Source of the DNA: Papaver somniferum
Lineage: Eukaryota > Streptophyta > Magnoliopsida > Ranunculales > Papaveraceae
Direction of reading: 5' to 3'
Length of the DNA: 64,000 nucleotides
Assembly (NCBI RefSeq): GCF_003573695.1
Contig: NC_039360.1
Location: 121,172,336 to 121,236,335 of the forward strand
The notes under the pieces are model-generated. The model did no database searches. It worked only from the letters and a program-made list of their open reading frames with translations, and was not told the origin of the DNA. Made by a program: the position numbers and the translations under genes. Position 1 is the stretch's first letter; each line of letters opens with the position of its first letter. Positions 1-64,000 of this stretch are shown here, piece after piece.

Positions 1-1926
1 CAAGTTTTAATCACTTTGGAAATTGCTTACTTTGATGAAAAATAGTTTGTGAATAACAACTATAGAATATCAACGTCCTCTAAGAATATTCCAATGATTG
101 AAATGAGAGTTTAGATTATATAACCATTGGATGATATAAGCATTGTTGTGGAAACACATATATGTATAAGTCCTTATTCCTTGAACCGAAGTTTGCGAAC
201 TTTGTTGATCAAGAGAACCGACATGGTGGCGTGAGCCAAGTCCGCGAACTGGCGGAAGTTCTTGTCCCGAGAATTTCTGCTGGAGTTTGTGAACTTGAGT
301 CCGCGAACTTGAGTAGGTTATATCTAAAAACGATGTTTGTGAACTTATTCTTATATAAACTAAGGAATGCAAATTGCAAACCGTGGCTATATAGTTCATG
401 AACCGATTCGAGTGAATCAAATCGTTTTTGCTTAGATTGTGTCTTGTGTAGTTACATAAGATTTCCTTGCAATTGAACAACTCTCTAACTAGTTCATTTG
501 AGTCATTTGAACTAGTTATAGTGAAGAAGAATATGGTTGATATGAAAGTGATCATATGGCTAACCATTTGGTTGACTATTGTTGAACCAACAAATGTACA
601 AGTTTGGGTGCGGTTACACAAGCCTAGAAACATGCATTTCATTTGTGTGTATCAAGCTAGTTTTCGATCTAACGGTTGAAAGATATTAGCTTGAATCTAA
701 ATCAGGTTTTCATCTAACGGTGAATATTGAATGCTTTATTACCAAGCTAACAATGATTGCAAACCCTGATTTGAAAGATTATATAAGGGAGAACTCTAGC
801 AACTGGGAAACCTAATCCACACACCTTGTGTGTGATACTAGTTGTGCTAAGCTAGAGTCGATTCTCCTTTAACCTTTGGTTTCTTCTTCTAAACCAGGTT
901 AACGACTTAAAGACTTCATTGGGATCGTGAAGCCAGACCGGTACTACTTTTCTTGTAGTTGTGTGATCTGATCTTGTTGTTTCTATCGTTTTGAGTACAA
1001 TTGTAACAATTGGCTTGAGATTTATATCTCAGATAGGCAAGATAGAAAAGTAATTCACAAACACTTCGTCTCATCGTTTGTGATTCCACAGTATTTTTTA
1101 TCGCTACGTCGATTAGGATTATTGTGAGGTGATTGATAATACTAGGTTGTTCTTCGGGAATATAAGTACGGTTTATCAATTGGTTCCTGTTCACCTTGAT
1201 TAATCAAAAGACGGAACAAAACTCGTAGGTATATTCGTGGGAGACGGATTTATCTATTACCGTAGACTTTTCTGTGTGATACAGATTTGTTTATTAAAAT
1301 CTTTGACTTTGGGTCGTAGCAACTCTTAGTTGTGGGTGAGATCAGCTAAGGGAATCAAGTACGTAGTATCCTGCTGGGATCAGATACGTAGGAGCATAAT
1401 TGTACCTTGGATCAGTGTGAGATTTATTGGGGTTCAACTACAGTCCAGACCGAAGTTAATTTGGAGTAGGCTAGTGTCTGTAGCGGCTTAATACAGTGTG
1501 TGTTCAATCTGGACTAGGTCCCGGGGTTTTTTCTACATTTGCGGTTTCCTCGTTAACAAAATTCTGGTGTCTGTGTTATTTATTTTCCGCATTATATTTT
1601 GTTATATAATTGAAATATCACAGGTTGTGCTTTGTTCCATCAATTAGAATATCCGACCTTTTGGTTGTTGATTTAAATTGATTGACACTTGGATATTGGT
1701 CTTCGGTACCATCCAAGTTATCTCTCTAGTATTTGATAAAGACTCGCAGATTTCCATTTGCTTGAGTATATATCAAATCGAGAGATTGAAATATAAACTC
1801 TTTGATATACTTTTATCTAGATTGAGTCTGTCTGTCTAGTTGATTCTCTAGAAAGTATATTGGAGTTTGTCCATACAGATTGCTAAGCGAAATATTGGGT
1901 GTGGTTGTTATATCCCCACTTTTTCA
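1..1926 (+). mobile_element. SIRE-like LTR, family B, 5'-truncated by window edge
   Basis: The segment aligns by eye with the LTR-B pieces at 12951-14436 (reverse strand) and 54693-55708. Shared blocks include the stretch with CTCTAGCAACTGGGAAACC near 795, the GACTTAAAGACTTCATTGG block near 909, and the end block AATATTGGGTGTGGTTGTTA. It ends at 1926 in ..CTTTTTCA, the same terminus as the other copies. No TGGTATCAGAGC primer site follows, so this is a 3' LTR or a solo LTR. Short reading frames on both strands here are not genes. Confidence 0.75.
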
Positions 1927-4679
1927 ATTTCATTATTGTTTCTATTTAATTTGTGTTAATTAGGGAAATGATTTTGTAAAATTGGAGGCCTAATGAAGTA
2001 GTAAAGTGCAGACGATTTTCGTGATTTAAGTTTTAGTTTAGCTGACAAGAGTTTAGGGGTATCTGAAGATGTTCGTCATGATGAGATTCCTAAACTTCTA
2101 CTTACCTCCATCTTATAAATCGTGGCCCAATAAAAATACCGTTACAAAATGTTGCTTACCATCTATTTATAGTATTCTCCATCTTATATACGTCTGTACG
2201 TACAATAATAATTTAGGCAAGATCAAGGTCCTTTGACATGCAGTTGTGTGGTAACTTTAATTTATATTTTACTTTTCTTTGTGCTTGGGTAATGTGCATG
2301 GACGGGTATTGCCGCACTATTGCTGAGAAACAAATTGGTTTAAGGTGATCTCTTTATCTGTTCATTTTGTGGTTCTATGGTTTCTTTGTAGATTTTCTTA
2401 TTCATAGAGATTGGTGATTATTATTAATGAAACACAAGAATGCAGTTGCAGTACAACTGCTACTACCTAAAGTATATCTATTGAAAAGACTAGCAATGAA
2501 GGTCAATCCAGCTTCTACAAAATACTTAGACAAGTCTTTTAAACCATATGGATCTGTGGCGCAAATAGTGGCGCATGCATTTGACTCCATGTCAGAAGGT
2601 TACGTGTTCAACTCACGTTAGCAGTTAGTTGCATCTAAAACTGGCAAACCGATTTTTAAGGTATTAACATTTTTAACTGCCAATATTTTTCATTTATTTT
2701 TATTTTTTAAAGAAGCATCATAAGAAATGACTAAAACATAAACACTGATTTAATTATATATAATAAATTTCATTTGTAGATCTTATATATAAATTAAGTG
2801 CAGCGAAACGATTTCGCTGTTTTGTAATCTTTTCTTTGGTGCGGCAGTAAATGGATTTTTAAAGTATGCAAATGACTGCATTTTTAGTTTATGTTTAAAC
2901 ATTCAGCTCTTTTCTTTTCAATTCTCTGTGTTTATAGTTGTTTTTTAAGGATTTTAATTAATATCACGTGGATTATTAGATAAAACAATAAAATGTACAA
3001 CTTTAATAATATGACCTCCGGACTGTATTTTTTTAGAAAATTCAATTAATATCTTACTTACTGTTAACTACATTGGAAGCTCAAATGCATGTTTCAAAAA
3101 CCTGTCCCTTGCAATTCCAAGTTTGGAACACGGGGTCTATGTTATGATAATAGATTAGCACCAAACCCATTGCTCAAGCCATGAAATATACCCTGCATAA
3201 TAACCATTGTAAAGGTTTGTATTTAAATTAGTTTTATAGAGGAGTTGGGTCTGGCAGTAGGGCCAGTCCTACCAGATGTATTTGGATAGGGGCCTGGGTT
3301 CAGCTTTAGCCTAGCCAAAAAGCGAAAAAAAAACAAACAAACATGATTTTGTTATCCAAAAATTTGTACCAACAACGTAGCACTTGGAGAATTGGAAGAA
3401 TCCCACATTTCAATGATTTTTCAACCGACATATAATGAGTTGCGAAGTTTGTAAAAAAAAGGGTTCAAGCCAATGTTTTATTGATTGTTCTTGGCTAAAA
3501 TGTCTCACAAAACCATACCTTATAAATCATCCATTCCTTGAAAGGGGAATTTGTTTCTGTTAAGATATGCACATAACAGAGAACATCTTCCTCTTATTCT
3601 TAGATATTTTTCAAGTGGCACATGTTGTCCAATATAATGATGCGGGTATATGATATGTGATTGGCTATAACATGGATGATCTCATTTTAAAATCCATGGT
3701 GCCCATAAATTAACTCAATGAAATTAAGTTTAAGTATTTACTTATTATATACGGGTACCCAACTCTCACCTCATAATGCACGAAATCAAGGAATAATTTG
3801 TGAGTAAACATATATTTAACAAAATCATTGACCATTTAACGGTTTTTCATTTTTTAGCGTTGTGGAACTTACGTCCATTGATTACACAATTTACTCCACA
3901 TATGAACGACCAAGATAGAGCTACAAAAGTGTTTAATTTGTGAACAAGACATTCGTAATTAAGCTATTGATTTTAAAACGCAACAAACGAATTAATCGGA
4001 TAATTTCGTGTTATTGTAGGTCTATGGAATGCTTATGAGAAACTTAAAGGTGGAGCTATGCAAAAAGGAGTGTAAAAGAAGTGCACTTTGATATACTGAA
4101 CAAATGGCTCCACATGCCCCTAAAAAAAAGAGGTTGAACAAAATGCCAAGTCCCCAGAAGTAATAATAAAAGGCCAAATCAATCATCCTTTAATTTTATC
4201 AGTTGAAATCATGATCAGGTAATTCGGGTTTTGGTTGGTTGTTTATTTGTTAAACATCTTTGATCTTGGATTCATTTTTTTTTAAACATACAGAACAAAC
4301 TAATGATTATATATATATGATGTTTTAATTGTTGTAGTTGGGCATCTGACAATAACTATATATTCGTTATTTTCTTGCACAAGCGCACTTTTGCATAGTA
4401 TTAGTTAGTGGAAAAAATGATGTAGAAAACTGTAAATTTTTTTATAAATCATATTAAATTCCATAACAAGATATAATTTTTTTTTAGAAAACCCTAATTT
4501 TGCAAATCATATTTGCAATGATTTTCGTGTGACCGTGATTTAAAACTCAGGTTTTACAGTAAAATTAGCATTTTTGATTTGCTTTGTTCTTTCATAGTTT
4601 TACTATGAATAAGAAGATTTACTATTTCTTAGTGCACAAGTGTAATTATAATGAGAATATTTATGTGGAAATTTCTGAG
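1927..4679. other. AT-rich intergenic stretch without recognised gene
   Basis: There is no ORF longer than about 65 codons and no recognisable domain. Homopolymer A/T runs are common. A 64-codon frame at 2427-2621 and its antisense shadow match nothing I know. No terminal repeats or LTR ends were found. It is probably decayed transposon sequence. Confidence 0.5.
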
Positions 4680-5985
4680 AAACCCATGTTTGGTTCCTCT
4701 CTCTTCTAGAAACCCATCATTAAGATAATATATATTTGTAGCCCAAAACACAAGATGTACGGTTAGGATTAATAGTTCTAGATTGAATTTAGGTTTCCAT
4801 ATTTTATGTGAGACTAAATTAACCTTAATTAGTTACATAATGTTAACAAAAATATTTTTAAAAAAATCTAGGTTATATATTTATCGGTTAACTTAGTTCC
4901 TCGTTTAAATCCGAGATAAATTCTGGTCAAATTAAAATCTATTTTGTTACCATAATCCCGATCAATTACTCTTAATTATGCTTTGCTTCTTCTAAAAATT
5001 TATTTCATTATTCTCGGTCATTATGGTTAAACTCTTCTTCTTCTTCTCTCAAATCCTAAAAGAAATTATTGTCACCTTCTACCGTCATCCATTACTAGTT
5101 CCAACCAAAGTTGTTCATGTTATGATTTATCCTCCTTTAATCTTGCAAATTTGAATAGCTTTTTAAAATTTAATAGAAGAAATATGTTTTTATTAATTAA
5201 TTTAATGATTCGGTGTATTCTTGAATCCGATGGTCTTGAATTATATACTATTTTTCTTCTTTTACTTTTGATTTCTTTTCGTTTTGAGCCTAAAAAATTG
5301 TGACTATCACCAATCGCGATAATTACGATTTAATATGAATTGTGAATATTATGATTATCATTAATCATGATAATTGCAATTTTCACGAATTGTGAAAATT
5401 ATTATTATCACTGATCATGATTATTGCGATTTTCACGGATTGTGACTGAAGATTGTGATTATCATGAATGACTAATTTTTATTACGAGTGAAGGTTTAAA
5501 TTTTCACCATTACTCCATATTATCACTCGTGGAAAGTGATATTTTCATAAAAATAATTATGCATGAAAATTAAATTTTTCATAATTTCCATGGTGATAAT
5601 TCGGCTTTTAGGGTTAACAGATTTTTACGTGGTTTTGTTTTTGGAATAGACAAACGGAGGAGTGATTTTAGGAAAATAATTTTAGTCAGTCAAAGGAGTT
5701 ATTTTAGGGAGTATATTTAGGATCTAGTAATTGGTTACACGGGAAAAAAAAGAAAATAGAATTAGCTCCTTTTGCATGATTAATGGAATTTTCCTATATT
5801 TATGGGGTTTGACTGATTTCGCTAAACATTAAATATGGTAATATTTTGTAAATTGTAAATAGGATTATTAAGGAATAATTTGGTAAAATAATCCCATCTA
5901 AAACTAATTATGGGCTTCATATATATATAGTAAGTTAATGATGGGTTTCTAATAAAGAAAAAACATAAAATGGGCTAGAGATATT
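4680..5985. mobile_element. Candidate TIR DNA element (about 1.3 kb)
   Basis: A perfect 17-bp inverted match, TAGAAACCCATCATTAA at 4707-4723 and its reverse complement at 5935-5951, lies inside longer imperfect arms. Both arms continue inward into a GCCCA-containing AT-rich block and outward into a pyrimidine-rich stretch. No transposase is visible and no clear target duplication was found, so the ends are approximate. It would be a non-autonomous element or MITE. The superfamily is unknown. Confidence 0.45.
5298..5475. repeat. Imperfect ~50-bp tandem repeat, three and a half copies
   Basis: Three successive units share the order GATTATCA, an (A/G)ATCGCG or ATCATGATAATT core, then a TTCACGAATTGTGA-like end. 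A fourth, partial unit follows near 5455. The units are rich in short palindromes such as AATCATGATT. They lie inside the candidate TIR element. No coding potential. Confidence 0.55.
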
Positions 5986-6046
5986 TTTCCCCGAATATTT
6001 ATTATTATTATTATTTTTATTATTTTTTATTTTTTTAATTTTTAAT

Positions 6047-6640
6047 TGTTGGATAAAGAGTATTACATTAACTAGTTGGAAGTATAACAAGCTAGGCTCC
6101 AACAACATACTACTACATTAATTGAACAGGTTGATGTGCTAGCCTACCAGCGAGCCTCATGAGTAACCTAGCCAAGGGAGCCGAAGCGGGAGGGGGCTGA
6201 GATTGTGTCACAAGGGGGCAAGCTAATTCTACCATCCATGTTAATTCCTGCAATATTCCATGTTATTATTATTATTATTATATTATATTACATACATAAA
6301 TTAAATATCTCCACGATATATTGAATATCCAAGGGTATCAAACTTTTTTATTAATTAAAAAATAATATACTAATTAAAGTCTCATGCGTTCCAGAAGGTC
6401 CCAGGTTCGAGCCCCAAATGGCATAATATTGCAGAAGTTAACATGGAAGGTAGAGTTAGTTTGCCCCCCTTATGACACAATCTCAACCCCCTATCCGCTT
6501 CGGCTCCTTTGGCTAGGTTACCCATGAGGCTCGTTGGTAGGCTAGCACAACAACCTGTTCAATTAATGTAGTAGTATGTCGTTGGAGCTTAGCTTGTTAG
6601 GCTTCCAACTAGTTTCATGTAATAATTGTTATCCAATAAT
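6047..6640. repeat. Large foldback (inverted repeat, ~200-bp arms) with tRNA-like B-box
   Basis: The left arm (about 6047-6260) and the reverse complement of the right arm (about 6425-6640) match over about 200 bp. Landmarks shared by both are ACTACATTAATTGAACAGG, GTGCTAGCCTACCA and GAGATTGTGTCA. The spacer holds two simple AT repeats and, near 6408, GGTTCGAGCCCC, which fits the RNA polymerase III B-box consensus. A transcript would form a long hairpin. It is probably a foldback transposon or two head-to-head copies of a short element. Confidence 0.65.
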
Positions 6641-7970
6641 ATAGTTTCTAATCAAGAATTTTTTTTAATGTTCCAAAGGAATTTGGGCTACTTTCGCCCC
6701 GCCACACCAATCGACGCCCCGGTGTGTAGCACGGGTTACCCACTAGTTTTAGGAAAAGTTCTTCGTAGAAATTGACGTTTAGTCCCATATTAGTTGGGCT
6801 TTAGACAGTTTAGTCCACGCCCTCCAAGCCCAGTACTCGTTAATCCAAATTTCCCACGGCACGGACAATTTAGTCCAAAACTGGACGAGTTAGTCCAAAT
6901 TTTCCCGATCCAGAAAACCAGCCTTTTTATTATTACCCTAAATACCCTGTTCACTTTTACGCATACAGATTAAAAGAGAGAGATTTTAGAAATTTTACAT
7001 CTGATCTTCGGCGAGTGATGTAGGCGATTTGGATTTTTGTTCTTCATGATTTCTCGTTTTAGAGAAAGATTCTGAGTTCTTCATCTGATTTTCTTCTGCT
7101 ACTGCTACTAATTCACTAATCTTCATCACTTAATTCGAGTTTTTCAAATGTCATCAACTACTCGATAAACAGATCTGGTAAGTTCTCTTATTATTTTGAC
7201 TTCTTTGGATTTTTTTTGTGAAATTCTGCGGCTATTTGTTCACTTTAAGCTAATTAATCAAGATATATGAATAGTTCTATCTAAGAAATTTGGATTGAGA
7301 CTTCTCTGGTTCGTTTAGTATAATATTAATGGATGACAACGACTCTGCATGCGAAAATCAATAGGAGAAAACTTGATAAACCTAATTTAGTTAAAATCTG
7401 GTGAAATTTAGTTGAATCTTCTATTGAAGAACACCAATCTGATACCATTCCATCACATTTTTCATCTGAATATGATCATATGCCTTACAAGACTTAATTT
7501 TCAACTTCCAAAAATAGAGACCTCGATGTTTCTGTTCGTCGACAAGCAATCCTTATGATTTTTCAGGTAATTATGAACGTAAATTGCTAGTTTGAGTTTT
7601 GTGACTTTGATTTTCTTCTGTCGGATTTTGAATTTGATTCTATTTTGTATCGAAAATGTAGTTTTCGTGCAATTCCCACACCTTCATACCTTATTTAGCT
7701 GTAAATACCTCCGTCGGTTCATCTCTAGACAAGAGTTGCCCGTAATGTGAAAATTTTTGGTGTTTAATTTGAACAAGTTCCAGCATTGAAAGCACCTAAC
7801 AAGGTTCTTATAGACAATGGTATGTGAAACTTTTGTTTTTGGATTATGATTTTTTTTGAAATAGAATGGGATTGGATTGCAAAATTAATGCAATTATTGT
7901 TGTTTGGGAGATGATGGTTCTGTGCTTGTGCAATGTCATAGAATTTGAAGCACGCATCGCGGGCACTCAG

Positions 7971-8140
7971 GCAGGGAAAAGTTTGATTCTCACAGGTGTT
8001 GCGGAATCAAAGAAAGAGCATGGCAGGGAAATGCTTGATAAAATGGAAGCTGGGATGGATGAATTTGAACGAATCATTTTGGGCACGAGTAAGGATAAAA
8101 TTGCACCTAAACAGAAGGAATTGCTCTTATACGTCGGAGG
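7971..8140 (+). pseudogene. CYP38: CYP38/TLP40 exon fragment inside element H
   Basis: An exon-like segment lies between an AG acceptor (7969-7970) and a GTGAGC donor (8141). It reads 56 codons plus two bases without a stop. The text runs from AGKSLILTGVAESKKEHG to APKQKELLLYVGG. This matches the helical region just before the cyclophilin domain of the chloroplast lumen immunophilin CYP38, where family members read QGKS..AESKKDHG..APKQKE.LKYVGG. CYP38 supports photosystem II assembly in the thylakoid lumen. The transit peptide, the other exons and the whole cyclophilin domain are missing, and the next exon (EEDMVDGFPYEVP in the family) is not found downstream. It is therefore a captured fragment, not a gene, although its splice sites look usable. 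Confidence 0.75.
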
Positions 8141-8389
8141 GTGAGCACTAACCACACAACCTGTTCCAAAACATTTTTGTACTTCCACTCCATGTGGTTC
8201 TTACAGTTAAGTTCCACGCTTCCAGTTCGTTGGTTTCTAATCTCATTTACTTAGTGCCATGAAAGTTGTTCACCGATATGTAATAGATGTTTTACGTATA
8301 TTTTATTATTTGATAGTGAAAGTAAGGAAGTGTCCATAGACCTTCCAAAAATATTGTTCCACAGGAGTCCTAAATGAGGTTGGGCATTT

Positions 8390-8492
8390 GGTACAGAACG
8401 TGTTGTTTGTAGCGCGAGTTCTATAGTAAATGACAAGATGCAGGAACTACCTTGTAAGCATTTGTTTCACCCTCCCTGCTCGATGGCATTGC
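8390..8492 (+). pseudogene. AIP2-like RING-H2 E3 ligase fragment inside element H
   Basis: In one frame from 8396 the sequence reads ERVVCSASSIVNDKMQELPC followed by KHLFHPPC. This is the middle of the RING-H2 finger of the AIP2/RING1-like E3 ubiquitin ligases, whose family text is ECCICKENLVI.DKMQELPCKHTFHPPC. The first zinc-binding cysteine pair is damaged (VVCS in place of CCIC). The text decays after the last cysteine and the C-terminal CPICR part is missing. It lies about 250 bp downstream of the CYP38 fragment on the same strand, as expected for serial gene-fragment capture by one transposon. It is not functional. Confidence 0.65.
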
Positions 8493-9184
8493 TGGTTAGT
8501 TCCTTTTAATATACTTTCTTTAGTTTTATTTAACTTTCAACCAAAAGGTTTTTAATATCGTGGTTAAAATGAATTTTTGACATTCATTAGCAGTGTGATA
8601 TGTATTTTGTTGTTTATGATGGGCTTTAACTAGATTTTTCTTACGTTCTAGAATACACTTAGGTGGATATTGTAATTCGTTGTTTTTGTAATTCTTGATG
8701 GTGCACCAATTTGTGTTCTCTATCTTAACGTGCAAATAGTTGTACACCAATTGATCGTGAATGTATACATAATTGTACACCTATTGAATCTTGGATTGGA
8801 TATTTTATTTGATAAGATCTGTTTGATAATGGCTCTGCACTGGTCAGTAGAGTTCATGTGAGGATCATAAGAACCTCAACCTAGGTGTTGCCGGCCGGTT
8901 CACTCCGGCTTAATATTTACATTTTGTCTCGTTGGTTTGCATGGATATCTCTTTCTAGCTCTTGTTTATCTATCTTATAGATTTCGTCATCTGGATTAGT
9001 CTATTTTTCCTGCACCTGATCGTCAACTCGTAACCTGTATCAGTTAAGTAAATACCTTAGTTTGGTATTTAAAATGTTTAGTTTTTTCTATTTTGTAACG
9101 ATAGTAGTTGATTTCTAATATTCCTAGATGTGTATATAGCTGTACAAGCAATGTTTAGTAGAATGGACAAAGTTATGTTTAGTG

Positions 9185-10810
9185 TTACCTGAATGTGCAT
9201 GTACTTACTTTGGAGCTTGAGAATTTCCTCTTTTCGGCAGTTGGTAGAAATACTTCATTTTCGTCAACCGTGGAAGGTTTTGGTTGAGAAGAATCTTTAG
9301 CTCTGACAAATTTTACCTCTTTGCAAATACCAGGAGCGTCTATTCCTTTATAGCCCAATCCTCGTGTATCACGATGAATTCTACATGCTCCCAATATTGA
9401 GGTTAATTTATCTGAGCTGTTATTTCTAGACAAACTCTCTTTTAATTAAGCTCGAGTTTTCTTCTTCCAACCTTTTGACCTTTTCAAGAGCAATAACTAG
9501 ATCATTCTTGGATGATTCACATTGAACTTTGAGATCTTCTCGTTCTGAATCAAATGACAAGTTCATCTCAATGTTCTCCAAGTTATCTAGCTTTGCTTAA
9601 AGAATAATTTCCCGATCTCGGCTTCCGGAAATTTCTTCTTTAAGCTTCTGTATTTCGTTGAGATAATCTCTTACACCAATAGAATCAAGTTGGTCTTGCA
9701 AATCTTTATTCCGACTACGAAGTCTGTCATATTTAACTTTCTCACTGAAAATGGTGCTTTCAGCTTCCGAGAGTTTCTGATGACATTCCTTAAGAAGATT
9801 ATTAGCAACTAGATTTACGTGGAACACTTCTTCGTCAGAATCAGAATCAGTATCCGAAAGAATTTTTCCAGAAGCTAATGCAACCTCGCCTGCGTACTCT
9901 TGGTAATCATAATATTCATGTCCATCATCAAGAGTAGGCAAAGCTGCTGCATATGCAGATTGTCTATGGCTCCAGCTAGGGCAATCCGAAGAAAATTGCC
10001 CGAAACCGCGACAGTTAAAGCATTGTACATCATCATTAGGATATGTTGTAACTTTAGAAAAACTCATTTTCATATTTCTCAAGAGTTTTCTAAATTTTCG
10101 TGGAGTAACATCCTTAGTATCTGGCAAACCAGATTTATCCTTAGAGGATTCAGAATTGTCTGCAGCTTTAAGAGAAATAACCTCTTTTCCAGACCGGTGT
10201 TCATTATCAAAGATCTTTAACTTTCCAACAAGAGTATTTCTGGAGAGTGTAGAAAGATCGTTTGCTTCTTCAATGGCATGTTTCTTAGACTCGTATCTTG
10301 ATGGTAGATACCTGAGAATTTTGCACACATTAACTTTCTCCGGAATAGTTCTTCCTAACGAATTTGAGAAAGTCTTTAGTTAAACTCATCAAAGGTTTCA
10401 TCATCATACATGCGAAGGTTTTCCCAGTCATATGATAGGTTTTGAAGCTTTGCTTCTTTCTCTGCGGCATTCCCTTCAAATACGGTTTCTAAGATATCCC
10501 ATGCGTCTTTAGACTTATTGCACGTGGTCACGTGGTGCTGAAGATCTGGGGTAATTGCATGGATGATAGCATTTCATCCATCAGAATTTTTCTTTGCAGC
10601 AAGAATCTCAAGATCATCGTAATCACCAATATCCTTTGCAACAGTTACACCGTCTACTGTAACTAATGGAGGATTATAGCCATTAACAATATCAACCCGT
10701 GATTGACAATCTCGCGCTTGAATAAAAGCACGCATAGCAATTTTCCACCATAAATAGTTCGTTCCATCGAGGGCTGGCGGTACGTGTATAGAGATAACAC
10801 TTCTGTCCAT
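9185..10810 (-). pseudogene. Gag of SIRE-like copia element A (5' half), broken
   Basis: The reading starts at about 10810, shortly after the primer site, with MDRSVISIHVPPALDGTNYL, the usual start of SIRE/UBN2-type copia Gag. A stop lies at about 10574 and more stops or frameshifts follow around 10380, after which the frame at 9597-10328 continues. That frame has a zinc knuckle (CFNCRGFGQFSSDC), an acidic DTDSDSDEE stretch and a coiled coil. Beyond a stop at 9597 the text resumes with LGACRIHRDTRGLGYKG and VKFVRAKDSS, the SIRE spacer that normally precedes the second zinc-knuckle-like linker. That linker is absent here and is found at 41515-41910 on the other strand. The protein would package element RNA, but several stops show it is dead. 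Confidence 0.8.
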
Positions 10811-10862
10811 AACAATCAGATTGCTTCAAACACGGACTTATAAGGTCTTAGCGTGTTTGCCT

Positions 10863-10874
10863 GCTCTGATACCA
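10863..10874 (-). other. Primer binding site of element A (initiator tRNA-Met)
   Basis: On the minus strand TGGTATCAGAGC lies three bases after the LTR end. It is the standard plant copia primer site, complementary to the initiator methionine tRNA. It fixes the strand of element A's 5' half and identifies the neighbouring LTR as the 5' LTR. Confidence 0.9.
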
Positions 10875-10876
10875 TT

Positions 10877-12950
10877 TGAAAAAGCGAGGGTTTAACAACC
10901 ACACCCAATATTTCGTTTGGAAATTTGTATGGACTAAACCTCAATAATATTCCGAGAGAGAAAACTCAATCAAAGAATAATACTAAAGAGTTTATCTCTA
11001 TTTCTCAAATCAATCAGCAAATCAAACAAATAGAAATCTATGAGCCTAATTGATGTGATAAATACTTGGGCGGTACCAAAGACCAATATCCAAGATCAAT
11101 CAAAATCATATCCAACAAACAAGGTCGGATTTATCAATAATGATTGATTAACGCACAACCTGTGATATTTCAATTATAAAGATAAACAATAAAATGCGGA
11201 AAAGAAATAACACAGACACCATAAATTTTGTTAACGAGGAAACTGCAAATGCAGAAAAACCCCGGGACCTAGTCCAGAATAAACACACACCGATTATAAG
11301 ATGTTTTACCAATTTTCTACTACCTATTCGGACTAGATGTAATACCTGCTTCAGCTGTTTTCAAGCACTTGTAAAACTCCTAGCAGAACATCATTTCTCT
11401 TTAGAAGTTATTCTCAAAATCTGCTGGCTGAACAGAGTTCTCTATTCTCTTCAGAAGCACTCTCAAAAATCTTCTAGCAGAATGTTAGTTCTCTTTAGAA
11501 GATGCAACAACACGTTGATACCTTTTGATTTTTTTTTTTCACAAAACACCGGTTTGATTTCCCTTTAGCTGTGAATCAAGGTTTTGGAAATCTTGTGTTT
11601 GTTTTGATAAAAACAATTACTAGGTAAAAATAATATCAAAACAAACTTGGTAATTAGGGCTTATTACACTCTTCAAAAATAGGAAGAGAAACCTAATGAT
11701 TCTACAACAAGAACGACTAGAATAAATCTAAAGATATCTTGTTTAAAACTTCTTAAGGATTTTTACGAGATACCTTAACCAAAGTTTTCTTTCTAGCTTC
11801 CGATTTCGACTAACAAGTGTTGGTATACGATCGGAAACTGAAACCCATCAAAACCTAGGGTTTATGATCAACAACTCTTGAATGGTTTTATACCAGAAGA
11901 GAAAACCTTAGAATAGACAAGAGGTGAAAAACCTAGATTACAAGTTGTATAATCATTCACAAACATTAAATCAAACTCGACTTTGTGATCCTTAATACAA
12001 AGAATTTTATCTCACTCTTGTTCACGAAGAACAAAAGACATGGAAAACAACCTTATGAAGCTTACACCAATTTTCCAAAGGGGATGAAAAACATGTAGCA
12101 CTCACGAACCCTTTATTTATAGTGAACAATAGCTTGGAAGCTAAGCAAAGCAATTTTCCTTTTTCAAGACTCTCCTAATTTTGGGAGTCTTTCCTAAGTT
12201 ACAACTCTTGCCAAAATAATTAAATAAATAATTAATTTAGCAAATATCGTATATATGTGAGTAAATTACAATTTATCTTAGGAAGGAATCACAAACACTT
12301 TAATATGGTAATCAAATATGTTTGGAGTAATAGTTATCTTGCCTAGATAAGGAAACATCAAAAACTTGACCAAAAATGTCTTCTAGTCACGTAATTGTTC
12401 TCAAGTCCGTGAACCGTTACAAACAGTTCGTGGATTGTTTCCTACTAACGTACGAACTGTAACAATTACAACAACACTTATAATTGTTACTTTAATAAAT
12501 CACTCATAGCTTCATCGTTATAACTCAGAATTAATTGATTCTTGGCTCGTTGAATTCTTAAGATCATTCACTATAGCATGAGAACCTTTCCAGGGATAAA
12601 GGTTATTGTCACAAAATTCGTGGCTCAAATAACCTCGAATATATATACGAAAATGTATATTTACCGTCATAGGAATTGTTTCATAGAGTGAATATTTGTT
12701 TTGATAGATTATAAAGGTATAATTGAAAAAGAATCCAAATGGAATCAATTACCACATACCTTTTTTGATGAAGTCCTTGTTGATGTCTTCTTGTAGTCTT
12801 CAAACTTCATCCTTCAAGGATAGCTTCGATTCTACTCCTTAGACTTAATCTAGTCCGAAACCATCTTTAGTATACTAAATCAAGAATGCATTTTGGCAAC
12901 TAAACTTGACATACCAACGCTAGTGGGTTCAACCGAGCAATGCTCTAACA
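10877..12950 (-). mobile_element. 5' LTR of SIRE-like element A
   Basis: On the minus strand it starts TGTTAGAGCATTGCTCGG at 12950 and ends CGCTTTTTCA at 10877, giving 2074 bp with TG..CA ends. It is followed by the primer site. The same LTR, in the opposite orientation, is at 52617-54692. The two are close in length and share blocks throughout, for example the GTCCGTGAACCGTTAC-like stretch and the CTATAAATAAAGGGTTCGTG promoter-like block. The flanking five bases at 12951-12955 read GACTT on the minus strand. TATA-like TATAAATAAA near 12115 (minus) is a plausible promoter. Confidence 0.85.
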
Positions 12951-14436
12951 AAGTCGTTAACCTACAGGGATTTGGAAAAAACCTAAGGTTAAAGGTGAAT
13001 CGACTCTAGTCGCAAATAGTATCACACATGAGGTGTGGGGATTAGGTTTCCCAGTTGCTAGAGTTCTCCCTTATATAGTCTTCAAATCAGGGTTTGCAGT
13101 CAATGTTAATTACCTTGGTAACAAAGCATTCAATATTCACCGTCATATGAATACCTGATTAGACTCAAGCTAATATCTTTCAACCGTTAGATCGAACTTA
13201 GCTTGTTACACACAAATTAAAAGTGACTTCATTTAGATATTAGTAACCGTACCTAAACATGTACACCTTGTTGGCTCAACAATAGTTAACCGAAGTTAGC
13301 CATATGAACACTTTCATATCAACCTTATTAATCTTAACCATAACTAGTTCAAAGACTCAAATGAAACTAGTTCTAGAGTTGTTCAATTGTTTGTATTCTC
13401 ATAGAAGTATACAAGACACAATTGAAGCAAAATCGATTTCGATTCACTCGAACCAATTCATGAACATTATAGCCATGGTTTGGAAAACATTGCATTGCTT
13501 AATATATAAATGTATTAGTTCATGAAAAAACCGATGTTAGAACATACCTACTCAAGTATGCAAACGGGTACGCATGCCTAAGTGGCCGGACTTAGTTTGG
13601 GTTCCCCAGTATGCGAACGGGTACGCATACCTCCAAACTCAGTTGAATTTCCGGACATGAACTTTACGCCAGTACGCATACGGGTATGCATACTAAGTTC
13701 CCGGACTTTCATTAAACCAACCAGTACGCGTACGGGTACGCATGCTATGGTTCCCGGACTTGGAATAACATGCAACAGTTAGCATACAAGTACACATATT
13801 GTGTTATATCTAATCATGGTTAATTGTTCTAAATTCCCATTTCAATCATTGAAACATTCTTAGAAGACGACAATAGCTGTCTCACACAAACTATTAGCTT
13901 CAAAGCAATTTTCAAGTGATCGAATGATCTATACGAAACATTCCGAATCTACATCAAATGACTATCTCACACAAATCATGTAAGATGTTACCAGGCAATT
14001 TTCACATGATCGTCTTTTGACTTTCGTCAAGAATACAAGATGAACTTGGTTAAAACGAAAGCTTGCCAACACATATTTCTAGAAATATGTAAGCGAGTTA
14101 AACTCATCTCGAAATATCAAATGTATATAATTGAAGTCTATATAGCTATACGACTTTTGTCTCAAATAGGATATAGAGTAGATAGACTTTTGAGTGATAG
14201 ATGAGTTCAAGTCTCCACATACCTTTTGTTGATGAAGTTCCACAAGCTCCCCTTAGTAGTTCTTCGTCTTCAATCGATGAACGTCGTGAATTCTAATGCT
14301 CAACTACACTTATTATCCTAATTCGAGACTTAACTATAAGTGGACTAGAAATCAAGACTTATAGTTTTGGCAACTAAACTTGACAACAAGCTTGAGATAC
14401 CAACGCTTGCGAGTTCGACTGAGCAGTGCTCTAACA
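12951..14436 (-). mobile_element. LTR-B, 5' portion (interrupted by element A)
   Basis: On the minus strand it starts TGTTAGAGCACTGCTCAG at 14436 and runs to ..GTTAACGACTT at 12951, where element A begins. The missing remainder of an LTR-B, starting GACTTGAAGACTTCATTGGG, is at 54693-55708 on the plus strand, directly after element A's other LTR. Together the two pieces give an LTR of about 2.5 kb. The start resembles LTR-A, so A and B are related SIRE-like families. Confidence 0.8.
13557..13765. repeat. Self-complementary GTACGCATACGGGTACGCA motif array in LTR-B
   Basis: Four units of about 55-60 bp each carry a palindrome-like GTACGC(A/G)TACGGGTACGCATNC motif and a CCGGACTT tail. Equivalent motifs occur at 51190-51395. 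The corresponding position of the copy at 1-1926 (about 180-315) has GTCCGCGAACTT-type motifs instead. Short frames read through the array on both strands, but this comes from the palindromes and is not coding. Confidence 0.7.
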
Positions 14437-14944
14437 AGTTGATAGCTAGAGTTCTCATTTATTGACCTAGGTTTCCTCCGAGAAACATAATTAGGTCTAC
14501 GACTAAAAGACTCCGCTTTGGGGATTCGTGAATCCAGGTACGACTATCTTTACCTTGAAAGTTCGTGTATCCTGATCTTGCTTTTATGTTATCGAGGTAA
14601 CTCGTAATCTCTTTCAGCCAAGATAGATAGTAATCGCAAAGTTTTCTTCGTCTCAGACTTTATGAATCTTGAAGATAGATATCTGAAAACTATTCTTAAT
14701 TGATAAGTTTAAGATTATTCTTGAGAGGTGGTAAAAAAAACCAGGCTTCTCATCTAAGTGAATGTAAGTGTTTCAGATTTTTGAGGTTTGCTAGCTTTGT
14801 CTATTGCAAAAAGATATCCAAGTGTTGGTCTTTGATGTAGTTTTTACATTGATAAAAGGTTCGTTTGAATACTTGTAAAGATTCGATTTCAGACTTAATA
14901 ATAGGAAAATATATACAAAAGATTATAGCAATATCGAGAGATAC
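14437..14944 (+). mobile_element. Fragment of another SIRE-like LTR
   Basis: It has the style of the SIRE LTR 3' half (ATCCTGATCTTGCTTTTATG, then a TCGTCTCAGACTTT block and TCCAAGTGTTGGTCTTTGAT). Its left end abuts LTR-B and its right end abuts the gypsy sequence starting near 14945. It resembles the end of the LTR at 60238-61897, which also runs straight into the same gypsy sequence. No coding content. Confidence 0.5.
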
Positions 14945-17130
14945 TGAGACTCAGGATTCCACCAATTCTCTTATTCATGTGGTTCAACTATTAATTCTAG
15001 GCAATTATTATAGCTCATAAAATAACAAGTATTGACTCTGATTCTTTGTCAAGGTAGATTTCATAACAATCGTGAAAAATGGCTTCCTCCATTGTCCCAA
15101 TGTTGGGGTTTAGCTCTTCATGTTTAAAACACACTCAAAATAATTATTTATGGATCAAAAGTGTATACAATGATGAAAATATATGAGAAAGAATAAAACA
15201 GATCAACTGCAGCGCATATAAACGTTGCAGATTGATTGTTACAAAGTAAACATAAAGCATAAGACTACTGAGAGAACAACAGTTACCTGTGTCGTTGATT
15301 CTGCGACTGACATAAGACATCCAATGCTCTCCTTGTTCTTCAGTTCTGCACCAGCAAAATACTTTCCTGGAACTCTTCTTTCTTCGTTTTGCAACCTCCT
15401 AACTACCCCCAATCTCTCGATAACTCCTCTGGAATTCCAACCAGTGCTATTTATACATCACAGGGTCCTCAAATCTGACCCGTATATTCTTTTTCTTTTC
15501 CCCAAAGTTACGAAAATTCTTTTTTCATATATAATAACATAGCTTTACTCAGATAGTCGCGTTTTGGACATCAATATCCGGAATCAAACAAATCACATGA
15601 ATAGATTAAGAAGATGGACACAAAAATAAATGGTTTGCCATGTTGACTAAGGTGAACGGTGTTTCCCATATCTGTCTGAAGGTCACTGCCAGGATGAACC
15701 TATAATCCTAATGGATTGAGATAGTAGTCTGAACTCTGATATCAACACAGCTGGTATATACAAGGGACCCATCGGTTGATAATATTAATTCTAAATCAAC
15801 TCAGCTGGTATACAAGGGACTCAACGGTCGATTTTATTAATTGAATAATAATAATAATAATCTTTGTTTTTCGTAACAATATACTCTAATTGGCCTGGTC
15901 TTTTTTTTTTAAAACTTATAGTAACTCAATTACTCTACTTCATCCCGGCGGCGATAACAATTCGATGTTGGTGCCCCACCTAATCACTTAGAGAAACATA
16001 TAACTTTTGCAAAAATAAAAACAGAAAGTAATAAGAAGACTCCAAGATACACTGAAACTACCATGTTATTTTTAACACATGAGCTCTGTCCTTTTATGAA
16101 TTGACTCTATTTTTAGGTTCCTCAACTCCTACAACCAAGATGTTTCCATCCACTTAGATTGGTTAGTGTTTTCCTGAAGTGGTACAAGTTTCTAGGCTAT
16201 GGAGTTTAACAATGCAACTAAAAGTTTTCTCCCATACCCTAAACTTAAATCTAACATTGTCCTTATTGTTCTAAAGATAACATTAAAAGCATGAACGAGG
16301 AGAAATTGTTACTACTTGAAGCAAAGGAATAAGGAAGGATATTACCGTGTCGTGTGAGCATGGCTTACCTCCCAAGAAGTGCTAAGTTTAAAGTCTTCAT
16401 CCAAATTAAGAAAGGATTAGTCACCTCATAGAATCATAAAGTAATAGCCGGAACAAGTGTGGGTCATCAAAACCATATAGAGCTACCACAAATAAAAGGA
16501 ATCTGCAACATGCTAAGAAAATGAATAAACCGAGCACAACCTTATCTGGTGTTTTGTTTAAGACAATTACATCTAGCTGTGGTTCAGGTTCTATAAACTG
16601 GTCTAGATAAAATATTTTCATGGGAAGCATTTCCTCATAGTCAGGATCCGAAGTTCAGGTTCTAGAGTTTGTAAAAACTCAACTAAGAACTTAGAAGCAC
16701 ATAATAATAACCTGAATAATTGGGGATCCTCAAAGTCAATCAGATTTGACTTACATAGTTGACCACAATGAAAGTGGTGGCCATTCTTAAACAAATGTGT
16801 CGATTTCAATCTCCCAAATTACTTGGGCTTAGTCTCAAACTTAATAACTGACACATTTGAAACTCATATGTTCCCACAATTGGAATAAAAGTTTTGGGCG
16901 GGAAAACAAAGTCAATCTTGATATCATAGCCTGGGTAAACCACATCAACCAGAGGATGGGTTTCTAACAACTGAACTTCTTCCTGGATATCATTAGGTTC
17001 CGGAAAACGTGTATGAAGATGATCTTGTGAAACGGTAGAGGCACATATGTCAAGTCCCAAGTGAGGGATCTCTGTAAGATTCAAAGGTAAAGCACATGGA
17101 GAATGATAATCACCATAAACTTAGAGTTTT
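14945..17130 (-). mobile_element. Ty3/gypsy remnant, 3' end with partial LTR
   Basis: Read on the minus strand, it goes from the end of a polyprotein-like region (17084-16421), through the classic plant gypsy 3' signature CTTCTTGGGAGGTAAGCC near 16370, and a non-coding part (16100-15540), into a partial LTR. The LTR part ends with GAATCCTGAGTCTCA at 14945. Blocks at 14945-15130 and 15540-15900 match 61898-62260 and 63644-63990. The segment equal to about 62500-63640, with the polypurine tract, is missing here, so this copy is internally deleted. Confidence 0.65.
16421..17084 (-). pseudogene. C-terminal scraps of a gypsy 3' ORF
   Basis: Three short open stretches (16806-17084, 16618-16809, 16421-16630) follow each other on the minus strand and lead to the GGGAGGTAAGCC gypsy 3' signature. 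The last contains a hydrophobic segment (VVLGLFIFLACCRFLLFVVA) followed by LYGFDDPHLFRLLLYDS, which looks like the end of an env-like or extra ORF of plant gypsy elements. There is no catalytic motif. I cannot name the protein. Confidence 0.35.
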
Positions 17131-17431
17131 GGGTGTTTCTAGATAGACTAACTACAATTTCCCTAATTTCTAGATCGTCAGAATCCTGAAAATGATTAAT
17201 TGTTACTTCTAGGTTATAATCAGGTAATAATCCGTTGGCTAGCTCTTTCCGTAGCGATTCCTACATAATAAAGAACGTGAGCAGGAAGGAGGGATTAGGC
17301 CACAGTTTTTAGAGCTGGGATTAGATCCCAAATCTCCATGAGACCCAATCTAATATGAAATGGTAAAGGGAGATAAGATCTCCTTTTCGAAGACCTCAAG
17401 CAGGCTTAAAGGAGTCTGTGGGTCAACCACT

Positions 17432-17631
17432 CGGGGACAGAACTAAGTGTAGTTCAGGGGTGGCGCTCGCCTCCCCTGTTTCTCTTTAATTCTTTATAAA
17501 TCTTTTGAAACTTTTATTATTTTGATGAAAAATTATTTTATTATTTTGATGAAAAATTATTAGTTAGCCCCCTTGAATTTTTGTTTTGGTTAATTAGCCT
17601 CCCCTGAAAGATGTTTCTGGCTCCGTCCCTG
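17432..17631. mobile_element. hAT-like MITE, 200 bp, with 8-bp TSD
   Basis: The element is flanked by identical 8-bp copies of CAACCACT at 17424-17431 and 17632-17639. The ends are imperfect inverted repeats: CGGGGACAGAACTAAG at the left and the reverse complement of CTGGCTCCGTCCCTG at the right, close to the hAT CAGGGRCGGA type. The interior repeats CCTCCCCTG near both ends and is otherwise AT-rich with no ORF. It lies in decayed retroelement sequence. Confidence 0.7.
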
Positions 17632-17721
17632 CAACCACTAATGCAAAGACCGATATAAAGTGTATTACACCGATAAATTAGTTGACACCAATAACAAGAA
17701 AACCAAAAAGGTGCATAAACT

Positions 17722-17975
17722 TGATAAGCGAATCACGTTTCATTTGGTTAAAAGCCTTCGACATATTAAGTTTGACACCAATGACAGCTAGGGAAACCTG
17801 ATATGTCAAATTTGACGCCAATGACACCACGAAAGTCTTTCATTTTCTCAATGATCCCATGATCAACAATGGTATTGTCTCCAAGGCTTATACCAGGTAC
17901 TTAGGCAACTTGCTATGGAGAGATCAATTTATGCATCAAAGGCTTAAGCCTATTAGCAAGAAGTTTAGAAAACGT
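17722..17975 (-). pseudogene. LINE (L1-type) reverse transcriptase scrap
   Basis: Minus-strand translation gives NRLKPLMHKLISP, stop, QVA, stop, VPGISLGDNTIVDHGIIEKM, then GVIGVKFDIS and, after a break, NMSKAFNQMKRDS. These follow the order of the plant L1 reverse transcriptase fingers/palm region (NRLKP.L..LIS..Q.AFVPGR.I.DN...HE....M and D.SKAFDR.EW.F). There are at least two stops and a duplicated or shifted segment. No endonuclease or 3' tail was seen. It is a dead fragment about 400 bp downstream of the MSI gene's stop codon, on the same strand. Confidence 0.7.
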
Positions 17976-18388
17976 CAATTATGAAAGAACCAAACTAAGG
18001 AAAGAAAACATAAATTTCAAAATTAACACGACTTTGAGAGAAATTCTAGTACAATATTAAGATTTCAGCTATAAAACTCCGTTACCCATCGATGATAAAT
18101 CTAGTGAGCATAGATAGTAAAATGTGGTGGGGGAAGACAGGACAACTATACTAATAAAGTTCATACATAGTCGTCGATACATACCCAAACGGTCATGGTA
18201 AATTATCCCAAGCTGGGGTCTGGGAAAGATCTCGGCTACCACCACTACAACTAGTGATCTATTATAAAAGCACATATGAAAAAGAAAAACACTCTATTTG
18301 GGGCTAGGCGCTAAGAAATGCTGGAGGAAGATGATCAATCACTGCCGCCAATAAATGCACCAATATGACAGAGGAGGATTGATCGTTA

Positions 18389-21150
<2,762 letters not shown>

Positions 21151-21277
21151 CTCTATCTCTCTCTTTCCGTCGCGCAGTCACCCCGTGGATTCTCTCTCAG
21201 TATCTCTCTCTTTGCCGCCAAAATGATGTAGGAGAGGAGGCGGCACAGTAAAACCAACCTTTATATCGATAAATAGT
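21151..21277 (-). promoter_or_regulatory. Pyrimidine-rich leader and proximal promoter of the MSI gene
   Basis: The minus-strand stretch just upstream of the ATG is GA-rich (AGAGAGAGATA repeats; CT-rich on the plus strand at 21145-21215), typical of a plant 5' leader. Only about 127 bp separate the ATG from the end of the transposon at 21278, so any further promoter elements must lie in or beyond that transposon. I see no certain TATA box; TTTATAT on the plus strand at 21260 is AT-rich on both strands and is only a candidate. Confidence 0.4.
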
Positions 21278-22112
21278 GAAGGCTATTATTGGGGGCGTCA
21301 AACTCCAATAGAGGGGCTTCACTTCGATTCTTAATATCCAAAAAAATGATTATGGGATATCCTAACACATATACAAAATGTGTAGATTACCTTTTAATTA
21401 GAACTGATTTTACGTTCAGGTTTGGATTAATTCCAACTGTAAAATTTTATTTACATGTAATTTTACGTCCAGGTTTGGATTAGTTCCAACCGTAGAAGCT
21501 CATTTTACGTCCAGGTTTCTTTTAATTCCAATCGTAGAATCCGATTTTACGTCCAGTTTTCTTTTAATTCTAACGGTAGAAGTGATTTTACGTCCAGGTT
21601 TGGAGATTTTACGTCCAGGTTTGGATTAATTCCAACCGTAGAATTTTATTTGCATGTAGTTTTACGTCCAGGTTTGAATTATTTCCAACCGTAGAAGCTC
21701 ATTTTACGTCCAGGTTCCTTTTAATTCCAACCGTAGAATATGATTTTATGTCCAGTTTTCTTTTAACTCCAACCGTAGAAGTGATTTTACGTCCAGGTTT
21801 GGATTATTTCCAACCGTAAAAGTGATTTTACGTTCAGGTTTGGATTATTTCCAACCTAGAAGTTTATTTTACGACCAGTTTTTCTTCCCACAAAAACTTT
21901 GTCCCACAATTGACCAAGTATACAACAAAATTCATTAATTTAATTTTTATCTGATTAAATTAAATTAAATTAAAATTAACTAAATAAGAGTTGTTTAGTC
22001 ATTACAAAATTATTTAAGATAAGGGGTTTTTGATATTACTTACGGGTGACCCGTTTTTGTCCTATTAGGTGACGCCCCTCTAATGGAATGTGGCGCCCCA
22101 ATAATAGCCTTC
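21278..22112. mobile_element. TIR element (835 bp) filled with a tandem array, at the MSI promoter
   Basis: The left end GAAGGCTATTATTGGGGGCG at 21278 and the reverse complement of the right end, GAAGGCTATTATTGGGGCGC, pair over about 20 bp. They continue with gaps through the CCAATAGAGGGGC block, to about 45 bp. Flanks TAAATAGTG (21270-21278) and TAAATAATG (22113-22121) look like an imperfect 9-bp target duplication, as in Mutator-like elements, but they overlap the TIR by one base. There is no transposase. Most of the interior is the array at 21408-21890. Confidence 0.6.
21408..21890. repeat. ~41-bp tandem array, about 12 units, with higher-order repeat
   Basis: Units start TTTTACGTCCAGG(TTTGG or TTTCTTTT) and end TTCCAACCGTAGAA, with a period near 41 bp. 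A longer pattern (unit ending ATTTTATTT.CATGTA, unit ending GAAGCTCA, a CTTTTAATTCC unit, a GTTTTCTTTTAA unit ending AGTGA) occurs once at about 21408-21585 and again at about 21606-21784, so about 200 bp was duplicated as a block. Each unit carries ACGT, the core of plant bZIP sites. Confidence 0.8.
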
Positions 22113-24259
22113 TAAATAATGGAGTAGTGGAACTTGAGTCTCTCGTAACTCAGCCTACCATTGGCCCAATTTGAACAAAACCCTTTAGGGCAAGTCCATG
22201 ACTGGAAAATTTCCACAGTAGTGGAAAGGCAAACACAGTTTTGAATACCAAGAAGAAGTTGGGAGAAATATAATTTAGTCCAAAAATACAGTTTAGTCCA
22301 GTCCGAGTCAACTAGGTACAAATTAGTCAAAAATACGGAAAGTACACTAATAATCCTTATCATTTACAATTTAATCCAAATATTTGCGGTTTAGTCCACA
22401 GTGACTCGTGATGATGTCAACAATTTTAAATAATATATAAATAATTCAAAAACAATATATCTTTCGAACCGCTCGTCCAAAATGCATAAACTTTATATAT
22501 TAGGAAAGCTCTGTCCGATATCTACAAAAAAAGTACCCATATGACTATACAATTCTCATTTTTCTAGAATTTTAATTTACATTGTTGCGTACAACTATGT
22601 ACACCGCTACAAAAATCAAGAAAATTGAACATCCAGACCCACATATCAGGCAATACATCCACGAGGGGTTATACACAAATGTGCCAAAATGTCATTAACG
22701 TTGTCCATCTTCTGCGCGACTCAATCTGACAAAGGAAAAAATAGAAAAAAGATGAGGGGTTCCGAACAAATGGGATAGAAATGGAAAAGAAAATAAGCAA
22801 ACCAACAAAAGAAAATACATAATGCACGGTTTTACTAATTAGTGTGAGCACAGTTTTACTAATTAATATGAATCTGGTGAAAAAGCTCGTCGCAAACCTA
22901 AGTTATTTCAAATCTCTCATATATTTATTACATAGGAGCAGCAAATTTTAAATAGTGGTTTATGTGGTTATGACAAGAAATACAAAATGAGAAATTCTGC
23001 TTTAAAAGTTGAGGAGAAATGTATTTCATAGGAAACTGAACTCACATGACAAAACCTCAGAATGCTTTTGTCACATGACAAACTCAGAATACCTTGGATA
23101 GATGATCTAGATGGAATTGTATTTTGCAAGGTTAAAAAATTGTTAGTTATGAATAATCCACCAACTTCACTCTCAGTATCATTGAATTTCCAAGCAACAA
23201 GAGTAGCTTGTACACCCTAGTTATTTAGGCAACATTAGATTATGGAGTCATTTTTTTCACACATACACCCTAGTTATTGATGCATACATAAGCTTATGGA
23301 GTCAATTCTCATACATGTGTACCAGTTTATGCACCCAATTTATATACCCTAGAATAAGCTAATAGTCATTTTTCCAAATGTGTACCGGTTTGTACACCCT
23401 AGTTTATGCAAGCATAAGTTTGTACACCCTATTCGTCTACGCAAGCATAAGATTATGGACTCTTCTATATAACAAGTTGCACACATATCAAACTAATTAA
23501 CTCTATGGGGAAATACAAAACTGAGAGCAACAATAACTCGAAATCTATGCAAAATGAGAATATCCTGGCAATATAGCTTATCATAAAGATGTCACACTCA
23601 GAAATGATAGCCGCAACCTCAAAACTATATTGATTATCTGTAATAGTGTGTAACTTCAGTTTATTCCCTCAAATTTTATATTTTAAACATATTGGACCAT
23701 ACTGTATTTTGTGTATAATAATTCTAAAGAAATGCATGCACATAGGACAACTTCTGGTTTATGTGTATCCCATATGACAAAATCTCATAACCTACACTAC
23801 TAGCAGCAGTTCCAGATCTAATATGCATACCAATGGTAAGAAGAGAGGCTTTCCAAACACCAGTAGTGGCTCACGAAAAACATCCAACATTTAGAAGTGA
23901 AGAAGTGAATTTTACTAACCTGCGTCCGCTATTTTCCTTTTCACCCATGTTTTTTTGACTCTGTATAAGTACATCAATGAAGACTGCAGTTCAACGAACA
24001 CCAACTACTACACATTTCTAAACAAGTCTTCATCTCCCAATTATACTCTAACAAAGACAGCAAGTAAGTGAATGAAGAAACTATCCAAAGTACAACAGTA
24101 TATAAAATGACGATCAAAGAAGAGATTGCAGTCGCCGACATTAGTAGGCTATTATACATTATCGTTTTGATCTCATGGCTGCAAACCAACAAGCCAACCC
24201 AACCTCTTGTATTTCATAAGATCATTTTCACATTTTTCACTTACCCCACTTAATCTTTA

Positions 24260-24362
24260 CAATATGTTATAGACTGTTTGACAAGCTCAATCTTTGTTAA
24301 AAGAAATCTCCCATGGATGGCTCTAGCCAGGGAAGATGCATCGACCTCGATGTCATATTTTT
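24260..24362 (-). pseudogene. Possible captured exon, unidentified
   Basis: Minus-strand reading YDIEVDASSLARAIHGRFLL continues in frame with TKIELVKQ before a stop. The composition looks protein-like against an AT-rich, stop-rich background, but I do not recognise the family. No certain splice sites. It may be another host fragment carried by element H. Confidence 0.25.
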
Positions 24363-24539
24363 GATCATAATCATAGCATGTGTACAATTATGTACACGTT
24401 AACAATTAACATGTGTACAACTATGTATACATTAGCAATCAACAAGTACACCACTATGCACACATTAAGATGCCCCTACAACTACTAGTACAACCGTTGT
24501 CACGGTAGGAGGGCCGACCGAAGAAGAATCTGAAGATGG

Positions 24540-24760
24540 TATTTGTCTCCGACTACTTTCGTCCCGTTTCAGAAAAAGTGATACTTTCGCTCCGCTTCAG
24601 AAAACGTGATACTTTCGCCGCGTTTCAGAAAAAGTGATACTTTCGCTCGAAAATATCACTTTTTCTGAAACAGAGCGAAAGTATCACTTTTTCTGAAATA
24701 GAATGAAAGTATCACTTTTCCTGAAACGGAATGTGAAAGTATCACTTTTCCAGAAACGAA
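24540..24760. repeat. Palindromic array of TTTCAGAAAAAGTGATACTT units
   Basis: Three direct copies of a ~28-bp unit built on TTTCAGAAAAAGTGATACTT, then CGCTCCG (24570-24650), are followed by about four copies in reverse orientation (AAGTATCACTTTTTCTGAAA, 24655-24755). The unit is the well-known end sequence of plant MITEs of the CTCCCTCCGTTTCA type, and GGAGGGAGTA, a matching terminus, occurs near 24892. The locus could fold into a hairpin with about 90-base arms. Confidence 0.7.
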
Positions 24761-25544
24761 AAATTAGTCGATCCATAAACCAAAATATGGTTGAATGATG
24801 TGTTATGCATCTTTTATGGTGGTTGCATAATGGCTATGCATTCAATTTCCGAAAATTGTGTCTAAAGCGAAAGTATCTTTTTTCTTGAAGTGGAGGGAGT
24901 ACATACGTTTTTTTTTTATTTGAAGCATGTAGCATACGTTTTATTAGTTGCAACGGAAAATTAATTTATGCATAAACCAATGGCTACATAAAGTGTTATG
25001 TATCTTTTGTGGTGGTTTGCATAGTGGATGTATATTTAAATTTCTAAAATTATGCCTAAATGATAAATACCTCCGAATTTTTCGTAAAAGTTCTAAATTT
25101 GATATTGTTGTTTGTACTCGCTGCGTAGGTTTTTTTATAAGCATTCCAACGAGATAAAATTTGTAAAAATCCAAGACACGGATTTTTAGATATGTTATAT
25201 TAAAGTTTACATTCCAATTATACCCCTAAAAAATAGGATACACAAGGAATTATAGTAATTGGACTAAAAGAAAGGGACAATTTTGTCTAGTGAAAAAGTA
25301 ACCATGGACATGGAAATTTCCAATCTTTTTCATGAAATTGAAAATTTGTGTTAGGTTTCATTTGACAAAAAAGTGACCATAAAAGGGACTCCCTCCCTAC
25401 GGGCCCTTCGGGCCCTCCGGTCGGTCGGCCCAATTACATGCCAACTGACAATAAAAATGGCACTTTGTGGAATAGAAAACTAACCTTGTAGCTGACTCCG
25501 TCCGTGAAGTTTCATTGATCCTCCATGAATCAAGATAGCTTTTA

Positions 25545-25705
25545 CTCTCTGCATCTGTGGCTTGTCTTCCCTAAAAGTCAGATCCAATATTTCGCTTTCG
25601 CAGCGTTTACTCTAGGCGCCACAAGGTTTCTCTTTCTTTCGACAGTATCATAGAATATTTAGGATCAGATTTTAAAACTTGTTTAGCAGTGGTCCAGGAA
25701 ATAAG
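25545..25705 (-). pseudogene. FF-domain-like (PRP40-type) exon fragment, split by element D
   Basis: The minus-strand reading starts at 40706-40735 (GGKTVL, after a GTGCAG acceptor), is interrupted by element D, and resumes here as SWTTAKQVLKSDPKYSMIL then SKERETLWR. An FF-domain helix set of the type W..AK..LK.DPRY..M.RKERE.LWR, as in PRP40C/TCERG1-like splicing factors, would read this way. A stop follows within a few codons and LRKRN then resembles the family's continuation (MLRKQK). The D target site CTTAT (minus) lies inside the exon. Identification rests on a short motif, so it is tentative. Confidence 0.4.
25701..25705. other. Target site duplication of element D, left copy (ATAAG)
   Basis: ATAAG at 25701-25705 is repeated exactly at 40706-40710, directly outside the two LTR ends. 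It dates the LTR pair to one insertion event and fixes both element borders. Confidence 0.9.
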
Positions 25706-26549
25706 TGTGGATGGGGAAAAATGAGTCGCCGGTTTTTCGGGAAAGTGGAGAGTCGAGCGTGCTGTCGAGACTCCTCAGCCAGGCAAAATGTTAATCCTCA
25801 CACAGATGCACCGCTGCAAATGGGTGCTTAGAATCGGGAAATCAATCTGTATGACTCCGGCCTAAACCAAGACAATGGCCGTTCCAGAGTCAATTCGGTC
25901 GCAAATAGGGAGATGGGTTGATCTGTAGGAGGGAAGCTGAGAATTGTGTGGGATCAGTGATGATCGAGGATTGTGGGTGTGTTGAAGGTTTCTGCAATAA
26001 TGGTGATCTGATGAGTTCTAATAAGTTCTGATGAATTGATGAATTCCTGAGAGTGATAGCTCGAGAAATTCTACGTAGACCAGAGTCTGTCCGTTCAGTC
26101 ATGGTTTCAGAGACTTATTTATATTGTCAGAGTCGTGAACACCTTGATCCCTGTAAGTGTGACGGTTTCTTGAGTGAAAGAGTGGGAAAGTGGGAGATCG
26201 TGGTAAAGTCAGTTCCATGTCGTGTGGAGACTTCTGATCGTGCACCCACTACTTTGCTAACTCCTTCAACCGTTTACACGACTTACACACATTTCTCGTT
26301 GTGGATGAATCCACGTGTCGTAGACCGCAAGACCAAAACCCTATGTGATATCCCCCCATTTGTGACGTGATTGATGTCTCACAAGTCTTGGAGTCTGCAG
26401 GGAAGACGTGTTTTGATTAGTCAATTATTGACAATGAGTCTGAGTTTCGTTGAATCGAGCATGAATGATGAATTCTCAGCGATTCACGGGTTGAACATGT
26501 AGTTCTCTAAAGGGATGTCAGTATTGTTGATTCACTGATGAATTATTGA

Positions 26550-26765
26550 CGAGCGACTGAGCAAGTATTGCTCAATTCTGCGAATTACTGAATATTGAGG
26601 ATTTGATGAGCAACTGAGCAAGCATTGCTCAATTCACCAAATTAGTGATTTTTGATAGTCTGTCGTGCAACTGAGCTAGTATTGCTCAATTCTACAAATT
26701 ACTGATGAGTTGTTGAATATTGATCAATATTCGAGCAATTGAGCAAGTATTGCTCGATTTGGCGA
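26550..26765. repeat. Four ~58-bp units with GAGCAA..TTGCTC stem in D's 3' LTR
   Basis: Each unit carries (C/G)GAGCAA(C/T)TGAGCAAGTATTGCTCAATT or a close variant, in which TGAGCAA and TTGCTCA pair around a GTA loop. The same array is at about 37960-38180 in the 5' LTR. Confidence 0.75.
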
Positions 26766-28469
26766 ATTATTTACTGGTGACGTGACCCAATAAAATATTA
26801 ATTAAAATATTAGTAGATTACCGAATATTGCATAATTAACTTTTATGATGATTGGTGGATCAACATAAATTTATTAGTGTTTGAAATTGCTCAGAATGAT
26901 GGTTTCACAGAGCGTTTATTTGAAACCCTAATTTTTGATCAATCCTCCATCAATTGGAGAATTATTGAAAATTAGTCATGAATGAAGAGGGACCGACCAC
27001 ATGGGATTATGAATGCCCATGTGATGCCATTGTTCGAGTGAGCATGCACCAGGGTTCTCAATTTGAGAGTTGGTGAAAGAATGATGATTAAATGGTGGTT
27101 TCACCATTTACTGAAAATATTCATGGATTCATCACTAGGTGGTAAAACCTAAGTATGAGAGATGGGACCGACCAAGGGGCATGGGATCGGCACTTGGTGG
27201 TCACGGGACCAGTTGTTGGTCATTCGGAGAATCCCCAGTTGGTTGGAGAAAGTTCGGGCCCAGTATGAGCAATTGAGCAAATTAGGTCAGAATAATGAAA
27301 ACATGTGGGACCGGCTTTGTGCAAGCCCTAGGAATGACTCTGGTCGGTCATGAAGGCGTGCACGTGTTTCCATGGTGTCCGTGTCTCCATACTGAGAGTT
27401 TCAGTATTTTCTGATGTGCGTTCGAGCAACATCGTGAATTTTCAGAAGAGTTTCATCTTGACTGAGAATTCTCGATTTTTGTTGGAATGAGCATGTATGC
27501 TCAATTCATCAATATTTTGAAAATATTAAAATAAAAGTGTTTTAATATTTAAAATTACCGTGAGAGGCTAGCCAGTCGTGTGACCATGTTAGCTTTTGGT
27601 TTTTCGTGATTCGAGCAATATTTGAGAAAATATGAAGAAATCATGAATTTCGCTCAAACCCAGGAGTTTCACGAGTTGAGAAAAATAATAATTATGAAAG
27701 ATTAGGGATTGCAAGGTGTGGGACCGGATAAGGCTAGGGCATGGCCGGACGACCATGTTGCCCGGTCCCGCACACCTTTTCCTATTTTATACTATTAGTT
27801 TTTTCGTGAATCTTTGAAGTTATGGAGAATCCTTGAAGATATATGGAGAAACCATGAGTTTTTGTTGAAACGGAGGAGTTTCGTGAGATTGGGAATAATA
27901 ATTATAAAAAGCTAAGGATTGTGAGGTGTGGGACCGGCCATGGGCATGGCCGGCCGGCTACGTTGCCCAGTCCCGCACACCTTTCCTTATTTTATAATAT
28001 TATTTGGTGAATCCACCATGTCATGGAGAATCCACAAGTTTTGCACAAAATAAGGAATTTTGCTAAGATGGAGAAACCTTCATGAGTTTATGAAAATAAA
28101 ATAAGGAAAAATAATGGAGGAAGCATGGGACCGGCCACAGCTAGGGCATGGCCGGCCCCGGCCATTGGGCGCTTCTCCATTATTTTATTATTATTTTATT
28201 TCTCCTATTTTTGTGTAGGATTCCTCATTATTTCATGTTTTTGGACGCTCGTTCGTGCATCCGGGTGCTCAGTCGTGCATCATTGTCGAGTACATTCGCA
28301 CCATTTTTGTGGGGCTTACTTAGTGATGGTCCATATGCCTGATTGCTGAATATTTATTACTAATTTATGAAATTCAGTGGAGAATAGTTCATGAAACTGA
28401 GTAATAAAAAATGAATAATTGTTCATTATTAATTCATAGAATCAGCTATGGATTTGACTACGAATTCAG

Positions 28470-28780
28470 AATAATAAAATGAGCATTACCACCCTATGGG
28501 ATCGTGGATTCGACCATAAAATCTAAGTAATTAAAATTATCCATTACCATTTCATGAGATCAGTGAATTCGATCATGAAATCGGAGTAATGAGATAACAC
28601 AGTTGTGTTTTATTGCCATTCTATGAGATCAAGCCGTGGATTCGATCATAGAATCGGAGCAATTGTTATTGCCATTCCATGGGATCAGACCATGGATTCG
28701 ACCATGTAATAGGAGCAATGTTATTGCCATTCCATGGGATCAGGTCGTGGATTCGACCATGGAATAGGAGCAATGATAGA
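28470..28780. repeat. Six ~50-bp palindromic units in D's 3' LTR
   Basis: Units of the form TTGCCATTCCATGGGATCAG, a (G/A)CC(G/A)TGGATTCGACCATGG arm, then AATAGGAGCAATG repeat about six times with the arms drifting in step (CTATGAGATC with GATCATAG, CATGAGATC with GATCATG). Paired changes keep each unit self-complementary. The second LTR has the same array at about 39870-40165. Confidence 0.75.
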
Positions 28781-29313
28781 TTATTCTGGGAATTCAGTAG
28801 TGAATGTCACGACAGAAGTAATATATTTCAGAAAAGATATTAGCCAGTTAAAGCGTCAAATCCATTCTGAATGGTGCACAGTCAGGTAGCCACGACGTTG
28901 TATACGACCTGAAGGCGTTAGTGTTCTCAATCTACGGAGAACCGCCTGAATCTATGCACTCTCTCCACATAATCATGGAACGGTGAGTGTTACCGTCGTC
29001 TTGAAGGCGTCCGCCGCCCAACTATTCTTCTATGTGGAGGTGGGTCTCTCTCCTGCAGTCAAGGAACAGTGAGTATCACCGACGTCCTGAAGGAGTTTAA
29101 GTTCTCAATCTACGGAGAACCGCCCAAATACGTTATTCTGCATAGAGGGCACGACGAAATGCCAGAGATCGAACGCTCAGCTAGTGAAGGCTTTTCGAAA
29201 ACATATTCGTCATGGCTTCGTAAAATATGAACCGTTGCATGCTTGAAAGCCGTGTCAAAAACATGCCTCATGATTTTACGGTTTTTCCCTTAGTTGAAAA
29301 TCCACCATCTACA

Positions 29314-30747
29314 TTAAGTCCTATGCTTAGCGAGGAACAGTCATGTTCTGCAGTATGCATTAAATGGTGATTTTCAGTCGACGAAATCAGTGGTTGAACT
29401 CAGTGTACAAAGGTAGTTTCAGAATCCTCGATTTACCCCAATGGTGTCATGTATGAGCAAATGCACAAATGAGGATCCTGATAGTGAGGTGGAGTGTCAT
29501 CTGAGCGTGGAGAGATGAAGCACTGCTGATTTGGACATTTGGAAGTTTAGTTATGGTCGGTTTAGGATTTGCAGGCCCGAGCCCAAAAAGGAAACCCATG
29601 TTTTATTAGGTTTTTGAGATAAATTTGATATAAAAGGGAAGAAGCCCTAAAAAAAAATTTATTGACCGACCAGCACTCCCTTTCTTCATCACCCTCACGA
29701 GTTCAGCAGCAGCAGGAAAAGTTCACGTCAGCCCCGTCGACGTCCGATCACCGTCGGGCAGAATTCCGGCCTGCGCCGGCAGGTTAGTCCGTGCGATTTT
29801 TTTTTTTTTGCTGTAAGTTTTATGATTCATGAGTTGTTCACAAAACCAAAAATCCCATGGTTGTGTGCACGCGTAGGATTTATGAAGGATTTTTAGAAAA
29901 CGTACGAATATACCCGTTTGTCCGTTAGTTGAAGGAACGAGCTAAAATCCCTAATATGGAAGAGACACATAAAATTTTGAATAGACATGGTCTAGTTGCA
30001 ATAGTAAAACTTTTGTTTACTAGGTATCATGAAAACCCAAGTTTGTGTTTTGAAAGTATGAACCTTGCAAATACTTTTGAGAACGTAGGTTTATTCGTAA
30101 AGTAATGAATAATAATCCTTAGAGTTAGAGTTAGAGGAATTTTTTAAAAGGCCTGGAGTTCATAATAAAAATTTGTTGAGAACTCTCGAAATTTTATTTG
30201 GACTTCACAAAAATAGGAAAGACCCTCGTTTCATAGATGAATGCTCGATTGGGCAAAAAGTTTTTTTTTTACGTGAGTTGTTAACTCACAAAAAAATTAT
30301 TTATTTACGTGAGTTCATTAACTTACGATTTTTTTTTATGCGCGTGACTTATTCACATCTTATTAAATAGAAATCGAGTTTTGAGAACACGCAATTTATG
30401 AATTGGTGAATTCACAGTGTATGTGTGAATCCAGTGATTTTATAGAGTATGTACACGTAAAAATCAGCGAGTGCCCACATAGAGGGTTATGTGAATTACT
30501 CATAGTTTCTCGAAAAGTCAGCGTTGACTCTTGAATAATATGTTTTATGCTCGATTTTGAAGGTTTGATAGAACGAGCAAATTTGGGGTTTTACGTTGCT
30601 ATCACTAAGTTCGGGAAATCGTAAATAAGTAAGAGTTGAGGATTACCATTTTGGTAGACGTCAATATGAGCATCATAATTGTCTCGTTGCTTTAATTCTA
30701 TTTTGTTGATGAAATTCGTGTATGAATGTCACAACAACTTTGCAGAG
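29314..30747 (+). other. Non-coding stretch between D's 3' LTR and antisense gene
   Basis: It begins with an imperfect inverted copy of the LTR edge (the AATCCACCATCTACATTAA side and CATTAAATGGTGATTTTCAG pair around 29300-29385). It continues with TATAAAAGGGAAGAAGCCCT near 29631, a good TATA box and start region for the plus-strand gene, then a CAGCAGCAG-containing leader near 29706 and a probable leader intron ending TTTGCAG at about 30745. No polypurine tract was recognised next to the LTR. Small frames are not genes. Confidence 0.5.
29631..29640 (+). promoter_or_regulatory. Candidate TATA box of D's antisense gene
   Basis: TATAAAAGGG lies about 1.1 kb upstream of the ATG at 30748 on the same strand. 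It is followed by a leader-like stretch with CT- and CAGCAG-rich sequence near 29680-29720 and a plausible first intron ending at 30745. Promoter activity is inferred from this context only. Confidence 0.4.
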
Positions 30748-33700
30748 ATGACTCAGTCCCATAGCGTTTCTGAAGATGATGTTTCCTCTAGAGAGGATGT
30801 TTCCACAGACGCATCTTCCAGAGATGATGGTTCCTCCAGAAATGATGATTCTGAGATTTCTAAGGAGAAAGAAGAGAGCCCCAGGACTAAGAACATTCCA
30901 ACTGTTGAGGACAAATTCTTTGTGTATCTGTATAGACCTGAAAAGCGTCCCTTATGCTCCTCATTTCGGTCGCTGATAAATCCCAGGAGCACTACTCAGA
31001 ATAAGTTGGTATCTCCTCAAGCAGTAATTCGATTTTGTTTGCAAGGTAAACACTTCTCGGCTTCTCATGTGGAGTTTAAGCTTTCACGAAAACCTCTGAC
31101 GCATTTCTCTGGATGGGCAAGACACATGTTGGGTCATAGCCGTGTGAGGACCGTGTTGGATCGTGCTCAGGTGACACGAGCCATTCAAGCTGCTGGAGAT
31201 TTGATCATCAATCATGATATACCAGGTATGGTAGTTTTGCTCGCCCGTTGGTGTGTTCCTACTCACGCGTTCATATGCAGATGGGGAGAATTTACTATTA
31301 CTTTAGAGGATGTATCTACTTTGTTGCACCTTCCAATTACCGGTAATTTTTCTTAAGAGCTTTCAGCGGAGGAGAAAGAGATATCTAATGTATTGGAGGC
31401 CAAGATGCACGAATTAAATGAGTCACCCATATCCTTCTATGCTCAATAGTTATCGCATTGGTGGCCGAGAGATAAAATTCTTGAAGAACCGGTTGATGGA
31501 ACTTTAACAATTGCTGTTTTCTTATGTCTGTGGCTATTCAGGGATATCCTTGAAGACTGTGGACACTTGCTGAAGCCGTTTGTGATTCTCTTTGCCATAA
31601 AGATGGCCAAAGGTGAGAAAATTCCCATTGGAAGTCTATTCTTGGGTTCATTGTTCGCCAATTTAGACTCTTTAGTTATAGACTCCAGTATTTCTGACGG
31701 CTTCATGAAAGTCGAGACATATGCCAATACCATGTTCCTCCTAGCCTTGATGTGGGAGCATCTTGAGAGTTATGCCTCCATTCCCCGTAGTATCTTGTAA
31801 GGTCCCAAGGTCGACACTCGTCATGCCTTCCTTGAGAAGAACAATGCTATGATCATGCGCTGGTCTATAAAGAAGCCTCAATATAAGATATGCATTACTG
31901 ACGTTTTAGATATTGAATCCGAGTTCAAATTTCGCCCCTGGGTGTCGGTTCCTTATCTCTTCTCACAGCTGATCACTTTTAATACTGCTGAAGAGAATAT
32001 CACGTTGAGTACTGGTGCTGGTCTGAACGAAGGAGAGAGATCTTTTGTGTTGAGTCGTACTGCTGGTTTCTTGATATCAATAATGAATGAAGAATTCCAG
32101 GTAGAAGAATACAACATTGATAGAGCAGCTAGACAGATGGATCTTGATCAGTGTATTCCGGGTCATCGGACAAATAAGCCAGAGATTGAGTACCTGAAGG
32201 CTCACTTAGACTGCACACGTGTGGAAGGAAGCGATTATTTGTTTCCATGTTCTGACCGAGATACTTTCATAACCCCTGGTGACATAGACTTTTGGCGTCA
32301 TCAACTTGAGCGTGTGTACCAGTTTGCAATTGATGTTCAGTCCCCAGTTCGAGAATTCCCTTCCTATGACATGATTTCTTATCAACCCAGGCTGAGATAC
32401 CTTTCCAGTGGCGACAAGAGGAAAACGTCTCCAAGTGCGACACAGGTAAATCCCTTTTTTGCGATTTCAGCCAAAGTATGTCAATCACACTTTTAATTGT
32501 ATTGTTGACCTTGTGATAGGATGGTCGTTCTGTGAGACCTCGAATTGATGTAAACTCTCCAAACCTTCAAGAAAGTCCTCAAGGAGGAGAAGACAGGAGC
32601 AGGGCATCTCATAGGATGATACCGAACAATATACAATCCCCTGTCGCTTCTTTGGTGAGTTGTTAGCGCCTTCTTTGCCATTGTGACTTTCTCGTCCATA
32701 TAATTAGGATCTTGAAATAATATTGTCACTTAGTTCCAGAATTTTTCTCCATCGGTTATTGATGGTCTTCGTTTTGCTCTTGGTCGAATAATTCAGGGAT
32801 CCGGCACTGAAGAAGTCGACGTAAGTATTCTCTTTTCGCGTTAATCATTGTAACATGCTTTTGGACGAATTAGTGATGATTGTTGTTGATATATTCAGGA
32901 GGAAATCATTGCGGACAAGCAGCATATTGATGAAGCACACTCTTCTTTGAGTCATGGAGATATGGAGAGTTCCCGAAATCCCGAACCGAATGAAGATAAC
33001 GGAGTTGCCAACGGAGATTTCAACGTTGCCGAACCTTCAAATGGTTTAGAGACTCCCCTAGTAAGTATACCTCTTGTGGCCTCTTCATAGATATATGATA
33101 TTGCTGATTTATGAATGAATGAATGAGTGAAAATTCATGTGAATATACGAGTAATTTTGCCGAAATACGTCACCAGAAAATTTCAGACTTCAGTCTTTTA
33201 GTAAAAATGCTGTAGAATCCTTGTTTGGAGTCGGATTTTCGATATCTGCATATGCATGTTCAGCCCAGGAAATTTCAAAGCTTTAGGAAAGAAGCTTTTT
33301 GACTTTTGAGCATGTTTAGGGCCTGAAAAAGGCGAAACAGTAAAGTTCCAAGAGACTTTCAGCATTTTCCCAGATTGCATGTTGCCCAATGTTTTGGCCA
33401 CATCTCTTCGCTCGTTCCTCCGATTATTATGAAATTTTTACATGTTGTAGAGGACTTCCATACGAAGAAAATGGTGTATAACTCAACTCTAGATTCATTA
33501 CCAATTTTTCCCAGTTCGTCATTGAACACAGGGCAGTGTAAACTTTTTCCAGCTGAGCTTGTTTTGAAAACGTGTTTCATAACTTCCGCACTGCTTGTGC
33601 ATGTATTAGATGCATAATAAGGAACTTAGATGATGTTATTTAACTTGCTTATTAATTTTATGGTCGTATTGGGTTTCCATGCTCGAACCATTCTAATCCC

Positions 33701-34477
33701 ATGTAATCTTCACATTAGGTGCCAAATGCCGAAGTTGGGAGTAACGGATCCAATGGTGATGGTTTGGGCAATCCTGGAGATGTCAGTGATGAGACTTCCA
33801 TCCCTGCACCTCAGGGTCATGAAGTTCTGGTTGTTGCTTCCGTGGAGGTGGCGGAAACCCCAATTGTGCCTGAGACTGTGGAATCTGAATCGAGAATGGT
33901 AGAAGCTACTCCAACTGAAGTTGTCCCCATGATTGTTGACACTGCTCTAGTAACTGAGAACCGTTTGATAGTACACGAGTATCCCAATGCATGGATTTCT
34001 TTTGATCCTCAATTTGGTGAGTTGCTCCCATATCACCAGTTTGTTGGCGGATTTAGCGTTCCCATCGGATATGCTGCCATGTACGAGAAACTGTGGGAAA
34101 TGTATGGACACATCGTTGTTACTCAGGATCCAGGACGCAGTTATTTCTTGACGAGGCAAGTAGAAGCCATCTTGCGTGTTATAAATGATATCTGGATCAC
34201 AGCCAGAAATGTTGTTACCCGAGATGTACTCTTTGATTGGGAGTACAACTTGAAGAATGCTGAAGAACTTGGCTTCAATCTGAAGTGTCTTCATCAAAAG
34301 TTTGAGGCTATCAGGAAAGCGGTAAAGGGTGATGCTCCTTTCCCCACTAGTGATGTTGTGTTGAAGAAGATGAATGAAGTTACTGAACTAACCAAGAAGC
34401 TGGAGGCGGAAAAGGCAGCCTTGAAAGTCTTGGAGGAGGCAGAGGAGCAGAAATATTTCTTTGCTGACTTCCTTTAG
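30748..34477 (+). pseudogene. Antisense five-exon plant-mobile-domain gene within element D
   Basis: Five plus-strand exons are read: 30748-32445, 32520-32654, 32734-32820, 32899-33060 and 33719-34477, all with GT..AG introns in phase 0 and lengths divisible by three. After an acidic, serine-rich start, exon 1 has the plant mobile domain: LLARWCVPTHAFICRWGEFT then LEDVSTLLHLPITG, as in MAIN/MAIL1 and transposon relatives. Exons 2-4 are low-complexity and acidic. Exon 5 carries EYPNAWISFDPQFGELLPYH and a C-terminal coiled coil (about residues TELTKKLEAEKAALKVLEEA). Exon 1 has three in-frame stops (31354, about 31447, 31798) in otherwise open text, so this copy is dead. It runs opposite to gag-pol. 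PMD proteins act in gene silencing and some are carried by transposons. Confidence 0.75.
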
Positions 34478-34746
34478 TTTTCCTTTGACAATATTCTAAG
34501 AGACGTGAGGTTTTATTGATAGGTTCTGAATTTATGAGTGGATGAGGATTTTCTTTTGGATTTTGGATTTGATAGAGATTTTCTTAAATAAAAGACTTTG
34601 ATAGATTGCTGAATTTCAAATACTGAGTGCAAGTATGCACACGTTTTGGAGGAATTGAAAAATACAAGTAAAAGAAAATCTTAAGGTGTGAACGCCAAAT
34701 ACTTTGAGTGTTTGCCTTGGATATAAAACATCCAATGTTGAATGCT

Positions 34747-35250
34747 TCATGCGTCGAAAATCTTGAGCCGATTCTCATGAATCACCAGTACACTTGTCTT
34801 GCCTTTGATGTCAGCCAATTTGTAGTATCCTCCAGCAACTGTCTTAGTAATCATAAAAGGTCCTTCCCAGTTAGAACTCTTTGTGGAGTGAAAATTGCGT
34901 CTGGTTGCCTTAAGAACCAAATCTCCTTCATGAAATTTGTTAGGATTTCTTGTACGTGCTTTGAATATCTTCTGCTGGTTTGGAATTCCTCGTGGATTTG
35001 GTGGAGCTTTCCAGTTTTGCGGCACATGTGGACACTCATGCAAAGGAGAATACTTAGGATATTGATTGTGAAATTCAGTCATTATCCTAGCAATGACCGT
35101 GTTAGTGAGATGATGAATTTGGAGGGGCTCTACATCTAACCATTTGGTGAAGTATTGCTGAGGTGAAACTAACCACTCATAGCGTTTGGTGATGGCTAGG
35201 TTTTGAGCGAGTCCCCGGATCAGAGTAGCATACTTGAAATTTGGTAACAC
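34747..35250 (-). pseudogene. Integrase C-terminal remnant of element D
   Basis: The minus-strand frame has YFTKWLDVEPLQ, a scrap of the integrase core (family YFTKW.EA.PL), then jumps to the C-terminal domain: HEGDLVLKATRRN, NWEGPFMITKTVAGGYYKL and HENRLKIF. These match the GDLVL..NWEGPY.V..V.G.GAY.L end of plant gypsy integrases. The HHCC zinc finger and most of the DDE core are missing, as are the whole reverse transcriptase and RNase H. It is therefore a deletion derivative. Confidence 0.75.
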
Positions 35251-35775
35251 CTATGCATCATGAGGAATAAGACTTGCCTGATTGCGAAACCTTCCGACAA
35301 ACTCGTTGGTGTTCTCCCCAGGTTTTTGTGCGAGCTCCATCAAGGCTTTGACTTTTCCCAAATGCTCGAAAGGTTGATCATATTCCGAGTAAGAGCTTTC
35401 TTCGACGAAGAATTGTGCAACTGAAGATGATGAAGATATCGCAGCAAATTTTCCATCATGAATCCATGCTCGCCCCAGAACCATGTCATATCCCGGATCC
35501 TCCTTAATTATGAAGAATTTAGTTTCGGTCCAGGCTGAATCATTTCTTATGTTGAGAATGATGTAACCATAAGCCTCCCTGGAGGTTCCCTCGTGATATC
35601 GGATTGAAATAGGGGCATGAGTTGCTTCTTGTTGAGTAATTGCAGCAGCTCTGAGGGTTTTCAAAGGGATTATGTTAACAACAGTGCCAACATCGATTAA
35701 TGCTCGTTTGAATTCATTTACCTTGAGATGCACTATAGTGAGAAGTACCCAATCGTACATCTCTTTGTCCGTCAC
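35251..35775 (-). pseudogene. Retroviral-type aspartic protease of element D, altered active site
   Basis: The frame reads FKRALIDVGTVVNIIPLKTL, the protease flap-side start, with D-V-G in place of the catalytic D-T/S-G. GYDMVLGRAWIHD, the usual second landmark (family YN.ILGRPWLH), is intact. The frame then continues into LMELAQKPGENTNEFVGRFRN, which looks like a piece of gag, not of pol, before it stops. It overlaps the gag frame end by a few bases. The loss of the catalytic threonine suggests an inactive enzyme, in line with the missing polymerase. Confidence 0.7.
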
Positions 35776-37000
35776 TGGCGGTCGGGGAGTGTCTCCTGAA
35801 TTGTCAGTCGTTTTCCTGACACAATATGGTTCAATGCAGCAAACGTATCATTTCTTTGAGACTTTGACAAGTACGGCAACTCGCAGACGTGCTCAATTAA
35901 GAATTGAACTGCTTCTTTGACTGGCTGCTCGGAGAGTGCAAACGTTCTGATTGGGAGAGGATTTTTGTCCACTCCTTCAGTCCCCAGTTCTCCTGAGTCG
36001 GCCTTCTCTTTGATAATGCGTTTCAAATTTCTGCAATCACTTGTTGGATGACTGACATACCTATGGAAATGACAGTAGCGTGCATTTTCCATTTGTTCCG
36101 CAGTTGGTTCCTTTTTGACAGGAGGTAGTTTGATTGCACCATCTTGGATCCAGACTTTTAATAGTTCGATCACTTCTTCAATGGGAAAATGGAAGTCAGG
36201 AACCTCTTGATCATTCTGCTGAGGTTGTGCATTTCTAGTATGGTTTTCCTTCCTTTGAGCTTTCGTAGGGTGAGACATCGGAGCAACATTCTTATGTTGC
36301 TGTGCCTAGGCTTTTCTCTTTCTCCCTTCAGCAACATTCATGGAAGTTTCAACGTTGTACTGCTTGTTGATCAGACGCCGGGAGGTGCTGCTTCGATTGT
36401 CTTTCGATTCCTCTACTTTGACAGTTTTAGTTCTTTCCAGTAAGGCCGGAGCAGTAGTCGCCGATCGCTTGGCCGCTTCATGAAGTTCTGAGAAGGTCTG
36501 GAAACGAAGATTTTCCAGCAAATCTCTGTAGACTGGGATCATCCCATTGATGCACAAGTCCACCAATTGTTGTTCAGTAACGTTGGGATCATGACAGTCC
36601 AAAGCTTGAACTTGGAACCTCTTCACATAATCATTCGGATTTTCGGCAGCTTTCTGAGCCATCCTTCCCAAGTCAGAAAGAGTAATTTTCTCAGAAACAA
36701 AGAAATACTTACTGTAGAAAGCATTAATCATTTCTCCCCAATTAGCTATGCTCCCTGGTGCAATGTTGTTGTACCAAGTATACGCTCGACCTGTCAGGGA
36801 TTTTGAAAACTCCTTCAAACTCCTTCAAACGGACAACATGGACCTTCATGAGATCGCCTATGGTAGGCGGATTTTCTCTGATTTCTTCTGGATGCCGCCC
36901 AAAGAGAGGATGATTTTCGACATTGGTGTGAGGAGGAGTAATGTCACCACCATTATTAGAAGCAGGAATGGTTTCAGGAGTACCACCACTGTTGTTGCTG
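35772..37000 (-). pseudogene. Gag of element D
   Basis: Two frames (36306-36818 and 35772-36278) carry a typical plant gypsy Gag: EFSKSLTGRAYTWYNNI, FYSKYFFVSEKITLSDLGRM, NDYVKRFQVQALDCHD and, further on, a zinc-knuckle-like CHFHRYVSHPTSDCRNLKR. Upstream, around 36830-37060, the start is eroded but shows short threonine-, alanine- and valine-rich text. The same families of motifs are in element E (56447-57686). A stop between the two frames (about 36306) breaks the protein in this copy. Confidence 0.8.
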
Positions 37001-37094
37001 GTGCTAGCGTTGTTGGTGTTGGGATTTGTAACTGAACCTGACCTAAGATCGACCCTCTTGTGAAAAAATGAGAGATTGCAACCGAGAGATTAAT

Positions 37095-37112
37095 ATCCCA
37101 CTGTGGTCGCCA
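37095..37112 (-). other. Primer binding site of element D
   Basis: TGGCGACCACAGTGGGAT on the minus strand lies three bases after the 5' LTR end. The form TGGCGACC.C..TGGGG is common in plant gypsy elements, and element E has a near-identical site (TGGAGACCACAGTGGGAG). It gives the strand of element D independently of the coding text. Confidence 0.75.
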
Positions 37113-37115
37113 ATC

Positions 37116-40100
37116 TGTGGATGGGGGAAAACGAGTCGCCGGTTTTTCGGGAAAGTGGAGAGTCGAGCGTGCTGTCAAGACTCCTCAGCCGGGCAAAATG
37201 TTAATCCTCACACAGATGCACCGCTGCAAAGAGGGTGCTTAGATTCGGGAAATCAATCTGTATGACTCCGGCCTAAACCAAGACAATGGTCGTTCCAGAG
37301 TCAATTCGGTCGCAAAGAGGGAGATGGGTTGATCTGTAGGAGGGAAGCTGAGAATTGTGTGGGATCAGTGATGATCGAGGATTGTGGGTGTGTTGAAGGT
37401 TTCTGCAATAATGGTGATATGCTGAGTTCTAATAAGTTCTGATGGATTGATGAATTCCTGAGAGTGATAGCTCGAGAAATTCTACGTAGACTAGAGTCTG
37501 TCCGTTCAGTCATGGTTTCAGAGACTTATTTATATTGTCAGAGTCGTGAACACCTTGATCCCTGTAAGTGTGACGGTTTCTTGAGTGAAAGAGTGGGAAA
37601 GTGGGAGATCGTGGTAAAGTCAGTTCCATGTCGTGTGGAGACTTCTGATCGTGCACCCACTACTTTGTTAACTCCTTCAACCGTTTACACGACTTACGCA
37701 CATTTCTCGTTGTGGATGAATCCACGTGTCGTAGACCGTAAGACCAAAACCCTACGTGATATCCCCCCATTTGTGACGTAATTGATGTCTCACAAGTCAT
37801 GGAGTCTGCAGGGAAGACGTGTTTTGATTAGTCAATTATTGACAATGAGTCTGAGTTTCGTTGAATCGAGCATGAATGATGAATACTCAGCGATTCACGG
37901 GTTGAACATGTAGTTCTCTAAAGGGATGTCAGTATTGTTGATTCACTGATGAATTATTGACGAGCGACTGAGCAAGTATTGCTCAATTATGCGAATTACT
38001 GAATATTGAGGATTTGATGAGCAACTGAGCAAGTATTGCTCAATTCACCAAATTAGTGATTTTTGATAGTCTGTCGTGCAACTGAGAAAGTATTGCTCAA
38101 TTCGACAAATTACTGATGAGTTGTTGAATATTTATCAATATTCGAGCAATTGAGCAAGTATTGCTCGATTTGGCGAATTATTTACTGGTGACGTGACCTA
38201 ATAAAATATTAATTAAAATATTGGTAGATTACCGAATATTGCATAATTAATTTTTATGCTGATTGGTGTATCAACATAAATTTATTAGTGTTTGAAATTG
38301 CTCAGAATGATGGTTTCACAAAGCGTTTATTTGAAACCCTAATTTTTGATCAATCCTCCATCAATTGGGGAATTGTTGAAAATTAGTCATGAATGAAGAG
38401 GGATCGACCACATGGATTATGAATTCCCATGTGATGCCATTGTTCGAGTGAGCACGCACCAGGGTTCTCAGTTTGAGAGTTGGTGAAAGAATGATGATTA
38501 AATGGTGGTTTCACCATTTACTGAAAATATTCATGGATTCATCACTAGGTGGTAAAAACTAAGTATGAGAGATGGGACCTACCAAGGGTCATAGGACCGG
38601 ATCTTGGTGGTCACGGGACCAGTTGTTGGTCATTCGGAGAATCCCCAGTTGGTTGGAGAAAGTTCGGGACCAGTATGAGCAATTGAGCAAATTAGGTCAG
38701 AATTATGAAAACATGTGGGACCGGCTTTGTGCAAGCCCTAGGAATGACTCTGGTTGGTCATGAAGGCATGCACGTGTTTCCATGGTGTCCTTGTCTCCAT
38801 ACTAAGGTTTCAGTATTTTCTGATGTGCGTTCGAGCAACATCGTGAATTTTCAGAAGAGTTTCATCTTGACTGAGAATTCTCGATTTTTGTTGGAATGAG
38901 CATGTATGCTCAATTCATCAATATTTTGAAAATATTAAAATAAAAGTGTTTTAATATTTAAAATTGTTGTGAGAGGCTAGACAGTCGTGTGACCATGTTA
39001 GCTTTTGGTTTTTCGTGATTCGAGCAATATTTGAGAAAATATGAAGAAATCATGAATTTTGCTCAAACCCAGGAGTTTCACGAGTTGAGAAAAATAATAA
39101 TTATGAAAGATTAGGGATTGCAAGGTGTGGGACCGGCCAAGGCTAGGGCATGGCCAGCCGACCATGTTGCCCGGTCCCGCACACCTTTTCCTATTTTATA
39201 CTATTAATTTTTTCGTGAATCTTTGAAGTTACGGAGAATCCTTGAAGATATATGGAGAATCCTTGAAGATATGGAGAATCCATGAGTTTTTGTTGAAACG
39301 GAGGATTTTTGTGAGATTGGGAATAATAATTATAAAAAGCTAAAGATTGTGAGGTGTGGGACCGGCCGGCCGGCTACGTTGCCCGGTCCGCACACCTTTC
39401 CTTATTTTATAATATTATTTGATGAATCCACCATGTCATGGAGAATTCACAAGTTTTGCACAAAATAAGGAATTTTGCTAAGATGGAGAAACCTTCATGA
39501 GTTTATGAAAATAAAATAAGAAAAAATAATGGAGAAAGCATGGGACCGGCCACGGCTAGGGCACGGCCGGACGGCCGGTGGGCCCGGTCCATGGGCGCTT
39601 CTCCATTATTTGATTATTATTTTTCTCTCCTATTTTTGTGTAGGATTCCTCATTATTTCATGTTTTTGGATGCTCGTTCGTGCGTCCGGGTGCTCAGTCG
39701 TGCATCATTGTCGAGTACACTCGCACCATTTTTGTGGGGCTTACTCAGTGATGGTCCAGATGCCCGATTGCTGAATAGTTCATGAAACTGAGTAATAAAA
39801 AAATGAATAATTGTTCATTATTAATTCATAGAATCAGCTATGGATTCGACTACGAATTCAGAATAATAAAATGAGCATTACCATCCTATGGGATCGTGGA
39901 TTCGACCATAGAATCGGAGTAATTAAAATTATCCATTACCATTTCATGAGATCAGTGGATTCGATCATGAAATCGGAGTAATGAGATAACACAGTTGTGT
40001 TTTATTGCCATTCTATGAGATTAAGCCGTGGATTCGATCATAGAATCAGAGCAATTGTTATTGCCATTCCATGGGATCAGGCCGTGGATTCGACCATGGA

Positions 40101-40705
40101 ATAGGAGCAATGTTATTGCCATTCCATGGGATCAGGTCGTGGATTCGACCATGGAATAAGATCAATGATAGATTATTCTGGGAATTCAGTAGTGAATGTC
40201 ACGGCAGAAGTAATTTATTTCAGAAAAGATATTAGCCAGTTAAAGCGTCACATCCATTCTGAATGGTGCACAGTCAGGGAGTCACGACGTTGTTTACGAC
40301 CTGAAGGCGTTAGTGTTCTCAATTTGCGGAGAACGACCTGAATCTATGCACTCTCTCCACATAATCAGGGAACGGTGAGTGTCACCGACGTCCTGAAGGC
40401 GTCCGCCGCCCAACTATTCTTCTTTGTGGAGGTGGGTCTCTCTCCTGCAGTCAGGGAATAGTGAGTATCACCGACATCCTGAAGGCGTTTAAGTTCTCAA
40501 TCTACGGAGAACCGCCCAAATACGTTATTCTGCATAGAGGGCACGACGAAATGCCAGGGATCGAACGCTCAGCTAGTGAAGGCTTTTCGAAAACATATTC
40601 GTCATGGCTTCGTAAAATATGAATCGTTGCATGCTTGAAAGCCGTGTCAAAAACATGCCTCATGATTTTACGGTTTTTCCCTTTGTTGAAAATCCACCAT
40701 CTACA
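37116..40705 (-). mobile_element. 5' LTR of element D (3590 bp)
   Basis: Second copy of the LTR at 25706-29313, with the same ends and the same internal arrays. Differences are scattered point changes and small indels, for example a duplicated GAATCCTTGAAGATATGGA stretch near 39250 and a shortened GC-rich hairpin near 39360. It is followed at 40706 by the ATAAG duplication. Confidence 0.9.
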
Positions 40706-41515
40706 ATAAGAACAGTCTTCCCACCTGCACTCACTTGATCACTTGCTTATGCAATTAATTTAAGACATCAGCCAGCAAAGCTTGGAGATTGAGGCGCACA
40801 ACCCTGAAAATTTCAACGACATTTTAAGTCAAATGACAAAATAAAGATAGAATTCAAGGCAAGCTACATGATGAAAAAAATTACTGACCTATTTAAAAAA
40901 GTAAATGAAATTCAAAATATTTGGCCAATTGGCCACCTCTTTGATGAGATAAAATTAATAAAAACACCACTTAAGCTCCATCAGAAGTACACTAAGCAAA
41001 TGATTCTTAGACAACTCAGTAACCACAAATTTTAACCGTGACTATCCAATTAAAGGATTCAAAGCAACCTATGATGTACGAAGCGAACATGTATCTACCC
41101 ACAAAAATCAATCATTTATACCTACAAAACATGCATATATTATTGAGATAACATAGTGGCGTACGACTATGTACATGCCTATAAAGATTCTAAAAAATCC
41201 ATCCACACCCAAAAATGTTAATCTAAAAAAGAAGCAAGAAGATCAAAAATGTTAATGTGTACAACTGTGTATACATTGATAATAAACAAGTGTACAATTA
41301 TGTACACATTAATCTATCTGCAAATTAATAATCAACATGCATGTGTGCAATTATGTACACATTTGAATTATTGTCGTTCCGCTTGCTATACTATTTGAAC
41401 TTTGAAACGGTGATCAACTACTCAGATAACTAAGAAATTGCAGACAGCTTCAATAAAAAATCTAAAAAATCCAACATCCACATCCAAAAATATTAATCTA
41501 AAAAAGAAGCAGGAA
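40706..41515 (-). mobile_element. Element H, portion right of element D, up to the breakpoint
   Basis: It starts with the second ATAAG and the beginning of the FF-like exon, then TGTACAC-type palindromes (41165-41370). The AAAAATCCATCCACACCCA..GAAGCAAGAAG block at 41190-41236 recurs at 41460-41515 as AAAAATCCAACATCCACATC..GAAGCAGGAAA. At about 41515 it changes abruptly to Gag text of element A. A possible further exon scrap is on the minus strand near 40760-40800 (VVRLNLQALLADVLN). Confidence 0.5.
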
Positions 41516-41910
41516 AATTATTATGGAAAACTAGGTCACTTGCAAAGGAATTGCAGATTTCTTAAACGAGATAAAACCAGATCTGATTCTGTTAAGATGA
41601 CAAGATCTGATGTTCCAAACTGGAAAAAAACTGAGTCTCATGATATCAGTTTTTTCAGTATTCCCCCCAAGAAGTTTCATAATTATATTGGGGAGAAAAA
41701 TAAATACGTTGCTCCAAAAGCTGCTCAGAAATGGGTACCAAAGAAGATCAATAAAGCAACAAGTACTATTAAGAAGGATCACCCAGACAAGAGTTCGAAA
41801 AGGGATAACATCATAAAAAGGTATGGAACAATTATTAAAAGTTTCAAGGAAGTTGTTAAATTCCTAGAATCTATGCATGATTTTGTTTCAAATACCTGTG
41901 GTGAGTAAGA
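41515..41910 (+). pseudogene. Gag-linker of SIRE-like element A (3' half)
   Basis: The frame, open from 41438, becomes SIRE-like at ENYYGKLGHLQRNC (a zinc knuckle whose leading cysteines are lost). It goes on with KNKYVAPKAAQKWVPKK and a basic tail ending at a stop near 41908. In SIRE elements this linker follows the RGLGY..VKFVRA spacer, which ends the minus-strand Gag at about 9200. So this is the direct continuation of that Gag on the other strand. No protease, integrase or reverse transcriptase follows before element C is reached. Confidence 0.65.
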
Positions 41911-42023
41911 TTTTGTTCACGTCAACACAATCTGATTGTGTTGGAAGTGCATCCTCACCAAGAAGCCCTTATAAATGCGGTGAGGATTGCAAAAGAATTG
42001 GGGCGCACATATCATGTTGGGTA

Positions 42024-42487
42024 TGTAGTTGCAGGAAATCCTACACTACACCCCTCATATGATTTCATTATTACTCACCTCAGTTTCAGATTTACACTCT
42101 TAATTTTATTGATCAATCTTTGAATGTTCTTACAAGAAAAGATAAAGGAATCGAGAATGACCTCTGCTCTAGACTTTCTCTCTCCTATTTACTTGTTTCT
42201 TACTCAAAAAAATCTCTTCATTTCTTTACAACTTGAACGACTATTTATAGGGAAATACATAGTGGATGACAGCTAATCTGTCCTTTATTTTCGGATATGG
42301 TTGCGACATTCTCGCAACCTTACAAATGTTAATTCGCAAACTCTCTAATTTTCGCAGGATATCACATCTTTCTCGTGATTTAGCTGACGTCGTTTATTTA
42401 TCATTTCTGAAATTGTTCTGCGACGCTGTTGTGTTGTGTTGTTGATAATTTCGCTGAAATATTGTTGTGCGAGATTCTGATCCTACA
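42024..42487 (-). mobile_element. 3' LTR of element C
   Basis: Runs TGTAGTTGCAGGAAATCCTA to GATTCTGATCCTACA on the plus strand. It matches 50395-50863 apart from about twenty small differences. The TSD GGGTA is immediately left. Many TCGCAA/TTGCGA and CGCAG motifs are shared with the element interior. Confidence 0.9.
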
Positions 42488-42886
42488 TCTTGCCTCTTCT
42501 CATATCTTCTCTGCAAAGTAGAGAATGATGTGAGAAATGCCGCTGTTCACTCTTCATATTCTGCATTTATCACACGTATTCTTTCTTCCATGTTTCTTGA
42601 CACGTCTTCTGTAACCGCTGCTTTTTCAACCGCTCACGTCTTTTCGTCTTAATGGTTTTTTTCTTCGAGTAAAAAAATCTCCTTTTATACTCTTCTTACT
42701 CTTCTTTCCACTTTCTTTTTACTTTCTCTTCTCTTTTTATTCTCTCATCTCTGCAACTCTGTTATTCTTCTGCAAGTTCTGCTACTGTAATTTTCCTTCC
42801 CCTTCAATCTTCTTACTTTTTATTCATTCCATACTCTATATTCAAATATGCTCCAAGTGGTCATAGACATGAGAAGAATTTAAAAG

Positions 42887-45528
42887 ATGTCCAAAAAGAT
42901 CTTGCTGATAAAGGTTTCACACTCTTCCACCATTCCTGGTGAAAATGCCAAATCAATTCTTTCTGTCAAACTTTTCTCTGATCAGTATTGTGATGATCAA
43001 TCAATCATAATTTCGCTAGGTCAGATTCTCGCAGGTCTCCCTATTCCTCTTTATGACCCAGATCTTCCTTATTCTATGAAATTCTCGCTCACTCGGGATT
43101 TTCGCGAGCTATCTTCCAACTGAGTGGGGACTGCATCCGTCTGATGCTAGAGTTCGCTAACCTGGTGCTGGTAAAGGATCTCTGTACTCCAAAGAACTTA
43201 GGGATCCTAAATTCGCAGACCTAGAGATAATTGCTGAGAAATATACAGTAGCGAGTTTCTTTGAGAACTATGAACTTATCTCCATGAAGAAAGAGAATAC
43301 TCGCTGGGGTATTCGCTTAAAAAGGAAAGATAACATTGATGAAGCTAAAATTCTGCAAGATATTGACTGGCATTCTGGTAAAACACAACTCCTCGCCAAT
43401 CCAAAGATGATAAATGGTGTGTTTTTCCTTTAATGCTAAAAGGACCTTACATTGCTGGGTCAAATGTTCTTCCTGCGAATCTCGCTGCTTATCAACCTTG
43501 GGTTTTCTCTTGGCCCGAGAAGGAGAAAGAGGTATGTTTCTTCCCTTTAGCTCACTTTATATTTTTTTTTGTTTTATTATTTTGTTCGCTAACTCTTGCG
43601 ACATTCTGCAGATCCAAAAACTGAAAGATAGTTATAACAGGACTGGGAAAGCTAGTACTCTTTAGCTCTTCGCTCATACACAGATGAGGTAAGAAATTTT
43701 CTCTTATGATTTTAAATAGTATACTGTTGCTTCCATTTCTTTTTATCTGTGTGTGAAGATTATTGCTGAAATAGAAGAACCTGCTGATGTTGCGAAGACT
43801 GGTGATAAAGGTAAAGGTGCTCTTCGCAGGAAAAATCAACCTCCTCCTTCAAAGAAAAGGAAAGTCGTTCTTCTTCTCCTTCAAATATTCCTCCTCATGA
43901 AAATTCCGAAAGTGACAAGGATGATGAGGACAATGATGATCTTGCCGCAAGTGAAGATTTCCACCTGAATCTTCTATGGCTAAGCTCTCTGGCCTCTTTT
44001 CTGATTCTCTGCAAGGAATGGGAGATAGCCAATTCGCTAATACCTGCAAAGCTCTCGCTACAATTTGCGATGTCCCTTTACTGGATGGTGATAGTTCTCT
44101 TCGTGGAGTTTCTAGATCAGTGACTCCCGACTTCTTGCATTCCTCAATAGTCTGGTATACTTTTATCCTTTTATTCTTCATTGTCATAACTCAAAATTTC
44201 TTTCTATATTAATATTTTTTATATTTTCTCGCAGGCTGGAAAAGCTTCTTTCGTGTTGCCTCAGATCTAGAGAGGAGACGCGAAAATCTTGAAAAAAGAA
44301 TCTTCAATTTCGCACAAAGAATGAAGAATTGGAAGCTGAAGTTAAAGGTCTTCGCGAGAAAAATAGACAATAGAAATTGATTCTTCTTCGTATAAGAACA
44401 AAATCTCTAGTCTTCAGCAAGCTAATAATCAGCTTTACGGTATGTTACTTTTCTCTTTTCCCTTCATTCATTCATCCTGTTGTTTTATCTTATTTAAATG
44501 ATCCTTTTTGCAGACATTTATGGTCTTTCTGATGAAGCTACCCTTCTTCGTTCATTTCCTAATGCCTTGGATAATGATACCCTTCTTGAGCGTCTTAACA
44601 ATTCCTTAAATAGTTTCTCAAATGATAGAATTTCATCTCTTTCTCTAAATGAGCTTAGATCTAAATTTCGCCTCTTAGAAATTGACCATAGATCTAGTTT
44701 AGGCTTAGCCAACCGATTTAAGCGTCTCCTTCTTGATTCTAAAGAGAAAACCAATGAGTTAAGAACCAAAATTAGCGGTCTCATAGATGATAAGGATCGC
44801 ATCTCTGATCAAGGTGCTAAGGCTTTGGCGAAATTCCAAGAGACTCTTCTTGAAGTTCAACTTGAACGAGATGAAGCTAACCGCAAGAACATCGAACTCT
44901 GCGAAAGGAAAATCAAATTCGTTCTCGTCTTCTTATAAGTAATGAGGATGAATTTGTTTGGGCTGCGAAAATCTTAGATGATGCCAGAAAAGATTTAGGT
45001 GTAAATGTTAGTCTCCAAGTTGAGCATACAGCCTTGATTAGAGATATGATTTCTGACAGAGAAGGTTACTAACTGCTCTTCTTTACTAATCTTTTGCTTC
45101 TTATGAATTTTCATCAAGTTAATAATTGATTGTCTTTTGCTCGCAGATTCTGAAAGTAGATATCGTGAAAATTGAGGAACTCGAAGCTGAAAAGGAGGAA
45201 CTCGCAAAGAATCTTTCTTCTCGCAACGACAAGTATTCTAGATTAAAGAATCAAATCAAGATCACTGTTGCGAATTTTAAGAATGATGCTATGCATTTTC
45301 GCAATCAAACTATCCAAATGGTTTGTGACGATCATAATATCCCTCATTCTGATTATCCTTGTCTCTTGGAAGAGATCCCACAGAATACTCCCAGTTGATT
45401 ATTTCTGATAGCGAAGCTGATGATGAAGAATCTGATGGTGATGAAGGTTCTGATGGTGATGAAGATTCTGACGCAGACGAAGAAGGGAACAAGTCTGATG
45501 AAGATAATGAAGGATCAACTAAGAAGTA
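42887..45528 (+). pseudogene. Antisense multi-exon coiled-coil gene within element C
   Basis: Plus-strand open pieces are separated by intron-like AT-rich gaps ending in TCGCAG or TTGCAG. They start at ATG 42887 (MSKKILLIKVSHSS, then GLPIPLYDPDLPYSMKFSLT). An eroded middle has KYTVASFFENYELISMKKEN and WVFSWPEKEKE near 43230-43530. Short acidic/basic exons follow (43750-44040), then a strong coiled coil at 44513-44930 (LRSKFRLLEIDHRSS, LRTKISGLIDDKDR) and another at 45147-45398. The end is very acidic, with repeated DGDE and DADE (45400-45528). The start resembles the putative gypsy-type transposon (transposase_28) ORFs carried antisense by Tat elements, but I am not certain. Stops and frameshifts in the middle indicate decay. 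Confidence 0.55.
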
Positions 45529-47352
45529 GTCTTTGTTTCTTTCTTTGATTCTCTGTAATACTTGTACATTTATTCTTCTTTCTGTATATTTGTGTTTCTT
45601 TCATTTTGACCTGCATTCATTAAAACAATTCTTCCTTGCAATACAGTTAATCAATATAATCATTAATTTTTGAATCTTTGTGTAAATCTATCATATGGAG
45701 ACAAATAACATTTTCTAATTTCATTCATTCCCATACTTGCCTCTGTTATTTGTCCAAATGAGAGATTTTATAAATTTTTCTTATTTTATGCCTCAATTTC
45801 GCAGTTAATTATGTATAACTTCGCAATCTTATGCGAAGTGAATTTTGATTCTTTTCAAAATCTCATTCCGTGTGGTCTTATTTTGCCTTCCTAATTAAAG
45901 GTCTTATTATGCCACCTCTTGTCATTGCGACAAAATCGCAGGACGTCCTTGCACTTTCATGCAAAAACCCATTGATCTTGCCTTAACTTTTTCTTTTGTA
46001 TTATGGCCTCTTCAGGAATGTTGCGACAATATGACAGGCCTAAATATTCTTGCGAAAATAAAGCCCCATGACATTGCCGTCTTGCGACGAAATCGCAGGA
46101 CGTCTTCGCACTTTCATGCGAAAACCCATTGATCTCGTCTTATCTTTTTCTTTTGTATTATTGCCTCTTCAGGATTGTTGCACAAATATGACAAGCCTTA
46201 ATACCCTTGCGAATAAAAAGCCTCATGACATTTGCGTCTTAAGACACTTATCAGCTCCCTAATGGAGGGTGCCGCCCTTATCTCCCCCCTGGTTGCCCCT
46301 TCAAGGAGGCGTACTTCTACCATACAAGGTTAGCTCCTCCCATCCAGTCTTAACAACAACCAGTTGTTTTGCAGCCTCTTATCCCTTTTACCTATAGGGC
46401 TTATGGTTACGAGACTGCACCCTAAGTGGGGTTTTCTTCAGGCCGAGTGCAGTATAAGCCAAGACTTGTCAAGAATGGCAAAGTACGCTTCAAACGTCCC
46501 TGGCACTCTTGACTCAACCGTGTACCTCGGCGCCTTGATCAGATCTGCACTCCTTGGGAGAGTCCTTATTACCTTAGTCGCCCAACCTAAGTCATATGCT
46601 TAAGCTGAGAATCCAAGGTGCCTCTCCCGGATGGGCTTTATTGACCCCAAATCTCCATGACTCAGGTTCCGGTGGCGGTGTAGCCTTTCCCTGAGCCATG
46701 CAACAGGTACCCCCCTTATATGACGTACTTTAGGTCTTACATTTGCCTCTTGCGAAATTGTATTCGCGAACTAGGGTGTACGCCATAAAGGTTCGCCCTT
46801 TCTCTTTTGTCATTTTTCTGATTGTCTTTGTAAAATTCATTATCTCTGCGAGAGTCTCGCACATCATCATATTGTATTTGATTTCGCAATCTCAATTTTG
46901 TCATTCAATAAATGTATTTTTGAGAATTTTACTTATTGCGAGAGTGTCGCAACAACTTAATCATTCATACATTTCTTGTTTTTATTACCTTTTCATCCTC
47001 TGCTTCTTTATTATTTTCTGCTACTGCTTCCTTGGTAGTGGTATGTTCATCATTTTTATTCTGAGCTAGCATTAGTTTCGCAACATCTTTCTTCTTTCTT
47101 TCGATTGCATCCACCATCAACCTCTCACTTCTTGTGTATCTTTGATTTTGTGTCGCCAGTTTTCCTTCTTGTTTGCTCTTCCTTCGCAAGATTCTATCTC
47201 AGTTTCGTAACACCTCTTTCCTTCAACCCAATCTCCCTTTATGATTCCTACACCACTGGGGTGAGGGAATTTGATGCACTGGTGGAAAGTTGAAGCTACA
47301 CCTAGAATCCCATGTAGCCAAGGTCGACCAATTAACGCATTGTAGGGTGATT
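45529..47352. other. Non-coding interior of element C with GC-rich block
   Basis: Between the antisense gene and the protease there is no reverse transcriptase or integrase. Two copies of a GACGT(C/T)(C/T)TTGCACTTTCATGC(A/G)AAA stretch (45940-46030 and 46090-46190) form a ~150-bp direct repeat. From 46255 to 46740 the base composition jumps to GC-rich (see separate entry). The rest is AT-rich. Confidence 0.55.
46255..46740. other. GC-rich, possibly structured or conserved block in element C
   Basis: Starting with AATGGAGGGTGCCGCC and ending near GTACCCCCCTTATATGACG, this stretch is clearly less AT-rich and freer of homopolymers than its surroundings. It has no long ORF. It contains several short complementary stretches (GGTGCC/GGCACC, CTCCCGG, CCGGTGG). 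Sequences of this type recur in plant gypsy elements as far as I recall, but I cannot confirm that. It could be an RNA structure such as a packaging or dimer signal, or captured DNA. Confidence 0.4.
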
Positions 47353-47706
47353 CTACATCAACGACACAGAATAAGATTTCGAAGATATTCCCTTCAATGG
47401 AATTCGCATAGTAACCTCCCCTTTAGGCTTGTTAGCAGTACCATTAAAACCATATATCTTATATGTTGATGGTATAAGATCATCATCTCTTCCTCCCATA
47501 GTTTTATAAGTATGATAAAATAAGATGTTCACAGAGCTTCCAGTATCGATTAGAATTCTATTAATTGCCCATGAATCTTCAGCTTCATCATCCTCATCTT
47601 CTTTCGGTTTTGGATTAATTTCTAATTTTACTACCAATGGATTATCATGCACCTCTTCTCCTTCGGGAATTTCTTCTGCGGTAAAAGAAATGATTGTTTC
47701 TGCCAT
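47353..47706 (-). pseudogene. Aspartic protease region of element C
   Basis: The frame contains WAINRILIDTGSSVNILFYH, with an intact catalytic D-T-G, followed by a flap-like IYGFNGTANKPKGEVTMRIP. It starts with an acidic linker (EIPEGEEVHDNPLVVKL). The reading ends at 47353, before the ILGRPWL-type landmark, and no polymerase follows. It lies just downstream of the zinc-knuckle gag frame on the same strand. The catalytic motif is intact but the fold is truncated. Confidence 0.75.
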
Positions 47707-47734
47707 TCCTCTAGTGGCGAGATTTTCGCAATAT

Positions 47735-49800
47735 TCATAATTTCTCTTCCATCGTTATCTCTGCGAACACTCTACTCAAAACATTGTCATGAAAATCTTC
47801 AATTGTCTTATATGAATGTACGATAGAGTGACAGAATAGATTTTTGCTTTTGCACCAACTTCTATGAAGAATGTTTCCTTCTTTTTCATCGTGTTTACTT
47901 TGTGATGCTGGTGGTGGTGGCAATGGTTGAGATTGTGGGTGCCCTACCAAAAAGTGGTTTAGTTTTCCTTGATCTATCATTCTCAAAATAATTCTTTTTA
48001 CATTTCTGCAATCATTTGTTGTATGTCCATGAAAATGATGATAAGAACAAAACTCATGGCTTCTGTGGTTTGGAGGTGGTTCCGTTCCCATGTTCCATGG
48101 TGTTGGTATATTCTCCATCAAATTATAGCTTCCCATATTTTCTCCACACTTGCATTTAGAGGTGGCATCTTGATTTCTTCCCATACTACCTTGTGACCTC
48201 CTTGTCCTCTATTATAGTTTTGTCTTTGACCTCCATAAGTTTCTTGTGGAATCTTGTTATTTCCACCACGATTGTAGAAATTTCTTTCTCTTTCATACTC
48301 CTCTTGATCTCGGCTTCCCATAGCCACCAGTTTGTTGATTGTTACCCGTCACCTTCTCTTGTTGTACTTGCGAAGTATTCGCTACTGTGTTTATTAGCTT
48401 GGGTAATAAGCTTGCATTCGCTGTTTGTGAGTGGTGTTCGCAACTGGATATGATTCCATTTCATTTTGCCTTTCCTCTAGAGCAATGTATTCTTCTTGAA
48501 GTTCTCGCAATTCAGTCATTGTGATCGTATTCTTGACTCTGAAAATTTGGACATACAATAGGTTTTTGCAAACATAGCATTGATAAATGATAATATAAGA
48601 TATCTCTCATCTACACGGCCAGCCATTTCGCTACACATAGTTTCCATCTTTTAGTCAGGTGTTTCAAACTTTCGCCAATCCTGTTTTAATCCAAACACAT
48701 CTTCTATACCAGGTCGCGAAGAATTATTACTTATATATGCCCCTAGAATGTAGTCTGCAAATGATTGAAGGATGTTATTGTATTCTTTGGTAGACCTTCA
48801 AACCATTTTAAGCCTCTCCTGTTAAGCTGGATGCGAAATATTTGCACAATACGCATCATGATTTTCCCATTGCAACATGCACCTCACATAGGCTTTAATG
48901 TGTTGAATTGCACAAGTTGTTCCATCAAAAATGCTGGTTAATGCGGGAAATTGCATTTCGGTGGTATTCCTCCTAATTGTACTTCCCTTGTAAATGGAGT
49001 TTTCGCAGCTTCTTCTATTGCTTCATCCAATTGTCTTCTGCCTACTTCTCCTCTATTATTTAGCATTCCTCTCATTTCTTCTAATTCTTTCAAGATTTGT
49101 TTATTTACACCTGAATTTGATCCATTGGTCTTTTTAATTTCGCCTCTCTTCTTCTGCGTTCATGTCTTTCTTCTCTCGCGAAATTTTGCATTTCTTCTTC
49201 ATTATCCTCATCTCGTCTTCTTCTGCGAGTTTTTCTTCATCTCTATCTTGAATTCGCAATGATTATGTTCTCATTTTCCCCTTCATGATTTTGTTCATTT
49301 CTTATTAATTCCTTATTCGCTCTTTCAGCCATCTCTTTATCTATCGTACTCTTCATTGATATTACCGTTATTCCGGTTTTTGTACGCTTTTTCTCGATTG
49401 TCGTGATTGTTCTGGCGAATTGTCTCCTGAAGCTCTTGTTCTTCCATTTCCGCTCTCAATCTTTCACGTTCGCAAATTAAACGTGCTTGTTCAGCATAAT
49501 GTCTTTCAATTTCTTCTTCAATCGTCTGTTGATTTCTTTGAGTTTCTCTTTCATGTAAAATTCTTCTTCCTTCCTCTGATTTCCTTCGCCATCTTGGTCA
49601 TTTCGTCCCTGACGTTGTCGTCCTTGATTTCTCCCATTTTGCCCATCATCAAAAGTTTCATTTTGTGGAACGTAACGATCATCAGCTCTTTCTCTATTTT
49701 CGCGGTTTTCTTCATTAGGATTTGATATTTCTTCTTGAATATTGTTTCCATCATTGATTGTGGGTGAGTTTCGCCTCATTTATCTTCTAGTCGATCTTGA
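47735..49800 (-). pseudogene. Gag region of element C, broken
   Basis: Minus-strand frames at 49477-49779 (start, MRRNSPTINDGNNIQEEISN, very hydrophilic, coiled coil), 48118-48327 and 47735-48184. The last has a zinc-knuckle-like HEFCSYHHFHGHTTNDCRNV followed by KRIILRMIDQGKL, typical of the C-terminal part of plant gypsy Gag. The central capsid portion (48330-49470) shows only eroded text (for example near 48700-48850). Several stops separate the pieces. In an intact element the product would form the virus-like particle that packages RNA. Confidence 0.65.
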
Positions 49801-50371
49801 ATATGATTTTTTAATGCTTCCCGATCTTCTACTCTGTAGTCTCATATTTTCCATCCTCAATTCGTGATTTTTCCTTGTTAGATTTGCACGTTTTTCTGCC
49901 TCATCTCTTATTTCTTCATGTATTCTTCGTCTCAACGTTTCTAACGCTCCAATTTCTTCATCTCCATGAGTTATTCCTTCATCTGCTTCTTGATTTCTCT
50001 CTGCCTGTCTATAGTTTCTGGTTTGTTGCTCTTCTTATACTTCTTCTGCCGAATTTGATTGCCAAGTGTGTATACTCACCCTATCATAATCTGTATTCCT
50101 CCCTTGTACTAGTGTTTGTTGAATTGGTGGTTGAATTTGATTTTCTCTATTACTCTTCATTCTAGTAGATTCTCCCATTTCACTTCTTCTCTCCCAGCAA
50201 TTCTCTTGCTTCTTCTAACAGTAGTCGGTTGTTCGGATGTATTTCTTCTTCTAGCAATTTCTTCAATGTTAACAATATTGCAAGAAATTATGTAAAATTC
50301 TTAATCAATCACTCTAAATCTTCACAAATCTCAATATTAATCTTCAATTTTTTCTAGAATAATCTTCAATA

Positions 50372-50391
50372 CCTCCCTATTTCTAGCGCCA
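50372..50391 (-). other. Primer binding site of element C
   Basis: On the minus strand TGGCGCTAGAAATAGGGAGG starts three bases after the LTR end at 50395. TGGCGC is a usual start of plant gypsy primer sites. It makes the right LTR the 5' LTR and puts element C on the minus strand. Confidence 0.75.
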
Positions 50392-50394
50392 TTA

Positions 50395-50863
50395 TGTAGT
50401 TGCAGGAAATCCTACACTACACCCCTCATATGATTTCATTATTACTCAACTCATTTTTAGATTTACACTCTTAATTTTATTGATCAATCTCTGAATGTTC
50501 TTACAAGAAAAGATAAAGGAATCAAGAATGACCTCTGCTCTAGACTTTCTCTCTCATATTTACTTGTTTCTTACTCAAAAAGATCTCTTCCTTTCTTTAC
50601 AACTTGAACGACTATTTATAAGGAAATACATAGTGGATGACAGCTAATCTGTACTTTATTTTCGGATATTGGTTGCGACATTCTCGCAATCTTACAAATG
50701 TTAATCTCGCAAACTCTCTAATTTTCGCAGGATCATCACATCTTTCTCATGATTTTAGCTGACGTCGTTTATTATATAATTTCTGAAATTGTTCTGCGAC
50801 ACTGTTGTGTTGTGTGGTCATAATTTCGCTGAAATATTTTCGTTGCGAGATTCTGATCCTACA
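50395..50863 (-). mobile_element. 5' LTR of element C
   Basis: Second copy of the LTR at 42024-42487, with the same TG..CA ends. GGGTA follows at 50864-50868. A CTATTTATA stretch near 50612 (TATAAATAG on the minus strand) is a good TATA box for minus-strand transcription. Confidence 0.9.
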
Positions 50864-50879
50864 GGGTATTTTTTATATA

Positions 50880-51625
50880 TGTGAAAGCTTTTTTCTTTAT
50901 CTAGATTCATTTTTATTCTTGACGCAAGTCAAAAGACGATCATATGAAAATCACCTTGTAACATCTTCTATGATTTGTGTGAGACAATCATTTGATGTAA
51001 CTCGGAATGTTTCATATTGATTATTTCAATAACTTGAAAATCGCTTTGATGTTAATAGTTCGTGAATAACAACTATTGTCATCCTCTAAGAAAGTTTCGA
51101 TGATTGAAATGAGAGTTTAGAACATATAACCAAGATTGGATATAAACATAGTGTGTGTATTCACATTTGTGTAAAGTCCAAACCATGAACCATGGTATGC
51201 GTACCCGTACGCGTACTGGTTGGTTATGGAAGTCCGGAGACCAAGTATGCGTACCCGTACGCGTACTAGCGGAAGTTCACATTCCGTGGATATCTGTTGG
51301 AGTTTGGAAGCGTACCAAGTATGCGCACCCATTCGTGTATTGGCTAAACCCAAACTCGGTCCGGATACTTAAGTACGCATACCCGTTTGCATACTTGAGT
51401 AGGTTATATTCTAAAATCGATTTTTTCATGAACAATACATTTAATAAATTAAGGAATGCAATCTTTTGCAAACCTATAATGTTCATGAAGTGATTCGAGT
51501 GAATCAAAATCGATTTTGCTTCAATTGTGTATTGTATACTTCTATGGGATTTAAGCAATTGAACAACTCTCTAACTAGTTTCATTTGAGTCATTTGAACT
51601 AGTTGTGCTAAAGATGAATATGGAT
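50880..51625 (+). mobile_element. Internal fragment of an LTR-B
   Basis: It aligns with part of LTR-B as seen on the minus strand of 13400-14040 and with 1-510: TCTTGACG(C/A)AAGTCAAAAGACGATCAT, the TGATTTGTGTGAGA block, GATTGAAATGAGAGTTTAGA, the GTACGC motifs (51190-51395) and the TGAACTAGTT block. Likeness stops near 51625, where element A's 3' sequence begins. Its left end merges into the sequence around element C's insertion site. Confidence 0.65.
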
Positions 51626-52616
51626 AAATACCACGTGTATGATTCTTAATTACCTAACTTGATTTTTGATTGAAATTCTTAAGTATAACATGTTAGAATC
51701 AATAATCAAAGCCATTGGATGTGGTTTTTATTGTCAAAGAAACTTTTTCATACACTTATGGTAACCATTCTTGGTGTAAATCCTTGTGAAAAATGCTATT
51801 CTTCCTTCTAAGCATATTAATTCTTGTTTATACAAGTTTGTATCTTAGAAAAGATGATTATAATAGTTGATCTTCATGATTACATATTGTGTATTGTTAC
51901 CATGAGATAATTCTATTTTTTAGTAACACGATCTCATGAGAGACTTTCAATGATTGGTTGTTAGTTCGTATTTCCTTGTAGGATTTCTAAAATCCAATAT
52001 ATAAATCCTTCTCTATGGAGTAAGATCACTCTTGTTGTTCTTTCGGGAATGACATTTTATGAGGGAGAGTTCTTATTTGAACTTGTACTTAATTGCTATA
52101 TGTTTGAGGGGAGAAGCGGTTGTGGAACATGTAGGGGTCAAGTTGTATCTTAATAAACTCCTTGATGAAGTCACTACATCATCTAAAGTAAAGTTGATAT
52201 GTTCTCTTTTAGTCATGAATAATCTCTTTGAGAATTTCATTATAATCCCATAATTTTCGTACTTTTGCCAATTTATATTGACAAAAAGGGGGAGAATTAT
52301 TTGGTAGTTCACACTACATATATATATGGTTTACGGATAATTATGTAAGGGGGAGTGGTTTTCGTTATGAGATGAAGTATTGACTAAGGGGGAGTGATAC
52401 ATATCACCGTAGTATTATTGTCAAAGTTGTGATACAATTGAACTTTGATACTGTGAAATAATACTACGATGGATCTTCAACAAGTACAGGATAAACAGAT
52501 GCATAGTAGAATAACCAAGAAAATCAAGCATGTCGGATTTTGGAGCTGTAATGCTTTTAACAAGTACAATCCATATGTAAAATGGTTTTGTCACTAAAAT
52601 TGACAAAGGGGGAGAT
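51626..52616 (+). other. 3' untranslated region of element A with four polypurine tracts
   Basis: Non-coding sequence runs up to the 3' LTR. AAGGGGGAG-type tracts occur at 52283-52294, 52347-52355, 52386-52394 and, abutting the LTR, 52605-52616 (AAAGGGGGAGAT). Multiplied tracts before the 3' LTR are known from SIRE/Maximus copia elements. The last one is the functional primer for plus-strand DNA synthesis. ATTTATATTGACAAAAAGGG near 52270 looks like the end of a pol-like frame (ANLYWQKGGE). Confidence 0.75.
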
Positions 52617-54692
52617 TGTTAGTGCATTGCTCAGTTGAACCCACTAGCGTTGGTATGTTAAGTTAGTTGTCAATTAGTTGCCAAAATGCATTCTTGATTT
52701 AGTATACTAAAGATATTTTCAGACTAGATTAAGTCTAAGGAGTAGAATCGAAGCTATCCTTGAAGGATGAAGTTTGAAGACTACAAGAAGACATCAACAA
52801 GGACTTCATCAACAAAGGTATATGGTAATTGATTTCTTTTGGATTCTTGTTCAATTCTACCTTTCTAATCTTTCGAAACAAATGCTCACTCTATGGAACA
52901 ATTCTTATGACGGCAAATGTACATTTTTGTATATATACTCGAGGTTATTTGAGACACACTTTTGTGAAAATAACCTTTATCCCCGGAAAGGTTCTCATTT
53001 TATAATGAATGATCTTACGAATTCAACGAGCCAAGAATCACTCAATTCTGAGTTATAACGATGAAGTTATGAGTGATTTATTAAAGTAACATTTATAAGT
53101 GTTGTTGTAATTGTTACAGTTCGTTAGTAGGACATGATCCACAAACTGTTTGTAACGGTTCACGGACTTGATCCCAATTACGTAACTAGAAGCCATTTTT
53201 GGTCAAGTTTTTGATGTTTCCTTATCTAGGCAAGATATCTATTACTCCAAACATATTTGATTACCATATTAAAGTGTTTGTGTTTCCTTCCCAAGATAAA
53301 TTGTGATTTACTCACATAAATACAATATTGGCTAAATTAATTATTTATTTAATTATTTTGGCAAGAGTTGTAACTTAGGAAAGACTCCCAAAATTAGGAG
53401 AGTCTTGAAAAAGGAAAATAGCTTTGCTTAGCTTCCAAGCTATTGTTCACTATAAATAAAGGGTTCGTGAGTGCTACACGTTTTTCATCCCCTTTGGACA
53501 ATTGGTGTAAGCTTCATAAGGTTGTTTTCCATGTCTTCTTTTCTTCGTGAACAAGAGTGAGATAAAAGTCTTTGTATTGGGGATCACAAAGCCGAGTTGG
53601 ATTTAATCTTCGTGATTGATTATACAACTTGTAATCTAGGTTTTTCACCTCTTGTCTATTCTAAGGTTTTCTCTTCTGTTATAAAACCATTCAAGAGTTG
53701 TTGATGATAAACCCTAGGTTTTGATAGATTTCAGTATCCGATCGTATACCAACACTTGTTAGTCGAAATCGGAAGCTAGAAAGAAAACTTCGATTAAGGT
53801 ATCTCGTAAAAATCCTTAAGAATTTTTGAACAAGATATCTCTAGATTTATTCTAGTTGTTCTTGTTGTAGAATCATTAGGTTTCTCTTCCTATTTTTGAA
53901 GAGTGTAATAAACCCTAACAAGTTTGTTTTGATATTACTTTTACCTAGTAACTTTTTTTCTGAAAACAAACACAAGATTTCCAAAACCTTGATTCACATC
54001 TAAAGGGAAATCAAACCGGTGTTTTGTGAAAACAAAATATCGAAAGGTATCAACATGTTGTTGCATATTCCAAAGAGAACTAACATTCTGCTAGAAGATT
54101 TTTGAGAGTGCTTCTGAAGAGAATAGCGAACTATGTTCTGCCACCAGAATTCGAGAATAACTTCTAAACAGAATTGATGTTCTGCTAGGAGTTTTACAAA
54201 TGCTTGAATACAGCTGAAGCAGGTATTATATCTAGTCCGAATAGGTAGTAGGAAATTGGTGTAACAACTTATAATCAGTGTGTGTTTATTCTGGACTGGG
54301 TCCCGAGGTTTTTCTGCATTTGCGGTTTCCTCGTTAACAAAATTTCTGGTGTGTGTGTTATTTCTTTTGTGCATTATATTGTTTATCTTTATAATTGAAA
54401 TATCACAGGTTGTGCGTTAATCAATCATTATTGATAAATCTGACCTTGTTTGTTGGATAGGATTTTGATTGATCTTGGATATTGGTAATTGGTATCGTCC
54501 AAGTATTTATCACATCAATCAGGCTCATAGATTTCCATCTGTTTGATTTGCTGATTGATTTGAGAAAAATAGATAAACTCTTTAGTATTATTCTTTGATT
54601 GAGGTTTTAACTCTCGGAATATTATTGAGGTTCAGTCTATACAGATTGCCAAATGAAATATTGGGTGTGGTTGTTAGACCCCCGCTTTTTCA
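52617..54692 (+). mobile_element. 3' LTR of SIRE-like element A
   Basis: Runs TGTTAGTGCATTGCTCAG to CGCTTTTTCA, 2076 bp, directly after the polypurine tract. It is the mate of the LTR at 10877-12950 but in opposite orientation. The next five bases, 54693-54697, are GACTT, identical to the flank of the other LTR. Confidence 0.85.
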
Positions 54693-55708
54693 GACTTGAA
54701 GACTTCATTGGGATTATGAAGCCAGACCCAACTATTTTTTCCTGTAGTTGCGTGTTCTGATCTTGCTTTTTTCTATCGTATTGAGTACTATCTTCTCTAA
54801 GATTTGATCAAGATTTAATCTCTGATAGGCAAGTTAAAAATTAGTCACAAACATCTTCGTCTCATCTTTTGTGATTCCACAATGTTTCGCTACCATACGA
54901 TTAAGATTATTGCGAGGCGATTGATACGACTAGGTTGTTCTTCGGGAATATAAGTCTGGTGTATTAATTGGTTCATGTTCACCTTGATTTATCAAAAGAC
55001 TGAGCAAAGCTCATAGGTATATCTGTGGGAGACAGATTTATCTATTCAATAGAATTTTCTGTGTGAGACAGATTGGTTTATAAAGTCTTCGACTTTGGGT
55101 CGTAGCAACTCTTAGTTGTGGGTGAGATCATCTAAGGAAATCAAGTGTGCAGAGTCCTGCTGAGATTCAGAGGCGTAAGAAACGCGACCGTACCTTGATC
55201 AGTGTGAGATTGGTTAGGGATCAACTACATTCCAGTCTGAAGTTAACTTGGAGTATGCTAGTGTCTATATCGGCTCAATACATTGTGGTGTTCAAATATG
55301 GACTAGGTCCCGGGGTTTTTCTGCATTTGCGGTTTCCACGTTAAAAAAATTTCTGGTGTCTGTCTTATTTCTTTTCCGCATTATATTTTATATATAATTG
55401 AAATATCACAGGTTGTGCGTAAGTTCAATTAATTGTGAATCAAACCTTTGGTTGTTGATTATATTGATTGACACTTGGATATTGGTTTTTGATACCGTCC
55501 AAGTTATTTCTTATATTCAATCGGGCTCGCAAATTCCTATTTGTTTGATTACAGATTGAATTGAGAAATAGAGATATAACTCTTGGATATACTTTTCTTA
55601 TGATTGAGTCTGACTGTCTAGTTGATTCTCTTGAAAGTATGTTGGAGTTAGTCAATACATATTGCTAAGCGAAATATTGGGTATAGTTGTTAGACCCCCG
55701 TTTTTTCA
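54693..55708 (+). mobile_element. LTR-B, 3' portion (continuation of 12951-14436)
   Basis: Starts GACTTGAAGACTTCATTGGG, the position that follows ..GTTAACGACTT in an uninterrupted LTR-B (compare 900-930). It ends in CCCGTTTTTTCA at 55708, the LTR-B terminus. Together with 12951-14436 it makes one LTR-B interrupted exactly at GACTT. The sequence after 55708 is element E, with no primer site, so this is a 3' or solo LTR end. Confidence 0.8.
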
Positions 55709-55870
55709 GCACGGAAACCGATCCACCTCTTCCACGAATTCTATTTCCATTAGAATTCCATATTTTGGCCGTACCATGCACATATATATATACACATGCA
55801 TGCATACAACTTCTTTACGGGGACGGAGTTAGCTGATAGATCATGTATAACTATTGGATGGGCATTCAAT

Positions 55871-56434
55871 TCATAGATGATTGGCTTCTTGAATAGACGC
55901 CCACGTAGGGAGTGGAGTGTTGTAAATTCGACTATGAGGGTCTGGGATCCTACTAGGGATAATTCTCTCACTAGCCATAACATAAGGCGAAGGTGATGCC
56001 GAAATACGAACAATTTTCCCTTCATGAACTGCCTTGATGCATTGATGATAGGTCGAGGGTATTACCTGGTTGTCATGAAGCCAGGGACGTCCCGGAATCA
56101 TGTGGTAACCCGGAATTTTTCCGATAACATAGAATTTCACCTTGGCCTGGATCGGCCCAACTTGGAGATCGAGCACAACATGCCCATATGTATTACTAGT
56201 ATTCCCCTCAAAGTCACTAATCACGATTGAGCGAGGATCAATCAGATTCCGAGGGATTCCAGCCTCTTGCAATATTTGTAAAGGGATGATGTCAACCAAG
56301 GCTCCAGTGTCTACCAGAGCAATTTTGAATTCTTTTCCTCCGAGAAATGCTGGGACATACAGCGCACGGATATGCCCTTCCTCCATCATCATATCCTTTG
56401 CCGTTAAAGTAATGTTTTGCATAACAACAACCAT
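55871..56434 (-). pseudogene. Aspartic protease of element E
   Basis: The 187-codon frame carries KIALVDTGALVDIIPLQILQ, with an intact catalytic D-T-G, and IPGYHMIPGRPWLHDNQVIP, matching the ILGRPWLH landmark. The N-terminal EEGHIRALYVPAFLGGKEF is the typical lead-in. It is the best-preserved protease of the window: element D has D-V-G, and element C is truncated after the flap. It follows gag on the same strand with a gap of about 12 bases. Since the rest of pol is missing it cannot serve a whole element in cis. Confidence 0.8.
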
Positions 56435-56446
56435 TGCAAACGAAAC

Positions 56447-57686
56447 TTAAACATCTTCGGGCGGTAGAGCAAGAGTCCCCAGTGAAATACGATTCACAGC
56501 ATCGAAAACTTCCTTTCGTTGTTTATTGGAGAAATGGAGAAGTTCGCATAGACCATGTATTATTGAGGCCGCTACTTCTTTGACTGGTTTCTCATCAGAA
56601 AAGATACTTTTAATTTGGTGCTGAGGTAGAGGATTCTTGTGCACGCCCTCTCTGTCATCCAGTATAAGCTCTCCGACCTCAATCTTCTCTTTGAAAATCC
56701 ATTTCAAGGCTTTGCACTCCCTAGTTGGATGACCGATAAACCTATGAAAGTGACAATAATTTGGCTTGTCTATAGCTTCAGCCGTTGGCTCTTTTCGTAT
56801 AGAGGGAAGTTTGATTGTTTCATCCCGGAACCACGCATCCAACAACTCTAGAACTTCCTCATATTTTCATGGAAAGTCTGGAGGGACCTTGACATTGTTG
56901 TGATCATAAGCTGGGCGTTTCGAAGGTTGGGCGTCCTGTTTCTGTCCCTTCCTCTTTCCTACTTCAGTGACAGCAGCTAAGTGATGCAAATGGAAACATT
57001 TTTCGAACGAACATTTTTCCCTCTTGAGCGACTTGATGTTATTCTTCCACTTTGGTCATCCTTGGTTTCTCTAATAGCACGGGTGCTGATGAAGTAGATC
57101 GCTTTGCAGCATCATGGAGTTTCGAAAAGGTCTGCAAACCGAGATTCTCGGGGAGAGCTCAATACACATGAAGCAAGTTGTCGATACATATTTCCACGAG
57201 ATGATATTCTGTTGCATTCGGGTCATGGCAATCCAAAGCCTGAGACCTAAATCTTAACACAAAATCATTGGGATGCTTATTAGCTCTCTGAAATATTCTT
57301 CCCAGATCAGATAGGGTAGTATGTTCAGAGACGAAAAAGTACTTCTTGTAAAAGATATCCACCATCTGATTCCAGTTAGCAACGCTGTCATGTGCTAAAT
57401 TGATGTACCACATATAAGCTCTTCCAGTTAGAGACTTGGAAAATTCTTTTATCCGCATGACATGATTTACCTCGTTTTCTCCCAATGCTTCGAGAAATCG
57501 AGACACATGCTCTCGAGCGTTACCAACTCCATTGTATAATGTAAACGACAAAGACGTGTATCCCCTGGGAAGAGGGATACATTGTATTTCGGCTGGGTAA
57601 GGAGGACAGTGACTATGTAGCAAATCATCATTCTCTTTGTCTCTTTCTCGGGCATTCAGCAACCTCTCCAGATATGCCATGATCAA
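56447..57686 (-). pseudogene. Gag of element E (capsid and zinc-knuckle parts)
   Basis: The frame at 57159-57686 has LFNARE-like start text, RIKEFSKSLTGRAYMWYINL, FYKKYFFVSEHTTLSDLGRI and NDFVLRFRSQALDCHDPN, the plant gypsy Gag core. After an interruption (57158-56850) the frame at 56447-56845 has YCHFHRFIGHPTRECKALKW, a zinc-knuckle-like motif, and LPPEDV at its end. The order matches element D's gag. Stops around 57159 and 56846 break it. It would encode the particle coat protein. Confidence 0.8.
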
Positions 57687-57736
57687 ATATTCGGCCGACA
57701 GTTTGTCTCTCTGAAGCTCACGAGTATCACTAGTAC

Positions 57737-58282
57737 TTAGTTGACGTTGTCACGAATAGGGATTGGTGTACACAGGCTTCCGCTATCATTATTTCTTGAA
57801 GACTCAGGATTTCTGCACTGGTAAAGACGAGAATCGAGAATCGCTGACTTCTCAATCAAAGTTTTCAAACTATCTAATATTGAGATTTGAGTTTCTATCA
57901 TATTCTTCTGAGCTTCATAAAGTTGTTCCTGCTTTGTAGTCAGGCTTTCCAGAGTCGGTGGATCTAACTGGGCGGTTTCAACAAGGCGCTCAATGCTGGT
58001 AACAGGACGCTTAGTGCTTGTACTAATCGAATTGGGATTAACAGGACGCCGAGTACCAATATTAATACCGATAGTACCAATGTTAGGACGTTCAGTAATG
58101 ACATTAGAACGTTCAGTAACAACAGGACATTCAATAACCACATGGCCAATATTAGGACGTTCTGCAACAACGGGACGCTCAGTCCCAACAGGACGTTCAG
58201 TGTTTGTGTTAGTCCCAACAGTGCTAACATTAACACCGTTCTTCTTTGAAGTCTCGACTTCCTTTCCACTGATAGTGACCAT
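57737..58282 (-). pseudogene. N-terminal Gag of element E with ERP repeat
   Basis: The frame starts at 58282, about 60 bases after the primer site, with MVTISGKEVETSKKNG. It then has about eight repeats of the type TERPV, AERPN or ERPN separated by short T/V/I-rich linkers. These are written at DNA level by a CAGGACGTTCAGT-like unit between 57990 and 58215. A coiled-coil-like part follows (LESLTTKQEQLYEAQKNMIE). It stops at 57737, just before the capsid frame. The repeat is not part of any Gag domain I know and appears to be a microsatellite-like expansion in the leader protein. Confidence 0.6.
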
Positions 58283-58361
58283 GATTAAAATTGATAACTA
58301 TGATCTGGGATTGATTTGGAACTGTGACTGAGTGGACAACCTCCCACTGTGGTCTCCAAAA

Positions 58362-59572
58362 TGTAGTTACCTAAAATTTAAGAGAGGCTAGAAGTGGGAT
58401 TCTAGGGTTTCTGAAAGTGAGTTATGGGAGGTTGAGCAAGAACAGTCTCTGCCTAAACTATGCATAGTGGTCGTTCAAAGGCTGCTTCAGTTATAGGGAA
58501 GAGGTTTAGGGCTGGTCTTAGGGAGGGAAGCATACAAAGAGAGAGATCAGAGAATTATAGGGTTTGAAGAAGAATTACTCTGAGAGGTTATGATAAAGAT
58601 GATCGTAGCTTGGAGAAATAGATGACCTATTTATAGCTGAATTCTCTAATCTCAGAGTTTGCAGAGAGATTTGAATCTCCCCGAGATTTTGCAGAGAGAT
58701 TTGAATCTCACCGAGATTTTGCAAAGAGATCTGGATCTCTCCGAGATTTTGCAGACGGATCAAAATCTCTACAAAGATTTTCTTAACGGATCTGAATCTC
58801 TATGTGGTCAGCTGGGACTCGTTCTGAAGAGAGAGAAAAAGGCTTTGTACGCCCAATTAATGTCACTGTGATACTTTGGCTCACTTGTCTTTGACCAATC
58901 GTATCTTGCAGTGATGTGGTAGGAATCAAGTGTGCGCGTATTTATGGGGCCGACATGAACAGTGTATCTCAGAAGGGTGTTCTAGGAATCTGTCGAAAGG
59001 GCCTAGAGGCAGAATAACCAGTGTATCTCGCGGGGATGTCCTAGGAATTATTCGGAAACCTCAGTAAGTCGAGTCAGAGCCTACAGTACACATGACCAGT
59101 GTATCTCGCAATGATGTACTAAGAATCTGTCCTTGATCTCAAATGGGATGAGACGTGCTTACAGGAGATATGCATATATCCGCTCTTGGTCATAAGCCCG
59201 TCGGGGACATTTTTACGCATCTACAGAGCCTACATGAACAACGGTATCTCATCGAGGATGTACACTAGGAATCATGGCATCACAATCAGCTCCGTCTCAC
59301 GAAGACATACTGGAATTGTGGCTGTTCTGGTTCATAAGTCTACTGGGGGACGCTTTACGCTCTACAGAACCTACGTGACAAGTAGTATCTCTTCGAGGAT
59401 GTGCTCTAGGAGTCACGGCATCACGACCAGCAGCGTCTCGCGGGGACGTATACTAGAAATCGTGGCTAAGGGTGCCTTGAGGGCCAAGGGCTTAATCTCT
59501 CCCGTGAGAGTTGAATTTTGTCTATGGTCTTAAAATGACACTTTTCCTCTTATCTAAATTTCACCATCTACA
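58362..59572 (-). mobile_element. 5' LTR of element E (1211 bp)
   Basis: On the minus strand it runs TGTAGATGGTGAAATTTAG (59572) to GGTAACTACA (58362), followed after three bases by the primer site TGGAGACCACAGTGGGAG. It contains a 30-bp tandem repeat (58660-58790) and a dispersed series of TATCTC..GGATGT..CTAGGAAT units (58960-59465). Confidence 0.75.
58660..58790. repeat. 30-bp tandem repeat in element E LTR
   Basis: About four and a half units of CGAGATTTTGCAGAGAGATT then TGAATCTCAC. Each unit holds GAGAT and ATCTC in inverted order, so it can fold on itself. The open frames across it on both strands only reflect the period of 30, a multiple of three. Confidence 0.8.
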
Positions 59573-60237
59573 CCCCCATATATATTTATGATAAATATAA
59601 TTCTATTTTAAACCAAAATAAACAGAATGAGGCAGAGAGAGTTTCAGAAAAGAAAAATCGTGAAGTTTTTTTAGAATTGAAATCAAAGGATAAACTAAGG
59701 TTTCAATTTGTAGAATCATTCTTCTCCTTCCACTTCTTCTTCTTCTTCTTCTTCTTTTTGTTTTTTCATTTGTGTTAACCAACATATTATATTTTAAAAT
59801 CATACATATTTTAACAAAATATGTTGGGTTTTTACTAACTGGTAATAGTAATTCACAATTGAAGATTGTTAGAATGTTATGTGAGAATTTTCAAGTTCGA
59901 TTCATTGATATCTTTCTTATATATCGATTTAATTTGATTTTGTTCATTTTTTTGTTGTTGCAGAGATCGTGATTTTATTGGAAGTATGAATTTATGTGAT
60001 TCTGTTAGATTCATTGGTTTATTTCGATATAATTTAAACTCGAGATCATGAATCATCTCATAAACAAGTATGATTTAAGTTTCATTTTAGGTTTTGATTT
60101 GAATTTTTTGTTTTTTGTGTTTTAGTTGGGTCATAATCAAATTTAGGTTCATAATTCTGTGATTTAGATTTAATTTAAGTTGATGAATCAATTTTTGATA
60201 TGAATGTCGATACATATGGGAGAATGCAGAATAATCA
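59573..60237. other. AT-rich spacer with CTT microsatellite
   Basis: A (CTT)n run at about 59728-59756. Otherwise long A/T runs and no ORF with protein character. No element borders apart from the neighbouring LTR ends. Confidence 0.5.
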
Positions 60238-61897
60238 TGTTAGAGCATAGCTCGGTTGAACCCACCAAGCATTGGTATGTCAAGTTTGGTTTTCATATTT
60301 TAGTGAACCAAAACTCATTTAAGAGTCGCTTGATTAAATGTACTAGAGTCAACTTCGTATAGGTTAGCTTGAAAGTATTAGGATATGAGACACTACAAGT
60401 ATTGTGAAGACTTGAAGAAGTGAAGAAGTACGGAGTTACAACCACAAGATCATCCTTCCACTTGAGGTTAGTGATATTTGACTTGAACTGTTTCATTCCC
60501 TAACGTGTCTTTCAAGTCGTGCATATTGAAAACAAAACTGCGAAGCATGAACACTCTAGATAGACATAGTATTAAGGAATTCAATACGAGGTTTATTGCT
60601 TAACCATTAATTTTTTTAGATAAGACATCAACATAATTGTATGAATGCTATTGTGATTATGTATGGGTATGAGGTGAGGATTTCATCTTAGGAAACAATG
60701 TTGTTACATGTGTTTTAAGGAAGTAAGTTCATAAACTTTGTTTGTGAACCGAAAAGGAAATCGCCAGGCGTTATTGGGGTTGTTCTTCATTGCATATCTT
60801 ATGAACGACCAATATGTGTGATTAGTATAACCGCTCATGACTTGTTTGTGTTCTTGGTAAAACTATTCACATGAGGCCTAACTTTTGTATTGGTATGACT
60901 TTTATTAGTGAAACCGATCTTAAGTAATCACCTGTTGGTATGATCGAGTTTGTGTAGTTTGTAAGGCCTAATACTGGGTAAAGGGGGTGCATCAAGGTTT
61001 ATATCATAAAGGGGGACCGATCCTATGGACATGTGCAACACGTTTTTAGGCAAAGGGGAACCGATCCTATGGACATGTGAAACACATATGAGTTAGATAC
61101 CATATATATGTGGGGAACCGATCCTAGTACCTAGTCAACCGAATTTTGGGAATCTAGTGTGACTATGCACATTACTCATATAGAGGTAGAACCGAAACTT
61201 GTTTTGGTAGAACCGTTAAACCCATGATTTGTGATTGAGAAGTTCTTAATCAATCGCATAGCTCTTAAAAGTCAGATGCACCAAGTCTAAACTTTTTTGG
61301 AAGTGTGGTAAATCAGTTTCAAGTGAGTAAGTACAAAAGAGGACTTACAAAGAAAGGATGTCGACACACTTTGAACACATGCAGTAATGCGTATATTTTT
61401 TATTGTTCAAAGATATTCCTTAACGACTAAGAAGGAAGTAAATCCCAGGATCGAAATTAAATAAGTTAAGAATCTCTTAGTAAGGTTTTTAATTATATAT
61501 GGAAAATAAGAATTAGTAATGTGCATTTGCTAGTTAAAGATTATCCAAGGAGATTTTCGATCATTATTTTGGATAGAGCATTCTCAGAAATTATGAAAAT
61601 CGAATATGGAAATTATTATAGAATATCTTGAGAATATTTTCGGTTTTGGAAATTCCTTGGTGTCCAAACTTCCTTGTCTATAAATACTAGAAGTTTGCCT
61701 TTCTAGCAAACTAATCCTTCGGGACAGTAAACTTCCTCTGTTGTACTGTTACTGGTGAAGCCGCCTGATGTGGTTTTTATGTTGTTGTAGAAAGTGGTAG
61801 TAAAGTTGTCGTTCACTCAGACTTGTGAAGATTTGCTTTAGACTTGAATTAAAATAAAAACTCAAGATGAAGTTGTTATCAAGATTATAAAAAGCAC
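60238..61897 (+). mobile_element. SIRE-like LTR fragment (family related to A and B)
   Basis: Starts TGTTAGAGCATAGCTCGG then TTGAACCCACC, a clear variant of the LTR-A and LTR-B starts. It contains CCGATCCTATGGACATGTG repeated twice (about 61018 and 61066) and once more in part (61120). The right side runs into gypsy sequence at about 61898, so its 3' end is missing. No primer site and no coding text. Confidence 0.65.
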
Positions 61898-63285
61898 CGA
61901 GACTCAGGATTCCACCATTGACCAATTAAGTGATTTAATCTAATCAATATTCATGCAATTCTTTGCGTTTAAAGTGATTCTAATATATTGCCTCTAGTAG
62001 ATTTTTGAAGTAACAATTGTATACATCAAGCATGAAACATCAAAAGTCTTAAACTAAGCATGCTCCATCAAAACGGATCACAATCATTCAATAAAAATCA
62101 ATTTTCCAATATTAGTTCCATGCAAATAATCATAAAAGAAATTGCAAGAATTAATTAAAATAGAAATATACCACTATTCATGGAACAATGGATTCCTCCG
62201 TCGCCTCGGCTAAGGGGTTTAGCTCCTCATATTATTCAGGTGCTCAAAATAGGTGTTCATAGCTCAAAAGGGAAAAAAACAAGAGGAAACTAATAAAGCA
62301 GACAGTTCGCAACGTTTTATAGGCGTTACAAACTGACTGTTACAGAGAACTGTTGCAATAGGTGTTGTTACAGGAAACGATAGAAAATATATGCTGTTGA
62401 ATAAAAGACTGCTCTGAAGGGTCTAATGTTCTTCGTGTTCTTCAGCAACAGCAGCAGAACTCGACTTCCTGCAACTTCGATTTCTCTACTCTGTGGTGTT
62501 CTAAACTTCCCCTAACTTCTCCTAAACTTTCATATCCTTATTTGGGACTCGAGCACGCCTTTTATACACCTCCAAACCCTCTAGAACCCGATTAATTCTC
62601 TGTTTTCCTTCCGTGCAAGTCACGACAATAATTTCTTCCCACAATTGTTTGACGCGTTTCTGAGCTTTCCAACAAATCCCAAACTCTTCCTTAAATATAA
62701 GCGTATCTTAGGAAAGAATATCTTGCCTTTAGTCTCCCCGAAATTCCACAAATAAATCAAACAGGGACCCGTGAACTTCTTCCGCTTCTGTTTTGCTCCA
62801 ACCCGAGTTCTAGCCAATTTGAGTTCAATTAAACGACTATCCCAGGCCTGTTTAGGTAATTCAAGTCCATGCCATTAAAATCTGGTGATTTAATTTCATT
62901 AATACCCATTCAATAATCCAAACCTAATCTGCAACAGCGCTGCCAATAATTTTCCCGCCAAATTTCGTTTTTGAATTGTTGAAGATGACCTCCCCTTATC
63001 CTCTGATGGGGTGCGAATAGCATTGCCTTGGGTGTTGTAGAAAAATATGGGTGCTGAGGATAAATTTGGGATATACATAGCCTGGGTGTTCCTTAGCCAA
63101 TTCTGGGTGTCCGTTTAGTAATTGTCCTCCGGGATTCCCCGCGCAACTTTTTGAGCCGATTTTTCCACACATGTTTATTTCTCCAAAAACACCTACAAAG
63201 ACACAAGAAGCCATAATAAATACAAAATCGAGCACTAACAATATATACAATTGAGATTATATCAGACACAAAAATGTGTCTATCA
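61898..63285 (-). mobile_element. Ty3/gypsy LTR (second copy of the 14945 repeat)
   Basis: On the minus strand it starts TGATAGACACATTTTTGTG at 63285 just after the polypurine tract. It contains GTGTCTTTGTAGGTGTTTTTGG, a usual plant gypsy LTR block, and ends GAATCCTGAGTCTCG at 61898. The copy at 14945 shares the last few hundred bases. AGCAC lies outside the end, but its partner would be beyond the window. Confidence 0.6.
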
Positions 63286-64000
63286 AATACCCCCAAACTT
63301 ATTATTTGCTAGTCCTCGAGCAAAGATAAGATTGAAAAATAAAATCCTAACTCACTGACGCAGTCATCGTCGATTGCATTTAGCGTATACAATAAGCCTT
63401 TAAACCCCTAGGTGGCCCTAGTGGCCAAGTTATAGTCTCGGGAGGGCTTACCAGAGGTATACCACAAAACCTTTATACTCCAGATCCTAGCTATCTACGC
63501 AGAACCTTGGAAAGCACTAAAGAATCTCCTTTGTTGGCATACTTATTGACTACAAGAGGAAGTACCCTGATGCGAAATTCCAATTGTTGTACACGAGTTT
63601 GCACTCAAGCATACTAAAATTCATATATAAGTGACAGAGCTCTACTCAGATAGTCGCACTATGGACATCAATATCCGGAGTCAAAACTAATCATATGAAT
63701 AGATCAAGAAGATGGATATAGAGAAAAACATATATGGTTTTGATGTTTTGATGTTTACTAAGTGAACGGCGTTTCCCATATCTGTCTGAAGGCCTCCGCC
63801 AAAATGAACCTATCCTAATGGATTGAGATACTAGTCTGACTAATATCAACACACTGGCATATACAAGGGTACCAGTGGTCGATAACCTAACTCTAGGTCA
63901 ACACAACTAGCATATACAAGGGTACCAGTGGTCGACTTTATTGAATTTATTCCTTTTGGTCAAATGGTCTGGTCTCAATTTCTTTCCTTTTTTTTTTTCT
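63286..64000 (-). mobile_element. Polypurine tract and 3' untranslated region of the same gypsy element
   Basis: AAGTTTGGGGGTATT on the minus strand (63286-63300), preceded by TTTGCTCGAGGACTAGCAAA, is the very common 3' end of plant Tat/Athila-type gypsy elements. Upstream, 63644-63990 matches 15540-15900 (TACTCAGATAGTCGC, GACATCAATATCCGGA, CGTTTCCCATATCTGTCTGA). The element continues beyond the window end. No ORF here. Confidence 0.7.

Follow-up and report, generated by a model that had tools for sequence, protein, structure and literature searches.

Simple inversions arise when two double-strand breaks are resolved by non-homologous end joining, and in repeat-rich plant genomes it is difficult to find inversions of tens of kilobases and to tell their direction of change. 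End joining has been held responsible for small rearrangements in wheat, where six indel loci with micro-homology borders (<10 bp) were attributed to it (PMC7156093); those loci are insertions and deletions, whereas the case described here is a 32-kb inversion. Inversions have been reported between two opium poppy varieties, in another region according to the accessible part of that paper, which gives no description of their breakpoints (PMC7775465). In Drosophila, inversions ascribed to ectopic recombination between copies of the transposon Galileo also have their breakpoints at transposons, as here, but there the copies recombine with each other, whereas the two elements broken here are unrelated (PMC2775673). 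Our locus resembles a simple end-joined inversion in having two clean joins, a small loss at one of them and no long repeats at its ends, and differs from the usual one in that each break lies in a different mobile element, so that other copies within a single genome reveal the order before the breaks. A search of the open-licence literature found no title or abstract on this inversion.

The window, that is, the whole 64-kb stretch of DNA analysed (C3:121172336-121236335), was compared with its own genome, an assembly of 2.715 Gb in 34,283 contigs. Piecewise comparison by coordinates delimited an inverted segment of 32,371 bp, 9147-41517, whose reversal mends an LTR (LTR-B), the gag of an LTR element inserted in it (element A) and a second element (Q) at once. 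The evidence from the LTRs, gag and Q is jointly explained by a single inversion younger than element A, a reading that the sequence comparisons support. We give a probability of roughly 90% to the history in which element A entered LTR-B and the piece 9147-41517 was then reversed through two double-strand breaks and end joining. A sequence-only reading had proposed an inversion of about 32 kb, younger than element A, with breakpoints near 9.2 and 41.5 kb; the inversion and its relative age stand, while the positions move to 9146/9147 and 41517/41518. The type of rearrangement is ordinary, but it is here well documented by two broken mobile elements.

Element A carries its LTRs on opposite strands. 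Self-comparison placed the 5' LTR at 10877-12950 on the minus strand and the 3' LTR at 52617-54692 on the plus strand, and the two copies are 93.6% identical over 2065 aligned sites (K2P 0.067). In minus-strand reading the 5' LTR has AACGACTT before it and AATGGTATCAGAGC after it; the 3' LTR, on the plus strand, has AAAGGGGGAGAT before it and GACTT after it. The outer flank of each copy, at 12951-12955 (minus) and 54693-54697 (plus), is directly readable as GACTT, as had been claimed, and on this sequence evidence both copies are one insertion with GACTT as its target duplication. The predicted distribution of the internal parts over the two strands was likewise confirmed. The primer site and the 5' part of gag, recognised by the primer site itself, copia-type gag matches and relatives, occupy 9147-10876 on the minus strand next to the 5' LTR, while the 3' part of gag (41518-42023), which starts inside the second zinc knuckle, and the rest of the internal region (50869-52616), with an LTR-like stretch and four AGGGGGAG polypurine tracts, lie with the 3' LTR on the plus strand. 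Nested in element A, outside the inverted segment, is a further LTR element, N (42024-50863; LTR K 0.040), flanked by the target duplication GGGTA (42019-42023 and 50864-50868), and its insertion site is empty in one other locus (L038).

Several features of element A match those given for Sireviruses (SIRE-like Ty1/copia elements) in the accessible part of PMC2829016. The primer site TATCAGAGC is represented by TGGTATCAGAGC on the minus strand at 10863; a AGGGGGAG tract stands at 52607, 10 bp upstream of the 3' LTR at 52617, with further tracts at 52287, 52348 and 52387; and the AT/TG attachment site is present as GGGGGAGAT followed by TGTTAG. In contrast to the Sireviruses of that account (PMC2829016), element A appears to have no pol in the interval from gag to its 3' region. 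Without N, 41518-52616 leaves about 2.25 kb, too short for the usual pol; the Pfam scan there covered the open reading frame 41414-41905. The copia-type gag matches fall below the curated cut-offs (25.4 versus 27 bits and 23.1 versus 24.1 bits). We describe element A as a gag-bearing LTR element with Sirevirus signatures. One more copy of AGGGGGAG occurs outside element A, at 21010.

Beyond the two GACTT flanks, the sequence continues on each side into the complementary half of LTR-B, as the earlier reading had it. LTR-B starts at 14436 on the minus strand (left part, 12951-14436), breaks at GACTT and resumes at 54693 on the plus strand, where it extends to 55708 (right part, 54693-55708). When joined, the two parts align continuously through an unsplit LTR-B-like copy at 1-1926 (plus), our empty-site reference. 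Forty places in the genome, including the window's own, were listed for LTR-B, and eight were given as loci; in all seven that are not the window's, LTR-B runs uninterrupted across the insertion site of element A, with an overlap of 4 to 6 bp around GACTT, and the gaps present in two of them (L003 and L005) lie elsewhere in LTR-B. Reversal of the segment thus rejoins element A and LTR-B. The suggestion that it also rejoins an element H was not confirmed. The 5 bases outside the two LTR-B ends differ, so that no matching target duplication flanks the split LTR-B (CAACT at 14437-14441 versus GCACG at 55709-55713), and the sequence shows no polypurine tract ahead of this LTR and no primer site behind it.

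Gag is divided in the same way. A query with window 9147-9700 (minus) yielded 40 places including the window's own; loci were given for 20 of these, among which the window's again counts as one. In 19 of the 19 relatives examined, the sequence corresponding to 9147 (minus) is followed, after 1 bp, by that corresponding to 41518 (plus), indicating that gag was formerly continuous; in seven of the 19 the first match ended 2 bp short and was then extended by script, and the comparison covered these 19 of the 39 other listed places. A separate intact partner for each half, a result that the earlier reading had named as contradicting it, was not seen; in all 19 relatives examined the halves lie within 1 bp of each other. 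The base between the halves is T in the relatives; the minus strand of the window also has T at 9146, which is the base of Q as well, and base 41518 is compatible with both gag and Q. The joins are therefore certain to about 1 bp each, and element A lost 0 to 1 bp. The gag split had been correctly recognised, but it does not stop at the VKFVRA spacer near 9200 and restart at 41515: the real ends are 9147, in the second zinc knuckle, and 41518.

Two other assignments near the joins were considered and dropped. The stretch 9147-9190, absent from the copy of Q on C9, might have been filler DNA, but 22 of the 39 other listed gag places match to base 9147 and 17 to 9149. A direct repeat (41181-41243 and 41453-41518) was tried as a gag linker; both of its units belong to Q, and other copies of Q have them too. 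As to the family of element A, 39 other places are 91 to 94% identical among the matches listed, and a first look gave 1821 candidates. The family looks gag-only: many of the 19 relatives (L030-L048) have, after gag, an LTR-like stretch and no evident pol within the 1.5 kb covered, and this stretch resembles the inner part of LTR-B.

The second element broken at the joins is what we take to be a repeat with gene fragments, and we call it Q. Its left part occupies 6765-9146 (plus), with a CYP38-like exon fragment (3rfy, E 4.5e-16; PF21329, 40.6 bits, cut-off 27) ending at about 8141; its right part begins beside the other breakpoint (40706-41517, minus) and continues beyond an inserted element, G, from 25705 to about 22260 (minus). 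Across the insertion site of G lies a piece whose translation is presumably PRP40C-like. Window 7900-9186, used as a query, matched a locus on C9 at 95%. This copy follows window 7681-9146 (plus, 95.2%), then 41518-40705 (minus, 95.6%), and further on 25705-25433 and 24487-22261 (minus), so that the sequences flanking the supposed inversion on its left and right adjoin each other there. The two parts are separated on C9 by 14 bp that the window lacks; a similar stretch occurs at about 41238-41263, in the other repeat unit that the window itself contains. The left part runs into the right part in one of the four loci compared (L010-L013, four of the eleven fetched), and the right part has the left part within 1.5 kb upstream in one of 11 other loci (L050); in both cases this is the C9 copy. 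The remaining copies are more distant (about 82 to 92%) and continue otherwise within 1.5 kb, and the continuity of Q is thus read from its closest copy.

The start of Q corresponds to window 6765 in its copies on C9 and C1 and to 6764 in that on C4. Just to its left, at 6700-6747, is a hairpin-like stretch with CTAGT, which may resemble a Helitron 3' end. A dispersed TGTACA-rich repeat appears at 8725-8780 (minus), 24361-24471 and 41151-41518, with a period of about 33 bp at 24377-24468, and one of the inversion breaks adjoins this motif.

Could separate insertions or partial elements, neighbours by chance, account for the halves? Members of the LTR family are numerous, and 3194 candidates came up at the first look for LTR-B. 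However, the two LTR-A copies share the same 5-bp duplication, the LTR-B halves meet at one site, no more than 1 bp separates the gag halves where they meet, and a second element is broken at the same two points, which leaves chance association barely credible.

The joins themselves bear on how the inversion arose. Junction 1 (9146/9147), between the left part of Q and the 5' part of gag, and junction 2 (41517/41518), between the right part of Q and the 3' part of gag, are each ambiguous by about 1 bp, and the loss amounts to 0 to 1 bp from element A and 14 to 16 bp from Q relative to C9. From clean joins, the loss of about 14 bp of Q and the ambiguity of about 1 bp, we infer two double-strand breaks that were likely joined by end joining. 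Element A first inserted into LTR-B and made the GACTT duplication, which is still seen. Later, Q would have stood at a distance of about 32 kb, or of about 17 kb had G not yet been inserted, and the MSI gene would have lain in between, as follows from the reversal. Two double-strand breaks, at positions that can be read, would then have hit the second zinc knuckle of the gag of element A and a TGTACA-rich, AT-rich stretch of Q, and the piece would have been rejoined in reverse by non-homologous end joining. This would have turned the MSI gene together with its flank and with portions of the two broken elements, and G, inside Q, would either have turned too or have been inserted later.

Recombination between two inverted repeats could also flip a segment, and short TGTACA-type repeats do occur in opposite orientation close to the two ends; one of them, a 19-bp inverted match (84%, E 0.85), ends exactly at 9146. 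Its partner, however, is 209 bp from the other join. We found no long near-identical inverted repeats within 1 kb of the ends; the best inverted similarity spans 56 bp (77%) and lies 366 and 206 bp away from the joins, and no exact inverted word common to both joins (within 30 bp) is longer than 6 bp. The joined sequences, gag and Q, have no longer match, and we reject this route as extremely improbable. Several steps, such as excision and reinsertion of the 32 kb or two overlapping inversions, would be compatible with the sequence alone, but one reversal suffices and both joins are clean, making a multistep history very unlikely.

Alternatively, the assembler may have reversed the segment while the plant has the normal order. 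The region is rich in LTR elements, and the published opium poppy assembly, as far as its paper was accessible, consists of 61,801 contigs with a contig N50 of 1.74 Mb (PMC8521590). Against this, the 64-kb window contains zero N, the segment ends carry no near-identical inverted repeat that an assembler could confuse, and Q is short of 14 bp at the join compared with C9. These are arguments rather than proof, and it takes reads to exclude an inverted assembly join, but they make it unlikely, and a genuine inversion by end joining is the reading we retain.

Within the inverted segment lie an MSI1-like gene, element G, the larger portion of Q and the 5' part of element A. The gene, whose position inside the inversion agrees with the earlier reading, was located by tblastn at 21168-18392 (minus), and its label depends on the MSI1 protein used as the query. 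Upstream of it, 21406-21882 is a tandem array of about 41-bp units with a 199-bp higher-order unit, and 24554-24757 holds a palindromic pair of 28-bp arrays. G is an LTR element within Q (25706-40705; target duplication ATAAG; LTR K 0.0345), and its insertion site is empty in 10 of the 11 Q loci examined and absent from view in the other (L056). It contains a plant mobile domain (PF10536, 30679-31353, plus; 43.5 bits, cut-off 34.9) on the strand opposite to its gag (36309-36824).

A twin of the MSI locus is present on C2007, where an MSI copy is 99% identical over one exon. C2007:12287509-12296000 follows window 22246-12859 (minus) at 92.7 to 97%, with gaps at 22115-21281 and 17632-17431, and comprises MSI, the left part of LTR-B and, up to its start, LTR-A inserted in LTR-B at the same base. 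Element A thus inserted before the C3 and C2007 loci parted. The divergence of its LTRs (0.067) is not above that of the left part of LTR-B between the loci (0.076 ± 0.0075), and the errors allow such an order. K2P between C2007 and the window is 0.026 for MSI and its 3' flank and 0.0615 between genes, so that MSI and its 3' flank differ far less than the rest of the twin (0.06-0.08). No Q was found beside MSI on C2007 within 6.6 kb upstream; further upstream are stretches like window 58362-59166 (91%) and 60238-61766 (78%).

All dates given here use 8.08e-9 per site per year and not 1.3e-8. The rate used is a synonymous one published for Papaver, as read in the accessible part of PMC8521590, and dates of transposable elements are therefore rough. 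With it, element A is 4.1 ± 0.4 My old, G 2.1 My and N 2.5 My; neither G nor N extends across a join, and they give no relative order. Between the window and the C9 copy of Q, K is 0.045, 0.034 and 0.044 over three stretches, which corresponds to about 2.1 to 2.8 My. Because Q is intact on C9, the inversion postdates the separation of these two copies, and the distances would put its age below about 2.1 to 2.8 My. It would nominally also be younger than the split from P. setigerum, given as 4.9 My in the same source (PMC8521590).

Two broken mobile elements yield the cut points near base level, the direction and an upper age of the inversion, all from one assembly, and opposite-strand LTR pairs whose target duplications match, once compared with other copies, could serve to count and date small inversions genome-wide. 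We tentatively suggest that the inversion is recent and confined to the opium poppy lineage, younger than the split from P. setigerum and perhaps variable among accessions, and that it marks the C3 copy of MSI off from its C2007 twin. If so, the MSI genes on C3 and C2007 would differ in both their surroundings and their orientation.
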